Shown: one piece after another, positions 1 through 64,000 of the stretch
Layout: the number at the start of each line of letters is the position of its first letter
Position numbering within the stretch: position 1 is the stretch's first letter
Assembly (NCBI GenBank): GCA_947168815.1
Contig: CAMVNG010000001.1
Coordinates: 310,001-374,000 of the forward strand
Direction of reading: 5' to 3'
DNA: 64,000 nt
Source of the DNA: an uncultured bacterium
GTDB lineage: Bacteria > Patescibacteriota > Gracilibacteria > Absconditabacterales > Absconditicoccaceae
The notes under the pieces: generated by a model
Seen by the model: the letters and a program-made list of their open reading frames with translations, nothing else
What the model was told of the DNA's origin: nothing
Databases searched by the model: none
Translations under genes and position numbers: made by a program

Positions 1-820
1 GAACTTCAGTATAATGAGGTACAATAACTTTCTTATTAATCAAAACAAATTCTCAACCTTCAGACAAAGCTTTAAATGCATTTTTAGTAATTCTATCTTC
101 GACACTATGATAAGTAATAATAAAACATCTTCAACCCTTTTTTAAGGTTCATGGAAAATCAACCAAAAACTTTTCTAATTGATCTAACTCTTGATTAACC
201 ATAATCCTAATTACCTGAAAAATAACCGCTATTTTCTTTTGATTAAAATGATGATGTAACAAAAAATCTTTTAAGGAAAACGTAGTCTTAAAAGGATTCT
301 TTTTTCTCTCTTCAATAAATAATTTTGAAAGATATTCGGATGTTTTCTCACTAAAATCACCATATTTAATCAAAGCATTCATAACAACCTCTCATGAACT
401 TTTTTGAAGCCATTCCTCAGCTGTAATTCATGACTCCTGATTAAATCTCATATCCAAAGGAGCATCTTCTTTTATAGAAAATCAACGACTTCAATCCTTA
501 AAATGTTCTAAATTAACTCAAAGATCTAATAATTCATAATCAAAACTTTTTCATAGATTTTGAATATCAGCATAAGAACAATGTTTTATATCAATATAAT
601 CAGCATAATTTTTCGTTAATTCCCTAGCTTTATTTATCATACGAACATCAACATCTGTTCAGATAATCATCATTCAATCAAGACTTCTTTTTTCTTTTTC
701 ATGCGATAAAAAAAATTCAGCATGACCTCAATGTCAAAATGTTCCATCAAATCAATCAACCCATCATTGAGGAAGATAATCATAAATCTCTTGTGCTAAA
801 ACAGGTATATGACGTAACAT
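1..820 (-). CDS. rsmH: 16S rRNA (cytosine-1402 N4)-methyltransferase RsmH, 3' end beyond window
   Basis: S-adenosylmethionine-dependent enzyme that methylates N4 of C1402 in the decoding centre of 16S rRNA. The N-terminus reads MLRHIPVLAQEI followed by a GTFGHGGHAE SAM-binding loop, then RGFS and APLDMRF, and near the window edge GGRCFIITYHSVEDR, all RsmH hallmarks. The Arg of RGFS is CGT. Several motif glycines are UGA. About 273 codons are present; the C-terminus lies left of position 1. It is the last visible gene of a minus-strand operon with the deaminase-like gene, the transketolase-like gene and murF, matching the usual closeness of rsmH to wall genes. Identification is firm. Confidence 0.95.
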
Positions 821-845
821 AAAAATATAGTTCTAAGTTAAAATA

Positions 846-1331
846 TTATTCTTCATATTGATAAGACAATAAATTATATTCTTCCGTATTATAAGCAGTA
901 ATCCCTTCATCATGCCAAAGGACAAATTCTGCAACTCAAAGTTCTAATGCCATCTTAGAACAAATAGTACAATATGGCTTTCCAGCTCTTGAAAGATTTC
1001 AATCTTTATCCAAACGAATAAAATAAAGAATCGATCATTCAATTTGTTCAGGATGATTTCTCAACGCATCAAATAAAGCTCTCTGCTCTGCATGAATACA
1101 ACAAGTTTTGTCAGTAACCTTTCTATGATAAGACATTTTATCAGCACTACATCTCCTCTGTGATTCTAACTCTTTTGCAGGAGAATTATATCAAGCTCAA
1201 ATACAGACTCAATCTTTTACAACAACAGATCAACATTTAGACCTTTCACAACTTGCATATTGAGCTATTTCTCAAGCTTTCTCCATCCACATTCTAGCCT
1301 GTTTTTCTTCATCTCAAACCAAGATTCTCAT
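846..1331 (-). CDS. CMP/dCMP deaminase family protein
   Basis: Zinc-dependent nucleotide or nucleoside deaminase of 161 residues, probably cytosolic. The zinc motif is split as in the family: CCIHAEQRALF (His ligand and catalytic Glu) about mid-protein, then KPYCTICSKMAL with the two Cys ligands. An insert with CERSKCGS and RRCSADKMS precedes the HAE motif, as in ComEB-type dCMP deaminases, which carry an extra metal site. A dCMP deaminase would supply dUMP for thymidylate; another cytidine deaminase specificity cannot be excluded. It lies 5 bases after the transketolase-like gene and 25 bases before rsmH, so is co-transcribed. The start is the ATG giving MRILVGDEE. Confidence 0.8.
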
Positions 1332-1336
1332 CTGCA

Positions 1337-2227
1337 CTATAATGAATTTAAAATTCTTTCAAATAATGACATAGCATTAAAATCAGTCTCCTCAAATTGA
1401 TATTCAGCAAAAATACTTCTTAATTTTTCATAATGAGGTGTATAGAAAACAACTTCTTTTCATAAACTTTTCACTTTCTTTTGAAGCTCCTCACTTGGAA
1501 GATGATCAAGAATTATTCATACCTTCTTTGCATCAGAAAAATATGCCTTAGTTTCATTCAAAAACAATAAGTTCCACTGACTTAAAACATGTAATGAAAT
1601 ACGCTCTTCTCTCATCGCTAAAAGCTGAGATAACTTAACAAGCTCTTCAAAATGGTTTCACATTCAGAACAAACAAAGATCTGCTTTTTCAGGAGAAAGC
1701 AATGATAAAATATTCTTTTTATCAATTAATGATTTATCAATAAAAGCAACTCATTCTTCCTCATCATTTGAAGAAGCATAAATATTTTCAGGGATTTCCT
1801 GATTACTCAATGGAATAAAAATATTTTCTCCTCTCTTTAACGCCTTAAGAAAACTTTCTAAATCCCATGGATAATGAATTTCAAATCTTTCCAAACCTTC
1901 TTTTTCTAAATGTTCAATTTCTGGATTTAATTTTTTAATAAAACTAGCTCATCAAGAAAAACAACTTAAAATACATACAGAATGAAAATCATTAAGATAT
2001 TCTAACACATCAGAAATACCCAACTTATCCAAAATTAATAAAATTTTCTGATCCTTATTTATTCAAGAAAAAAAATCAGCTAAATAACCTTGGATATTAC
2101 TAACATTTTCATTCTTCGCCAATTCTTTATTATCAGTATAAATAGCATCAAAATGAATATCTTCCTCATTAAGAAGTTCCAAAAAACTTTGTTCCAAAAC
2201 CAATTTTGATAAATTCAAAGATTCCAT
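1337..2227 (-). CDS. transketolase-like protein (pyrimidine-binding plus C-terminal domain), divergent
   Basis: 296 residues. Around residues 105-145 a segment with YPWDLESFLKALKRG and later PENIY resembles the end of the transketolase/DXS pyrimidine-binding domain. From about residue 170 the order of strands (DKKNILSLL, ADLCLFGMGNHFEELVKLSQ, SLHVLSQWNLLF, KVGIILDHLP) resembles the transketolase C-terminal domain. The TPP-binding N-terminal half is absent here and no partner gene is next door, so this is either one subunit of a split enzyme or a degenerate relative. It sits between murF (21 bases) and the deaminase gene (5 bases) in one operon. Family assignment comes from pattern only and is moderate; I do not infer a reaction. 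Confidence 0.55.
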
Positions 2228-2248
2228 AAAACAAAATATAGAATAAAA

Positions 2249-3604
2249 TTACAATACTTCTTTCTTTTTTAACCACCATGTAGACTGTCTAGTCAAGAAC
2301 TTTTCATCTTCTTTATGAGCCAAAAGAAGTTTAGTGGCCTCCTCCAAAAAAATCGTATTTTGACTTCATTTCAAAAGAACAATCCATTTATTTTTTCAAT
2401 CTTTAAGAATTTTTTCAACTTCCTTAGCAACTTCTTTATAAGAATGACATAACGTCAACTGCTCTTCTGAAAATCAAATTTTTTGAATTTCATCTGCCAA
2501 AAAAGTATGCATACTTTTACCTAATAAAACAACATGATCTGCTGATTGTTGAACATATCATGCCAATAAACGATGCTCTTTTTCTGTTAAATCACCTAAT
2601 TCTCTCATATCTCATAAAACTAACAATACTTTTCTCTTCTCTTTCATAGTCTTTTGTAATGCAAGAGTTGTATCAATAAGCTTTCTCACACTTAATGGAG
2701 AGGCATTATACGTTGAATCAACAAGAATACTATCATGCTTTCCTCTAAAAATAGAACATCTTCATGGCTGAAGTTGATAAATAAGAGGTTCCTTTAAAAA
2801 GTGTTTCATATCAAGTTCTTTACCAGAAAAATGCTGAGATAGAATCTGAGCTATAGTAATTGCAACAGTAAGATATCAATAATTAGGTTTTCCTAGTAAA
2901 TTAGTTTTTAAATGATATTTCTCTCTCTTTATTGAAATATCTAAATCAACAAGAACCAAATGTTTAGATTTTAAATCAACCTTCAAGTCCTCTCAATCAA
3001 AATGCAAATCAGCGTTCGAATCATATCAAAGAGTTTGATAAGTGAATACATCAATTCATAACGTCCCAACAAGCTGCTGTGCATAAGTATCATCTGCATT
3101 CAAGAAAGCAATTTCTCTCGTATTCTGAACCATCTTAACTTCTTCTTTTGCTATTTCTGTTGGATTTCAAAATTGCTCAGAATGAACTGCATCAATAGCT
3201 GTAAAAACTCAAATATGTGGCTTATTAATACTTACCAGAAACTCCATTTCTTTAGGTCTATCAATACCATATTCCAGAACAACAGCATCATAACTTTTTT
3301 TTCAAAACACTCCTTTCCAAAAAGCAAGAGCACCAATTTTTAGAAAATAAGGAATTCTAGGCTCCCATTTTTCTACCTCCAAAATAGATAAGGACATTCA
3401 TAACTCTCCATTAAAATTCTTTGGAGAAGTATAAATTACCTTATCAGGAAACGCTTTTTGAAGAGTTTGGTGAATAATCATACGGCAAGAAGTTTTTCAA
3501 ACACTTCCATTCACACCAATACTATATGCACCTGTTCTTTTAAGATATTTTTTAGCACATCGACCTAAATAACGATAATATTGGAACAAAAGTTTTTCTT
3601 TCAT
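2249..3604 (-). CDS. murF: UDP-N-acetylmuramoyl-tripeptide--D-alanyl-D-alanine ligase MurF
   Basis: Cytosolic ATP-dependent ligase adding D-Ala-D-Ala to the UDP-MurNAc-tripeptide. 451 residues, the usual length. The P-loop is YSIGVNGSVGKTS near residue 33. Other Mur ligase signatures are VVLEYGIDRPKEM, HIGVFTAIDAVHSEQFG, FLNADD, VDSTYNASPLSV and LLVLGDMRELG. It is the first gene of the murF, transketolase-like, deaminase, rsmH operon. An in-frame ATG four codons upstream (3616) is an alternative start; neither has a clear Shine-Dalgarno sequence. One CGA codon (YLG-x-CAKK) lies N-terminal to the P-loop and may be Trp. Confidence 0.95.
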
Positions 3605-3721
3605 CAAACAAAACATTAACTAAAACTTTTTGAATAATCAATTAGTAGTAAATTATATTGAAAATACAAGCTGAATCGCTAATTTTACCCTTAAAGATAT
3701 TTTAATTATTCATCTAAACTC

Positions 3722-4276
3722 ATGGTAAAAATTGATGCTTCAAAAGTAAAAAAAGGAACAGTCCTAGAAATGGATGGACAACTTTTCGTTGTATTAGATC
3801 TATCTTTCATGCAAATGCAACAAAGACAAGGATCTTACACATATAAAGTAAGAAATTTAGCAACAAATGGTGTACAAAACGTTACAGTAAAATCAGGGAT
3901 TACTCTAGACCAAGCAGAAATTTCAACTCAAAATGCTGTATATCTTTATAATACAGGAGACACTTATTCTTTTATGGAAAACGATACTGGAGAAATCCAC
4001 GAAATCCAAGCTGATACTATTGAAGATATTACAGGATACTTAAAAGATAATCTTGATGTATATCTTCAAATTTACAATGGAAATGTTATTAATGTAATAC
4101 TTCCTACAACTATTTCATATGTAATTAAAGACACTGTTCCTGGTATAAAAGGAAACAGAGCTCAAGCTTGAACAAAACCAGCTACTCTTGAAACTGGTAT
4201 GGAAATCCAAGTGCCTCTTCATAAAGAAGTTGGAGATACAGTAACACTTAACACATTAACAGGAACTGTAAACTAA
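3722..4276 (+). CDS. efp: elongation factor P, with atypical domain I tip loop
   Basis: EF-P binds ribosomes stalled at polyproline and stimulates peptide-bond formation. 184 residues, full length, with the three-domain signatures: N-terminal KVKKGTVLEMDGQLFVVL, middle FMENDTGEI, and the C-terminal OB domain with VPGIKGNRAQAGTKPATLETG. The usual PGKG tip that carries the modified Lys34 is replaced by MQMQQRQGS: position 34 is Gln and the next residue is Arg35 (codon AGA). This matches neither the lysine (EpmA or hypusine-like) nor the usual Arg32 rhamnosylated type. It is a single gene between divergent murF and convergent wecG, ending in a two-way terminator. Confidence 0.95.
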
Positions 4277-4284
4277 TTAAAATA

Positions 4285-4318
4285 AAAAAGAAGATTTTCA
4301 AACAATCTTCTTTTTTTT
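4285..4318. terminator. bidirectional intrinsic terminator
   Basis: Inverted repeat of AAGAAGATT and AATCTTCTT around a short loop, flanked by A-run and T-run, placed between the convergent ends of efp and the WecG-like gene. It works in either direction. Confidence 0.85.
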
Positions 4319-4344
4319 ATTATCAAAATTTTACAAACAAATTC

Positions 4345-5157
4345 TTAATCAACCTTTTTTCCTAAAAGGACATAATGGAAAAAATAAGGAATAATAGCTA
4401 ATGAATTAATAACTTTTTGTGAATTTCTCTTAGGATCAGAAATAAGTCTATATAACCATTCTAATTTCAAAGTTCTCCAAAATTTTGGAGCTCTTTTTTG
4501 TGCTCACGCAATAAAATCAAATAAACCTCAAGTATTAATAACAAGCAACTTATTCTGCTGAATTTTTTGATAATTTCTACTTGTCCATAGCTCTTGCAAT
4601 GGAATCTTTGTTGTAGAACGAGCAACTAAAAGAATATTTATAGTATCTTGATATTCATCTAACGCTTCCTGAGCCTTACTCCAATCAAAATCAGAGAACC
4701 CATCTTGAGTATAAATCACATTAAATCATTGAAATTTAAGTTTCTCTTCAACTTTATCCAAGTATTCTTGTTTAGTTCAATAAAGCAATATACAAAGTTT
4801 TTGAGATCAAAATTTCTTTTTAGCTTCTGACAAAAAATAAGGGACAAAATCTGTTCCATTGAGATTTGGGAGCCATTTATTATCTCACTCAACACGATGT
4901 AAAGCACTAGCTCAAGCATAAAAACATTGTAATGCTATACCATCTGGCAATAAATAATCAGATTTTAACAAGATTTTTTTATATTCTCTCTCCTTCTCTG
5001 TCTTATTCTTACTTTCAGAAAATAATGATTGAGAAACAATATTGGCAAAATAAATAAAATTAACCACAGCAAAATCCTCTTGCTGATAGGTGGCTAAAAT
5101 ATCCGAAACCGCATCATCAGCAGATTTGGTATAAATCTTATTCAGAATCGACTGCAT
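4345..5157 (-). CDS. WecG/TagA/CpsF family glycosyltransferase (GT26)
   Basis: 270 residues. Family signatures: [13 protein letters not shown] near the start, [12 protein letters not shown] (the catalytic Asp/PDG region), [18 protein letters not shown] (the family's GG/GT-x6-A-x2-L strand-loop) and a basic tail with [20 protein letters not shown], the membrane-surface motif. Known members transfer ManNAc or a related sugar onto undecaprenyl-PP-GlcNAc. This links it to the sugar transferase and galE elsewhere in the window as parts of a surface-glycan pathway. It converges on efp. The family is firm; the exact sugar is unknown. Confidence 0.88.
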
Positions 5158-5243
5158 TCTCTTATGAGAACTAAAATATATTGCCTACTTTATAATTAAA
5201 TACTATATAAATTTCAAGTTATTAAAGTTTTTAAGGATTCCAA

Positions 5244-5648
5244 CTAATCTATCAAATCCTCAAAATCATCTGTTTTCTCCTCTCAACGATATTTATAAAT
5301 TGCATTTTTAACTCATAACAAAGCAATTACAGCTGCTCTTTTTCTTCTTGGAGAAACCTCAAATCCTCTCTCAACAAAAGTTTGATAATTCCATGTAAGT
5401 ACAGTATCTAGATCTTCTCAAATAATAAATTCTGACAAAAAACTAGCTGCAGCCAAACTGATTGCACTTGGATTACCATCATAAGAAAACTCAACAATCT
5501 TTTCATCTTTAATTTTCAAATATATCGTCAAATCGTCTCAACAAATAAAATTTCCTTCATGTCTAAAAACATCAGCATCTTTCATCTCATAGTTACATAA
5601 AGGATTTTTTTCATATTCTTTTATCATAATTTCTGATTCCGTAGACAT
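5244..5648 (-). CDS. NifU/SufU-like Fe-S scaffold homologue lacking two ligand cysteines
   Basis: 134 residues from the ATG giving MSTESEIMIKEYEKNP. The fold signature of IscU/SufU is visible: EYEKNP, then ICGDDLTIYLKIKDEKIVEFSYDGNPSAIS, AAASFLSEFIIGED, and SPRRKRAAVIALLGVKNAI. The first Cys with its Asp (CGDD) is kept. The second (normally GC-[SA]-IS) is Ser, and the third (normally R-x-KCA) is Arg, so a cluster cannot be held in the standard way. An in-frame ATG at 5708 would add 20 hydrophobic residues that could anchor it in the membrane. No isc/suf partner is visible. The homology call is fairly good; the function is unknown. Confidence 0.65.
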
Positions 5649-5776
5649 ATTTTTCAAAAAAAATAAACCAATCATGAGTATATAAAACCCACTAAAAAAC
5701 TCAATCATTTTTTGATTTTTTCTCCCTTTTCAAGTACAATTATAGGGAGAGATTTATAACAAAAACAAAAAAATTC

Positions 5777-6586
5777 ATGTCTTTTGAAAATAGTGCACCA
5801 AAACTATGATTACAGTATTCAGAAAGTAATGATTTCTTTCCAGAAACCATTGATTTTCTTCAAAAGATTGGATTCATCAGTATTCTAAGTATTGATATGG
5901 ATATTAAATACTCTTTTCAAAAAACCAATTGGAATACCGTAATCCAAGGAGCTGAAATAGAAACTTACGATAATGACCACATGATTAACGATAATTTTTT
6001 TGTTCATAAAATAACAATTCCTAAAGAAACAAGTATTACTCGTTCTTTAGTATACATAAGACTTCATAAACAAAAATCTTTTACAATTAAAGATTTCGCA
6101 GGATTTGTTAGATCAATTCCAATGGTATCATTACTTATTTTCTTCCTAATAACTCTCATTATACCATGAGTTGTAGGAACTTTTTTCCGTTGGATTAGTT
6201 GAATTGCATTATTTATCTTCCTAATATTTTTTGTTTATAAATTACTAAAATACTTCTTTGAAATCACAAAAATGAAAAACCAATCTATACAAGATAATAT
6301 GGTTACTTACAATAATCCATACGATTTAAGAATATTTACAAAAGCAGCTAAAGAAAAAATTAACGAACTATGAGCTTCATGAGTAACTGATATAGCAATC
6401 GATAGAAATACACTCTATCTAAAACAAGATCTTATAGATGATTCAAAAGTAAGTATTATCGGATTACTTTTCTGAAAAAGAAAACAATATGATTCAGCAA
6501 AAAAAGAAGAAATAATGAATGCAACTATTGATGTTTTAAGTGAACAAAGTCTTTTAGATATCTTTAAGGACGAAGATGACAATTAA
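5777..6586 (+). CDS. membrane protein of unknown function, two transmembrane segments
   Basis: 269 residues; I do not recognise the family with confidence (the upstream soluble part vaguely recalls DUF3137). Residues 1-110 are soluble, two hydrophobic helices lie at about 113-135 and 139-157, and the C-terminal 110 residues are soluble and charged. A promoter-like AT-rich stretch and a GGGAGAG sequence lie upstream of the ATG. Its 3' end overlaps the following lipase gene by 11 bases, so the two are translationally coupled and probably work together at the membrane. Confidence 0.7.
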
Positions 6587-7451
6587 GTCTATGTGGAATG
6601 ATATCAAAACAATGGCCTGAGATACAACAAGGAATTTTTGACGTAAAGGAAAAAAGCTCATAACAAATTCTTGAGAAAAATGAGTATCACTAGCACAACA
6701 AGCTGCAACAAAAGGAATGAATCTTATTAATATCTCTGGAGAAGAAGAAATGTCTGCAATGAAATCAGACCTTTCTGAACTTGCTCCTTCAGCAAAAAAC
6801 ACTATAGCAACATTAATTAGTCATAGTAAATTTAAAAAAGGAATTCAACTTCCACCTCAAGATCTTCTTTGTGCAAAAATCACAAGTTATTCTTATATGG
6901 AACCAGAAAAAAGACCATATCAAGTAGATGAATACTATCTAGAACCAACCTACAATACCCCATTTCATTGTATTTATCTAAACCACAAAGAAAAAATCTG
7001 TATCATTGGTTATAGAGGTACAGAAGTTAATGAAACAAAAGATATTCTATCCGATGCTCAAATAATTCTTTGAGTTAATGCCATTGATCCAAGAGTAACA
7101 TGAAGTTTACAATTATTCGATCAAGTAAGAAAATCACATCCTGAATATAAGAAATGGATTTGTTGACACTCCCTTTGATGAACCCTTTGTTATATCGTCG
7201 CAAAACATAGAAAAGTAGATTACTGCTGTACATTTAATCCAGGTTCAGCACCAAACAAAATCTTCATCTTAATGTTAACTGATACACTACAAAAAAAAGA
7301 ATGGACTCAAAAAATTCATACCTATAAAATCATATGAGATCCTATTTCAACATTTTCATTCGTTGGAGAAACAACAAGTTTTTTTGCAGGACTAAAATTA
7401 AATCCAATTGATTACCACAGAATGTGTAATTACTACGACAGAAAAGAATAA
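6576..7451 (+). CDS. class 3 (alpha/beta hydrolase) lipase-like protein
   Basis: 291 residues. The nucleophile elbow is GHSLGGTLCYIV, with all three glycines written UGA. Upstream is the class 3 strand IGYRGTEVNETKDILSDAQ, and downstream FNPGSAP, the likely catalytic Asp in IGDPIST, and a His in DYHRMCN. This order (GxSxG, Asp, His) and the YRGT strand are typical of class 3 lipases acting on acylglycerols or phospholipids. There is no signal peptide, and an N-terminal 60-residue extension is rich in Lys and Gly. The start at 6576 overlaps the preceding membrane-protein gene; ATG 6591 is an alternative. Substrate unknown. Confidence 0.82.
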
Positions 7452-7476
7452 TTATTACATTTTTAAACTTACAAGC

Positions 7477-7505
7477 TTGAAAAGAGAATAAAGAATCTAT
7501 ATAGT
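7477..7505 (+). promoter_or_regulatory. sigma-70 type promoter of guaB
   Basis: TTGAAA at 7477-7482, a 17-base spacer, and TATAGT at 7500-7505. The guaB ATG follows 34 bases later. Confidence 0.65.
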
Positions 7506-7539
7506 ATTCTTATCTTTTTACTTTATCCTCTATTCTAAC

Positions 7540-9096
7540 ATGCAATTTAAATATCCTGAAGATCAAAATAAAGAATTAGGATTTAATGATGTATTTATCT
7601 ACCAAAATTATTCAAACATCGCATCAAGAAAAGAATGTAGCGTCAATAACTGAATACTCAAAGATGTTACGATTCCCATAATTTCTGCGAACATGAATGC
7701 TGTAAGTTGAAAGAGGATGTGTGAAACATTATCAAGATACTGAGGACTTTGAATACTCCCTCAAGACATGAACTTTAAAACCAAACTCAATATTGTTCAT
7801 CACATTTTTAATTCATCTATAGAATACGATACCCCACTAACCGTTAAACAAAATGAAACGGTAGGATTTGCTCTAGATCTAATTAATAAAAAAAACCATT
7901 GATGTGTTGTTTTAATTAATGATGAAGGAACAGAAGCACTTTGATACTACACAGAATCAGATCTTCGCAAACAGGATAGATTTGTTCAATTTGAGATTAT
8001 CAAACCAAGAACAACCAATAAATCTTCATTCATATTTGAATCATGAGAAGACTGAATAATTTTCAAATCACTTGATAACACTACTGTTTTAAAAGGATTC
8101 AAAGAACTATACGAATACTTACTAACTGAAGGAGAAGACAATGCATTCATTTACGAATGAACAATATTTAAAGGAATTATATATAAAAAAGATATCATCA
8201 GAAGGACATTTTTCAACGATGAAAGTCTCTTTAATTTCCAAAATACCCTTTCAAAAGAATCAACACTACTTAAAAGAAAATTAAATATCGGTATTGCAAT
8301 CTGAATAAATCAATGTTTTGAAGAAGTAGAAATCGAACACATTAAAGAATATTATAAAGCTTGAGTAAGAATTTTTATCTTGGATACTGCACACGGATAC
8401 CAAGAAAAAATGATTCAAGCAATCAAAAAAATTAGAAATCTCCCCTTCTGAAAAGAATTATCAATTATTGCAGGAAATGTATGTACAGAAGAAGGAACAA
8501 AAGCGCTTCTTGAAGCATGAGCTGATGGTGTAAAAGTTGGAATTGGACCTTGAGCTATGTGTACAACAAGGATGATGACAGCGGTATGAAGACCTCAATT
8601 TTCAGCCGTTTATGCATGTTCAAAAGTTGCAAATAAAATGTGATGATTTGTAATTGCCGATGGAGGAATAAAATTCACAAGAGATTTCTGTTTGGCACTT
8701 GCTGCTTGAGCAAAATTTGTAATGCTATGAACTATGCTATCTTGAACTAAAGAATCAGTTGGAGAAGTTAAATATGATGAAAACTGAAAACTTTATAAAG
8801 AGAACTACGGAATGGCTTCTGCAAAAGCAGTACTTGGAAGAAACAAGAACCAATCACTTTACGACATTTCTCTTAGAAATGTATTTAATGAAGGTATTTC
8901 AACATCAAGAATCTACTTAAGAGAATGAATGTGAACTGTTTGAGAAGTGTGTGAAAAACTCATCTCTGGTTTAAAATCATCAATGACATATGTTTGAGCC
9001 AAAAACATTGAGGAATATCAAGGAAAAGTAATTATATGAGTACAAACACAAAGCTGATATAATGAAGGAACTCCGCATGGAAATATTGTTAAATAA
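7540..9096 (+). CDS. guaB: IMP dehydrogenase GuaB
   Basis: Cytosolic NAD-dependent enzyme converting IMP to XMP, the committed step of GTP synthesis. 518 residues. The catalytic loop reads ADGVKVGIGPGAMCTTR with Cys near residue 341; the second G of GPG is UGA and the R of TTR is AGG. Other signatures are ISANMNAV near residue 50, the IIAGNVCTEEGTKALLEAG strand, and IADGGIKFTRDF with FVMLGTMLSGT near the phosphate site. A CBS-like insert occupies roughly residues 90-220. GMP reductase shares the fold, but the length and CBS insert favour IMP dehydrogenase. It has its own promoter and ends at a two-way terminator. Confidence 0.92.
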
Positions 9097-9142
9097 TAAA
9101 AAAAGAGAAGATAAATATCATTATTACTCTTCTCTTTTTTTA
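9097..9142. terminator. bidirectional terminator between guaB and the convergent 111-residue gene
   Basis: AAAAGAGAAG and CTTCTCTTTT arms separated by about 18 bases, followed by a run of T in both orientations. Confidence 0.75.
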
Positions 9143-9147
9143 TTATT

Positions 9148-9483
9148 CTATTCTTCAGTATTTGTTCTCTTAACTTGAACAACAAGAACATCATTATCAA
9201 TAGATTTTGGCTGAATTTCAGCTAAAACTGTTTTTACATTATCGTAATAATCCGTCAATTCCTTCCAATCTTCTGGAGTAATATATCTAAAAAACTTTCA
9301 TTTTACATAAACTCATATTAATATATCTCCTTCAACTCATCTAAATTCAACATCATTCGAATTCTCTATAAATATTTGAAAAATTTGAGACCTAAAATTA
9401 TTAATAATAAACTCAAGTTTTTGGATAGACTCCTTATCATTTTTCAAATGGCCTAAACTAATTTCTTTTTCATCTGTATTCAT
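9148..9483 (-). CDS. small acidic protein of unknown function
   Basis: 111 residues, not recognised. It has no signal peptide or membrane segment. A charged N-terminus (MNTDEKEISLGHLKND) leads into an amphipathic helix, then a beta-rich middle (VEFRGVEGDILIGVYVKGKFF) and a helix with EDWKELTDYYDNVKTVLAEI. It starts 25 bases after the stop of the 709-residue protein and is co-transcribed with it, which is the only clue to its role. Confidence 0.7.
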
Positions 9484-9508
9484 AGGAATAATCTATAACA
9501 AATAAAAG

Positions 9509-11638
9509 TTATCAAACTTTTTTCCAAAAGCTTCATTTACCTATCTGATGCAAAAATTTAATATATTGAGATCCTTCTGACTTATCATGAACAGCTTGAT
9601 CATGCATTTCCTCTTGAATTCAGAAAACTCATCTAACATAAGGATACTCTCATAAATCGTTGAAAATTGTAGGGAATCTTTTTTCTAACATCGAATGAGA
9701 CAAAACAGCAGAACCTCAATTTCAATCAGTATCAATATCCAAATTAAATGGTGTTTTATATCTTCAATAAGCAAATGGATAAGCTTCTCATCCCTTTCAT
9801 TTCCAATCTTCAACTATCATATTAGTTAGATTAGCAACTCTAATAGCTTCTTTTAAACCATCTTCTGTATGAGGGAAATCGATATCCAATCAATCTCATC
9901 GACTATGATATTCATCGTACTTCTCAATATGAATACTCTCAATTTTACTGTAATCAATCGCTTCTCATTTCTTTTTAGGTCATCATTTTAATGTTAACTT
10001 CAATTCATGACCATAAGATTGAATTTTATATTCCTCTGGATTTGCTTCATTCCACTCAATTTTTAAATTTCTTCTTCAACTTTGATCTTCTCAAAATGAA
10101 TTTTCAATTTCAGCCAAAACACCATCCCATGCTGTTCACTCTTCTCAATTATCTACAACACCATTAATAGGGCTTCAACCGGTATCAACATGTTGTTCTC
10201 CTACAGCCTCCCAAAGAGATTTTCAGTTCTCATCTGTTTGTCAATTCAAATAGATTAGAAAACGATCAAAATTTGCTCATTTTGCAATAGTAGCACAACA
10301 ACGTCACGCTGAAGAATTATTATCTATATAAGCTCATAAAGCATAACCTCATACTCATCCTCAAACTGCTCAAATTGCAGCTCATTGTACTCAAGCACAG
10401 TATCCTCATAAAAGTCCTCATCCAACAGTTCAGAATGTTCATAGAATTCGAGACCATTCATTTGAATTATTTGCAGCAAGAAAATCCTGTTTTCAATTTA
10501 CAGAACAATTAAATGCAATATCTCCTCACCACTCAGTTTGACAGAATGGTGTAGATGTTGCACCTCTTCATCTCAACATTCTTTTAGCAAAATTAACAAT
10601 ATTTGCTGCATGAATCATCTCTTCCCAACTTGGAAATTCAACATCCATTCATTGTAATTTTTTACTATTTTTATCAATCTTTGTTCTTTGTCCATATGAA
10701 CAAATCTCTTGTGTTTGTTCATCAAAAGTAATTCCTCACTCAAAATGTGCATTAAAAACTCAAAAATGATCATCATCAACTTTTCAATTACGCACTTCAC
10801 TTTCCACTTTTTGTCTTGCTTCATCAAAAGTAAGAGACAATCAAAGTTTCTCTTTTACCCGTGAAGATATCTTATTCCAATGCTTATAAACCTCAACTCA
10901 TCCAACAACAGTTCAAACAGTTACTCAAGCTCAAATTAAAAACTTCTTCCACCATGACATTTCTCCATCATTATCGTCATCGTGCTTCTTTTTCTTCTTT
11001 TTCTTTGGCTTTTCTTCAACTTCTTCCTCTTCTACTTCCTCTTCATCAGAACCAAATAGTTTTTTAAATCATTTATAAATAAGAGCAGCAGCTCAAACAC
11101 CTGTTGCAACAAATCATGCTGTACGCAAAACATTTAATCATGCTTCATTTGACCATTTTTCTTTATCCCAAACATCCTGCCATTGCTCCTTAGTCCAATC
11201 CCAAGATTTTCCTAACCAAGATTTTTCTTCATTTGAAGATTCATCTGATTGGTTTTCTGTTGGACTTTGAGATGGAGTATTCCCTTGAGTACCTCTATTA
11301 TTAGTTCAAGGATTTCAATTATTTCCTTGCTCTTCATCTTCTTGATTTCAATTAGTTGATTGTTCAACAGCTCATTGTAAACTTGCCAATTCATTCATAA
11401 AAGGAGAAAGTGTGAGTTTTAATGCCTCTAATTTAGTTCTTTGCACATGAGTAAGATCAGAAGAATCTAATTTAGCAGTAACTTCTTTTCAAAGATTTCA
11501 TAATTGTTCCTCTAAATCTTTTTCTTTCTGCTTATCTGCTTTTTCTGAAGAAGATTTTAACGATTCTAATTGAGAACGGATTTGATCTGCTTGAGATATC
11601 ATATCCTCAACTGTCCTGTCTTTTGGCTTTGGAGTCAT
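9509..11638 (-). CDS. 709-residue membrane protein of unknown function with charged linker and glycine-rich segment
   Basis: Not recognised. Residues 1-90 form a coiled-coil-like helical domain, and 95-140 a low-complexity Asn/Gln/Gly/Ser linker. A hydrophobic helix lies at about 168-188, followed by an acidic/lysine run (residues 198-222, with EEEVEEK and KKKKKK). A second hydrophobic helix lies at 231-250. Around residue 375 a glycine-zipper-like stretch (TVGGGLLGGYCAG, GAVGGGVGGYALGAY) suggests membrane insertion. The C-terminal 300 residues are soluble. CGA codons at EWS-x-ILGT and EYHS-x-GDG fit Trp. It heads a two-gene operon; there is no promoter sharing with divergent tilS beyond the 182-base gap. 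Confidence 0.75.
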
Positions 11639-11766
11639 ATTAAAAATTTCAATACATAAAACATTACATAATTATACAAAAAAATAGGAATTTTAGCAAT
11701 TTTCTATGAATTATTTAACCCAAATAAAACAATACAAAAACTATAAAATTTGCTATCAATTTTATC

Positions 11767-11795
11767 TTTACAAACTCCTCTAATTTTAATATACT
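11767..11795 (+). promoter_or_regulatory. sigma-70 type promoter of tilS operon
   Basis: TTTACA at 11767-11772, a 17-base spacer, and TATACT at 11790-11795. The tilS ATG lies 25 bases downstream. Confidence 0.7.
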
Positions 11796-11820
11796 ACAAG
11801 TAATTTATCACAAAAAAATA

Positions 11821-13083
11821 ATGAAACCTACTTTTAAAATAAACTCAAAATTAAAAGAAGAATTTCCACAATTTTTTCCAATTCTTGAAAAATTATTTCA
11901 AAAGAACGAAAATCCTAAATTAGCAATTGCACTATCATGATGAAGTGACAGTATAACGCTTCTTTCCCTTCTAGTCCTTTTTTATAAAGAAAAGGGGCGG
12001 GATAGTGAAAACATCCACATTCTTCATTGCAACCACAAAATTAGAAAAGAAAGTAATGATGAAGAAAAACAAATCAAAGAATATTTAAAAAATTACAATC
12101 TTACTGTGTTTCACAGAACAATTAAAACAAAGAATACCGAAGAAGACCTTAGAACTCGAAGATATCAAGAATTCGACACATATTGCCAATCAAAAAAAAT
12201 CAATTATATCCTTTTCTGACACAATCTTACAGATAGAATAGAAACATCTATGATGAATATGATTCGCTGATGTTGAATGAATTGATTTCTCAATATGAAA
12301 ACAATTTCATGACATCCTCTATTAAAAAACACACAAGTAATTAGGCCTCTTCTCTCTTATCCAAAAGAAAAAATTGAAGAAGTATGTAAAACATATAACA
12401 TTCCATATTTTGAAGACAAAACCAATTTTGATACATCAACTAGCCTAAGAAATGAACTAAGACACAATTACATCTTTCCTCTTTCAAAACTCTGAAAAAC
12501 AGAAAATAATTTTTTCAAAAGTCGAAATACTATTTATCAAGAACTAGAAAATTTAGAAAAAGAAAATTATCTCACCCCATTAAAAATTTGTCCATATCGA
12601 AATATAAGTAAAGCATACGAACGAACAATTACAAAAGAAATGATCAATAAAAGCACTATTTCTAGTCTATTTTCTCAACTAGGAATTTCAATTGAAGAAA
12701 AAGATATCTGAACAATAATTAAATGGATTTCTTGAAGTGATTCATGATTCCACATGCTAAAATGATGGACATTATTTTTAGCACATCAACGTTTTTATAT
12801 CTTCAATACTAATACAAAATTTCGAGAAAAAGAACTTAAACTAGAAAAAAAGATTGTAGAATCAGGAATGCAAGTATTCGGAAAATATCAAATCGACATC
12901 CCAAAACAATTAATTTGAGCAACACTAAGATTTCCTAAAACATGAGATCATTATAATTGAAAACTTTTATGAAAATGGGCTGTAAATCACAAAATTCCCC
13001 TTTTCCGAAGGAATATACTTCCACTTGCAGAAAAAGATAAAAAAATTATATTCGTATTTGAACCGAAACATCTTATTTACTAA
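11821..13083 (+). CDS. tilS: tRNA(Ile)-lysidine synthase TilS
   Basis: ATP-dependent ligase that converts C34 of tRNA-Ile(CAU) to lysidine, so that it reads AUA. 420 residues. The PP-loop is LAIALSGGSDSITLLSLL at about residue 38, with both Gly of SGG written UGA. Then come HILHCNHKIR, a tRNA-site EEDLRT-x-RYQEF, ILFGHNLTDRIETSMMNMIRG and FDTSTSLRNELRHNYI. The C-terminal domain ends with KIPLF-x-RNILPL, where x is CGA at codon 396 and Trp is the natural residue. It heads a plus-strand cluster with two membrane-protein genes; the next ATG is 11 bases after its stop. Confidence 0.95.
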
Positions 13084-13094
13084 ATTCTTGACAC

Positions 13095-13628
13095 ATGGAC
13101 TTCCAAAAAATTCTATCATCTATATCTGATGGTTATACGTGGTTTATAACAGAATTTTCAACATTATTCTGAGTTTCAAATCTTGTAGGATGAATTCTAT
13201 TCCGAGTTATTGTTTTCTATCTAATTATTTTCTTGGTTATTATCCCAATTCATAAAAAATTAAAGAAACAAAGACTCATTAAAGAACAAGAAATAGTTCA
13301 AGATGTAGACGAAATGATTTATCTTCTTGCAAAAGCACAACACACTAAATGAATAGATGTTAGAAAACTTTGAGGAAATCCAAATATCGCATTAATGAAA
13401 AGCATTTTCACAAAATGAAATTGCGATTATATAAAAAGTACTTATCTTATTTTGGATAACATCCATAAAGTTGAAACACTTCTTTGAGATAAAATTATTA
13501 GTATAGACAAAGAAAGCCTCTTATTAAAAGATGCTAAAAAATATAATAGTTTAAAAAGTACTGAGAATGTATTTTTCCGAATAGCAGTACCTTCAACACT
13601 AGGTATTTATTATGTTCTTTGAGCATAA
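13095..13628 (+). CDS. membrane protein of unknown function
   Basis: 177 residues, not recognised. A long hydrophobic helix spans about residues 22-55 (LVGGILF-x-VIVFYLIIFLVII). It is followed by a basic stretch (HKKLKKQRLIKEQE), a soluble helical domain, and a second hydrophobic segment at the C-terminus (FF-x-IAVPSTLGIYYVLGA). The two x positions are CGA (codons 37 and 162). Arg inside both membrane helices would be odd and Trp would be normal. It starts 11 bases after tilS and is probably co-transcribed with it and the next gene. Confidence 0.75.
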
Positions 13629-13694
13629 AATAAACATTGAAAAACCTATTTCTTTTTCTAAAATGATAATGTTTTATTCATTAAAAACCATTTA

Positions 13695-15245
13695 ATGCAA
13701 AAACAAGATTTTTTCAGTAAACAACAAAATAGAGGTACTTTTTCTTGAGGAACGATAAGACAACAACCAAAACAAGAGAGCTGATGACATGCTACTCTTT
13801 GGGTTGTAATTATACTATTAATCATCTTATGAATCGGAGCTTACTTCTATAAAGATAAAATACTTACTCAAGAATTTATAGAACCTGAAATTGAAAACCC
13901 ATACGAAATCTGAAAAGAAATCCAAGAAGAAGGTATACTATCAGCAGATGGAGATCTCCTCAATTATACACACTCTCTAGCTACAGCATCTTGAGATATC
14001 TTTCTTCTAAAAAGTAAAACAATATCACTTAACAACATCACAAATCTTTCTTGAACTTATATCGTAGAATGAACAATTGAATCAATATATTCAGGATACC
14101 CTCTAGTAGAAGTTAAGAGGATTCAATCAAATTTCACAGATGAGAATCAAGAAAATATTATCTTATCTGATGAATGAACACCTCGTATCTTCGTAAAAAA
14201 TGCAATGCTATGATTCCCTATAGATTTTAACGACAATTATACTTTTGTTGGAGAAGCTTGAGAAAACAATAGTATCAGTATTAAGAATTTTGAAAATGAA
14301 AAAATAACAAAAATAGATTTCTTTAATTGTAGTGATTCTGGAGATACAAATTGTAAACAGCTTACTAAAACTTTTGATGCAAATGCTACAAAAAAAATCA
14401 CAACATTAAATGGAGATACCTATTATAAACTTCCAGATGTAAAAAGTTGGTACTTCCAAAACTGAAATTGGCGAGGATATTTTATTAACGATGCAGATGA
14501 TGAAGAAGTTGAAAAACTAAAAGATTATATAATTATTCCTAACGCTGAAATCATAAAAGATATCGTTACTCGTTACGGAGTTAGAGTATGTTTATGATCA
14601 GATGATGGATTAAATATGATTACTTCTCACTCAGTTAGTAAAACAGCTAATGGTCTTCTAATAACAATGAAAGGAGAAGGAGATAAATACTTTACATGTG
14701 AAGCATACCTAGATCTTAGTGAAAACAATCAATTAAAGCTTCATGATTTAAAGATAGAAGAAAAGAAGGAAGAAACAGAAGTTAAAGAAGAGCAAAAACC
14801 TGGAGAAGAAACTAAAGAAGAGAAAAAGGAAGAAAAAGAGGAAAATAAAGATGTTGCAACAACATCAAATCTGCCTGTAACACCTTCTGTAAAACAATTC
14901 CCAATCAATCTAGAAAAAACTATGACATATAATTCATCAAGAGGTGGATATAGTATGATATTCCCTTCTTCTAACATTTCATATACCTCTGATGCTGTAA
15001 ATGAAGACTTTAACCAAGTTTGAGTTCGCTGTTCATATACCGTAAAAGCAATTCAATATAAATATAAAGAAGATCTACAAACTAATCCAAGCATTATTGT
15101 CTATGAATGTAGTTTCAAAAATGGATTTGAACTTCCATGAGAAAACTTCTTCTTAAAAGAATTAAATGATAAAAAATTCGTTATCGAAGTTAGAGAACCA
15201 TCTTGGTTTGACTTTGCTAAAAACATCCAAATCACTTGATTATAG
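13695..15245 (+). CDS. single-pass membrane-anchored protein of unknown function
   Basis: 516 residues, not recognised. A short cytoplasmic N-terminus (MQKQDFFSKQQNRGTF) precedes one transmembrane helix at about 34-51. The large remainder is probably outside the cell: a beta-rich domain with FNCSDSGDTNCKQL (possible disulfide), a Lys/Glu-rich low-complexity linker at about residues 355-395, then a second beta-rich domain with paired Cys (VRCSYTV and VYECSFKNGF). It follows the 177-residue membrane gene by 66 bases and ends at an intrinsic terminator. The topology fits an envelope or pilus-associated protein; this is inference. Confidence 0.75.
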
Positions 15246-15247
15246 TA

Positions 15248-15273
15248 TTAAGAGTCTTTTAGACTCTTTTTAT
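15248..15273 (+). terminator. intrinsic terminator of the tilS cluster
   Basis: AAGAGTC-loop-GACTCTT hairpin at 15250-15268 followed by a T-rich run, directly after the stop at 15245. Confidence 0.75.
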
Positions 15274-15290
15274 TTTCTTTATTGAAAAAA

Positions 15291-15536
15291 ATGAGAGAAA
15301 TAAAACTACACAGAGTATATAAACATTTCAAATGAGATTATTATCTTGTTGAAGACTTAGCAACACACTCAGAGACACAAGAAACATACGTTATTTATAG
15401 ACATCTTTACTGAAACTGAGACTTATGTATCAGGCCACTTGATATGTTCCTTAGTGAAGTTGACCATGAAAAATATCCAAATGTTGAACAAAAATACAGA
15501 TTTGAACTCCAAGAAATAGAAAAAAAGAATAAGTAA
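15291..15536 (+). CDS. DUF1653 family protein
   Basis: 81 residues, covering the whole DUF1653 domain: [44 protein letters not shown], then [11 protein letters not shown] and YRFEL. These match the family pattern of K-G-x-Y-x-V, HSET, Y-x-x-LYG-x-G and RPL-x-MF (the Arg is AGG). Function of the family is not established; members are small cytosolic proteins. It converges on the L,D-transpeptidase gene with only two bases between the stop codons, both inside one palindromic terminator. Confidence 0.88.
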
Positions 15537-15552
15537 TATTACTTATTCTTTT
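15523..15552. terminator. perfect 30-base palindrome containing both convergent stop codons
   Basis: The arm AAAAGAATAAGTAAT is followed at once by its exact complement. The TAA of the DUF1653 gene (15534-15536) and the TAA of the L,D-transpeptidase gene (15539-15541) are mirror images inside it. As RNA it gives a hairpin ending in U-rich sequence on either strand. Confidence 0.75.
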
Positions 15553-16285
15553 CTAAACTAATTTGATATGGTTTGTGAATAATAATAACTGTTTTTTTAT
15601 TTTCAGGAACATGTTCATAAAGCCGTTTTATATACAATCATGGAACTCTTATACATCCATGAGAATTTTCTACTTCACTCGTATCTCACCAATGCATAAA
15701 GTAATCTCAGTCATACTGCAAAGCATAAGGCATTGGCTCTCTTTTATTTAGCCATGAACGACGATCTTTCAAATTATGCACAATACGATAAATTCAACCT
15801 TTCGTCTTGGATTTTTTTCATCAAATTGAAACATAAGTTGCCAATCTTAATTCTTGATCTTCATAATATCCTAATATAACTCTTTCCTTATCATCACGCA
15901 AAATAAGTATTACATTATTCTCCTTCTCCAAATAACGCTTCTCATAAGTTGAGAATTTTACCAATTCTTCAATTCAAGAAAGATTCAAAGGAAGATATCA
16001 CGATATTTCAGGATAAATTAAAGGATAATTAATAAATTTTACACCCGTATACGAATCACTTCAAGTTTTATTTGTAATGCCATTATATTTCAAAAGAAAT
16101 TCTGTTTGCAAATTTCAAAAAAGAGTATCAAAAGTTTTAGGCACATCATCCATTTCATAAAAAGCAGTGGTATGAAGCTCATGATATGTCAAAGTATCAG
16201 TTTCCATTCAAACAGGCAAAACAGAACCTGTTATAATAGGAACCAAATAAGGAATAGGAACTAAGGCTTGTAATAAAAAGCTCAT
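15539..16285 (-). CDS. L,D-transpeptidase (YkuD family)
   Basis: Wall enzyme making 3-3 peptide cross-links, or attaching proteins to peptidoglycan, outside the membrane. 248 residues. A hydrophobic N-terminus (MSFLLQALVPIPYLVPIITG) could be a signal anchor. The catalytic motif is HWGDTSEVENSHGCIRVPG, with the His, SHGC and R of the YkuD active site; the Arg is AGA. Upstream strands include LRLATYVSIGGK and GGIYRIVHN. It is the last gene of a minus-strand run that starts at 18395, but a terminator at 16355-16381 separates it from the upstream genes. Confidence 0.93.
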
Positions 16286-16354
16286 CAATATATACAACGA
16301 TAAACAATGAAGATTGTAATAAAGCTAAAAAGCAACACAAGAGCATTTTTAAAT

Positions 16355-16381
16355 AAAAAAGGATTCTATCAAAGAATCCTC
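16355..16381 (-). terminator. intrinsic terminator after the 187-residue gene
   Basis: AGGATTCT and AGAATCCT arms around a 5-base loop. In the minus direction the hairpin is followed by TTTTTT. Confidence 0.75.
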
Positions 16382-16413
16382 AATACTATAAATAATTAAA
16401 AACAAATATATTT

Positions 16414-16977
16414 TTAAGATGGAGATTCCGCCTTATCAGCTCAAATTTCAACAGTTGATTCACCTTCACTTCTTTCAGCTCATGGAACTAAAATATCTGC
16501 TGTTCAATTTCAAATTGCTGATTCCATAACTTGTGGTGTTCACTTAGCTCTTCACATCTGAGCAAAATTATTATCTACTACTCATGTTTTTGCAGCTGCA
16601 AAAAGGTATTGAGCATCACTCACAACAGCTAGCTTTGCTTCATCTGCTGCCTTCTTTTCAGCAACTGGTTTTGGCAATCCAGACTGCAAATAAGAATCTA
16701 ACTTCAACTTATAAATATCATTATATTTTTCTTCTAACTCATCTTCTTTCTGCTGCGCCTCTAATGCAGTTGCTCAAAAAAGTTCTTGACCGACACCAGA
16801 AGTTAAATCATTTTTAAATGTTTGTTGTACATCTGGATTTTGCATAAAATTTTTCAAAGCTTCCCGAACTCCCTGAAATCTAGCATCCAATGTATCAGTA
16901 TTACCTCATTCCACATATTCAACATTGTTGGTAGCTTCAGGATCCATCAAATATACAAGCTTAAAGGAATTCATCAT
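16414..16977 (-). CDS. unknown protein, helical, in a four-gene cluster
   Basis: 187 residues, not recognised. No signal peptide is visible. The N-terminal half is soluble and helical (ARFQGVREALKNFMQNPDV). A central Lys/Glu/Ala-rich helix (ATALEAQQKEDELEEKY and PVAEKKAADEAKLAVV) looks like a coiled coil. The C-terminal part is Gly/Ala/Ser-rich (GTADILVPGAERSEG). It starts at ATG 16977 (MMNS) or 16974. It is last in a run with the genes at 17007, 17555 and 17970 and is followed by a terminator. Confidence 0.7.
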
Positions 16978-17006
16978 TTTATCCAAAAACAAAATATAAA
17001 ATATTA

Positions 17007-17528
17007 TTACTCATCTTTCAACATCATCTTAAAACTTTTACCATCCTTCACTAATTGATAAGTGAATTCAACTTCATTAATTTTCATAGTATAATGATTA
17101 TCTCACTCTGGCAAACGATAAACAGTTTCTTCTCAATCAGGAGATACTTCTAATATCAATAGAATAGTTCTCCTTTGTCCATCATACCAAAAATTTACTG
17201 GTATAATACAATCACCATTTGGACTTAAAGTTGGGACTACATCAGTTCATACCCCCTCAAATCCAAAATCTTTATCATCATGTTTTCAACTTTCAAAGGA
17301 AAGGAACTCAGGATCTTGAATATCCTTTTTAATTTTATTCATGATTAAGGAAATTTCTGAAGGTGTTAACTTTCTTTCTTTATCTGAAAGTCTATCTTCA
17401 AAACTTAATAATCCCTCTAATCAAGTACCACTACCTGTTTCTTGTATTAAATTTAAGATAGCTTGATCCAAAGAACCAGCATTTACAGGGACTTTATTCC
17501 CTACCACTTGTTTTGTCTTTTTTGTCAT
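17007..17528 (-). CDS. unknown 173-residue protein
   Basis: Not recognised. The N-terminus is Lys-rich (MTKKTKQVVGNKVPVN), followed by a helical segment with LDQAILNLIQETGSG and LTPSEISLIMNKIKKDI. From about residue 95 it becomes beta-rich with a repeating strand pattern (CIIPVNFWYDGQRRTILLIL, EETVYRLPEG, YTMKINEVEFTYQLVKDGK). No membrane segment. It lies 26 bases after the 92-residue gene and 29 before the 187-residue gene. Confidence 0.7.
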
Positions 17529-17554
17529 TTGTATATTTTAGATAGGAAATAAAA

Positions 17555-17833
17555 TTACAATGCCGTAAACATTGCATCTAAATCAGCCAAATCTTCTTCT
17601 TTTTGTTGAGATTCATGCTGTTGCATAGAATTTACTTGTTCTAATCTTTGTTTAAATTGTTGTTTTTGTACTTCAGTGTAAGTATTATGAACACTCTTCC
17701 TAAAAACTTCATAAAGTCTATCAAATACTTCTGGAGAAAGTTGATCATTCTCAAGAAGAGCCTTTAATCCCCATCCCATTTTCCAATCAGGCAAGAACTC
17801 AATCACTTGAAGCATAAACTCTTTTTTTGTCAT
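17555..17833 (-). CDS. small helical protein, paralogue of the gene at 27047-27328
   Basis: 92 residues, mostly helical: MTKKEFMLQVIEFLPDWKMG, then VFDRLYEVFRKSVHN, and an acidic C-terminus (EEDLADLDAMFTAL). It shares an N-terminal MTK-[KR]-E, a P-x-W-x-M-x-x-G core, D-x-[LI]-Y, K-x-[VI]-x-N and a hydrophobic C-terminus with the 93-residue protein encoded just upstream of the 1,593-residue gene. No known family comes to mind. There are no in-frame UGA, CGA or CGG codons. Confidence 0.75.
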   Translation of the reverse strand: MTKKEFMLQVIEFLPDWKMGWGLKALLENDQLSPEVFDRLYEVFRKSVHNTYTEVQKQQFKQRLEQVNSMQQHESQQKEEDLADLDAMFTAL

Positions 17834-17911
17834 TCCTTTTTTGTTTTTCCATGAATAAAATTTTCATTCACAATTATAATCAGAAAAAAAATTCTGTCAA
17901 ATTCCATAAAG

Positions 17912-17936
17912 AAAAAAACATGGTGAAAAACCATGC
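17912..17936 (-). terminator. intrinsic terminator after the 141-residue gene
   Basis: GCATGGT-loop-ACCATGT hairpin followed by TTTTTTT in the minus direction. It sits between the stop at 17970 and the 92-residue gene, so the latter probably has its own promoter or depends on read-through. Confidence 0.65.
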
Positions 17937-17969
17937 TATCAAAAACAATTAACATTATAATAAAGAAAC

Positions 17970-18395
17970 TTATTCCCCACCTAAAATATCATCATACAAT
18001 TCTATATCTGAAGAAATCCAAGCCCTTTTTTGCCTCAATCAGTTCTTATTTTTTCCTTCCATACCAAAATACATTTTATTACCATGAGAATCATAACGAT
18101 GCTCATACATATTTCACTCAAAAGCCAATAAATCATCAGCAAGTCTTTTACAGATTTCTAATTTTATCAATTCTCATTCTCTAGTTATTTTCGCATAATC
18201 TCTCTGAGCTATTGGTGTTTCACTCAAAACAAATACTAAATCTTTTCTAACAAGTTCATTACCATTTAACCAATAAATATGTGATAATATTTTCTCTCAT
18301 TGTTTTATCGCCATAATTTGTTCCTTTCATAAAGAAACATCATAATCTCTCTTTAACGGATCATAGATTACTCAAACTTTATATTGTTTTTCCAT
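17970..18395 (-). CDS. unknown 141-residue protein
   Basis: Not recognised. It begins MEKQYKVGVIYDPLKRDYDV, continues with a helical, charged middle (YAKITREGELIKLEICKRLADD) and ends with IELYDDILGGE. There is no signal peptide or membrane segment. It is the first gene of the minus-strand run 18395 to 16414 and is divergent from lemA, with a 149-base AT-rich gap that must hold both promoters. Confidence 0.7.
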
Positions 18396-18544
18396 AACAG
18401 TAAAGAAAAGCATCATAAACAATAAATATCATACAAAAAATGATATTAAAAATCAATTTTAATAAAACAGCCCCAGAATCCTTGATTATTATAAAAAAAT
18501 TACTACAATTATGTCATGTAAAACAATTTTATATTCTTACAATA

Positions 18545-19111
18545 ATGAATATGGCTTGATGGATTCTTTTATGAGTTGTTGTTATTTTGGGTATGTGGTT
18601 AGTTGCTCTCTACAATAACCTCATAACTTTACAAACAAATAGAGAAAATGCTTTTGCTGACATTGATGTTCAACTTAAATTAAGGTTTGACCTAGTTCCT
18701 AATATTGTTAATACCGTAAAAGGATACGCAAAACATGAAAAAGATACATTTAAACAAATTGTAGAAGCAAGAACAGGATTTATGAATGCAAAATCAATCG
18801 AAAGTAAAGTTGCAGCCAACAACGAATTGAATGGAGCATTAAAAACACTTTTCGCTGTTGCAGAAAACTATCCAGATTTAAAAGCAAATCAAAACTTTAT
18901 TAATCTACAGGAAGAACTTTCTGATATTGAAAATAAATTAGCTGCTTCTAGAAGATATTTTAACTCAGCAACAAAAGAATACAATATTGCAATTCAAACA
19001 TTCCCTAGCGTTTTAATTGCTAATACTTTCTGATTTAAAAAAGCTGAATTCTTCGAACTTGATGAAGAAGAAAAAAAAGCAACAAAAGACGCACCTAAAG
19101 TTGAATTTTAA
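18545..19111 (+). CDS. lemA: LemA family membrane protein
   Basis: 188 residues. One N-terminal transmembrane helix at about 4-22 is followed by the LemA helical bundle: LYNNLITLQTNRENAFADIDVQL, RFDLVPNIVNTVKGYAKHE, VAENYPDLKANQNFINLQEELSDIENKLAASRRYFN and YNIAIQTFPS. LemA proteins have a short exposed N-terminus and a coiled-coil domain; their role is unclear. Here it lies 26 bases before an M48 peptidase, the standard lemA-htpX pairing. The start ATG gives MNMAGWILLG; two UGA glycines lie in the membrane helix. Confidence 0.93.
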
Positions 19112-19137
19112 TTAAAAAAGAGAAAGAATAAGTTAAA

Positions 19138-20070
19138 ATGGCTATCTGAATCCAACATGGAATATGGTCTAATAGATTTAAAACAGCTCTATTAGTTGCA
19201 TTGTTTCCAGTTATTCTATGAATAGCTGTTTTTCTTTTTTTCTATTGGACAACATGAAGTTATGAAACTGTTAATGGAAGAATCGCTACCTCAACAGGGA
19301 ATGAAAGACTCACAGAAGCCGCTTACCTTACCTGAGAACTTTTTAGTATCTTAGGACCTGTTCTTATAATCTGGCTCTTAATTTCTTTTTTCTATGAAAG
19401 GAAAATTCTTTTCCATTTTACTGGGGCAAGACCCATAACTAGAAAAGAGAATCCAATGATTTATAATATTGTTGAAAATCTTTGTATCTCTCGCTGATTA
19501 CCCGTACCCCACATTGGAATTATTGAAGAACCTTGAATGAATGCTTTTGCATTATGACGAAGAGAAAAAGATTCATGGATTTGTTTTACCCAAGGACTTA
19601 TTGACAATCTCGAACCAAAAGAAATTGAAGCAGTCGCAGGACATGAACTCACTCATATTATGAATAAAGATACATTACTTATGTTAGTTATGGTACTTTA
19701 CATAGGAGCTATTACAACAATAGGACAAATTCTACTAAGATCTAGTTCTAGCAGTAGCTCAAAAAAAAGTGGTTGGATCCCAATAATAGGACTCATTTTT
19801 ATCATTATTGGTTATGCCTTTTATCCATTAATAAGACTAGCTGTTTCCAGAAGAAGAGAATACTTAGCAGATGCTTGAAGTGTTATGCTAACAAAAGATA
19901 ATCAAGCAATGATTTCCGCTTTAAGAAAAATATCAAAAAAACCTGAAGTATACGTATCTAATACTCAAGTTGCTGCACTATTTACAGTAAATCCATTAGA
20001 TGACATATTAGAAATTTTCCAAACCCATCCAAGTATCGAGAATAGAATTAAAGCATTAGAAAGCTATTAA
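19138..20070 (+). CDS. htpX: HtpX-like M48 membrane zinc metallopeptidase
   Basis: Membrane-bound endopeptidase for quality control of membrane proteins. 310 residues. Hydrophobic helices lie at about 15-38 and 66-88, the zinc motif GHELTHIMNKD at 168-178, two further helices follow, and REYLADA supplies the third ligand Glu. The substrate-side segment is PGMNAFALG-x-REKDSW, with x = CGA (codon 141). It forms an operon with lemA. Its stop overlaps that of convergent murB by 4 bases. Confidence 0.92.
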
Positions 20071-21110
20071 TTATCACAATATCTTACCTCAGGTTCTAAA
20101 TGAACTCAAAATTTTTCATACACTGATTTTTGTACATTCTTAGCATAATCTTCAACTGCTTTTCAAGACGGATTAGCATTAATAAGAATAAGAGCATGTT
20201 TTTCATACATTTTCACCTTATTTACCTCCTTACCTTTCCATCAACAAAGTTCAATTAATTGTCATGCTGAAAGTTTCATAGTCTCATTATCTGTCAAATG
20301 AGCCCTAAGATCTGGGAATTTTTTTTCTAAAGTATCTCGCTCTGGTAAACTTAACTCAGGATTCTTAAAATAACTCCCTGCTGTTCATACTTTTGTATGA
20401 TCTGGTAATTTATTTTTTCTAATTTCATAAATCGCCTGAGAAATAGTTTGTAACTTTTTTAATGAGTCTAATTTCTCAAAATCAATTCAATTACTTGAAA
20501 AATAAGTTTCTACATCTTTATAACTCGTTATATATTCATAATTCTCATCAATTTTTTGTAACTTAAATACAACATGAGTAATAATAAATTTATCTTCTAA
20601 ATCATGTTTAAAAATACTATCACGATAAGCAAACTCGCAATCATTATTACTTAATTTTTGAATAGTATTTGTTTCTAAATTAACTCAAATAACTTCATAA
20701 ATAACATTTTTCACTTCTTGACCATAAGCTCAAATGTTTGAAACAGCACTAGTTCAAACATTTCATGGAATAGCTATTAAATTTTCAATTCATCAAAATG
20801 AATTATCAAGACAATACTGAACAAAATCATCTCGAACTTCTCATGCTCAAACTTGAAGATAAACTGCATTTTCATCCTGTTTTATCAATTCAATACCCTT
20901 AATTCCCGGATGAAGGACGATTCAGTCAAAATAATCATTTAAAAATAAGGTATTTGATCATCATCAAAAAATCCAATGTTTATTCTCTTTCCACTCTTGA
21001 GTTTCTATAAACTGAAGAAGTTGATAGGTATTAGGAATATCAACATACATTTTAGCAACACAATTAACCTGAAGTGTATTTAATGGTTGAAGAGAATAAT
21101 CTTTTTGCAT
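20067..21110 (-). CDS. murB: UDP-N-acetylenolpyruvoylglucosamine reductase MurB (type I)
   Basis: FAD/NADPH-dependent cytosolic reductase forming UDP-MurNAc. 347 residues, E. coli-like length. Signatures: PLNTLQVNCVAKMYVDI, FGGGSNTLFL (FAD phosphate), GAGEV-x-DDFVQYCLDNS, IENLIAIPGNVGTSAVSNIGAYGQEV, FAYRDSIFK, and AGSYFKNPEL with the active-site Ser. At GAGEV-x-DD the codon is CGA (codon 93), where MurB has a conserved Trp (GENW). This is among the best evidence that CGA is not Arg here. A terminator for the next upstream gene lies just before it. Confidence 0.95.
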
Positions 21111-21124
21111 GATTTTTCTATATA

Positions 21125-21162
21125 ATAAAAACCAACCTCTAGAGTAGTGATTGGTTATTTTT
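21125..21162 (-). terminator. probable terminator after the HD-domain gene
   Basis: AACCAA and TTGGTT arms enclosing a short CTCTAGAG palindrome, with T-rich sequence after it in the minus direction. The stem is short, so the call is moderate. Confidence 0.5.
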
Positions 21163-21187
21163 TTTCAAGTTAGTAAGTAATAATAAT

Positions 21188-22234
21188 CTATGCATTAATA
21201 ATCTTATCTATTTCCTGCTTAAAATCATCAAAAGAAATATTTTTATCTCTTAACTGATAAGCTTTTTCGATAACTCATTTGGGCCATCACGATATAATAT
21301 CTAAACTTTCAAACGGATCTTTCAAAGCAACCTGTCATGCATTACTTAAGAACAACTTTCATTCAATAATATTATTTTTGATAAAAGTTCTTTCATCTTC
21401 TATAAAGTTATCCAATGTAATAAATCATTCATCGACCATTCCCATACAAGAATATAAGACGTAATATGGTCACTGTCAAAGTCATCATAAATCAGCATCT
21501 TGTAAAATTTTTACAAAATCTTCATTATTTTTAGCACGATTATTAATTTTTGTCATCATAATTAATTTTTTTAAATCATCTCTATGAAGATTTAGTTTTT
21601 CGAAAACAACATCTGGTATATAAATATCTGACAAATTACAAGCCAACTTTTCTAAATCAATCTCATATTTTTTAGTATATCATGCATCATGAAATAATGC
21701 AGCTAATACCAATAAATTTAAAGTCTTTCTATCTATATTTCATTCTTCACATAATTTTACAACCGTTTCAGCAACACCAATTTCATGTCAAAAATTATGA
21801 TAAGGATTATTTTCCGAAAGATTTTTAGCTATTAATATAATATCATCTGTAATATCAGAATGCTCTTTTATATAATTAAGCTTCTTTAAATTCTCTTTGC
21901 TTCTAAATAAATTTAATGATAAATTCTCTGATAATTCTTCTTTACTTTTTCATGCCTCATTTCACAACAAATCAAAGAAATTATTAAATTCAGCGATCCA
22001 ATCTGGTTTAGAAGTATCAATTTTATCATTACTATTATTAAGGAATCGAGAAAGAATCTGACTTTTTACTGCCTTTCTAAGAACTCAATTTGAAGAAAGA
22101 TATTTATCAATTTCGTTCAATAAAACTTCATCACAAACAAACGATTCTCAAGTTTTATTCAATGAATTCTGCAATAGAACATTAATATCAAATTGAGTAA
22201 ACTTATTCTCTTCAATATTTTTCAAACTTTCCAT
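21188..22234 (-). CDS. HD-domain phosphohydrolase-like protein
   Basis: 348 residues. The metal motif is NPYHNFGHEIGVAETV (first His and HE), LAALFHDAGYTKKY (HD) and, further on, ILQDADLGGLG (final Asp). This order is that of HD superfamily phosphohydrolases, which act on nucleotides or cyclic dinucleotides. The first 130 residues are a separate charged helical region. The substrate cannot be read from the sequence. It is downstream of the 1,593-residue gene by 28 bases and so may share its transcript. Confidence 0.8.
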
Positions 22235-22262
22235 AATTCTAGTTTAAAATCTAAATATATTT

Positions 22263-25200
22263 TTATGCTTCTTGTGTTGTTGTATTTGTTTTATCCGGTT
22301 TCTTAAATCAAGTTTTTATAAAATTAGTTTGTAATTGATAAATTTCATAATAATATGCAAAGTTCTTAGGATCCTTAATATCTATTTTAGACTTTAATTC
22401 CTCGATTGCAACTAAAGCTTCATCCACACTAATTCATCAATCTTCTCATTTTACATACTTAATTCAATTTTCTTTTATTTTATATGTTTCTGACATGAAT
22501 TCATTAAATGTGATAGTTGTTGAGTCTCACCAAGAATCACTTTCTAAAGCAACAACTGTTTTGTAATTAGATTCAATCTTAACTAAAGCCTCTCTTAAAT
22601 CCGATAATCAATCAAGTCATTTTCTTAAGTATTGAGACATGTTAATGGTTTTTGAATTATTATCATCATCAACTATTGTGAATTGTTCTCATACTTGACT
22701 CTCATAATCAGTAACTGTCTTATCTATAAATGCGATGATATCACCAGGAGTATTTAATCAAATACTTGATAAATACTGTATAAAATTATTAATTCTTACC
22801 GAATCTTTTAATTTTTTTCACTCTTGTACTCATTCAACACTATTATTAGAAAATTCATGAGCCAAATTTATCATATACGACATAGCTGCTAATTCTTCAT
22901 TTACAGTCTTAACCTCCCTACCATTTAACATATAAGTTTTTACTTTTCATTCTGTTCTTTCTGTTCACAATTGGATTAATCAATATCATTTCGGTTCAGG
23001 AAAAAACTCACAATTAATTAATAATCCATCTTTTGAAGGTATATTAAATTCTACTCTAATATCTCACTTCGCAATAAGTTCCTCGACAAGAGCACTATGT
23101 TTATTTCATTCTTTATCACTCCATTCAGCAACATAATCACCATTAGAATTTTCTTTTAATGTAAGCTTTGCATGATTTATAAGTGTAAACTCCAAATCCA
23201 TAATTTTTCAATCAGATTCATATTGATCTAATTTTGTCTTTCAACTATCTCATTTAATCAAAGCAACATTACGAAATGTTTGAGCATCAGTAGCAACATC
23301 TATATCTCATCATAACTTCATAAAATCAGGATTATTAAGGAATAATGATCAAGAACTCAAGACAGATCGTTGTTGCTGTCAATCCATAAGCTCTGCAGTA
23401 ATATCCAATCAATGGAAAAAACATTCTTTTGCCTGTTCTAAAGGAATATCATTCTCTGGTGGTTCGTGGGTATCCTTTAAGGTATACTCGCACTTCCCAT
23501 CCTTTTTAGGAACCTCAAATTGATTAGCAGGTAACCTTACTTTATCAACAATCATATGATGAGCTACCTCAGCATCCATATTCACAGCAAGTTTCGGTTC
23601 TTTTCAAAAATAATCATTTTGTGGCCTAATTGTTAAAGTTATCTTAGAATTCTTAAAAGTTGCTACTCAATTATCATCAATGGTAACAATTCACTTCCCT
23701 CCATTTTCTACCAAAGACTTAAAAGCATTCAATTCGTCCACATTTCCATAATAAGCCTCTCAATCTTTTGAATGATCTATCATTATTCAAAAACTTGACA
23801 TCGTAGCTCATAAATTTCTAATATCAATAGATGCTTTTGATGGAACCAATTGAATAATCTCAGAATGATTTGGATCAATCTCACTTGGTTTAGAAAATGT
23901 TCAATCCGGATTCTTTATAAATCAATGCTGTTCAAAATGAGAAGTTAATGCATCTAAAGCTCAAGGACTATCTAAATCATAATCCAACTTCATTACAAAA
24001 TTCGAATTTCAATCTTGATAAAAATCATTTAATGTAACCTTATGATTTGAATACAACTTTGAATTATTTGGTCAAGGTGTTAAAGAATTCCATGTAGAAA
24101 CCAATAATCACAATAATGGGATATCAAAACGATTTGCAATTTCATCAGCTCATGTTTCAACCGTCTCTTCTCACAATTCTTCTCAAAACTCAGTTCTAAA
24201 TTTATTTGCCCAACTTCTTCAAAAATTTTGGTTAATTTTACTCTCTGCATTTTCAAACATCTGATTTGCAAAAGGGTCTTTAGTTTCTGCAAATTTTGGA
24301 TTTATTCTTTTCAAAAAAGCTTCCGCCTTAGTATTCGGATTTTTTGAAAGATATCAACTTATAGACTTTCCTATTAATTGTCATGCCTTCATGAATCAAA
24401 AACAAGTTACTGTTCACGTTACAAACTCAGTTCATGCATTTATCAAAAAATCCTGTAATGAAAGTTTTCAATTCCACAACATTCTAACATCCGAAGGATC
24501 ATCAAATCTTATTTCAATTTCTTCGTCTCAAACTTTAATCGTAGTTTTGAAAATCGTATTCTGAACGAGATTATTGAGCTCTGTTCATAATCTTGATCAA
24601 ACCATAGAACCAGCTGTCATAATAGCTGCCATTCAAAGCAACGACATTCATCAAGTAGGTATAGCGGCAACCAAAGCAACAGCACATCAAATTGCTGTAA
24701 TAATCTGTATAGCATTATCTCTCAAAAATGCTAAAATCTGTTCTCATGTTTCATCATTCGAATAAACATTTTTTTTGTTCAAAATATAATCTACAAATTT
24801 ATCAATAGCTCATCATTCTTTTATTGCTCTTTCAAGCACAACCAATTGAGTAATACAATTATTCAACGCTTGTTCTTCATCTGTAGTTAAAGATTTATTA
24901 TTACGAGCTTTCTTAACATTCTCCAAGTGTGTTCTTAGTGAAATAATAGAATCTTTTTTTCATCTTAATTTTTTTGTATAATTCCTTAATTCTACAGCTC
25001 TTCTACGTGCTTCATCAGTATCAAAATCCGTCAATTTATAATCCTTCATTTTACTAATTATATTTTGTATACCATCCATTCCATTTTTCAAAGAGGAGAA
25101 CTCTTCACCATTAATTTGCATTTCCCTAGTTAAAATGCTTCCGACTCACATAGCACTAGATCTTCTAGTATTTTCTTGTTCTTCTTTCGATATAGTTTTA

Positions 25201-27044
25201 AAAGGCGTATCCTCTCATATTTTATAGATTGAAACACTACCATCTTTATTTGTTTTCGAATATGAAAGGTCATTTAATGATAAAATATTCATGTCCCTTT
25301 CTGCATAAAATCATCTAGTATCTGAATTATACGATCATCATCTATTTCATATATTATTTGCAAATTGCTTACGATAATTTCGAATAACAAGATTAATTTC
25401 TCATCTATTCGCCTTATTAAATAATTGAATTATTTTATTTTCATCAGCATTCTTAAATCTAATAAAAATAGGCTGACATCAAGGAACAGTAACCTTCTTA
25501 AAAGCTGGATGTATCTCTGGTTTGCTACTTCAAATATGTCCAGAATAATTATACACAGGTCATTGAAGCTGATGATCAAAAGCGTTAGCTTCAATAGGCC
25601 AATTCTGTTTGAATTCCGCATAAGTAACTCCCTGAACCATCCATTTTCACTTTTTATCATTCTGTGCATCAATTTGAGAGAGTAAATCATGAGTCTCTTC
25701 ACTATCTTTCCATCTAGCTTCTGCTTCTGTTCTAGCTTTCTTTAAGTCTTTTAATTCATTCTCAGAAAATAGATTCTTAATCTCTGCCTCTGTAAAATCT
25801 TGTCACATTTGTATTAGAATTTGATCTATACACCCCTGATCACCAATATCTTTTGCTAAATTTATAGCCTGTTTATACAAGTTTATTCTCTCATCTCTAT
25901 TCTTAGTCTTATCAAGACTGTTAATCTGTTTAATAATATTGTTTAAAACACCGACTTTTCTATTTAATTCTCTTTGCTTTAATAACAATGCAAATTGCTC
26001 ATTGTTCTTTAAATTTATTTCATTTTCATCGACAATTTTATTTTTTAAATTTTCAACTTTAAATAAATAATAATCAGAATCATTCGTTATATTTGAAGGA
26101 ATATCACTATCAGTCAATGGAGCTAAAAAAACATTACTTCATTTTGTTTTTTCAGCTAGTATAAGATAAATCATCAAAGTTTCGAAAGCTCATCATCAAA
26201 TTAAATTTTCAAAGTGTAATCATTCTTGTTTAAATGGAAGAAAAAATTCTAAGAAATTTTTCAATACTCTATTTTGTTGTTCATTTGATAATTCTCACAA
26301 CAATTCATTTAAATTAGGAATATTAGTTAACTGAGGAAATGCTTTTAATGCTTCCCTTCACTTTATAACTCATTCCCTCGTAATTAGTTCTTGCCTATAA
26401 ATATAAAGATTTGTAATTCCTTGGTTTTCTCCATTTCTCAAACCACTCGCTCATAACTGTCATCTTTTCCCATCTATTTGAAGATTCTCTCCATAATTAA
26501 CATTTGCCCAAAGTTGTATATATTTTACTTGAGATTCAGTATATGGAGATTTTCATGGCGTTCTATTTGCAGCAATTATCTTGTTAACAGCTTCTGATAT
26601 TCCACTAATTTTATTATCAATAATTGATTTAATCTTATTTTTCTTATCTTGAAATTCTGATCAGAATAATTGATTTCGCTCATTTAACAAAGCAATATTT
26701 TGCGGCAATATATCATTCGTCTGTATACATTCATCAATAACTTTATTTAAACTTACTTTCTCTTTTAAATCTGGATACTTATCTCAAAACTTATCTAAAA
26801 AATATTCTACTATTTTTTGTTGATTATCAGAAATATCTACTTGAGATAATATTTTTTCACACAAACCTTTTAATACATTTTCAAATTCTCACAACAGTTC
26901 TGGTGAAGTAGCTCAATTTAAAGCTTCTCCCAACCTTCATAAATTTTCATCAGATTGCAAAAACTCTTCAATTTCTTGAGAATCAATTTTTTCATTAGGA
27001 TTGATAACATCCATCTCACTTTTTAATAATTCCGCATCACTCAT
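22263..27044 (-). CDS. 1,593-residue protein of unknown function with a central membrane region
   Basis: One open frame of 1,594 codons with many UGA glycines; not recognised. Residues 1-640 are soluble and helical, with an acidic N-terminus (SDAELLKSEMDVINPNEK) and coiled-coil-like Asn/Lys-rich segments. Around residues 760-830 there are hydrophobic helices (IQIITAI, VALVAAIP, LLGMAAIMTAGSMVGSRL). A second helical region is followed by a long soluble C-terminal half with beta-rich stretches, ending EIYQLQTNFIKTG and a Thr-rich tail. A 93-residue partner ends 2 bases upstream. Its size and the single membrane core suggest an envelope-spanning or surface structural protein; this is inference. 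Confidence 0.75.
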
Positions 27045-27046
27045 AT

Positions 27047-27328
27047 TTAAAGATTATCAATAAAGTCATTAAGTATATTTTCTGCATCTTGCTCATCTTT
27101 TCTCATGGAAATAGCAGATTTTTCTTTTATTAACTCTAATACATTCTTCATTTCAGTACGTTGATTTATAGAATTAATATTTCTAATATTCTTCAGTATA
27201 TCACCATAAATTAAATCTATTAAGCCATCATTTCATTCTTCCTTTGCAATTAACAAAAATCATTCCGCCATATCCCAATAGGGAACTAATTTACTTAATA
27301 TCATAACCAACGCCTCTCTTTTTGTCAT
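27047..27328 (-). CDS. small helical protein coupled to the 1,593-residue gene; paralogue of 17555-17833
   Basis: 93 residues: MTKREALVMILSKLVPYWDM, then AEGFLLIAKEEG, GLIDLIYGDILKNIRNINS and an acidic C-terminus with QDAENILNDFIDNL. It matches the 92-residue protein at 17.6 kb in length, MTK start, P-x-W-x-M core, D-x-[LI]-Y and the shape of the tail. The stop is 2 bases before the ATG of the giant gene, so the two are translationally coupled. It could be a chaperone or adaptor for the large protein; not established. Confidence 0.75.
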
Positions 27329-27443
27329 AGATTTAGAAAAACGACTAAAAGTCCTCTCCAATAATTTTACTCATTACAAAATAAAACACTAAAATCTACG
27401 AATACTCAACGGATGAATAAGTTGACACTTATGAAAAAATATT

Positions 27444-27475
27444 TAAAAAAGGAGTTCCTTTAAAAGGAACCCCTA
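27444..27475 (-). terminator. intrinsic terminator of pilT
   Basis: GGGGTTCCT-loop-AGGAACTCC hairpin followed by TTTTTT in the minus direction, 20 bases after the pilT stop. Confidence 0.8.
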
Positions 27476-27494
27476 AAAACTGAATAAAAATATA

Positions 27495-28604
27495 TTATCT
27501 CAAATATCCTCTATTAATTAATTCTCTCTTAATATAAGCTGGATCATTAGCTGCTTCCAAAGCTTGTTCTAATGAAATTTTCTTTTCTTCAAACAATTGA
27601 ATCAAACTTTCTTCCATAACTTGCATACCTCAAGAAATTCTATTAGTATACATAATACTCTTTAATTGATTCAATTTATTTTCTTTAATCAAGTTAGTTA
27701 CGGCCGTTGTATTAATTAAAACTTCTTGTCATAGAACTAACCCCGGTTTATCTATTCTCTTAAGCAATTTCTGAACAACAATAGCAGCCATATTTTCAGA
27801 TAATTGTGTTCTAATATGTGTTTGTTCTTCAGGAGGGAATGAACCAATAATTTTATTCAATGCTTGTTCTGATGATCTAGCATGCACTGTCGTTAGCACC
27901 AAGTGTCATGTTTCTGATAACAAAATAGCATTTCTAATACTTTCCAAATCTCTCATCTCTCAGAAAAGAATTACATCAGGTCTTTGTCTTAACGCATATT
28001 TCATAGCATTAGAGAATGATGAAACATCCTTTCCTAATTCTTTTTGATCAATAATACTTTCTTTTGGTTCAAAAATATATTCAATCGGATCTTCAATTGT
28101 AAGAATATGTTTCTTTTTATTCATATTAATTTCCTCAATTACAGCAGCAAGTGTTGTTGACTTTCAAGACCCTGTAGGTCAAGCCAAGAAAACAATACCA
28201 TTTTCTCTATAAGCTAATTGCTTAAAAATAGGAGGTAAATTAAGTGCTTCTAATGTAGGAATAGTATTTCTCAATAATCTTGATACAATCATAATATGTC
28301 CTCTTTGTCTTGAAATATTCACCCTATATCTTCTTTCTTTATAACCAACTCACAAATCAAGACTACCATGCTTTTCAAAATAATCAAGTCCTGTTTTATT
28401 CATTAATGTTAATGCAATTTTATTAAGCATTGTATCATCCAATTTAGGAAGATCTTTTTGTCTATTAACTTCCTCCATAATTCTTAAGGTTGGAGGTTCA
28501 TTAAAAGTCAGATACATATCAGTCGCATTTTTCTCAAGCATTAATTCATTAAGAAAAGCCACGTACTTTTTTGGATCTTTTAAATATTCATCGTATTTTT
28601 CCAT
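27495..28604 (-). CDS. pilT: type IV pilus retraction ATPase PilT
   Basis: Hexameric cytoplasmic ATPase that depolymerises type IV pili for twitching or DNA uptake. 369 residues. The N-terminal domain includes ATDMYLTFNEPPTLRI, and the Walker A is AGPTGSGKST near residues 141-150 with UGA glycines. The Asp box is HILTIEDPIEYIF, Walker B VILFGEMRDLE, and the His box THLVLTTVHA. It uses the PilT-type motif order rather than PilB (no zinc tetracysteine). The pilus subunits at 62.7-64 kb are the nearest related genes; no pilB or pilC is in the window. Confidence 0.93.
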
Positions 28605-28842
28605 TTTTGTTTAGAAGAATGAATAAAAAGTATTCACGAATAATTCTATTCAAAATTTTTATTTTTGCAAATTAACCAGTAAATTTTTCTTTAGACACAA
28701 AAAATAAAATAAAAGAATTTTTGAGAACAAAAACTAAAATTTTAAAACACAATTATAAACTAGCAAAAAGCCCTATTCTTGACTTTTAACCCCGCTTTCA
28801 TTATATTACACATCGCGTCTTTCTTTACATTTAAAAAGAAAT
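28605..28842. other. 238-base divergent promoter region between pilT and galE
   Basis: AT-rich, with no open frame of note. It contains the galE promoter listed separately, plus short GAATA/TATTC inverted repeats near 28620-28655 on the pilT side that could be regulatory. Confidence 0.5.
28779..28807 (+). promoter_or_regulatory. sigma-70 type promoter of galE
   Basis: TTGACT at 28779-28784, a 17-base spacer, and TATATT at 28802-28807. The galE ATG lies 35 bases further on. Confidence 0.75.
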
Positions 28843-29898
<1,056 letters not shown>

Positions 29899-29943
29899 GA
29901 AAATTTCTAATATAATTTCATTTAACTCATATCACAAAACAAC

Positions 29944-31167
29944 ATGCAATACGAAATAAAAACAATCGCTTGAATCGATTGTATTTTTGCGCCAATGAAT
30001 GAATGAAATTCTATTACCATAGATATTTGAGTAAAGGCCTGATCTACATACGAAACAAAAGAAGAAGCATGAATTTCTCATGTCCTTGAACATATGTTTT
30101 TTAAAGGTTGAAAAAAACGAAAGACTCCTAAAGATGTAGCAACAGCTATGGACAAAATAGGTGCAATTTTCAATGCTTGAACATGAGAGAACACAACAAA
30201 TTATTTTGTAAAATCAGCGCCTCAATTTGCAGAATATGGACTTGAAGTGCTAGCTGATATGTTAATGGATGCTCAATTTGCTGATTCTGAATTTCAAAGA
30301 GAAAAATGAGTAATCATCCAAGAACTTAAAATGTATGAAGATAATCCTATATCAGTTGTTCGAAATAAACGGCAAACATATTTTCTTTGAGATAATTCTT
30401 ATGGAAGACCTATTATTTGATTTGAAGAAAATATTCAAAATTTCACGCGTGATGATCTTTTCAAATATAAAGAATTATTGTACACAAAAGATAATCTTAT
30501 TATAACCATCGCTTGAAAAATACTTAATCAAGCAGAATTAGAAAAAAACATTGAAAAATTATTCAAAAACCTACCTGAAAAGTGTACAAGAGAAAAACCT
30601 AAATTTTCATGGAATCTTCCTAAAGAACATAAATGATTTTTCAAAAAAGAAACAGAACAAAATCATATTATTATCTCAATGAAAGGGTTAAATCTTCTCG
30701 ACGATAAAAGATATTCTGCAAGTCTTTTATGCTCCATGCTATGATGAAATATGTCATCTAGATTATTCCAAGATATTAGAGAAAAACTATGAATCTGCTA
30801 TTATATTAGCGCATGACATTGATGTAGTAACGAATATGGATTATTTACTATAAGAGCTTGATTAGATAAGACCAAATTTGAATTTTGAGTAGAAAAAATT
30901 AACGAAGTCGTTGATAAATTTCTAGATGAATGATTTACTGATGAAGAATTCAATAATGCCAAAAATTGTATAAAATGAAACATACAAATGTGAATTGAAT
31001 GATCCGCAGAAATGGCTAGTTATTTATGAGATCAATATATTAGTAAAAAAGAAATTCGTAGCCTAGAAGAAGTCCTAGAAAAATATGAAGAAATTAAAAA
31101 AGAAGATATTATCGAATTATTCCCAATGTTAAAATCAGAAAATAGATATAGATTTCATATCGAATAA
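29944..31167 (+). CDS. M16 family zinc peptidase
   Basis: 407 residues, one full two-domain unit as in bacterial processing-peptidase-like proteins. The inverted zinc motif is ISHVLEHMFFKGG (HxxEH), and the distal Glu is in EYGLEVLADMLMDAQFADSEFQREKGVIIQEL. The C-terminal M16 domain starts around residue 230 (SSRLFQDIREKLGICYYISAGH). No signal peptide, so probably cytosolic. CGA codons at 59 and 140 and CGG at 143 sit where aromatic residues are acceptable. It lies between galE and rlmN, 7 bases before the latter. Confidence 0.88.
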
Positions 31168-31174
31168 TAAAAAA

Positions 31175-32281
31175 ATGACAGAATTCAAACCAGCACTTTT
31201 CAATGAATGAGAGCTCACAAAACGAGCCAAAGAAAAGAAACTTCAACCATTTAAATTAAAGCAAATATTTTTCGAATTATATAAGAACCAAAACACTGAA
31301 CGAGACACTCTAACAACACTTTCTAAAGATTTAAGAAATGAACTAAAAGAACATTTTGATCTTCTAGCAATCGAAGTAATAGAAACTATTGAAGCAGAAG
31401 ATACCACAAAATTTGCTTTTAAAACAAGAGATTGACACATTATTGAAGCAATTTTAATGTATCATCGACAAAATGAAAAATACGTAAAAGAAGATAAACC
31501 AAAACTAAATCGTATTACCCTTTGTATCTCTTCTCAAGTTGGATGTGCAATGAACTGTTTATTTTGTGTTACTTGAAAACTATGATTTAAAAGAGATTTA
31601 ACTTGGGAAGAAATCATATCACAAATCCTCTACGCAAATACATACATCAAAAAAAGATTTTGAAAAAAAGAAGATGGTACAAATAATGGAATAAGAAATG
31701 TTGTTTTTATGGGAATGTGAGAACCATTATTAAATTACGAAAATATTAGAAAATCCTTAGAAATTATGTTGCAACAGGATAGATTTTCTCTTTGAAGAAG
31801 ACATATTACTATTTCTACCTGCTGAATTATTCCTTGAATTGAAAAACTCATAAAAGATAAAGTTGATGTTAAACTTGCTATTTCCCTTCATGCTCCAAAC
31901 CAAGAATTAAGAAATAAAATTATGCCGGTTGCTAAAGCATATCCATTAGAAGATCTCATGGAAACTATCGATAATTACGTAAAAGCTACTGACAATAGAA
32001 TTTTTTATGAATACATCATGATAAAAGACCTCACAGACAAACCAGAACTTGCACACCAATTAGTAAAACTTCTTTCAAAAAGATTAGCCCATGTGAATCT
32101 TATTCCATATAACGAAAATCCAGCAATAGAATTAAAAGAAAGTCCAAAAAATAATATCCAGATTTTCAAAAAAATCTTAGAAGACTGAAATGTTACTGTA
32201 ACAGTACGTGATAGTATGTGAAGAGAAGCAAAAGGTGCTTGCTGACAACTTGGATACGAAAAAGTAAAAGAAAAATTCTAA
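31175..32281 (+). CDS. rlmN: 23S rRNA (adenine-2503 C2)/tRNA methyltransferase RlmN
   Basis: Radical SAM enzyme that methylates C2 of A2503 in 23S rRNA and A37 of some tRNAs. 368 residues. The radical SAM cluster motif is CAMNCLFCVTGKLGF. Other signatures: CISSQVGC, NVVFMGMGEPLLNYENI, HITISTCGIIPGIEKL, LAISLHAPNQELRNKIMP, and the catalytic C-terminal Cys in SMGREAKGACGQL. The start is ATG after the M16 stop with a 7-base gap, giving an operon. The 129-base gap after it is AT-rich and contains no gene. Confidence 0.94.
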
Positions 32282-32410
32282 AAAATTTCATTTAAAAACC
32301 TATATATTTTTTTATCTTTATATTTCATATATTTTATTACATATATGTTGATTTTTTCTATTTTTTATATATAATATTAGTAATAAATAAATTTATAAAA
32401 ACACAAGCCA

Positions 32411-35335
32411 ATGCCAGAAAAAAAAACATCTAAATACGTGTATTACCAAATCAAACCATTCAAAGATAATGACCTTTGAGTGGGGCATTGGGAAAAAGTG
32501 ATAAAAAACTTAATTTCACTCAAGTCTCAAAAAATTTCTTTCATAATCTACTGAAACAATACTCATATACAACTATACGTAAAGCTTCCTAGAGATTTTC
32601 AAATCTACTTTTCTAACACATTCTATACAACATTTACAACATCAGATCTTTGCGAAGCTGAACATTTACCAATCTGTAAAGAAAAAGTTTTCTTATGATT
32701 AACTAAAGAAAGCTTTTTTACTTGAAAAGAATGTACTTGAGTATTAAAGACAAAAGATGAATTCACCAAAGATTGATCATATCTTGACCCAATGAATGAT
32801 ATTTTTGCAGTATTCCAAAATGTTGATAAAGACTCCAATCTAAGAATAGAATTCGACTACACATTTAAATTAGAAGAAGATGATTTCACAAAATTCATGT
32901 GAAAAATGAAAAAAGGAATGAAAATATTCTTAGGAACTTATGGGAAAAAACAAGAAACTAAAGATACAGATGCACCAAAAGAAGAACCTAAAGATCTTCT
33001 TATGAGTGTTCGATACTCAATAAAGACAAAAGATCCTTATACAAAAGAAGGACTTTCAAAACTTCTTTCTTCAGTGTTCGCTCCATTCCTCTCTTCATGA
33101 AGTTTTGAAAAAAAGGAAATTAGAGAATGGATGCCTGTAAGCTTTTCTCAAGCCATCAACATGTTTCATCTTCCAACAAAAGCTAATTTTGTAAAATGAC
33201 TTGATTATACACTCTACAGAAAATTATCTTATCCAACAAATATTCCTACACCAGATAACACACCAGAAAAAGAACTTACACTACTTGGAGATACAGATTA
33301 TAGATGAGATAAAATCAGATTCGGAATCCGTGAAGAAGATAAATTCAGACACATGTATATTGTATGAAAAACATGAACCTGAAAATCAACATTCATTAAC
33401 AACATGATTATCTCAGATATGAGAGCATGAAATTGACTTTGCCTCCTTGACCCACATGGAGAACTGGTTGATGACCTTCTTGAATATATTCCATCAAATC
33501 GTATCAACGACGTTATTCTTTTCGACGTATGAGACGCTGAATATCCTATAGGATTTAACCTTCTTCAAGCAGATAATGAAGATGAAAAAAATAGAATTGC
33601 ATCCTGAGTAGTTTCAACATTCCAAAAGCTCTTTGATAATAGTTGGTGACCAAGACTAGAATATATTTTAAGAAACGTTGTACTTTCTGTTATTGACTAC
33701 CCTAATGCAACATTAATGCATATTTTAAGGGTATTAACCGATAAAGAATTCCGTGAAGAAGTAATTTCACATATTCATGATTCAGTGCTCCTAAAATTTT
33801 GGAACAATGAATTTAATAAATGGCAAGATAAACAAAGAGAAGAAGCCGTTGGTCCTATTACTAATAAAGTAGGACAATTTCTTTCATCAAGATTAGTAAG
33901 AAACATATTCTGACAACCTAGAACAAAATTAAGTCTTAGAAAAGCTATGGACGAATGAAAAATCATTTTAGTAAATCTTTCTAAAGGTAAAATTTGAGAA
34001 GATAATGCTAATATGATTGGATCTCTTCTCGTAACAAAAATACAGATAGATGCCATGTGAAGAGCTGATACAGCAAAACATCTTAGAACTCCATTCTATC
34101 TTTATATTGATGAGTTCCAAAACTTTGCTACTAAATCATTTGCCACTATTCTTTCAGAAGCAAGAAAATATAAATTATCTCTTATTGTTGCAAACCAATA
34201 TACTTCACAACTTGATAGCACAATTAGAGATGCCATTTTTGGTAATGTTTGAACGATATTCTCATTTACCCTCTGATATGATGATGCCGCTGTAATGACA
34301 TCTCAATATAAAGAAATGGTAAGTACTAATGACTTAATTTCACTTCCAAAATATACATGTTATACAAGACTAATGGTTGACGGTATTTCATCTGATCCGT
34401 TCAGTATGAAAACGCTTCCTCCATATAAAGCAGAATGAGATATTGCATATATTGAGAAGATTAGGAAACAGTCAAGACAAAGATATGCAATGGAAAGATG
34501 ACAACTTGAGGTTCTAATGAACGCTTGGAATAAAAAATCATTTTCTGCACAAGAAAAAATAGCTGAACAAGCAAGATTTGAAGGATTAGGATTAAGTGAA
34601 AAAGAAGCTAAAAACTTACAAGATTTTCAAGTACAACAAAATACTAACTGGTTCGTTGATGCTTCAATTGAAGATAAAATGGCTGATGCAATGATTGTCG
34701 ACGTAGAACAAGGAAATCACAAAATGATTTGGTATACAGCACCTAAAGGTCTTGAAAATGTTGCAAAACTACAAGTACAAAAATGAAAAATTGTTAAATT
34801 AGACGAGAAAACAGATCTTCATTTTTATGTAAGTATCTACCAACATAAATCACTTGTTTGTAACAATAAAAAACCATTAACAATTTGGATTGGTTCAAAA
34901 CAAGATGTAGAAAATCAATTAAAAGAAATCTATGAAAAATCTGGACTTAATCCAGAAACAACAGATTTCTTAAAATTAGTTCCTAATATCGAAAACTTAG
35001 AAAAAAAGCTCCCTAAAAAGGAATCAAAATGAGAAACAAACTCACAAAAAAAGAATCAGAAATCATGAAACAAAAGCACGAATTCTGAAACATGATTTAC
35101 AGTAGATAATATTAAACTTGGAGAAGAATACGACTGATACGTAAAACTTATGTATAATTACTGAATGTTTGTAACCGTAAAAGGTGTAGAATGATTACTC
35201 CATAAAAAACAAATTACAGCACCAGATGGTGTAGATTGGAAAAAGTACTACAATATCTGAGATAAAATCAAAGTAAAAGCTCATGAATTCAAGGATATTA
35301 ACTGAGAAAAAAGAGTTGTATGGACGCAACTCTAA
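32411..35335 (+). CDS. TraG/HerA-like P-loop ATPase with C-terminal S1 RNA-binding domain
   Basis: 974 residues. The N-terminal ~290 residues are a family-specific domain I do not recognise. Walker A is YIVGKTGTGKST at about 317-327, Walker B-like CLLDPHGELVDDL follows, and a second acidic motif is FYLYIDEFQNFATKSF. Then come VANQYTSQLDSTIRDAIFGNVGTIFSF and DLISLPKYTCYTRL, as in type IV coupling proteins/HerA ATPases. After a Lys-rich linker, residues ~900-974 form an S1/OB domain (LGEEYDGYVKLMYNYGMFV, VEGLLHKKQI, IGDKIKVKAHEF). The known relatives pump DNA or protein; the S1 tail suggests nucleic-acid contact. It overlaps convergent miaA by 4 bases. Confidence 0.82.
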
Positions 35336-36285
35336 AGATCTCGAACTTTATACATAACATTTTCTTTAGGACTTTGAATTCACTCTGCTATATATCTTCT
35401 AAACCAAGTTCTTTGTTTTTTTGCCAAGTGATGAGTATCTCTTTTTAAATACTCCTCCATTTTTTCATAATTATATTCTCATTGCAAATACCTAACAACC
35501 TCTTTATATCAAATTCATTGCATTGATTGTAAACTTGGAGAATATCACTCCTTTAAAAGAGCATCTACTTCATCAACTAATCACATTTTAAACATTTCTT
35601 TAATTCTTGCGTTAATCAATTGATTTGTTGTTTCCTTGTCTCTCCAAAGTCATAACATAAGCAATGGATGACGAACAGGCTGTTGAATATACCCTTCTGT
35701 CTTTGTTTTTCATGTTACATAAAAAATTTCAAGAGCTCTAATTATATATCTTATTGAATTAGGATGAAGTTTTGCTGCCTCCTCCGGATCTACTTTCATT
35801 AATTCTTGATGAAGAATCCCTGGATTTTTTTTCTCTTTCTCTTCTAATTCAGCTCTTAAATCATAATGAGGAGAACACTCTGGCATAGAATAATTCCTAT
35901 AAATCGTATCAATATAAAGTCATGTTCATCACACAATAAAAGGGAATTTTCATCTAACCAAAATATCATCTATTATCTTTTCTGAATCATCTTTCCATTC
36001 TCAAGCAGTATAGGTTTGATCTGGATCTACAATATCAATCTGATGATGCGGTATCTTCGCTCTAATTTCTGAAGAAATTTTATCCGTTCAAATATCCATT
36101 TTTCTAAAAATCTGTCTGGAATCAGAAGAAATAACTTCCATAGGGAAAAATTGAGACAACTCTACTGAAAGTCTACTTTTTCAGGTAGCAGTAGCTCACC
36201 AAATAACAACAACTCAGTCAGGATTATTCTCCTTAAAAGAATTTATCGTCTTCTTTGCATCTTCAAGAATTGATGAAAAATCCAT
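35332..36285 (-). CDS. miaA: tRNA dimethylallyltransferase MiaA
   Basis: Transfers a dimethylallyl group to N6 of A37 in tRNAs reading UNN codons. 317 residues. The P-loop is VVVIWGATATGKSRLSVELSQ, preceded by a ~25-residue N-terminal extension. Then come MEVISSDSRQIFRKMDIGTDK, HHQIDIVDPDQTYTAG, FIVGGTGLYIDTIYRNY and the C-terminal LKRDTHHLAKKQRTWFRR, all MiaA hallmarks. The last codons overlap the end of the ATPase gene on the other strand. Confidence 0.94.
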
Positions 36286-36331
36286 AATAATAACACAAGA
36301 TTATTAAAATTCACACACTAACACAAAAAGA

Positions 36332-37159
36332 TTATTGCTTTAATTCCCATTCTAAAACCTTCAAGAATTGTAAGAATAATCAATTTTTCTTTCAATTTTC
36401 ATACTCTCAACTCATTTTTTCTAAGAAGTATTTTTCATTAGCTGGAGCAATATCTCAATATACAGTAGATCCACTTAAACCATTATATAAACCAGCAAAT
36501 TTATACAAATCAGCATAATTAAATGAACGATATCATAATACAATTGGAGTATCTGGATTTTTAGAATTATACCAATTAATCTTATTCCAAGAGAACTCTA
36601 AAAAGTCCCTTATTGTTTGCTCAAATATTTCTTTCGTTATCTCTCAATTTCAATAATCCTTATTTACAATTTGGAAAGGTCAATCTCAGTTCTTAGGTAA
36701 ATAATATCAACAACTTGATTCTCTATACCATACAGCAATTGTTAATGCAGTTGGAAAATCATAAGCATAACTCAAATTATCTAAGGTATTATACCATCAA
36801 TAACAATTTTCTGTCAACTCTTCAGCATTAGCCAAAGAAGAAACATACTCAGATAACAAACTCTGTTTTAATTCCTCTGTCTCCTGTTTAGCAGCTTCTT
36901 TTTTAGTAGTAAATTTATTTAATGCATAATCTCTTAATTGTGTAAGATAATAACTAGTTTTCTCATCTGAGAAATATCAAATAAGATCTCTTGCCTGTTC
37001 ATAGAAACTCCACAATGCCTGATTATCATTTTCACTTAATGCAGTAATTTGCTGTTTTAATAATCAAACTTCCTGCTTTTCCTCATCATTTAATTCATAA
37101 GCAAAAACAGCCGTGAAGAAAAACAAACTAAATACCAATCAAAACAAAACTTTTTTCAT
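36332..37159 (-). CDS. secreted lysozyme-like (lytic transglycosylase) protein
   Basis: 275 residues. A signal peptide (KKVLFGLVFSLFFFTAVFAYEL) is followed by a helical charged region. From about residue 135 it has an SLT-type core: LTIAVWYRESSCGYY with the likely catalytic Glu147, then NGDGPFQIVNKDYG, which matches the E-S-x-x-x and NG-x-GxFQI pattern of transglycosylases. Probably cleaves peptidoglycan glycan strands outside the membrane. It follows the sugar transferase gene after 23 bases and precedes miaA. Confidence 0.78.
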
Positions 37160-37182
37160 ATATAGAAGGGAAAAAATAAAAA

Positions 37183-38556
37183 TTAGCGTCATTTAAATAT
37201 CACACCAAATGTTCATACAATAACATAAATATCTAACCATATAGACCGATTCTGAATATAATACAAATCCAATTTTGCTTCTTGATCAAAGCTCAAAGAA
37301 TCTCTTCAAAAAACTTGTGCATATCAAGTAATTCAAGGTTTTATACTCAACAATCTTTTCTGCCAAGGTTCATAATTTTTAACCTCATTCTCCAAATGTG
37401 GTCTAGGTCATACAAGAGACATTGTTCAAACAAAAACTGAAAAAAGCTGAGGTAATTCATCCAATGAAGTTTTACGCAAAAATTTTCATACTCTTGTTAC
37501 TCTTGGATCATTTTCTATCTTAGGCAACACTCAATCTCTTGTGTTAGCATCTGATTCAATAAGCTTTTTATAAAGATCATCAGCTTCTTTTCCTCCATAT
37601 CACACACTTAAATGAGTATACATTGTACGGAACTTCAAAAACGTAAACAATTTTCATCATGTTCACACTCTTTTTGATTTATAAATTACAGGACCTTTTG
37701 AATCAAGTTTAATTGCTATTGCAACCAATAAAAAGACTGGAGAAAGCAAAATGATTCAAAAGAAAGATCAAATCAAATCAAAAATTCTTTTTACTATAAT
37801 TGACCAACCATCTAGTTTAGAATGTTTATATTCTAATGCGATAATATTTTGGATAACCTCTGGTTTATAAACAACATCTTCCAAGAAAAAACCTTCTGAA
37901 ATATGGAAAAATCTTGTGTCATGGAATCTCGTTTTTTCAAAAATAGTTTGTAACTTATCTTTTTTAAAATTTCAAACAACCACACACATTTCATAATTTC
38001 AAAATTTTGTTTCCTCTATCTCATCTGAACGAATAAATTCTGTTGGCAAAGAAAAATTGTCTTTAATTGTTCTCAATATTTCGAAAGAATCCATTGTTTC
38101 ATCAGAAATAATAAGAATTTTTTTTCAAGATTTTTTCTCTTGTTGATACTCAATTGCCCTCCATCATTGATCAAAGAAAAAAATCACAATATAACTTAAT
38201 ATTCAAGCAAAGATAATAATAAATCTTGAGATTCAAAAAAAGAAGATAAATCCTTGTCCAAAATAAGATAAAAATGAAATAGAAATAAACCGATAAATCC
38301 AAGTTTTTGAGAATGTTTGAAAATGGTTAACAACTCTCCTATTTAAACAATAAAAGTCTTTAACAATTCAAATTAAAATAAATCAGGCACTTGAGATTAA
38401 AGAAAAAATCATCAACTCCTGAGGATTAATCAATGGAATAGGTAATTGAACTCAAGGAATTAGATCTGTCCACATCCTTATTTTATACATCAAAAAGAAA
38501 AGTGCATTAATAATAAGGAAATGAAAAAATGGTCTAATAAGACGGAGTTTAAACAT
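37183..38556 (-). CDS. polyprenyl-phosphate sugar-1-phosphate transferase (WbaP/PglC type)
   Basis: Membrane enzyme that starts glycan synthesis by moving sugar-1-phosphate onto undecaprenyl phosphate. 457 residues. About four hydrophobic N-terminal helices, a soluble central region (KKILIISDETMDSFEI), then a re-entrant helix and the catalytic domain: DLIGSFFGIILLSPVFLLVAIAIKLDS, GPVIYKSKRVG, FLKFRTM, LRKTSLDELPQLFSV, MSLVGPRPHL and KPGITGYAQVFG. Near the end YYIQN-x-SIWLDIYVI has CGG (codon 437) where the family has Trp (N-W-S). A partner for the WecG-like enzyme is plausible. Confidence 0.92.
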
Positions 38557-38778
38557 ACAATGTCTGTTTAAAACATAAAGAAATTAATCAACTAACTAAA
38601 GTATAGGATTTTCTACTCCCTTTTCAATTAATAAATCATCAGCATAACTAAAATGTCAATAGATATTCAATATTCTTTAAAAATCACTAGAGGAATCAAA
38701 CAAACTGCACAAATTTATTTATTTCTTTATTTAGTTTTTAGCTATAATTAAACTACTTTTATTAACAAAAAAATCATA
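38557..38778. other. 222-base divergent promoter region
   Basis: AT-rich gap between the sugar transferase and the EnvC-like gene. A perfect TATAAT at 38743-38748 in plus orientation, 30 bases before the EnvC-like ATG, is the likely -10 element; no clear -35 box is seen. No gene in the gap. Confidence 0.55.
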
Positions 38779-40752
38779 ATGAAAAAACAAATTGGATTTC
38801 TTATTTCGTTATCATTATTATTTCCATTAATAACTCAGGCGACTTCAGAGACTTGAGACATTTTCACATGAGAATTCTCAACAGATATTTCATTTAGATC
38901 TGCAGTTGAACAAGTTACAGAACTCAGAAATTCTCTTTCTTTGTTCAAGAATAGACTTAATGAAATGGATGCAGCATCAAAAGAAAAGCACGATTGAACT
39001 CTAGATGAGCAATATAAAGAAGTAAGAACCGAGATGGTAAAAGTTATCCAAGACATTAATAATTCAACACAAAAAATAACTTCAACATTAAAATCACTTT
39101 ATAAATATAAAGAAGCTCTAAAAGAAAACATTGAAACACTTAATGAAACAAAGCAACATCTAGAAATTGCAAAAAACTATCTTAATCAACTACTCGTACT
39201 TGTTTATAAAATGGAGAGAGAAATATATACAGAAAGTTGAGAAGAAGTTGATTTATTAAAGACTTTTGTAAAATCCGATGTCATGCCACAACTTTTAGCA
39301 TGAGATGATACATTAAGAATCCTATTAAATCAAATCAATACTCTTTTACAAAAAACATCAATCCAAGAAAAACAAAAAGAAGAAAGTGTTAATAGTCTTC
39401 TAAATTTAAAAGTTTCAGCACAAAAATCTCTTGATTATTATAAAACAGAGATGAAAAAACTCGAACAAAAAAAAGCATACTTAATCAGTTTCATGCAACT
39501 TTATAGTGAGAAAAAACTTCAAGAGGCTGTATTAACAGATAATGCATTCGAAGAAAGAAACTTACAAGAAGCTATTAACGGACTTGTTGGAGATATTGTA
39601 CAAAAAAAATATTTAGACACTAATGGGTTAAAAGAAAAAATAGCAGCTCTTAGTCAACATGTTGATAGCTCTGAAAATGAAGCTTCACCTGTTGCTTGGC
39701 CAACATATCCAATTACTCAAATTTTAACAGTTTTTAAAGACCAAGCATACGAAAGAGAAAATGGGTTTAAGAACCTTTGATTAAAACTCTCTATCGATTA
39801 TGGAACTCCAGTATATGCAATGAGAGACTGAATTGTCTATTATGTTGACAACTGAATAGCATGAATTAACTGGATTATGATTATGCATACAGATGGTTAT
39901 ATTTCAACATATGCTTACCTCAGCAAAATCTACATCCAACAATGAGATTATGTAAAAAGAGGTCAAGTTATTGCACAAAGTTGATGAGAACCATGAACTC
40001 AATGAGCTGGATTTATTTCAAAAGGAGCTAATCTAACCTTCTCACTCTATAAAGATGGAGTTGCTATAGATCCATTAACTGTATTAGATCTTAGTGTAGT
40101 TCAAGATAGAGAAAAAGTTCTTCCTGAAGAATATCGTTTAAAGTATTTTAACGATCAAATTATTAGAACTATAGATGTAACCAATGTATCTCTACTTAAA
40201 GGACGTACTGTAGATGAAAGAGCTCAAACATTCCTAAATTCCTATGCAGTAGGAACATATAGAAATCTTTCATTCTGGGATGAAGTAGTTAAAGGAACAA
40301 ATATTGATAGAGATATGGTAATATGTATCGCCTTTGCTGAATCTACACTTGGAAGATTCTTATCTACAGACAATAATATTGGTAACGTATGAAACAATGA
40401 TAGATGAGACCGTATCGCATATGCGAACCCTTATAATGGAGCAAGACTCATACCATTAACACTTAACAACCAATACTTAGGTAATTACCATACCATCAAA
40501 CAACTTTCAAGATACGGTAATGATGAATGAAAAATCTACGCATCAAGTCCAATTAATTGGCAATCAAATGTCCAAAAATGTTTATCAAAAATTAAGTGAT
40601 TCTATATTCCTGAAGACTATCCATTCAGAACAGCTCCAAATCCTAATGGAGTTGATAATGGAGAAATAGCTAATAACGGAAATTCAGAAATAGGAGAAAT
40701 GATGAATTGATCAGTTATGAAAAAAATTAATGGTGTTGCTGTTCAACAATAA
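38779..40752 (+). CDS. EnvC-like secreted protein: coiled coil, degenerate LytM (M23) domain and lysozyme-like domain
   Basis: 657 residues. Signal peptide KKQIGFLISLSLLFPLITQA. Residues ~35-310 form a long coiled coil (TELRNSLSLFKNRLNEMDAA, LYKYKEALKENIETLNETK). Residues ~325-440 have the LytM/M23 fold order (LSIDYGTPVYAMRDGIVYYV, YISTYAYLSKIYIQQGDYVKR, GQVIAQSG, ANLTFSLYKDG) but without the zinc-ligand His residues: YAHL is YAYL and HLHFE is ANLTF. From about residue 495 there is a lysozyme-like segment (VICIAFAESTLGRFL, NNIGNVGNNDRG, LSRYG). An inactive LytM behind a coiled coil is the EnvC/NlpD amidase-activator layout; the fused C-terminal domain is unusual. Confidence 0.8.
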
Positions 40753-40768
40753 AATAAAACAATATACT

Positions 40769-40798
40769 AAAAAAAGCACTCAGTTGAGTGCTTTTTTA
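40769..40798. terminator. bidirectional intrinsic terminator
   Basis: AAAAGCACTCA and TGAGTGCTTTT arms with a 2-base centre, flanked by A-run and T-run, between the convergent EnvC-like and stomatin-like genes. Confidence 0.85.
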
Positions 40799-40818
40799 TA
40801 TTAAGAAAACTTTTTGTA

Positions 40819-41568
40819 CTATGCTTTTTTATTAAATCCTTTAATTGCATCAAGGACTTCCATTGGAATCATCCAAACAGTAGTATTAGATTGATCAGAA
40901 CTCAAATCATTAATAGATTGTAATGTCCTAAGATGTAATGCCCCTGGAGCTTCAGCAAGCATTGTTGCAGCCTTTCTAAGATTTTCAGCACTTGCCAATT
41001 CTCACTCAGAAGTAATAATCTTAGCTCTCTTCTCTCTTTCAGCTTCAGCTTGTTTACCTATTGTTCTTTTCAAATCATCAGGAATATTAATATCCTTAAG
41101 TTCTACAGACAAAATATCAACTCCCCATGAATCAGATTTAGCATCAACTATAGCCTTGATTTTATCAGCTGCTTCTTCTCTTTTAGCTAAAAGCTCATCA
41201 AGCTCAAACTGTCAAACTATATTTCTCATTGTTGTAAGAGCAAATTGAGTCATTGCATAATCAAGATTTCTAACATTAAGAACAGCTTTATCTACTTGAT
41301 CCTCTTTAACTCTATAATAAATAACTGCATTTACTCAACAAGCAATATTATCCTTCGTCATTGCTTCTTGAGATGGAAGATCAACAGCCTTTTCTCTGAT
41401 ATCAACATTAATAGTTTTTTCAAGAATAGGCACAATAAGATTTAATCATGGAGTAAGAATCCTACTAAATCTTCCTAAAGTAAGGACAACTTTTCTTTCA
41501 TATTGATCTACAACCCTTACCATTGTAAACAAAAGAACAACAATAATTACCAAAATTAGAATTCGCAT
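40819..41568 (-). CDS. SPFH/stomatin (band 7) family membrane protein
   Basis: 249 residues. N-terminal transmembrane helix (residues 2-18), then the SPFH domain: VVDQYERKVVLTLGRFSRILTPGLNLIVPIL, INVDIREKAVDLPSQEAMTKDN, VNAVIYYRV, and a coiled C-terminal helix with KQAEAEREKRAKIITSEGELASAENLRKAA. Such proteins form membrane microdomain scaffolds. The second codon is CGA (Arg or Trp). It is third in an operon with the lipoprotein and gatC, 24 bases after gatC. Confidence 0.92.
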
Positions 41569-41592
41569 GGCTATATTTTGATAAAATAAAAA

Positions 41593-41868
41593 CTATTTAG
41601 TAAATGAAGTCTTAACAGCAACAAAATCTCACTTCTTATGAACACTGTTATCTAACAAATCCTTAGGATTATCATATAATTCTCCATCAGAAAAACATCT
41701 CAATTTTTCCTCATCTGAAATCTCAAATTTTTCTTCAGGAGTTTTTAATTGATCCAAAAACTGAATAATAGAATCCATATTATGTAAATATTTTTCCTTT
41801 TCTTCCGCCGTCAATTTCAATTTACTTAGAACAGCTAAATGCTCTAATTCTTGCTCTGTAATACTCAT
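41593..41868 (-). CDS. gatC: Asp/Glu-tRNA amidotransferase subunit GatC
   Basis: 91 residues from the ATG giving MSITEQELEHLAVLSKLKL. It has the GatC pattern: an N-terminal helix with HLA-x-LSKL-x-L, EEKEKYLHNMDSIIQFLDQL, and the later RCFSDGELYDNPKDLL close to the family's R-x-D-x-x. GatC links GatA and GatB in the enzyme that amidates misacylated Glu-tRNA-Gln and Asp-tRNA-Asn. gatA and gatB are not in the window. It lies between the lipoprotein and stomatin genes. A TTG two codons upstream is possible but less likely. Confidence 0.9.
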
Positions 41869-41888
41869 TCTCAATTTAAATAATAAAT

Positions 41889-42302
41889 CTAAATTTTATC
41901 AAATGCATCATCAACCTTTTTATTAATTACCTCCTTTACAGAAGACTTTGTTTCTTCTTTCAAGATTTCATATTGTCTTATAGCTTCTTCTTCTGCCTTA
42001 GTTCAAAAATCCTTTACAGTTTCTTGTGCTTGTTCTTTAATTCTTACCGTTTCTTCCGCGACCCTATCAAAAGTTTGATTTGCTGCACCAACTATTTGCC
42101 TTGCTCAAGTATTATTCTCAATAAACTCATTTGCTTTATCTCCAACATATTTCACTCAAGAATTAACACCCTGCTTAACTTGTTGATATTCTTCTGATTC
42201 TCTTACTGTATTAACAGAATCATTAAATTGATCTAACTGTTCAGCACATCAAGTTAAAACAAACAATGAGAATATAAGAACCATAACAAATAAATATCTC
42301 AT
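41889..42302 (-). CDS. small lipoprotein with helical repeat
   Basis: 137 residues. The signal sequence MRYLFVMVLIFSLFVLTGC is a perfect lipobox (L-T-G-C), and its Gly is a UGA codon, so the lipobox exists only with the recoded reading. The mature part is an amphipathic, Lys/Glu/Val-rich helix (TFDRVAEETVRIKEQAQETV), reminiscent of apolipoprotein/LEA-like helices. It would sit on the outer face of the membrane. First gene of a three-gene operon with gatC and the stomatin-like gene. Confidence 0.8.
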
Positions 42303-42419
42303 TAGCCACTATAAAAAGCTAAAATAACAATGTACTTATGCAGTTTTTTTATTGAAAATCAAGGGAGAATCACTAGGCTATCTAAAAGCATTTTTCTTAC
42401 TTCATATCTACATTTTAAC

Positions 42420-43109
42420 ATGCATATATATCTAATATCACTTTTCCCAGAACTTTTTGAAAGTTTTTTAACAACATCTCTAATTCAAAAAGCTCAAGAA
42501 AAAAAGATACTCACCTTCTCAACACATAATCCAAGAGCATTCTGTACAGATAAACACCAACAAATTGATGACCAAATATATTGATGAGGAGATGGAATGC
42601 TTATAAAAGCACAACCTATTGTTGACTGTATTGAAGATATCATAACAAAAAACAATCTAGAAAAATCTGATTTTTCTATTATATTTCCATCGCCATCAAA
42701 AGAAGTATTTAATCAAAAAATAGCATATTGATTAAGTAAAAAAGAACATCTCATTTTTGTTTGCTGAAGATATGAAGGAATAGATTATAGATGTGAGGCA
42801 TATCTCCAAAAAAAATATCATGAAAATTTTAGGAAAATTTCCCTTGGAGAATTTATTGTACTATGATGAGAAACTCCTAGTATGGTAATGATTGAAGCGA
42901 TAACAAGACTGATTCCATGAGTAATAAAAGAAAAATGAAGTCGAATTAATGAAAGTTACTCAATAAAAGAAGGATTAAAAAACCTCGAAGCTCCAAATTA
43001 TACAAGACCTTTAGAAGTTTTTTGAATGAAAGTCCCTGAAGAACTACTAAGTGGAAATGATAAAAAAGTTGAAAATCGAAGAGAAAAAAATAAAGGAACT
43101 ACCTCATAG
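42420..43109 (+). CDS. trmD: tRNA (guanine-37 N1)-methyltransferase TrmD
   Basis: Makes m1G37 in tRNAs, preventing frameshifts. 229 residues. Signatures: MHIYLISLFPELFESFL, the trefoil-knot SAM site IYGGGDGMLIKAQPI, FIFVCGRYEGID-type motif (LIFVCGRYEGIDYR), ISLGEFIVLGGE, and the C-terminal NYTRP and LLSGNDKKVEN-x-REKN. The last x is CGA (codon 220), where TrmD has the conserved Trp of W-R, and CGA also occurs in KGS-x-INES. It is a single gene between two minus-strand units, converging on the RelA/SpoT-like gene with 19 bases between. Confidence 0.95.
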
Positions 43110-43128
43110 CTCCTCATTTTTAATACCT

Positions 43129-45390
43129 CTATCCTTCAACCTTTTCTCATACAACATAATATTGCGGATCCTTTCTTTTTCATAAATTCACACGATTTAC
43201 GATATCTCACAACTTTGCCCAAAGCACTTTCTCTTGATCCTCATCATAAATTCAAATCCATGCTTCTGCCTCATCTCTTAAATAAGAATACTGTTGCTTT
43301 CAAATTTCTTGAGAAGAAACAACTTGTATATTATAAAGATCGTCACTATCCAAATTATTTGTAGTTAATAATCACTTAGAAAGCATAATATCTTCTCTTG
43401 GATGTGTTTTTCAATCCCTTGACTTATAATAAAAGAAAAAAGAACCCTTTTTTATAAAATAATTAATAACTTCAATAATTGTTTTATCAATATCTGTACT
43501 ATTTGAAATATTTCTATGATTAAATCATGAAATATTCATCTTAACTCCATTAAAAAAATCAATTATTGAAAATTTTCTATCTTTGTGTTTGGCCCAAACA
43601 GCCATTTTTTTGATATTTTTTTCAACTTCTTTTCTTACAGAAGATAAAGGAAGATTGAATGAAAGATTACTTTGAGTATTAATACTTCTTTCACAATTTC
43701 TAATATTATAATTTGCTAGACCGACTCAATTATTAATATCATCAAATTGTACCTCTATTGTTTTTTCTCATACACTATTACCTTCTCTGTCTTTAACATC
43801 AATAATAACATTAAACTTAAAATCTTTATATGCACCATTCACTCCTCTAGGTTTTCCACCTGTAATCTGTCTATAAAAAGCTAAATATGTTAACCGTTTT
43901 TCTGTATCTTTAAAATCATCAACATGATGTTCCTTCATTTCATTTTTCCATTCTTCTTCTGTTATAAAACTAGACTTTTGCTTTTCTCTTTTTGCAACTT
44001 TACCAGGCAAAATACCATTTAAATCTTCCAAAATCTGATTCATTTCTCAAATCTTTAATACATTTTTATTATCAATAGTTATTGATCTTATTTCAATTTT
44101 TTCTCAATCTTTAGCATTCACATACTTATCTGGATGATTTTCCAAACTAGTCACAAAATACTTAATCCATTCAGATGCAATTTTTTCAATATCTGTAAAA
44201 TGATCTTTACTTGCATCTTCCATTGAAATACGGAATCCAATAGCATCATTAATTTTTTTTCATTCAATTATTTTTTCAACACAAGAAGATAATGATTTTT
44301 TTCTCCTTCAAACTCTAAATGGATTTTCTCACTTTTTTTCATGCATATTATAAGACTCAACAATATTTGTTAATTGTCATCCTCAAATTTTTTCAAGATT
44401 GGTTGTTGTATAATCCCATTCAAAATCTGGTTCATCTTCAAAATCTTCAGACAATCAAGGATTATAAGTCTCATTATCAACCAACTTATGTATTCCCAAC
44501 TGATTATTTGTAAGAGCCCAAAGAATATCAGCATACTGTGCTGTTTTTTTTGACCATTCCTTATTTCATTCTTCACTTCTTTTTCAAAAAGGATTATGCT
44601 TGTCTCTCGTTATAAGATACTGAACAACTTCAACATAATCTTCCAAGTCAGCTGGTGTTTTATCCGTAATAAACGGAAAATCTCCATCATGAAAGACCTG
44701 ACTAATACTTTTTCACCACTCCTTCCAAACAGTATTAGCATTATAAAACAAGGTAAACATATACTTCCTACAAAGTTCAGAAAAAACAATCTCTTCTTTT
44801 CCATCAGCATCTTTCTGTACAGAAAAAGCTCTTTCTCAAAATTTTTCATTCATTAGCTTCCCAATTTGGGCATATGCATTATATTTTTCAATACCATCTT
44901 TTCATTTTTTTATTAAATGATGATACTGTGTTATAAACTTTCTATATGTTAAATTCTTCTTATCAACCAAATATTGAATATTCTTTTTCATGTGCATCTC
45001 AATAAACTTGCGAATTCCATTTTTATAAGCCTTTTTAATATCTTCCTCTTCTATATTTCTATCAATCTCATCAAAAAGAGAATTCTTCAAAGAATTAATT
45101 AATGTCTTTGATGTTCACTCCTTAATATTTGCTAGATTAAAATGAAATTTCGGATTTTCATATTCCTCAAGTTCTCTAATTTCAAAATCTTTAGTAAAAG
45201 AAAGCCCTCTTGAAATATATCACTCATCTCAAATATTAACATGTAACAACCATTCGATCAATCTTCTTTTTATATTTCTTTCCAAATTACTATATTTCTG
45301 CTTAATCTCTTCCGTATGAAGGACCTCCTTTTTTGAAACCTCCTTCTTAGAAACAGACTTATTGGATCATTTTCTTTTCCTTTCTGGCAT
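43129..45390 (-). CDS. RelA/SpoT-fold protein of unusual size, putative
   Basis: 753 residues; no signal peptide or membrane helix. The N-terminus is Lys-rich (PERKRKGSNKSVSKKEV), followed by ~300 charged helical residues. From about residue 350 a region recalls the RelA/SpoT nucleotidyltransferase fold: FRVGRRKKSLSSCVEKI then KINDAIGFRISMEDAS (the R-x-K-x3-S-x3-K ... D-x-x-G-x-R pattern). Much later come RGVNGAYKDFKFNVIID and TIEVQFDDINN, resembling the synthetase GY...EVQ core. No HD hydrolase or TGS/ACT domains are visible, so it is not a standard long Rel. The call rests on motif order only; a nucleotide-modifying or toxin role is possible. Confidence 0.45.
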
Positions 45391-45422
45391 TCCTTCAAAT
45401 AGATATAAAGATTATTACATAT

Positions 45423-45451
45423 ATTATACTACAATTAATGACAATTGTCAA
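45423..45451 (-). promoter_or_regulatory. consensus sigma-70 promoter of the RelA/SpoT-like gene
   Basis: In minus orientation TTGACA (45446-45451), a 17-base spacer, and TATAAT (45423-45428): a perfect consensus. The ATG lies 32 bases downstream. Confidence 0.85.
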
Positions 45452-45470
45452 GACATAACAAATAAAAAAA

Positions 45471-45496
45471 GTAGAGAATTGCATTTAATTCTCTAC
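45471..45496 (-). terminator. intrinsic terminator of the rubrerythrin gene
   Basis: GTAGAGAATT and AATTCTCTAC arms around a 6-base loop, followed by TTTTTTT in the minus direction. Confidence 0.85.
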
Positions 45497-45516
45497 CAAA
45501 AGAAATGAAAAAATTA

Positions 45517-46092
45517 TTAATAATTAAATGAAGCTATTTCAAAATATGCTTGTGGATGAGCACATGCTGGACATACTTCAGGAGCACTAACTCATTCGTG
45601 AAGATATCCACAATTTCTACACTTCCATATAATTTTATCTCACGCCTTAAATACATTTCCTGCTTCCAAATTTTCATATAATTTTCTATATCTTGCTTCA
45701 TGTGCTTTTTCAGCTACAGCAATCATTCTAAAAACCGCTGCAATTTCAACAAATCACTCCTCTTGTGCTATTCTAGCAAACTCAGGATAAGCTTCTTCCC
45801 ATTCTTCTTTTTCTCCATCAGCTGCAGCCTTTAAATTTTCTAATGTTGTTCCTATTTTCCCAGCAGGATAAGTTGCTGTAATTTCCACCATTCTTCCTTC
45901 TAAGAACTTAAAGAATCTTTTTGCATGTTCTTTTTCATTCAATGATGTTTCTTCAAAAAATCCAGCAATTTGTTCTAAACCTTCCTTTTTTGCTTGTTTA
46001 GCAAAATAGTCATATCTCATCCTTGCTTGAGATTCTCCAGCAAATGCTTTTAAGAGATTCTTTTCTGTTTGACTTCCTTCTAATTGAGGCAT
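45517..46092 (-). CDS. rubrerythrin
   Basis: Non-haem iron peroxidase that removes hydrogen peroxide in anaerobes. 191 residues. The ferritin-like di-iron domain has AFAGESQARMRYDYFAKQAK, EETSLNEKEHAKRFFKFLEG and VFRMIAVAEKAHEARYRKL. The C-terminal rubredoxin-type domain has WKCRNCGYLHEG and PEVCPACAHPQAYFE with four Cys. A single gene flanked by terminators, between the RelA/SpoT-like gene and the aldo/keto reductase. It suggests an anaerobic or microaerophilic life. Confidence 0.95.
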
Positions 46093-46198
46093 GGCAATAA
46101 TAATTAGAATTTAAATACATCAAATAACAAAATCAGAGTATCAAATAGCTACAAAAAATCAAGTTTTCTTAAAATTGCTAAAAACATATCAGAAAAAG

Positions 46199-47017
46199 CT
46201 ATTCATACCTAGGAGCAAATGGCGGATTATTATAACGAAAATGTTTTTCCAAACGATCAATACTCTGCACTGTATTTTCACTTAAAACGACTCTTCATGC
46301 TTCAATATTTTCTTGAAGTCTCTGAAAATTCGAAGATTTTGGAATAACAAAAAAGCCTTTACTCAATAAATAAGCCAACAACATTTGTGGTACAGATATT
46401 CACATTTCATTTGCTAATATCATCAACTTTTTATCCTTCAACAAATGTCCATGTCAAAATGGAGAATATGCAACAATATTAATATTCTTCTCCTTGCAAA
46501 AACCCTCCAATAATTGATTTTCTAAACAAGCATGCCTTTCAATTTGTAAATATTCAATCTCATTTCAAAACAAAGAATAAAATTTTTCAAGCATACCTTT
46601 AGGAAAATTAGAAACTCATAGATGTAAAATCCTGCCTTCTCTCTTATACTGTAATAGTTTTTCAAATGCTTTTGCATCATTTTCATACCATGTAGGCCAA
46701 TGAAGATAAACCAAATCAAGATAATCAGTTCTCAAATCATTAAGTGTTTTTAAAAATCTATCTTCAAGTTGTGAATACAAAAAATCTTCATCTTTAAATA
46801 CATGAAAAGAATAATCAGGAACATAGTCAAACCGGATCTTACTACTAATCCATAATTCATCTCTTTTTCAATAATCTTTAAATACTTTACCTAAACATTC
46901 TTCATTGTGATAAATCCATGCTGTATCAAAATGACGATATCATAAAGATAAAGCATCATAAAAAACAGCTTCATCATGCACTTTCCAAGTTCATAAACCT
47001 ATTTTAGGAAGCTGCAT
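46199..47017 (-). CDS. aldo/keto reductase
   Basis: 272 residues, NADPH-dependent TIM-barrel oxidoreductase. Catalytic tetrad is visible: GYRHFDTAWIYHNEE (Asp and Tyr), WISSKI-x-FDY (Lys) and DLVYLHWPTW (His). Then LGVSNFPKGMLEKF and AYSPFGHGHLLK, and the cofactor region FVIPKSSNFQRLQENI. At SKI-x the codon is CGG (codon 62), where this family nearly always has Trp (K-L-W). The ATG overlaps the stop of the phosphodiester glycosidase gene in TAATG, so translation is coupled. Substrate unknown. Confidence 0.92.
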
Positions 47018-48084
47018 TAAAAACTATCAATTGTAAAAAGATATATTAATACTTGATTGTACAACCATTTTTTATCTGCAGGTAAATCATCATTAACCAT
47101 ATCACGAATAATTCTAATAAATGGCCATCTATACTTTGATTTACCATATTTTTTATAGATCAAATCAATAACATTTTCAACATTTTTCAAACGATTCAAA
47201 TCATCTTGTGTTGGATTGTATCACTGTACTTTTGAAATATTTTTTTCTTCCGGTGTAATACCCGTTAATTTAATATATTCATCCCTATCCAAAACAACAA
47301 AAGCATCCATAACCCTCTTTCTAGATCATCTATCTAAAGTTTTTCAATCATAAACCATAGCTGTACTTGCTCAAGCATCCAAAAACAATGCATTATAACA
47401 TCAAAACTGTTCCTTTAAAAACTTAGGCAATGTTCGTACGCTCATACCTCAAACAACTCACATATAAACTGTCGAATTATCCTGTGTAGAACAAATAAAA
47501 TTTCTATTAGCACGCCCTGTTAATTTTGAATCAATATACAAAGAAGAAGCCTGAACAACATCTTCCCCTTCCAATAATAAAACTGGCCAATTACCAATAC
47601 CAAAATAAAGATCATCCAGTTTATCTTTATTTAAATTACTCCACAAGCCTATATCAGCCTCTCATGAACTTTTTTGAACAAACAAAGGTGTTCATTGTTT
47701 ATCAAATCAAAAAATCATTCTAATTGATGTATCTCACCAATACATACTCCAGTCAGACCCATTACCAAGATAGACTCTTTCTGAAACTGTATGAGTAACT
47801 CTTTTCCCATTTAATTTACATGAAGAATAATCATCAGGACAAAAAAACGCTCAATTTATAGCCGTATCTCATCAAACCTTTTTAGCTAATTCCTCTACAG
47901 TTGCTCATCCATTTTCTGCCGGAGAAGCAACAACAAAATGTTCTCAATCTAAAACAACTTTTATAACTCTTATAGGAGTACTCCCCCTATTTTCTATCAT
48001 TAGCTCCTTATATGCATAAGTTTCGGAACTAAATAACAAAAAAGTACAAATCACAAGTAAGAAAAAAAAGAGCTTTTTAGACAT
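47017..48084 (-). CDS. secreted phosphodiester glycosidase (NAGPA/DUF2233 domain) protein
   Basis: 355 residues. Signal peptide KKLFFFLLVICTFLLFSSETYA. The domain core is GDTAINGAFFCPDDYSSCKL, RVYLGNGSDWSMYWG, GIGNWPVLLLEGE, TGRANRNFICSTQDNSTVYMG and GCYNALFLDAGASTAMVYDG, matching the NAGPA pattern (NG-x-FF, GR-x-N/R-T, LD-x-GxS). The characterised relatives hydrolyse GlcNAc-phosphodiesters, and here the substrate may be wall teichoic-like or surface glycan. The C-terminal ~80 residues are a helical extension. Its stop overlaps the aldo/keto reductase start. Confidence 0.85.
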
Positions 48085-48258
48085 AAGACAAATAATCTTC
48101 ACAAATAAATATACAAAATCAATATTAAAGAGTTGCTAATTGTTTTCAAGCTATTGAAAAATTATCTTAATACAAAGTACTTTACCATTATTTTTACTTG
48201 AAAATACCATCTCTATTAACTAACATTCAAATAGAATTTTAACTCCTAATACACTAAC

Positions 48259-48843
48259 ATGATTAAAGTAAAATCATTTTATTGGATAAACGGATTATTT
48301 TATATCCTATTAGGTCTATTTCTCTGCTTAAAGCCAGAATTATCATTAAAAACAATTATCATAATTGCAAGCATTGAAATCATTATTGCTTGAATTATCT
48401 GAATTATTGTAGATCTTACTACAACAATATATTCTTGAAGAAAAGCACTTATGTTGTTCTCAATTTTTCAAATTATTTTCTGAATTATTCTTTTGCTATT
48501 TCCAGAAATTTGAGAATTTATTGCAGCACTTTTTGTAGTAATCTTAGGTATATGATGCATAATTAAAGGTATTCTTATTACAGTTGATGCATTTAAAACT
48601 AAAAAGCTACAAATTAGCAATCGATGGTTATTACTACTTACTTGAATCATCGTAATTCTTTTTGGATTATTCCTCACAACTAACGCATTCCTAGAAGTTA
48701 TTATTATAACAGTTCTTGTTGGACTTGGAATGGTACTTTATGGAATCCGAATGCTTACAATCGGATTTCAAGTAAAGAAAAAAATTATCACAAATGTTGA
48801 AGAAGATTTTGAAGAAGATTTTGAAGAAACTGATGAAGAATAA
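48259..48843 (+). CDS. HdeD-like (DUF308) membrane protein
   Basis: 194 residues with about six hydrophobic helices in the DUF308 repeat pattern: WINGLFYILLGLFLCLKP, IIIASIEIIIAGIIG, LMLFSIFQIIFGIILLLFPE, FVVILGIGCIIKGI, WLLLLTGIIVILFGLFL and VLVGLGMVLYGI. It ends in an acidic repeat tail (VEEDFEEDFEETDEE). CGA at codon 122 precedes WLLLL, where family members often have a Trp pair. Function of the family is unclear (acid stress in enterics). Separated from groES by 125 bases with a promoter. Confidence 0.8.
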
Positions 48844-48857
48844 AAGTCTAAAAAAAC

Positions 48858-48885
48858 TTGCATTTTTTCTTTGCATGAATATAAC
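48858..48885 (+). promoter_or_regulatory. promoter of the groES-groEL operon
   Basis: ACTTGCAT with -35 TTGCAT at 48858-48863, a 16-base spacer and TATAAC at 48880-48885. The ATG of groES follows 83 bases later; no CIRCE inverted repeat is seen. A nearby GATAAT around 48957 is another possible -10. Confidence 0.55.
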
Positions 48886-48968
48886 AATGTAGCACCTATT
48901 TATGTTATGTGATATCTAGCACAAAATAAACATGGTGAACATTTTATTTCTTTTATGATAATACACTT

Positions 48969-49268
48969 ATGACAAAGCTTATTCCATTGGAAGATCATAT
49001 TGTGGTTAAACCTATGAATGAAGAAACCACAACAAAATCAGGTATTATCCTTCCTGAAAGTAAAGAAAAACCAAGTAAAGGTAAAGTTGTCGCAGTTGGA
49101 AACGGGAAAATCCTTGAAAATTGATCTAGAGCTCCTATTGATGTAAAAATATGAGACATTGTATATTTTGCAAAGTATTCTATAGATGAATTAGAAGTAG
49201 ACGAAGATGGAAAAAAAGAAAAATATCTTGTTATGAAACAAAGTTATATCATGGCAAAAGAAGGCTAA
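48969..49268 (+). CDS. groES: co-chaperonin GroES
   Basis: Heptameric lid of the GroEL folding chamber. 99 residues: [42 protein letters not shown] (mobile loop and core), [20 protein letters not shown], and [10 protein letters not shown] at the end. An acidic Lys/Glu stretch near residue 80 (DEDGKKEKY) is slightly longer than usual. It heads an operon with the SLH-like gene (29 bases) and groEL. Confidence 0.95.
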
Positions 49269-49297
49269 AATTAATTATTTAATTTAACCTAAAAATC

Positions 49298-49951
49298 ATG
49301 AAAAAAATCGTTTGATGTTTAATCCTCTGTACATTATTCCTTTTTGCAGGATATACCTATGCAGTAACAAGCTCTGATGCCTTCGACTGGGCATTAGACG
49401 CAGGACTACTCACTTCCTACAAAACAGAGTATCTAAAAAATGAATACCTTACAAGAGAAATGGTTGCTCCAATTCTTGTAAATTTTATTGACAATATTGC
49501 AAGAAAAGGATACTCAGGAAACTTATGTAAAGCAAATGATATAGAAGTTGCAGAAGATGCTTTTGAGGACGATTTAAGAACTCTTTGTAACTTTTGAATT
49601 CTCCGCTGATCAAATGGAAGAATAAACCCTAAAAGAACTTTGAGTACTCAAGAAGCAGTAGCACTTGTAATGAGAATTATAGATTGATATCAAAAAGAAA
49701 AGACACAAGGACATCGAGCCTACTATTATTATGAAAGAGCAAGAACTCTTTGATATTTAGGAGTGCCAAATATTCTTGATGATTCTAAATCAATGATAAC
49801 AATTGAAGATTTTGTAACCTTCATTTATAGTACTCAGCACCCTTGGGAAACAATAACCAAAACTAAGACTACTGTAAAGTACACAACTTGATGAGAATTT
49901 AAATCATCAGATGACGCACTATTAAAACTTCTAGAAATCTTCGATAGATAA
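49298..49951 (+). CDS. secreted SLH-like protein between groES and groEL
   Basis: 217 residues. Signal peptide KKIVGCLILCTLFLFAGYTYA. Three SLH-type modules: WALDAGLLTSYKTEYLKNEY followed by TREMVAPILVNFI; DDLRTLCNFGILRGSNGRINP then LSTQEAVALVMRII; and GH-x-AYYYYERARTLGYLGVP then ITIEDFVTFI. The x is CGA (codon 140), and Trp would restore the classic HWA motif of SLH domains. SLH proteins bind wall polymers, so this one may be a surface protein. It lies 29 bases after groES and 28 before groEL, clearly in the same operon, which is an odd place for a secreted protein. Confidence 0.8.
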
Positions 49952-49979
49952 CATTTTATATATATAACAAATAACAAAG

Positions 49980-51632
49980 ATGGCAAAACTAATTAAATAT
50001 GGAGATGACGCAAGAAAAGAAATCTTCTCTTGAATGGAAATGGTTGCTGACGCTGTAAAAGTAACAATGTGACCAAAAGGAAGAAATGTAATTCTCGAAA
50101 GACCTTTTGGATGACCTATCGTAACAAACGATTGAGTAACTGTTGCAAAAGAAATTGATTTGGAAGAAAAAACAGAAAATATTGGAGCTAGCATGATTAA
50201 AGAGGCTGCAGAAAAAACCAATAAAGAAGCTTGAGATGGAACAACAACTACTGTTGTTCTTGCTGAAGCTATGTCAAAAGAAGGATTAAGATATATAAGA
50301 TCATGAGTTAACCCTTTCTCTTTAGGAAAATGACTTCACAAAGCAGTTGATAGACTAGTTGAAGAAATTGAAAAAAAAGCTCAAAAAATTGGAGATAGTA
50401 AAGAAAAGATTAGACAAGTTGCTACAATTTCAGCTCAAGATGAAGAGGTTTGAAACCTTATTGCTGATGTTTTTGAAGAAATCGGTAAAGATTGAACAAT
50501 AACTGTTGAAGAAGGAAAATCACTAGGATTAACTAAAGAGATTAAAACAGGAATGCAATTTGATCAAGGATATTCGAGCCCATACTTTGTTACAGACACA
50601 CAAAGAATGGAAGCAGTTATTGAAAAACCTTATATCTTAGTAACAGACAAAAAAATCTCATCAATGAAAGAAATCCTTTGAGTACTTGAAGCTGTTGCTT
50701 CTACTTGAAAAAAAGACTTCGTAATAATTGCAGAAGATGTTGATTGAGAAGCTCTTGCATCTCTTGTTCTTAATAGAATAAGATGAATGCTCAACATTCT
50801 AACAGTAAAAGCTCCTGGTTTCTGAGATAGAAAAAAGGAAATGTTGCGTGACATTGCAACCGTAACATGAGCAACTCTAATAACAGAAGAATTGGGTATT
50901 AAACTCGAAGATGCAACAGTTGATATGTTAGGTAAAGCAGACAAAGTAATTTCAACTAAAGACAATACTGTTATTGTTGATGGTAAAGGTAATCAAGATG
51001 AAATCAACGAAAGAGCTGAACAAATCAAAGCCCAAATCGGAATGACAAAATCAGACTATGATAAAGAAAAATTAGTGGAAAGATTAGCAAAACTTGTTGG
51101 TGGTGTTGCTGTTATTCAAGTAGGTGCCGCTACAGAAATGGAAATGAAAAATAAGAAATACAAGATTGAAGATGCTTTAAATGCAACAAGAGCTGCTATT
51201 GAAGAAGGAATTGTTGCTTGAGGGGGTAGCGTTCTATTACAATTATCTAAGATATTAAAAGACTATAAACTAGATGATGCAGATGAACAAGTTGCAATTG
51301 ATATTGTTAAAGACGCCATTCAATACCCTGTAAGACAAATAGCAAACAACGCATGATTTAAATGAGACTGGGTTGTTGAAAAAGTAAAAGAATCTGACGA
51401 CATAAACTATTGATTTGATGCAAAAGATGGAAAGTTTAAAAACCTTTTTGAAGCTGGAATCATTGATCCTGCAAAAGTATTAAGAGTTGCTCTTGAAAAT
51501 GCGGTGTCTACAGCTGCAATGTTCCTTACAACAGAAACTGTTGTTGTTGATGCTCCAGAAAAAGAACACCATCACGATCATACAGCAGATGCATGAATGT
51601 GAGGTATGGGATGAATGTGAGGAATGTACTAA
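49980..51632 (+). CDS. groEL: chaperonin GroEL
   Basis: ATP-dependent 14-mer folding machine. 550 residues, full length. Signatures: [91 protein letters not shown], and a C-terminal GGM repeat (GMGGMGGMGGMY). A His-rich stretch (KEHHHDH) precedes the GGM tail. The UGA codon is used for many of the motif glycines. Third gene of the groES operon; a strong terminator follows. Confidence 0.97.
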
Positions 51633-51661
51633 TATAAGAACAATTAAAACCATATTATAAG

Positions 51662-51697
51662 AAATATAGGAATATCAAAATTCCTATATTTTTTTAA
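51662..51697 (+). terminator. intrinsic terminator of the groES operon
   Basis: AAATATAGGAAT and ATTCCTATATTT arms around a 6-base loop, followed by TTTTT, 30 bases after the groEL stop. Confidence 0.85.
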
Positions 51698-51704
51698 AAG
51701 ATAC

Positions 51705-51732
51705 TTGCATTACCGCACTTTTTTTTTAAAGT
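51705..51732 (+). promoter_or_regulatory. probable promoter of the TetR-type gene
   Basis: ACTTGCAT with -35 TTGCAT at 51705-51710, a 16-base spacer and TAAAGT at 51727-51732. Same -35 word and spacing as the groES promoter; the -10 is weak. Confidence 0.4.
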
Positions 51733-51761
51733 ATCAATAATTTATTAAACAAGACATCTGA

Positions 51762-52364
51762 ATGACAAAAAAACTCAATTTAGAAACTGAAGAAAAAATT
51801 AAACAAGCTGCAAAAGAAATATTTCTTCAAAAAGGATACGATTGATCAAGAACTAGAGAAATAACTGAGAAAGCATGAGTAAATCTAGCACTTCTTAATT
51901 ATTATTTTTGATGAAAAAAAGAATTATTTAATATCATAATGTTTGAATTACTTGAAGATTTTAGAGATTCTATGTTCCTTCTACTAAATGATAAAAACAC
52001 TAGCTTTAATGAAAAAATAAGAGGGTTCTGCGACAGTTATTTTGATAACAACATAATGAATATAAAAGTCCTTCCTTTTATTCTTGATAATATTAGAGCA
52101 AATATAAAAACAGTACAAGAAAAAATTATAGAAGATAACAATATTTTTTCGAAAACTGTTTTTGCAGAACAATATATGCAAAAAACATGAAAATGAATTA
52201 ATGAATTTAAAGAATTCTTTATCAACTTTATGTGACTTATAACATTTCCAATAATTTGAGCTCCAATTCTAACAACATTTTTTGAATTAAATGAAAAACA
52301 ATATCTTGAATATTTAAAGAAAAGGAAAGAATTAATATTAAAAATCGTTCCAAGTATAATATAG
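51762..52364 (+). CDS. TetR family transcriptional regulator
   Basis: 200 residues. The N-terminal helix-turn-helix reads AAKEIFLQKGYDGSRTREITEKAGVNLALLNYYFGGKKELF, the TetR pattern, with UGA glycines at the G-Y-D-G, K-A-G and YF-G-G turns. The C-terminal ligand-binding domain is helical and divergent. The next gene, a membrane glycosyltransferase fusion, starts 26 bases later and may be its target or only its neighbour. Ligand unknown. Confidence 0.9.
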
Positions 52365-52390
52365 TCACCCTTTATATTTAGACTTAAAAA

Positions 52391-53479
52391 ATGACTAAGC
52401 TTCAAATTGTACTCATCCTAGCATGTATTTCTTTTATGTATTTAGCATTCAGAGCATTTAAAAGAAATAAAATTTCATTAATAACTTTTTGTTTTTTCTT
52501 CCTTGGATGAGGAACTATCGCCGTTTTTTCACTAAAAATACAATGGCTAAATGCTATTGGTATTACTTTTTGATTAAACAGATGAGCTGAATTAATAGTC
52601 TATTTTTCAATCATCATACTCTTTTACATTGTCTTTCATCTCCTTAACATCATCTCTAAAAATTGATATGATTTAACAAGATTAATTTCAACAAATGCAA
52701 TAAACAAAGCATATGATGAAGTAAAAGACCAACTATCACACCGAGAAAACAGCAAAGAACTAGATGATTTTATTTTCAATATTAGAGTATATAATGAAGC
52801 AAAAGTACTTTGAAAAACAATTGACGAAATTGTAGCTTATTGAGTAAGGAAAATGGTATTTATAAATGATGGATCACGTGACAACTCTCTAGATATATTA
52901 GAAGAAAAGAAGAAACAATATCCTAAATGTCTAATTGTTATTATATCACACACAATAAATAGAGGTTGAGGAGCAGCAAATAAAACAGGATATAACTTTA
53001 TAAAAAAATATGCAAAAGCATTAAATATAAAACGAGTAGTATGATTCGATCCTGATTGACAAATGGATATTAAAGATATGGAACGTTTCCAAAAAGCAAT
53101 ACAAAATAATAAAGATGTAGACCTCTTCCTATGATCAAGATTTATCAAAGGAGCAATATCTTATGATATGCCAACATCAAGAAGAATTATACTCCGACTT
53201 TCTAAAATCATCACAAGATTATTTTATGGAGTAAAAGTTTCCGATCCACATAACGGATATAGAGTATATACCCTACCTGCATTAGAGAAAATAAACATCA
53301 ATGCAGATGGTATGCACTATGCCAACGAAATAAATGAACAAATAGCAATTAATAAATTAAAATTTGTTGAAGTACCTGTTGATATTCGTTATACAGACTA
53401 TTCTTTATGAAAAGGACAAAAAAATAGTAATAGTTGGAAATTGGGATGGGAAATGATTTATCAGAAATTCTTTTCATAA
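52391..53479 (+). CDS. DUF2304 membrane domain fused to a GT2 family glycosyltransferase
   Basis: 362 residues. Residues 1-110 match DUF2304: MTKLQIVLILACISFMYLAF, a second and third hydrophobic helix (TFCFFFLGGGTIAVF and LIVYFSIIILFYIVFHLL). From about residue 128 a GT2 domain has FNIRVYNEAKVLGKTI, MVFINDGSRDNSL, NRGGGAANKTGYNFI, VVGFDPDGQMDI (DxD-like), GSRFIKGAISYDMP, and SDPHNGYRVY. Similar GT2 enzymes (dolichyl-phosphate-mannose synthase-like) and DUF2304 proteins are usually separate neighbours, so here they are one chain. A CGA codon precedes VVGFDPDG. Likely part of surface-glycan synthesis. Confidence 0.85.
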
Positions 53480-53597
53480 ACAATCACCATATCCATCAAA
53501 TTAAAAGAAAAAAATTTCATAAATGCGGACAATTAAATATCATTAATATAAAACAAGGGAAATCTTTATAAAAAATCAAGAATAAGGTAAATTATAA

Positions 53598-53632
53598 TAA
53601 AAAAAAGATGTTTATAAAACATCTTTTTTTTC
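53598..53632. terminator. bidirectional intrinsic terminator
   Basis: AAAAGATGTTT and AAACATCTTTT arms around a 3-base centre with flanking A and T runs, serving both the GT2 fusion and the tail-collar-like gene. Confidence 0.85.
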
Positions 53633-53665
53633 ATACATATACCAACATTCATATATACACCTATT

Positions 53666-54520
53666 TTAACTTTTCTTACAATAAACAACTTTAAGATTTG
53701 AATACTCTATATCAACAGGAGATTTTGCAGAATAACTATTAGAACAATTAGAATTCATCGCATTTTGAAGCTTATTTCCTTTAAAATCAATCAATTGTCA
53801 ATAAACATATCAATCTGTAGCCCAAAAATCTGAATAATAAGAACTACAAACATTACTAGAGGTAGTTCTAACTCAATAATATGGCCAATTATCTAAATCG
53901 TATCACTCATCAGATCAAACAATACTTCACATAGGATTACCATTTTTTAATACAGTAGTACCAGGAAGATCATATCTTCCATTAGTAACAACCTTTATAT
54001 TATGATCATTAAAATCCAAATAATGCGATTCCATAAAACGTTCCCCATTATTATCTTCATACCCCTCAGAATAAATAGTATCTTTATAAAGATGAGTATG
54101 TGGAGGAATATTATCAACCGATAATTGAACAGTTTTTCTTCATGAAGAACTACCAACCTTACTTAGATTATTCTGTGACACTCACATAAGAAATTTTCAA
54201 CTCGCTGCTTCATAAACATTCCATCCCTCAGGACATCAAGATTTTGAATCAAAAGCCATAATAGCTCACGAAGGTATTGCTATACTAGGATTCGCAAGCA
54301 TTCAGCTTAATTCAACTTTTAATTGATCCAACTCTTGAAGAACAGAATTCCATGTTTCCGCAGATAATTTGTTTTCCATATTAGGAGCATCTGATCACCA
54401 AGTATTACGAAAACTCTTAAGATTTGTCCAATCCGCAAAAACAACAACTCAAAATAAAAGACAAACAAAGAATCACGAAATAATTCCTTTAAATGTAGAT
54501 TTTTCAAGAATGTTTCTCAT
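53666..54520 (-). CDS. membrane-anchored protein with phage tail-collar-like domain
   Basis: 284 residues. One N-terminal transmembrane helix at about 11-29. At 80-100 it has IAIPSGAIMAFDSKSGCPEGW, and at 131-143 VQLSVDNIPPHTH: the G-x-I-x-x-[WF]-x-G...PEGW and [ML]P-x-HTH pattern of tail-collar/microcystin-dependent-protein-like domains. The C-terminal 140 residues are beta-rich with Cys (VCSSYYSDFWATDG, NCSNSYS). It follows the giant adhesin after 32 bases in the same transcript. A structural, surface-fibre role is the likely one; no other phage gene is near. Confidence 0.72.
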
Positions 54521-54552
54521 TTTTATACAAAATATATAAATAAAATAGATAC

Positions 54553-57500
54553 TTATCCATCACACTTCACATAACTAACTTCTGATTTACAAGAAGTAAT
54601 TTCCTGATAAGCCGATGATCAATATGGAGCAGCTCAACAATTATTATCACACATTATTGTATCCGTAGAATATTTCAATGTATCACACGAAGAATCACTG
54701 ACTGATATATAACAAAGCTTTCATGGATTATCTGAACAATATTTCTCATAATCTGTAGTACCACAAGATGGGATTATCTTTCATCCATCATTACATGTAT
54801 AAAGTACACTATCTCATTCTGATGAGTAAATACAATCAACATAACAATCTACATAAGGACATCAATTTGAACAATATGTCCAATTTTTTAAATAATCCTC
54901 ATACTTACCACCATTTAAACAAACCTCAACAGATTGAGATTCATTATTATTATATCAATAAGTAGATAAAACACGATTAGCCGTTTTTCCTTCTAAAATA
55001 ACATAATTTTTTTCTTGCTCAATACAAGCATTTCAACTTGGAACATATCATCCTACACAATCCCACGTAGCAGAATATGACCTATTTCAAGTGCTTCATT
55101 TTGTAACCTTAACCGTACTTGTCGCACTCGTCAAATTTGTTCACGTCCATCATTTAAAAGTACTAAACGACCTCGTAGGATTATTTAAAGTGAAAGTACT
55201 TGTTTCAATATTATATGATGTTTTATTTGTAGAACTAACAGCACCTCATCTTAAATCATAAGAAATACTATAGTTGACTACTGCCCAATTTGCAGTATAA
55301 GATTTATTTCAAGTAGTTCATTTAGTAATTTTGACACCCTTTTGAGGCGTAGTTCAATTACTTCAAGTCCATCATTTAAATGTATATCCAGACTTCGTAG
55401 GATCTTTTAATGTAATAGTCTCTGATTCAATAGTATAACTTGATGGATTCGAAGAATCATTAGTTCATCAATTTAAAGTATATGTTATACTATATCAATT
55501 AGCAGACCACTGAGCATTTGCATTCTTAGTTGCAGAATCAGAGACTCATGGTCACCAAGAATAACTTGCTCAAGCTGCTCACAAATCCCATCAATTAAAA
55601 GAATATCATCATCTAGTAAAAGTATTAGATCTCAAAACGAATGAAGGACTTGAAACACTTCAATTACTATTAAAATATTGAGTATTAGTTGAATTAGACG
55701 GTGCAGATCATCAATCACTTCCATTTCATTTATACGCAATAGTTAATATTCTGCTGTATACAGCATAATAATCTTTTGATGAAGATGTTAAAGACGTATA
55801 CGTCGTATCATATACTGCAGCTTTAGCATCCGTATCAGATCTTCGTCACAAAATAGTCCAACTAGGTGTCGTAATTGAATAAGGAATTCAAGAAGGGATA
55901 GAAACAGAATAATTACCCTCCGTGTTATAGTATTGAGTAGACGTACTTTTCGTTCAATTTTTTCAACTATAGAAATTAGCAGTTCTTTTATATACAGCAT
56001 AAAAATTAGTAGAACAATTATTTAATACTTGATTCTCAGTACTATTTACCGTTTTATCTTTTGCATCTACATCATTTCTCCATCCTAACAAAGTCCATCA
56101 ATCAATAGCATTTGGAGATGATGGAGTTACAACTCTACATACACCATTACTATAATATCACGTAGCCTTTTTACTAACAGATTTATTCGTAGAACTATAG
56201 AAATTAACAGTTTTATACATAATAGCATAAAGTTTTATTACAGCACCATCTGTTTCTGTCAAATTTAGAACAGGCAATTGGTCAGTATATGTTCTCTCAA
56301 AATTCTTATCAGCAAGAGACCAACCATAAAAACTATAACCATCTTTAGATATTCATAATGAAGAAGCAGAAGTTAAAGATTTTGAAGTATCATAATAATG
56401 AGTTGAAGTTCAAACTTTATCTCAATCGTAATAATATTCAATAGTATAACTATTAGCATAACAATGTTTATCAGAATCCTTCACATGATATCATGTATCA
56501 CAAGTATACATACAAGTACTAGTTCACGTTCAATCTTTCACAACAGTATTTGATGTATATGTTCGCTTTGTTTCTGGAGTATATAGATAATCCTCCTTAC
56601 TTGAATCAAGACTTTGTGTAAAGATTCCTGTTCCATGAACATATCACTTAGATGGCCATGTTGTCGGATTAGTTCACTGAAAACAATCAATCTGTCTTGT
56701 ATTCGCATAACACCTCTGAGATCACGTATGGAAAGTATATCAAGAATCACACGTTCAACAATTAACCATTTCTCATCAATATTGTCAAGGGCATTTCCAT
56801 TTCAACCACTTATCTGTCGATCACACTTGCCAAGTTCTTCAATCTCAATACTCAGAATGTCATGTCAAAACAGGACCATGTAAATTTAATGAATTCAAAA
56901 CACACGCCGGTTCTCCTTGATTTAAGGAACATTTTCAAGCCTCTTCCTTACCTGCAACATAAGCCACACAAGAAACAGCAGCATAATCTACCTCTCAATT
57001 ACAAGTCCATGTTCGCCATCATTTAGCCCTCAATGCAACTTCAGGTCATTTAAAATTTCAAGTTTCCTTATTATAAGTATAATCAGTATCTTTATAGTAA
57101 GGAGTTCAACTTACTCACATTGAAGAATCACATAATGAAGTGCTACTATAATTCGTTAAATTAGCTGATTCAGAAACATAACTGTCATTTAATGAAGAAG
57201 AACAAACACCAACAGCTGGAGGCTCACAATTATTTCAAACTCTTTTATAATCTTTTGGACACGTCCACTCACATTCAGATAGCGATCAATTAGTTTCAAA
57301 GACTTGATAATCAACATATTTCCATCTAACACCTTTTCGTTTCCAAGAAGTCCAATTTCACTCTCATCATACATCAAAGACTATTCATTGTCATTTAACA
57401 GCACCTGTTCATGGCACAGAACCATCAGTTCAAGTACCACAATTTCGATTCTTTACATTTGACACACATCTAGCTGTTCAATTCACAATCTCCAAATGAG

Positions 57501-59427
57501 TATCACCTTTATCCGAACAAACACAAGAATCTCATTCTCTTACCAATCAAAGATTTGCATTACATTTCCATTCACAACTTGTAGGTCAATCATATCACAT
57601 AGATGTATAATGAAAAGTATCAGATTCTCATAAAGTTCATGGATTCCAAGATACATCATCAAGATAATCTTTCCATTTAAACGAAATTCAAGAAGGCTTA
57701 TTCGTACATGAAGAACAACTAGTTACTGATCATCAATCAGACCACTGTCAAAGTCAACATTGCACACATGCATTATTAGAATTATTTTGATAACTCACAT
57801 AAAATCATGACAAACATGTAAACCTACAATTATTTTTATTTCATCAGGTTCAAATAGAAACAAAATTACCAAAATATGGTGTTCCATCTTTCAATGTACC
57901 TCATGTTCAACTATTTGAAGAAACATTTGCATTTCCTTTAGGCATTTCACATCTAGAACAACTTCATGACTGATTATCTGCTTTTGTCCATTCTCCTATA
58001 GAACATATAGTACAAGTTCTCGCCTGTTGATCATACTTATATCAAGCCTTACATGAAAAACCACAATCATCCACTCAACTTCACGCAGTTCTCCACTTAT
58101 CTCTGTTAGCAATCTCAGTACACTGAACACAGCTTCAAGTAAACCATCATACAGGATTCCAATTTGTAGAAGTATCACCTGTCCTTGGTGCATATCAAAC
58201 TTCACAAGTATAAACACATTCTCTATCCCCACCTATTCAAGATTCAACACCACCATAAGTCCAATTTGGATATTTCCATTCTCATGATCAATTATTTCCA
58301 TCAGAATACCATCTTAATTTTCAGTTTGATGCTTTTTTAACCACATGAGTTAAACTTCACGAACAATTAGTTGTTCATGCAGAACCAGCTTTTGCACAAG
58401 CATATTGAGTAAAAGAATCTATAGACAAAGGTACCCAGGTTTCACCATTACATCCACATAATCACACATTATTTCAATTCTCAATATAAGCTATAGTTCA
58501 TTTCACATCAGGCCTATTTTTACTACATTCCAATCACAAAGCCTGGCTATTAGCATTAATCTGACCTGATTTTTTAATATATAGAACTCCAGATTTACTA
58601 AGATCCAATTTTAATTTTGGACTACTTGTATTTAATCAAAAACCTTCCGATGTATTTGCATAAAATGCTTTAGAATAATTCGGAGTAAATGTTCAAGTAT
58701 CAGACCATACAAATATACTACTATAAGTATGAGAACCGTTCTTGGCTCCCTGAATATTTCCTCACATAAGAATAGAATTACTAGAAACTGTATTACCCCC
58801 CTCTCATAATACAAGAAAATATTTAGCACTACTCGTATTTTTAGATCAAGTACCTCAAAGGAAAACTTGATACTCTCAAGCATCTCACGTATTTAAATAT
58901 CACCCTATAATTAATGAATTAGGATTTACATTTTTCAAAGTATTTTTCTCTCATCAAACAATTACAGATCAAGTTAATGAACGAGTTCATGACTTTGATC
59001 AATTAATGGTATTTCCTTTTCATCAAACAATAGCTGAATAATTAGAATTACTATTTGATATAATATTTTTCTCACCTCACAAAGTTACATTACCAGAACC
59101 ATGAATTTGATTTCAACTTCATATTGCAAGAGCATCTGCATTTACAGCACCTTCAATAATCAATGCATTAAGATCTGCATCATATTTCAAAACAACAGCA
59201 GTCTTACTCATTGGATCATCTGTATACAACACTAATGATGTAAGATACTCAGTTACATTTGATACTCCTGTAACTACAATTCATTCTGTAGTTTCTTCTG
59301 GATCTGCAGCAAAACTAGGAATAGATAATGCATGCCATAAAGCAAAACAAGAAACCCCCAATAATCCAACTACTAATGGAGCTATAACTCAATTTCGTTT
59401 ACTTTTTTTTGTTTTACGTGAGAACAT
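54553..59427 (-). CDS. giant cysteine-rich surface adhesin with Listeria-Bacteroides (InlB B-type) repeats
   Basis: 1,624 residues. A Lys-rich start (MFSRKTKKSK) leads into a hydrophobic signal (APLVVGLLGVSCFAL). Residues ~90-240 have autotransporter-head-like repeats (NYSAIVGGKGNTING, SVIVGGEKNTL, SLIIGGYLNTG). Residues ~320-980 are Cys-rich modules with C-x-x-C and CxxGY patterns (CTICSIGEWTKADN, CVQCGLGQWSDGG, CEWTCPKDYKR). From about 990 to 1,440 there are InlB-type repeats (YTIEYYYDGDKVGTS, ITYTLNGGTNDSSNPSS, FKGWTGSNGTTP). A Cys-rich tail ends it. Secreted and disulfide-rich, it is likely to bind a host cell. Confidence 0.85.
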
Positions 59428-59652
59428 CACACAATAGTAAATATAAAATATTCCTAATAATGATATTCTTTTTTTATAGTTTGTCAAATTTTCACGCTAT
59501 TCCCTCGAAGGTCACTACTTCTTTTTTTTCAAAAACTATAAAAACCTCATATTACTGCTTTTCTTCTATTTATATTACCTAATTTGTCAAAACAAAACGC
59601 ATAAAAATCCCCTTTACATTAAAGGTTTTATATAAAAATTTATGAAAAAATA
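59428..59652. other. 225-base gap between dnaX and the adhesin gene
   Basis: AT-rich; holds the adhesin promoter listed below. No open frame. It follows dnaX on the same strand, so dnaX transcripts run towards it; I see no clear terminator. Confidence 0.5.
59460..59487 (-). promoter_or_regulatory. probable promoter of the adhesin gene
   Basis: In minus orientation TTGACA (59482-59487), a 16-base spacer and TATCAT (59460-59465), 33 bases before the ATG. Confidence 0.6.
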
Positions 59653-61110
59653 TTAAAGTCACATCTTTTTTGCAAAATATTCTTCCTTTTTAACAAACGT
59701 AGTTGTAATACTTACCGCCTCTCAAAATTCTTTACTCAATAATTGTTCAACAACCTTTTTATTTTCTTCATTATTTAACAACATCTTTGCAAGTGGTGTA
59801 ATTACTGTAATTTCTACGACACTACCTTCTTTTTTCTCTATAATTGCCTGATCTTTTAAATTTTCTTGTGCTGTTGGCTTATTCATTCAAAAAAGAACTC
59901 TTGACCATATTGCAGGAAAATCAAAAGATCAAGATACTGAAGGCACCGTTAATTGTTCTTTTTTAACATGTTTTTCTTCTTGTTTTGACTCACTAGAGCT
60001 ATCAGAATCTACAGATTTCTTCCCTTTTTCTGAAGAAACAGAAGGTGAAGATACTTTCATATCATGATTATTATTCTCATACTTAGGAATAGACTGATTA
60101 TCTATTTTTTGATTATCTAGAGATACTAGATTATTAATAGCAATCTTAAAAGCAATAACTGGATAAGGATACCATTTCAATGTTGAAATTATTGTTCAAA
60201 AACATTCAGAACACTTCAAATAAAAATCTACATCTTCTAACATATGTTTATCAATATATCAAAGTGTTTGTTTTGCAAACTGAGAAAGATCAATACCATG
60301 TTGTTCTATATCATCTAATTTAGAAAAAATAGTATTTCTGTCTCACTGTCTAATTAAATTCAATAAATTTTCTATCAATGCTTCTCAAGCAACACCTAAA
60401 AATCTAGAAACATTTTCTTCATTAAGATCTCATAAAATACTAACTTGATCAACATATTTTACTGCATCTCTCACACAACCTTCAGAAATTTCTGCAATTA
60501 TTCTTAATGCTGACTCTGTATATGAAAGATTTTCATTTTTACAAATATGCTCTAAATGAGAAATCATTGCTCAATCGAGAACTTTTCTGTAATTAAAAAC
60601 CTGGCAGCGAGAAATAATCGTATCTGGAACTTTATGTATTTCCGTTGTAGCCAAAATAAAACATACGTTTCATTTGGGTTCTTCTATCGTTTTCAACAAC
60701 GCATTAAAAGCACTTTTACTAAGCATATGCACTTCATCAATTACATAGATTTTCTTCCTTAATGCAGTTGGAGGATATATCGATTTATCAATAATTTCAT
60801 CTCTTATATCATCAACTCAAGTATGTGAGGCCGCATCAATTTCAACATAGTCTAGACTAGTTTCATTATTAATCAATTCACAATTCACGCAATGATTACA
60901 TGGATTTCAATTTTGCAAATCCAAACAATTTAATGCCTTTGCTATAAGCCTCGCTGATGTTGTTTTTCAAGTACCTCTGGGTCAAAAAAGAAGATAATTG
61001 TGATGAACAGCATCTCTAGATTGCATCTGAGCTTTCAATATATCAATAATATGTTCTTGTCAGATCATTTCATCAAATGTTTGCGGACGATATTTATTGG
61101 CAAGACTCAT
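59653..61110 (-). CDS. dnaX: DNA polymerase III subunit gamma/tau DnaX
   Basis: Clamp-loader ATPase subunit. 485 residues. [21 protein letters not shown], Walker [22 protein letters not shown], a zinc-binding Cys set (ALNC, then PCNHCVNC), [15 protein letters not shown], Walker [24 protein letters not shown], sensor 1 ILATTEIHK, and [12 protein letters not shown] charged Ser/Lys/Glu linker at about residues 325-390 precedes a short C-terminal domain. Shorter than E. coli tau, nearer gamma length. Upstream a small unknown gene is separated by a terminator. Confidence 0.95.
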
Positions 61111-61195
61111 TTATTGCACAAATAAGAGAATAAAGATACACTTACTTTATTATTTCAAAGAGAATTTTCAACAGTTATTTAGTATAAAAAAAATA

Positions 61196-61221
61196 ACAGA
61201 AAGTTAAAAAAAACTTTCTGT
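61196..61221 (-). terminator. intrinsic terminator after the 103-residue gene
   Basis: ACAGAAAGTT and AACTTTCTGT arms around an A-run loop, with T-rich sequence following in the minus direction. Confidence 0.6.
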
Positions 61222-61249
61222 AAAAACACAACAACATATTTAAATAAAA

Positions 61250-61561
61250 CTAGATATCTCCCAACAAAGTCGCCATTAAATCATCTTGTGCAGCCAATTT
61301 TACATAACAATAACTTTTCGTATTTTCACTCCATCAATCAACTAGTTTTTTTATTTCACCAAAATCTTCTGAAAAATCACCATCTGTTCCAATTACTCAT
61401 CACTTCAAAAAAGACCTTAACATTTGTTTTTCTTCTTGTGATAATTCTCAATATAACGACAAGACTTCTCAAACCTCCGTAGCCAAAACATCAGTACTTT
61501 TCGCATTAATAGCCTTTAATTGCTGTTCATTTCAATAAAGATTATCTGTCATATCAACCAT
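61250..61561 (-). CDS. small acidic protein of unknown function
   Basis: 103 residues, not recognised: MVDMTDNLYGNEQQLKAINA, then a helical stretch with LSQEEKQMLRSFLKGG, and DDLMATLLGDI at the C-terminus. No signal or membrane segment. A second in-frame ATG (61552) is an alternative start. It sits upstream of dnaX, from which it is cut off by a terminator, and is divergent from trpS. Confidence 0.65.
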
Positions 61562-61636
61562 TTTATTGATAATTAAAGAACTAAATACAATAATATTATA
61601 TACACTTTATTACTTTTGTCAAATAACGAAAAAAAC

Positions 61637-61664
61637 TTGCATATTAACTATAATTATATATCTT
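61637..61664 (+). promoter_or_regulatory. probable promoter of trpS
   Basis: ACTTGCAT with -35 TTGCAT at 61637-61642, a 16-base spacer and TATCTT at 61659-61664. Same -35 word and spacing as at groES and the TetR gene. The trpS ATG is 37 bases downstream. Confidence 0.5.
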
Positions 61665-61701
61665 ATCATCTAGATATTTATCTTTCCAATAGTATTTGTT
61701 C

Positions 61702-62685
<984 letters not shown>

Positions 62686-62743
62686 TATTGAATTATAGAC
62701 CATTATTACTATAAATTTTTAAATTTAATCCTTTGTCAAGACA

Positions 62744-63385
62744 ATGAAAAAAAAGGCATTCACTATGGTTGAAATATTAATTGTTCTTTTCATTTTTTGA
62801 GTAGGAATACTTGCAGTATTAAACGTATTAACCAATAGTTTGTCATATTTTGACAATATCAGCACAAAAACAAAAGCAAGCTTTTTAGCTAAAGAAGGAT
62901 TAGAAATAGCTTATAACTTCAGAGACGGTAGAATTGAAGAAGGATTGCCTTGGAACTACCTTACATGAAACTGTCCAGAATATTATCTCTGAGATAATGG
63001 ATATAATTATTTTAAAATAGGTTTCTGAACAGGAGATAAACCATATCGAATATTTGAACAAGGACCTGTTGTAGACACAAAAACTGATTTTGCGTGAGCT
63101 TTTAATCAATATAATCTAGAACTCTACACTTGAAGTGATTGAATGGGATATTATATCTATAACACAAAAAACGCGAGCTCTCCTCTTCCAGCAAAATGAT
63201 TTGCAAGATATATAACCTTCACATGAATCACTGCAGAAGATGGAACAACTCTAGATCCAAACAAAATCTTAAAAATAAGTTCTCATGCTCTTTATAAAAG
63301 AGGAAATCTAACAGGAGAGATAGTTCTAGAAAGCTTTATTGGTATAAAAGATACCATTCCAGCTGAAAGAACAGTATGTAATTAG
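62744..63385 (+). CDS. type IV pilin-like protein (pseudopilin)
   Basis: 213 residues. The prepilin signature is KKKAFTMVEILIVLFIFGVGILAVLNVL, with the conserved Glu5 after cleavage; the usual Gly at -1 is Ala. The hydrophobic N-terminal helix carries UGA glycine. The rest is a beta-rich globular domain with WNYLTGNCPEYY and VCN at the end. PilV/PilW-like minor pilin or type II secretion pseudopilin. A second pilin-like gene follows 31 bases later, so the two start a pilin cluster continuing out of the window. Confidence 0.85.
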
Positions 63386-63416
63386 AACACTTTTCAATTT
63401 ACATTATATTTTAAGA

Positions 63417-64000
63417 ATGAAAAAACGTGCATTTACCTTAGTTGAAATCCTAATCGTACTTGTAATATTCTGAATGCTTGCTTGAATTATGTTAAAAACT
63501 TACACTACGATAACTAAAGTTTCTTTCAGAATAGGACAAGATAAAGAACTAGCAAAAGAAAGTCTTATTCTTTCACAAGTATTAGATAACATATCGCAAA
63601 CTGCAACACTCGATTACAAAGCCTATGAAAACAATGGTATTTCATTAATAAATAATCATGGTATCGTTGATATACTTTACCTAACATGAGACATTTGGAC
63701 TTGAACATCTCTTTATACAACTGGAGATTGTTATACTTCAAATAAAATTTACAATGAAAACTATATCAACGAAGTTGACCCAGAATTTACAAGTACTTGT
63801 AAATTAATACTCAACAGAAATAATGAAGAAATTGTTCTTCTTTGAGATACTGAATATTGAAGCTGAGAATATCATCTAACTCAAATGAAATTTAGAGTAG
63901 TCCCATATAAACCAACAAAAGAAATAATCATGGAATGAATAACAACATATAGAGCATGACAACCAGCTTTTTGGATTATTTGAGCACTCTATAGTAAATT
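63417..64000 (+). CDS. type IV pilin-like protein (pseudopilin), 3' end beyond window
   Basis: Starts MKKRAFTLVEILIVLVIFGMLAGIM, the same prepilin-type N-terminus with Ala at -1 and Glu5. 194 codons are visible; the C-terminus lies beyond position 64000. The globular part has YKAYENNGISLINNHGIVDI and two Cys (GDCYTSNKI and TSTCKLIL) that could pair. It follows the first pseudopilin, so is probably co-transcribed. Confidence 0.85.

Follow-up and report, generated by a model that had tools for sequence, protein, structure and literature searches.

Reassignments of sense codons in bacteria are, to our knowledge, few in number, and those that we know of rest on computation. The closest described system is that of the Absconditabacteria, for which column preferences and tRNA features led Shulgina & Eddy (2021; PMC8629427) to predict that CGA and CGG are read as Trp, together with UGA as Gly; a 2026 paper (PMC13092985) takes the Trp reading of CGA and CGG as given for Absconditabacterales. 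On the synthetase side, PMC8629427 sought adaptation in MetRS for a reassignment of AGG to Met, where the contacts proved unchanged, and it does not mention TrpRS. The original prediction, made on the DNA analyzed here, had proposed the Trp reading and pointed to a published survey of codon use to the same effect; that survey is PMC8629427, and it states exactly this for Absconditabacteria. Given that the reassignment was published in 2021 and is thus already known, as a prediction, the present result is a confirmation and not a discovery. As far as the literature searched shows, what appears to be new is the exchange of codons within the family, the contrast with the tRNAs of sister families, the recoding of an invariant Trp of TrpRS, and the state of the TrpRS anticodon pocket.

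The window, meaning the whole stretch of 64,000 nucleotides that was analyzed, is part of a 1.29 Mb genome (99.7% complete) that was found to belong to the same family as genome G022, within the Absconditabacteria (Candidate Division SR1); the tRNA(UCG) of G022 is identical to that of RAAC1_SR1_1 (CP006913.1). Our main reading, drawn from sequence analysis, is that the code of this genome has CGA and CGG as Trp and UGA as Gly, with a probability of roughly 0.96. Genome-level tests drew on 665 genes in 827 kb of this genome. These have a GC content of 0.299 and, per 10,000 codons, contain 95 TGG, 22 CGA, 4.5 CGG, 230 AGA, 37 CGT and 5.6 CGC; low GC, rare CGA and CGG, and Arg written mostly as AGA make up the profile expected of the recoded clade. 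About 22% of the predicted Trp codons in the genome are CGA or CGG. The 651 codons of these two kinds are spread over 307/665 genes examined, and the window itself holds 52 of them (43 CGA and 9 CGG) among 51 genes counted.

The reading of UGA as Gly holds in this genome. UGA faces Gly in 912/1461 and 600/986 columns (~62%), and the genome encodes a tRNA(UCA) with the glycine elements G1:C72, C2:G71, G3:C70 and U73. RF1 is present, while RF2 is absent from the genome, in that the sole release-factor match to the prfB model is RF1 itself, below the prfB cut-off.

For CGA and CGG, the window genome was compared with G046 and G103, two members of the same class that are read by the standard code and whose TrpRS genes contain no in-frame UGA. 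Both codons were masked as X, and the residues aligned to them were counted and set against those facing the codons of each amino acid, a masked comparison that the original prediction had itself proposed. Among the 20 meanings, Trp was found to be the best for CGA (85 columns; Arg trails Trp by 115 natural log units) as well as for CGG (17 columns; Arg trails by 52). As a control of the method, 57/58 other testable codons, each treated as unknown, were called correctly. A preference for Arg in these columns was sought and is absent: with TGG masked too, Arg lies opposite CGA/CGG in 2/103 cases, which is at background level, as compared with 7/522 for TGG and 1577/2925 for the other Arg codons. 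The difference from the other Arg codons is highly significant (p ~1e-30).

The same columns bear on the possibility that decoding is ambiguous, CGA and CGG being partly Trp and partly Arg through charging of their tRNAs by both synthetases. Trp stands opposite CGA less often than opposite TGG (20% vs 31% of columns). A lower share is expected of newer, less conserved sites, yet it leaves room for some ambiguity. Nevertheless, Arg shows no excess at CGA/CGG columns over TGG columns (p=0.65), and we hold mixed decoding to be quite unlikely.

To compare codons directly, proteins of the window genome were aligned to loci of other Absconditabacteria, and well-aligned columns were read under the sole assumption that TGG is Trp in these relatives. 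In 31 columns, the genome's own CGA/CGG codons face TGG in 11 cases, CGA/CGG in 13, Phe or Tyr codons in 5, and other Arg codons in none. Conversely, CGA/CGG codons of the relatives (85 columns) face the genome's own TGG in 47 cases and its other Arg codons in 1. This exchange, together with the column tests, contradicts the standard meaning, by which both codons would be Arg and their presence at Trp columns a product of chance in a fast-evolving genome. Arg is the meaning that NCBI table 25 gives to both codons, and annotation tools name the corresponding tRNAs Arg from their anticodons; even so, we regard the standard meaning as exceedingly improbable.

Individual codons of the window can be inspected in the same light. 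All those cited by the original prediction were located and are in frame, and a glycosyltransferase is added here:

13006-13008, plus strand: TilS codon 396, CGA, predicted Trp; in frame, outside the Pfam domain
20832-20834, minus strand: MurB codon 93, CGA, predicted Trp (GEV-W-DDF); masked alignment and Pfam
37246-37248, minus strand: sugar transferase codon 437, CGG, predicted Trp (IQN-W-SIWLD); masked alignment and Pfam
43077-43079, plus strand: TrmD CGA, predicted Trp (VEN-W-REK), codon 250 of the mechanical ORF and 220 from the likely start; masked alignment and Pfam
46832-46834, minus strand: aldo/keto reductase codon 62, CGG; in frame, Pfam scores for W and R equal
49715-49717, plus strand: SLH-like protein codon 140, CGA; in frame, no Pfam match
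52742-52744, 53033-53035 and 53195-53197, plus strand: glycosyltransferase 2 codons 118, 215 and 269, CGA; Pfam

Three of the sites do lie at Trp columns, as had been claimed. Opposite the masked codon of MurB are the GENW of E. coli and the GEAW of 7orz, and Pfam favors W over R by 5.5 bits; the TrmD site faces the Trp of 3ky7 (DAWR), 1p9p (RRWR), 7kff (ERWR) and G103 (+8.9 bits); and the sugar transferase site faces Trp in G046 (Bac_transf, +3.0 bits). For the remaining three, the codon is in its frame but the proposed Trp column does not discriminate: the Pfam difference is 0 for the aldo/keto reductase, the TilS site falls outside the domain, and the SLH-like protein matches no Pfam family. 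The 177-residue protein carries in-frame CGA at codons 37 and 162, and it does not discriminate either. Glycos_transf_2 scores 56.2 bits with W and 52.1 with R (+4.1), and the W minus R differences of other families are +1.7 bits for TilS, +1.1 for M48, -1.0 for NAGPA, -1.4 for DUF308 and -3.8 for M16. Thus, three families in the window score slightly better with Arg, M16 the most. The M16 site, codon 59, is not an invariant Arg, as aligned homologues have Thr or Tyr there.

The tRNAs point to the same meaning. ARAGORN labels tRNA(UCG) and tRNA(CCG) of the window genome 'Arg', from the anticodon alone. Both have G73 and U20 instead of A20, with G1:U72 and A1:U72, and their G73 and lack of A20 speak against Arg; the GCG, UCU and CCU tRNAs that the genome also encodes carry A73 and A20. 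The identity table for bacterial tRNA-Trp lists G73 and A1-U72 (PMC9976931), and A/G1:U72 was accepted as support for Trp identity in PMC8629427. Hence, Trp-type tRNAs with both anticodons, for which the original prediction had proposed a search, are present in the window genome, and Arg-type tRNAs with these anticodons, for which we also looked in it, are absent. As for mixed charging, bacterial Arg identity includes C35 and U/G36 (PMC9976931), and both recoded tRNAs have C35 and G36; against it, A20 is absent from all recoded tRNAs.

This pattern extends across the family. tRNA(UCG) with G73, without A20 and mostly with R1:U72 was found in 15/15 sampled family genomes, and every CCG tRNA read in the Absconditabacteria family has G73 and no A20 (that of G010 is out of register in one reading). 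In contrast, the sister families f14 and f22, which share UGA=Gly, have UCG tRNAs of the Arg type (G1, A73, A20), as are the CCG tRNAs of f22 and the UCG/CCG tRNAs of the standard-code classmates. The CCG tRNA of f12 (G012) combines A1:U72 and G73 yet retains A20, and is possibly an intermediate. A pattern scan of GTDB genomes returned the recoded tRNA in 21 stretches, whose named records include Candidate division SR1 and Absconditabacteria, including RAAC1_SR1_1, along with a few recorded under the labels Gracilibacteria, Peribacteria or just Patescibacteria. No match to the tRNA(UCG) motif turned up when viral contigs were scanned.

Whether the recoded tRNAs arose by duplication of a tRNA-Trp and a change of its anticodon, and not by recharging of a tRNA-Arg, appears to us evenly balanced. 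At sites other than the identity sites and the anticodon, 26/27 recoded tRNAs resemble a class tRNA-Trp more closely than they do any tRNA-Arg, and in a first tree the recoded tRNAs fall within the standard-code tRNA-Trp with a support of 97/85. However, this nesting is lost in a larger tree, the CCG tRNA of G107 clusters with Arg tRNAs, and AU tests, on only 59 columns and thus with too few, fail to reject union with the Arg tRNAs (p 0.22 and 0.65). Selection by TrpRS could also produce likeness between unrelated tRNAs.

The synthetase predicted to charge these tRNAs is encoded in the window, outside the span covered by the original prediction:

61702-62685, plus strand: TrpRS gene (TIGR00233), single copy in the genome; its product is predicted to charge tRNA(CCA), tRNA(CCG) and tRNA(UCG)
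62377-62379, plus strand: TrpRS Ala226, in place of E. coli Ser227, a reader of A36; 8i1w alignment, PMC12135181 and family survey
62503-62505, plus strand: TrpRS Lys268, in place of E. coli Gly271, the backbone of which reads C34; 8i1w alignment, PMC12135181 and family survey

The TIGR00233 match (G000:C1:371702-372676) scores 305.6 bits against an NCBIfam cut-off of 176.75. An invariant Trp of the enzyme, in the motif QL-x-W, is Trp in 51/51 aligned sequences; it is written TGG in the window genome and CGA or CGG in 4/15 family genomes. On the Trp reading, the cells of these four would therefore need the recoded tRNAs in order to make TrpRS itself.

In the E. coli TrpRS-tRNA structure (PMC12135181), Lys274, Thr225 and Asp226 read C35; the reading of A36 falls to Ser227 together with the main chain of Thr225, and that of C34 to the main chain of Tyr270-Gly271, while Glu155, along with Gln152, reads G73. 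When these residues were mapped by alignment to the E. coli chain 8i1w, Thr225, Lys274, Gln152 and Glu155 were found to be kept in 15/15 family genomes, while Ser227 is lost in 12/15, Asp226 is lost in 10/15 and Gly271 is replaced by Lys in 13/15. Among the sister families, Gly271 is kept in 6/6, Ser227 in 4/6 and Asp226 in 4/6. It should also be noted that the sisters, with Gly271 in 6/6, still have an Arg-type tRNA(UCG). Given that CCA differs from CCG and UCG solely at bases 34 and 36, the TrpRS pattern fits a relaxed reading at these positions. We tentatively suggest, at slightly under even odds, that the anticodon pocket of Absconditabacteria TrpRS has been remodelled to accept CCA, CCG and UCG, the readers of bases 36 and 34 being replaced, and Thr225 and Lys274 (C35) and the readers of G73 kept. 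The enzyme is widely diverged across the family. Since contact columns are lost in 3/6 cases versus 23/113 other conserved columns, an enrichment that is not significant (p=0.12), the pocket change is offered here as a hypothesis.

Taken together, the Trp reading suggests the following scheme. CGA and CGG would be read by tRNA(UCG), and CGG by tRNA(CCG) as well, with the single TrpRS probably charging both. Arg is left with AGA, AGG, CGU and CGC, for which Arg-type UCU, CCU and GCG tRNAs exist. ArgRS presumably ignores the recoded tRNAs because A20 is gone from them. Less firmly, altered contacts to bases 34 and 36 may be what allows TrpRS to accept the new anticodons, most contacts to C35 and those to G73 being kept.

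Our results provide independent confirmation of a two-codon sense reassignment which, judged by tRNA type, is absent from the sampled UGA=Gly sisters f14 and f22. The TrpRS residues named above are candidates for a direct charging test, and the remodelling of the pocket, if true, would represent an adaptation of a synthetase to the reassignment of a sense codon in bacteria.

With regard to known systems, the window genome does not differ in kind from the prediction for Absconditabacteria (PMC8629427): the clade, the codons, the amino acid, UGA=Gly and the tRNA features (G73, no A20, R1:U72) are all the same. It has UGA=Gly in common with NCBI table 25 (SR1 and Gracilibacteria), but the table's reading of CGA and CGG as Arg would be wrong at the 651 codons counted above, so that annotation by code 25 would misplace Arg in close to half of the gene set (307/665). 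Anaerococcus and RFN20 Bacilli (PMC8629427) likewise read CGG as Trp through a Trp-type tRNA(CCG); in those bacteria, CGA is still Arg and tRNA(UCG) is missing, whereas in the window genome both codons have moved and tRNA(UCG) is present.

The TrpRS gene lies in the window, and relatives' TrpRS genes were taken from loci L273-L286:

Window 61702-62685, + strand, TrpRS

In these sequences, which represent the Absconditabacteria family of the window's genome, two residues that touch the anticodon, numbered 227 (Ser) and 271 (Gly) in the E. coli enzyme, are mostly gone. Furthermore, TrpRS's own invariant Trp is written CGA or CGG in the family's TrpRS genes of four relatives (G032, G058, G078 and G107).

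Outside this family, G012 (family f12) carries at L329 a tRNA(CCG) with the Trp-type marks A1:U72 and G73, yet with the Arg-type A20, while the pattern search used here matched no UCG tRNA in this genome. G012 is possibly a CGG-only intermediate.

Two giant ORFs and RF1 were also recorded:

Window 54553-59487, giant ORF, 1644 aa, 129 codons differing from the table 11 reading (UGA as Gly)
Window 22263-27044, - strand, giant ORF, 1593 aa, 87 such codons
G000:C9:18920-19933 (L101:1474-2565), + strand, RF1 of the window's genome

This single RF1 sequence has the tripeptide PDT where E. coli RF1 has PAT.

Finally, position 27:43 is mismatched (U:C, A:C or U:U) in many family tRNA(UCG) (loci L162-L168 and L192-L212), and hence their anticodon stem is of 4 bp. 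Such stems are discussed in PMC13092985; in contrast, the CCG tRNAs of the Absconditabacteria group have 5-bp anticodon stems according to the same work.

What the first reader, a model, noticed from the sequence alone, without database searches (positions are those of the whole stretch)
22263..27044. 1,593-residue unknown protein with a single membrane core
One of the two largest genes of the window, it has no recognisable domain: a soluble helical N-terminal half, a short cluster of membrane helices, and a soluble C-terminal half. In a small genome a gene of this size must matter; it is adjacent to pilT and an HD hydrolase.
Basis: inference. Interest (0 to 1): 0.6.

Follow-up and report, generated by a model that had tools for sequence, protein, structure and literature searches.

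The report
Modular effector-like giant with enzymatic tail
The large 'unknown' protein looks like one of a swappable set of giant weapon- or signal-like proteins of tiny, probably host-attached Gracilibacteria: each is encoded straight after a small helper-like gene, and this one ends in a probable nucleotide-transferring enzyme followed by a gene that may undo or guard against it.

Summary
The gene is real: minus strand, 22263-27044, 1,593 aa, read only with UGA=Gly (87 codons; table 25). No Pfam, NCBIfam, PHROG or PADLOC family reaches significance. It is nevertheless a mosaic. Residues 1 to ~1150 (helical, one hydrophobic hairpin at ~776-820) match a patchily distributed family of large proteins. 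Residues ~1176-1580 match a different protein (58%), where the same segment sits on another N-terminus and is again followed by the HD gene (66%). Invariant DxD and Glu residues and weak structural matches point to a Pol-beta-type nucleotidyltransferase. Related giants carry other C-terminal enzymes: zeta kinase, RelA/SpoT, adenosine deaminase, phosphatases. NTase, zeta and RelA/SpoT modules are each followed by an HD-hydrolase gene. A ~93-aa helical gene (27047-27328) ends 2 nt upstream; 65% of 82 members of that small family directly precede an ORF of at least 450 aa (controls 3-5%). None of the large partners shows a signal peptide. pilT is in a separate unit. Best reading: an accessory polymorphic-toxin-like effector with a dedicated targeting factor and an HD immunity gene. 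Export route, delivery, toxicity and substrate are not shown.

The parts
22263..27044 (-). Large effector-like protein, 1,593 aa (P0001), table 25
   Evidence: intact ORF with 87 TGA=Gly codons
25725..27044 (-). Residues 1-440: helical N-terminal part; residues 5-181 match the N-terminus of another partner of the small gene (L018)
23574..25724 (-). Residues 441-1157: shared core (family A1), related to giants in code-25 and standard-code families of the class
24585..24719 (-). Residues 776-820: the single hydrophobic hairpin
   Evidence: hydropathy 2.2 at 778-796
22266..23573 (-). Residues 1158-1593: exchangeable C-terminal module, predicted Pol-beta-type nucleotidyltransferase; invariant D1247, D1249 and E1346
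21188..22234 (-). HD-domain hydrolase gene, 348 aa, 28 bp downstream; travels with the C-terminal module (66% identical pair in G039)
27047..27328 (-). Small ~93-aa all-helical gene ending 2 nt upstream of the giant; family-wide companion of large ORFs (probable ATG at 27328; ORF caller starts at TTG 27361)
27450..27474 (-). Terminator-like hairpin that ends the pilT unit, so pilT is not in this operon
17555..17833 (-). Second member of the small family in the window, followed by 173-aa (17007-17528) and 192-aa (16414-16992) genes

Best explanation
A three-gene accessory cassette of polymorphic-toxin/effector type. SHOWN by sequence: a ~93-aa helical gene, a 1,593-aa mosaic protein and an HD-hydrolase gene sit in one tight run (gaps 2 and 28 nt). 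The N-terminal/core part and the C-terminal module have separate evolutionary distributions. The C-terminal module keeps the acidic residues of a nucleotidyltransferase and stays with the HD gene when moved to another N-terminus (G039). The small family marks large, signal-less, modular proteins across the lineage. INFERRED: the small protein binds the N-terminus of the giant and targets it for export by a route that is not T7SS. The hydrophobic hairpin helps the enzyme part cross or anchor in a target membrane. The NTase transfers a nucleotide to a tRNA or protein of the host/prey or a rival cell. The HD hydrolase removes that group in the producer (immunity), as the HD part of GlnD removes UMP (general knowledge) and small alarmone hydrolases undo toxSAS products (PMC12691689).
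For: Sharp mosaic boundary: N/core relatives align up to residues 1080-1152 and then stop, while the G039 relative aligns only from 1176 to 1580. That G039 protein carries a different ~110-aa N-terminus, itself related to second genes of small-gene operons of the same genus (E=1e-6), and is followed by the HD gene at 66% identity. NTase: D1247, D1249 and E1346 invariant in six homologues from two code-25 genome families. AF2 confidence is 80-90 over fragment residues 91-190; the top PDB hit is an NTase-like protein, with further NTase-fold entries among the first 50 (3c18, FAM46A, cGAS, CdnE), all weak. Writer/HD pairs recur: zeta kinase (Pfam 1.2e-13) + HD_4; RelA/SpoT fused at the C-terminus of L106 and free-standing in L018 (61% identical), each with an HD_4 gene downstream. 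Other tails: adenosine deaminase 1e-25, PP2C, metallophosphatase, HATPase. Small gene: 53 of 82 members followed within 60 bp by an ORF of at least 450 aa, against 6 of 180 and 31 of 669 controls. No signal-peptide-like segment in the first 45 residues of the large partners although some carry LysM, M23 or NAGPA domains, implying extracytoplasmic sites. Patchy presence.
Against: No experiment; no toxicity, export or immunity shown. No cognate secretion apparatus identified: one FtsK only, no VirB4 match in the own genome and none above cut-off in nine relatives, no EssB. The NTase assignment rests on motif plus a partly low-confidence model (mean pLDDT 57; best Foldseek E 0.022). Several related giants have no gene directly downstream (L114, L132, L088). 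The NTase module is followed by a non-HD ~170-aa gene in family f4. The small gene also precedes partners that look nothing like toxins.
Confidence: 0.5

Rival explanations
1. Intracellular toxin-antitoxin or abortive-infection system: the giant senses a threat (for example phage) through its N-terminal/core part and releases NTase activity inside the producer; the HD protein is the antitoxin.
For: The NTase-HD pair also exists as a smaller 506+348-aa pair without the core. The f4 NTase relatives sit beside restriction-type genes by eye. RelA/SpoT + hydrolase pairs are known antitoxin arrangements (PMC12691689).
Against: No PADLOC model matches. The shared small gene also accompanies proteins with peptidoglycan-acting domains, hard to reconcile with a purely internal role. 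Membrane hairpin and 1,100-aa carrier are unusual for this.
Confidence: 0.2
2. Envelope or surface protein used to attach to or feed on the host, the C-terminal enzyme being a housekeeping or regulatory domain.
For: Giant surface proteins are described in Vampirococcus and Gracilibacterium genomes (PMC8080830, PMC6851277); one membrane hairpin is present.
Against: No signal peptide, no adhesion repeats, no SLH or fibronectin domains; exchangeable nucleotide-modifying tails do not fit an adhesin; absent from its closest relatives.
Confidence: 0.12
3. Polyvalent protein of a mobile element (phage or conjugative element) that is injected with DNA.
For: Polyvalent proteins carry a similar domain list: NTase, RelA/SpoT, ART, peptidases (PMC5512222).
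Against: No phage, plasmid or viral-contig match; no phage or conjugation genes seen beside it; no T4SS ATPase above cut-off.
Confidence: 0.08

Closest known systems
LXG polymorphic toxins of type VIIb secretion with Lap1/Lap2 targeting factors (PMC9600955)
   Same: Small ~100-aa helical partner gene, long helical N-terminus, variable C-terminal toxin, immunity gene downstream, no signal peptide
   Different: No LXG or WXG100 match, only one small gene, five predicted helices rather than a helical hairpin, no EssB and only a single FtsK in the genome, large membrane-hairpin core
toxSAS / exported alarmone synthetases with hydrolase or other immunity proteins (PMC12691689)
   Same: Nucleotide-modifying effector domain paired with an HD hydrolase gene; RelA/SpoT tails occur on related small-gene partners (L106, L018)
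   Different: P0001's own tail is an NTase-like module without detected RelA/SpoT homology; its HD partner does not match HD_4; export domain is unknown
Polyvalent proteins of phages and conjugative elements (PMC5512222)
   Same: Giant multidomain proteins mixing NTase, RelA/SpoT, peptidase and other effector domains
   Different: Chromosomal, no mobile-element context found, two- or three-gene cassette with a small gene
GlnD / PII uridylyltransferase (NTase + HD)
   Same: NTase writer and HD eraser of a nucleotidyl group working as a pair
   Different: Analogy from general knowledge only; no homology tested or found; here the two are separate genes
AbiEii-type NTase toxins
   Same: Pol-beta-fold NTase used as toxin (general knowledge)
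   Different: No Pfam or PADLOC match; partner is an HD hydrolase, not AbiEi

Membership tests
Polymorphic toxin system (general) | Conserved N-terminal/core part with exchangeable C-terminal enzyme domains | tested here: met
   boundary at 1150-1176; zeta, RelA/SpoT, NTase and others on related carriers
Polymorphic toxin system (general) | Immunity gene directly downstream, matched to the toxin module | tested here: inconclusive
   HD gene follows NTase (2 genomes), zeta and RelA/SpoT modules, but f4 NTases lack it and protection is untested
Polymorphic toxin system (general) | N-terminal domain linked to a known export system | tested here: not met
   no Pfam/NCBIfam domain; no T7SS EssB, no VirB4 match in the own genome
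LXG / T7SSb effectors | LXG domain and T7SSb apparatus | tested here: not met
   no LXG hit; no EssB with positive B. subtilis control; single FtsK
Pol-beta-type nucleotidyltransferase | Catalytic hG[GS]...DxD...[DE] residues | tested here: met
   SSGSLFLN..GGDIDVA and INCEFF; D1247, D1249, E1346 invariant in six homologues; the GS pair is degenerate in f4 members and L018
Pol-beta-type nucleotidyltransferase | Fold | tested here: inconclusive
   pLDDT 80-90 only in the core; best Foldseek hit NTase-like 5uvd at E 0.022, prob 0.63
HD phosphohydrolase (gene 21188-22234) | HD domain with H...HD...D residues | tested here: met
   Pfam HD 9.9e-5, above cut-off; H146/H150 and H182-D183 conserved in the pair; weak PDE9A similarity
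Phage tape-measure / virion protein | Homology to phage proteins or phage context | tested here: not met
Polyvalent proteins | Location in a phage or conjugative element | tested here: not met

The most novel reading that the evidence does not exclude
Code-25 Gracilibacteria possess an undescribed export route for signal-less giant proteins, addressed by a dedicated family of ~93-aa helical targeting factors, and use it to deliver a swappable arsenal of nucleotide-modifying effectors and wall-acting enzymes into or onto host, prey or rival cells; P0001 is the NTase-armed member with HD immunity.
Probability: 0.35. Interest if true: 0.85.

Novelty: new variant of a known kind. Interest (0 to 1): 0.62.

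Why it matters
How CPR/Patescibacteria that live on other cells act on their hosts is largely open; published accounts list giant surface proteins, pili and Sec (PMC8080830, PMC6851277, PMC13059738). A small marker gene that flags large modular proteins would give a simple genomic handle on candidate effectors in dozens of genomes. Writer/HD-eraser pairs suggest a biochemical test in ordinary E. coli.

Tried and rejected
Tape-measure or prophage: no phage, plasmid or viral match. T7SS/LXG membership: no EssB, one FtsK, no LXG. Weak Pfam hits Pch2_N, Phage_lysozyme2, AP2 and HlyD: below cut-off, judged chance. PDB sequence search with the C-terminal, core and small-gene profiles gave nothing convincing: an RNase P subunit at E 1.3, membrane/coiled-coil hits, designed helical proteins. 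Structure search with the small-gene model: best E 1.9. pilT association: rejected by the terminator and by congeners. First genome-contig scan with the whole protein found nothing, probably because TGA=Gly defeats back-translated patterns. A strict EF-hand-like N-terminal pattern was tested: 11 of 53 partners against 4 of 456 controls, but P0001 itself matches only loosely, so it is not used as a defining feature. Rfam: no RNA family in the window.

Full report
CHECK. Under table 11 the region has only short ORFs. Under table 25 (TGA=Gly) there is one intact minus-strand ORF, 22263-27044, 1,593 aa, with 87 TGA codons. The whole genome (1.29 Mb, 18 contigs, 99.7% complete) holds one copy. No family in Pfam, NCBIfam, PHROGs or PADLOC reaches significance. 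Hydropathy shows a single hairpin near residues 776-820 and no N-terminal signal.

OPERON. Reading the minus strand: pilT (27495-28604), a strong terminator-like hairpin (27474-27450), a ~93-aa gene (ATG 27328 to 27047), a 2-nt gap, the giant, a 28-nt gap, the HD gene (22234-21188), then murB 78 bp on. Gene order around the cassette is not kept: in both genomes of the same genus murB and pilT lie on different contigs with other neighbours and without the cassette. It is therefore an accessory cassette.

MOSAIC. Eight of 49 genomes of the family match P0001. In G010, G037, G003 and G024 the match covers the N-terminal/core part and ends at residues 1080-1152, at 25-34% identity over most of its length. 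In G039 it covers only 1176-1580 at 58%, and that 506-aa protein is followed by the HD gene at 66%. The G039 N-terminus is different and is related to second genes of small-gene operons in the same genus (E=1e-6). In another code-25 family (f4) the same C-terminal module ends 834-864-aa proteins with yet another N-terminus and a non-HD downstream gene. So the C-terminal ~430 aa is a transferable module, sometimes but not always with HD.

C-TERMINAL MODULE. Five of six homologues share SS[GN]xxxxx...DxDV; the DxD pair and a later Glu (D1247, D1249 and E1346 of P0001) are invariant in all six. AlphaFold2 with five admissible sequences gives pLDDT 80-90 over fragment residues 91-190 but 57 overall. 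The best PDB structure match is a nucleotidyltransferase-like protein (prob 0.63, E 0.022), with 3c18, FAM46A, cGAS and CdnE further down; all are weak, and CorA and other unrelated folds are mixed in. Sequence profiles find no PDB relative. I call it a predicted Pol-beta-type nucleotidyltransferase, moderately supported.

HD PARTNER. Pfam HD is above cut-off. The profile search shows only weak similarity to PDE9A around the HD motif.

RELATED GIANTS. The core profile (A1) finds 35 of 353 genomes of the class, including standard-code families with 1.5-3-kaa ORFs. C-terminal modules on related carriers (by core or by the small gene) include Zeta_toxin (L014, 1.2e-13), adenosine deaminase (L114, 1e-25), Metallophos (L100), HATPase (L107), PP2C/SpoIIE (L088), M23 (L132), and cNMP-binding plus a weak zeta hit (standard-code L091). 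A ~75-aa linker lies before several of these tails; P0001 lacks it. RelA/SpoT is fused at the end of L106 and free-standing in L018 (61% identical), each followed by an HD_4 hydrolase gene (60% identical). L014's zeta tail is also followed by HD_4. The repeated writer/HD-hydrolase pairing is the main ground for reading the HD gene as immunity.

SMALL GENE. The small family is predicted all-helical (AF2 pLDDT 75, five helices) with a conserved C-terminal LDxxL-type end. It occurs in 44 of 49 genomes of the family and sporadically in three other families of the class, and was not detected beside the standard-code giants. Of 82 members, 53 (65%) are followed on the same strand within 60 bp by an ORF of at least 450 aa, 34 by one of at least 1,000 aa. 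Controls from the same loci: 3% of other 80-140-aa ORFs and 5% of genes of at least 150 aa. None of the large partners shows a signal-peptide-like segment in its first 45 residues by a simple hydropathy scan, yet some carry LysM, M23 or phosphodiester-glycosidase (NAGPA) domains. That argues for export without a Sec signal. The pattern resembles LXG toxins with Lap partners (PMC9600955), but LXG and EssB are absent and only one FtsK is present, and no VirB4-like ATPase is found in the own genome. The export route is unknown.

VERDICT. Polymorphic-toxin-like effector cassette with a new type of small companion: shown for architecture, linkage and modularity; inferred for export, delivery, toxicity and immunity. 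Published work notes giant proteins and RelA/SpoT multiplicity in these bacteria (PMC8080830, PMC6851277); I found no description of this small-gene/giant cassette in the papers searched, which cover open-licence literature only.

Noticed in passing
window 16414-17833 (-): A second small-family gene (17555-17833) leads a 92-173-192-aa gene run; the 173-aa gene has relatives after small-family genes in several genomes of the family, instead of a giant.
   Followed up: partly
L130/L189 (own genome C1:449228-449500): Third small-family gene of this genome, followed by a 1,488-aa protein without known domain and then a 1,747-aa protein with a signal-peptide-like start.
   Followed up: partly
window 54553-59487 (-): Largest ORF of the window (1,644 aa) carries Listeria-Bacteroides (Flg_new) repeats, so probably a surface protein; no sign of relation to the giant studied.
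   Followed up: partly
L186, L187, L188: In code-25 family f4 the NTase module ends 834-864-aa proteins followed by a ~160-177-aa gene; by eye they neighbour restriction/helicase genes.
   Followed up: partly
L014:9320-14608, protein residues 1130-1204, and others: A ~75-aa linker (DAHNxxGxxYNL...ENGIxG) sits before the C-terminal modules in about a dozen giants, including a standard-code one (L091).
   Followed up: partly
L017:13401-15719 (-); L016:4535-6916 (-): By eye, a calpain-like Cys/His/Asn arrangement in a 772-aa neighbour, and HExxH and ADP-ribosyltransferase-like stretches downstream of an N-masked gap; no Pfam support.
   Followed up: no
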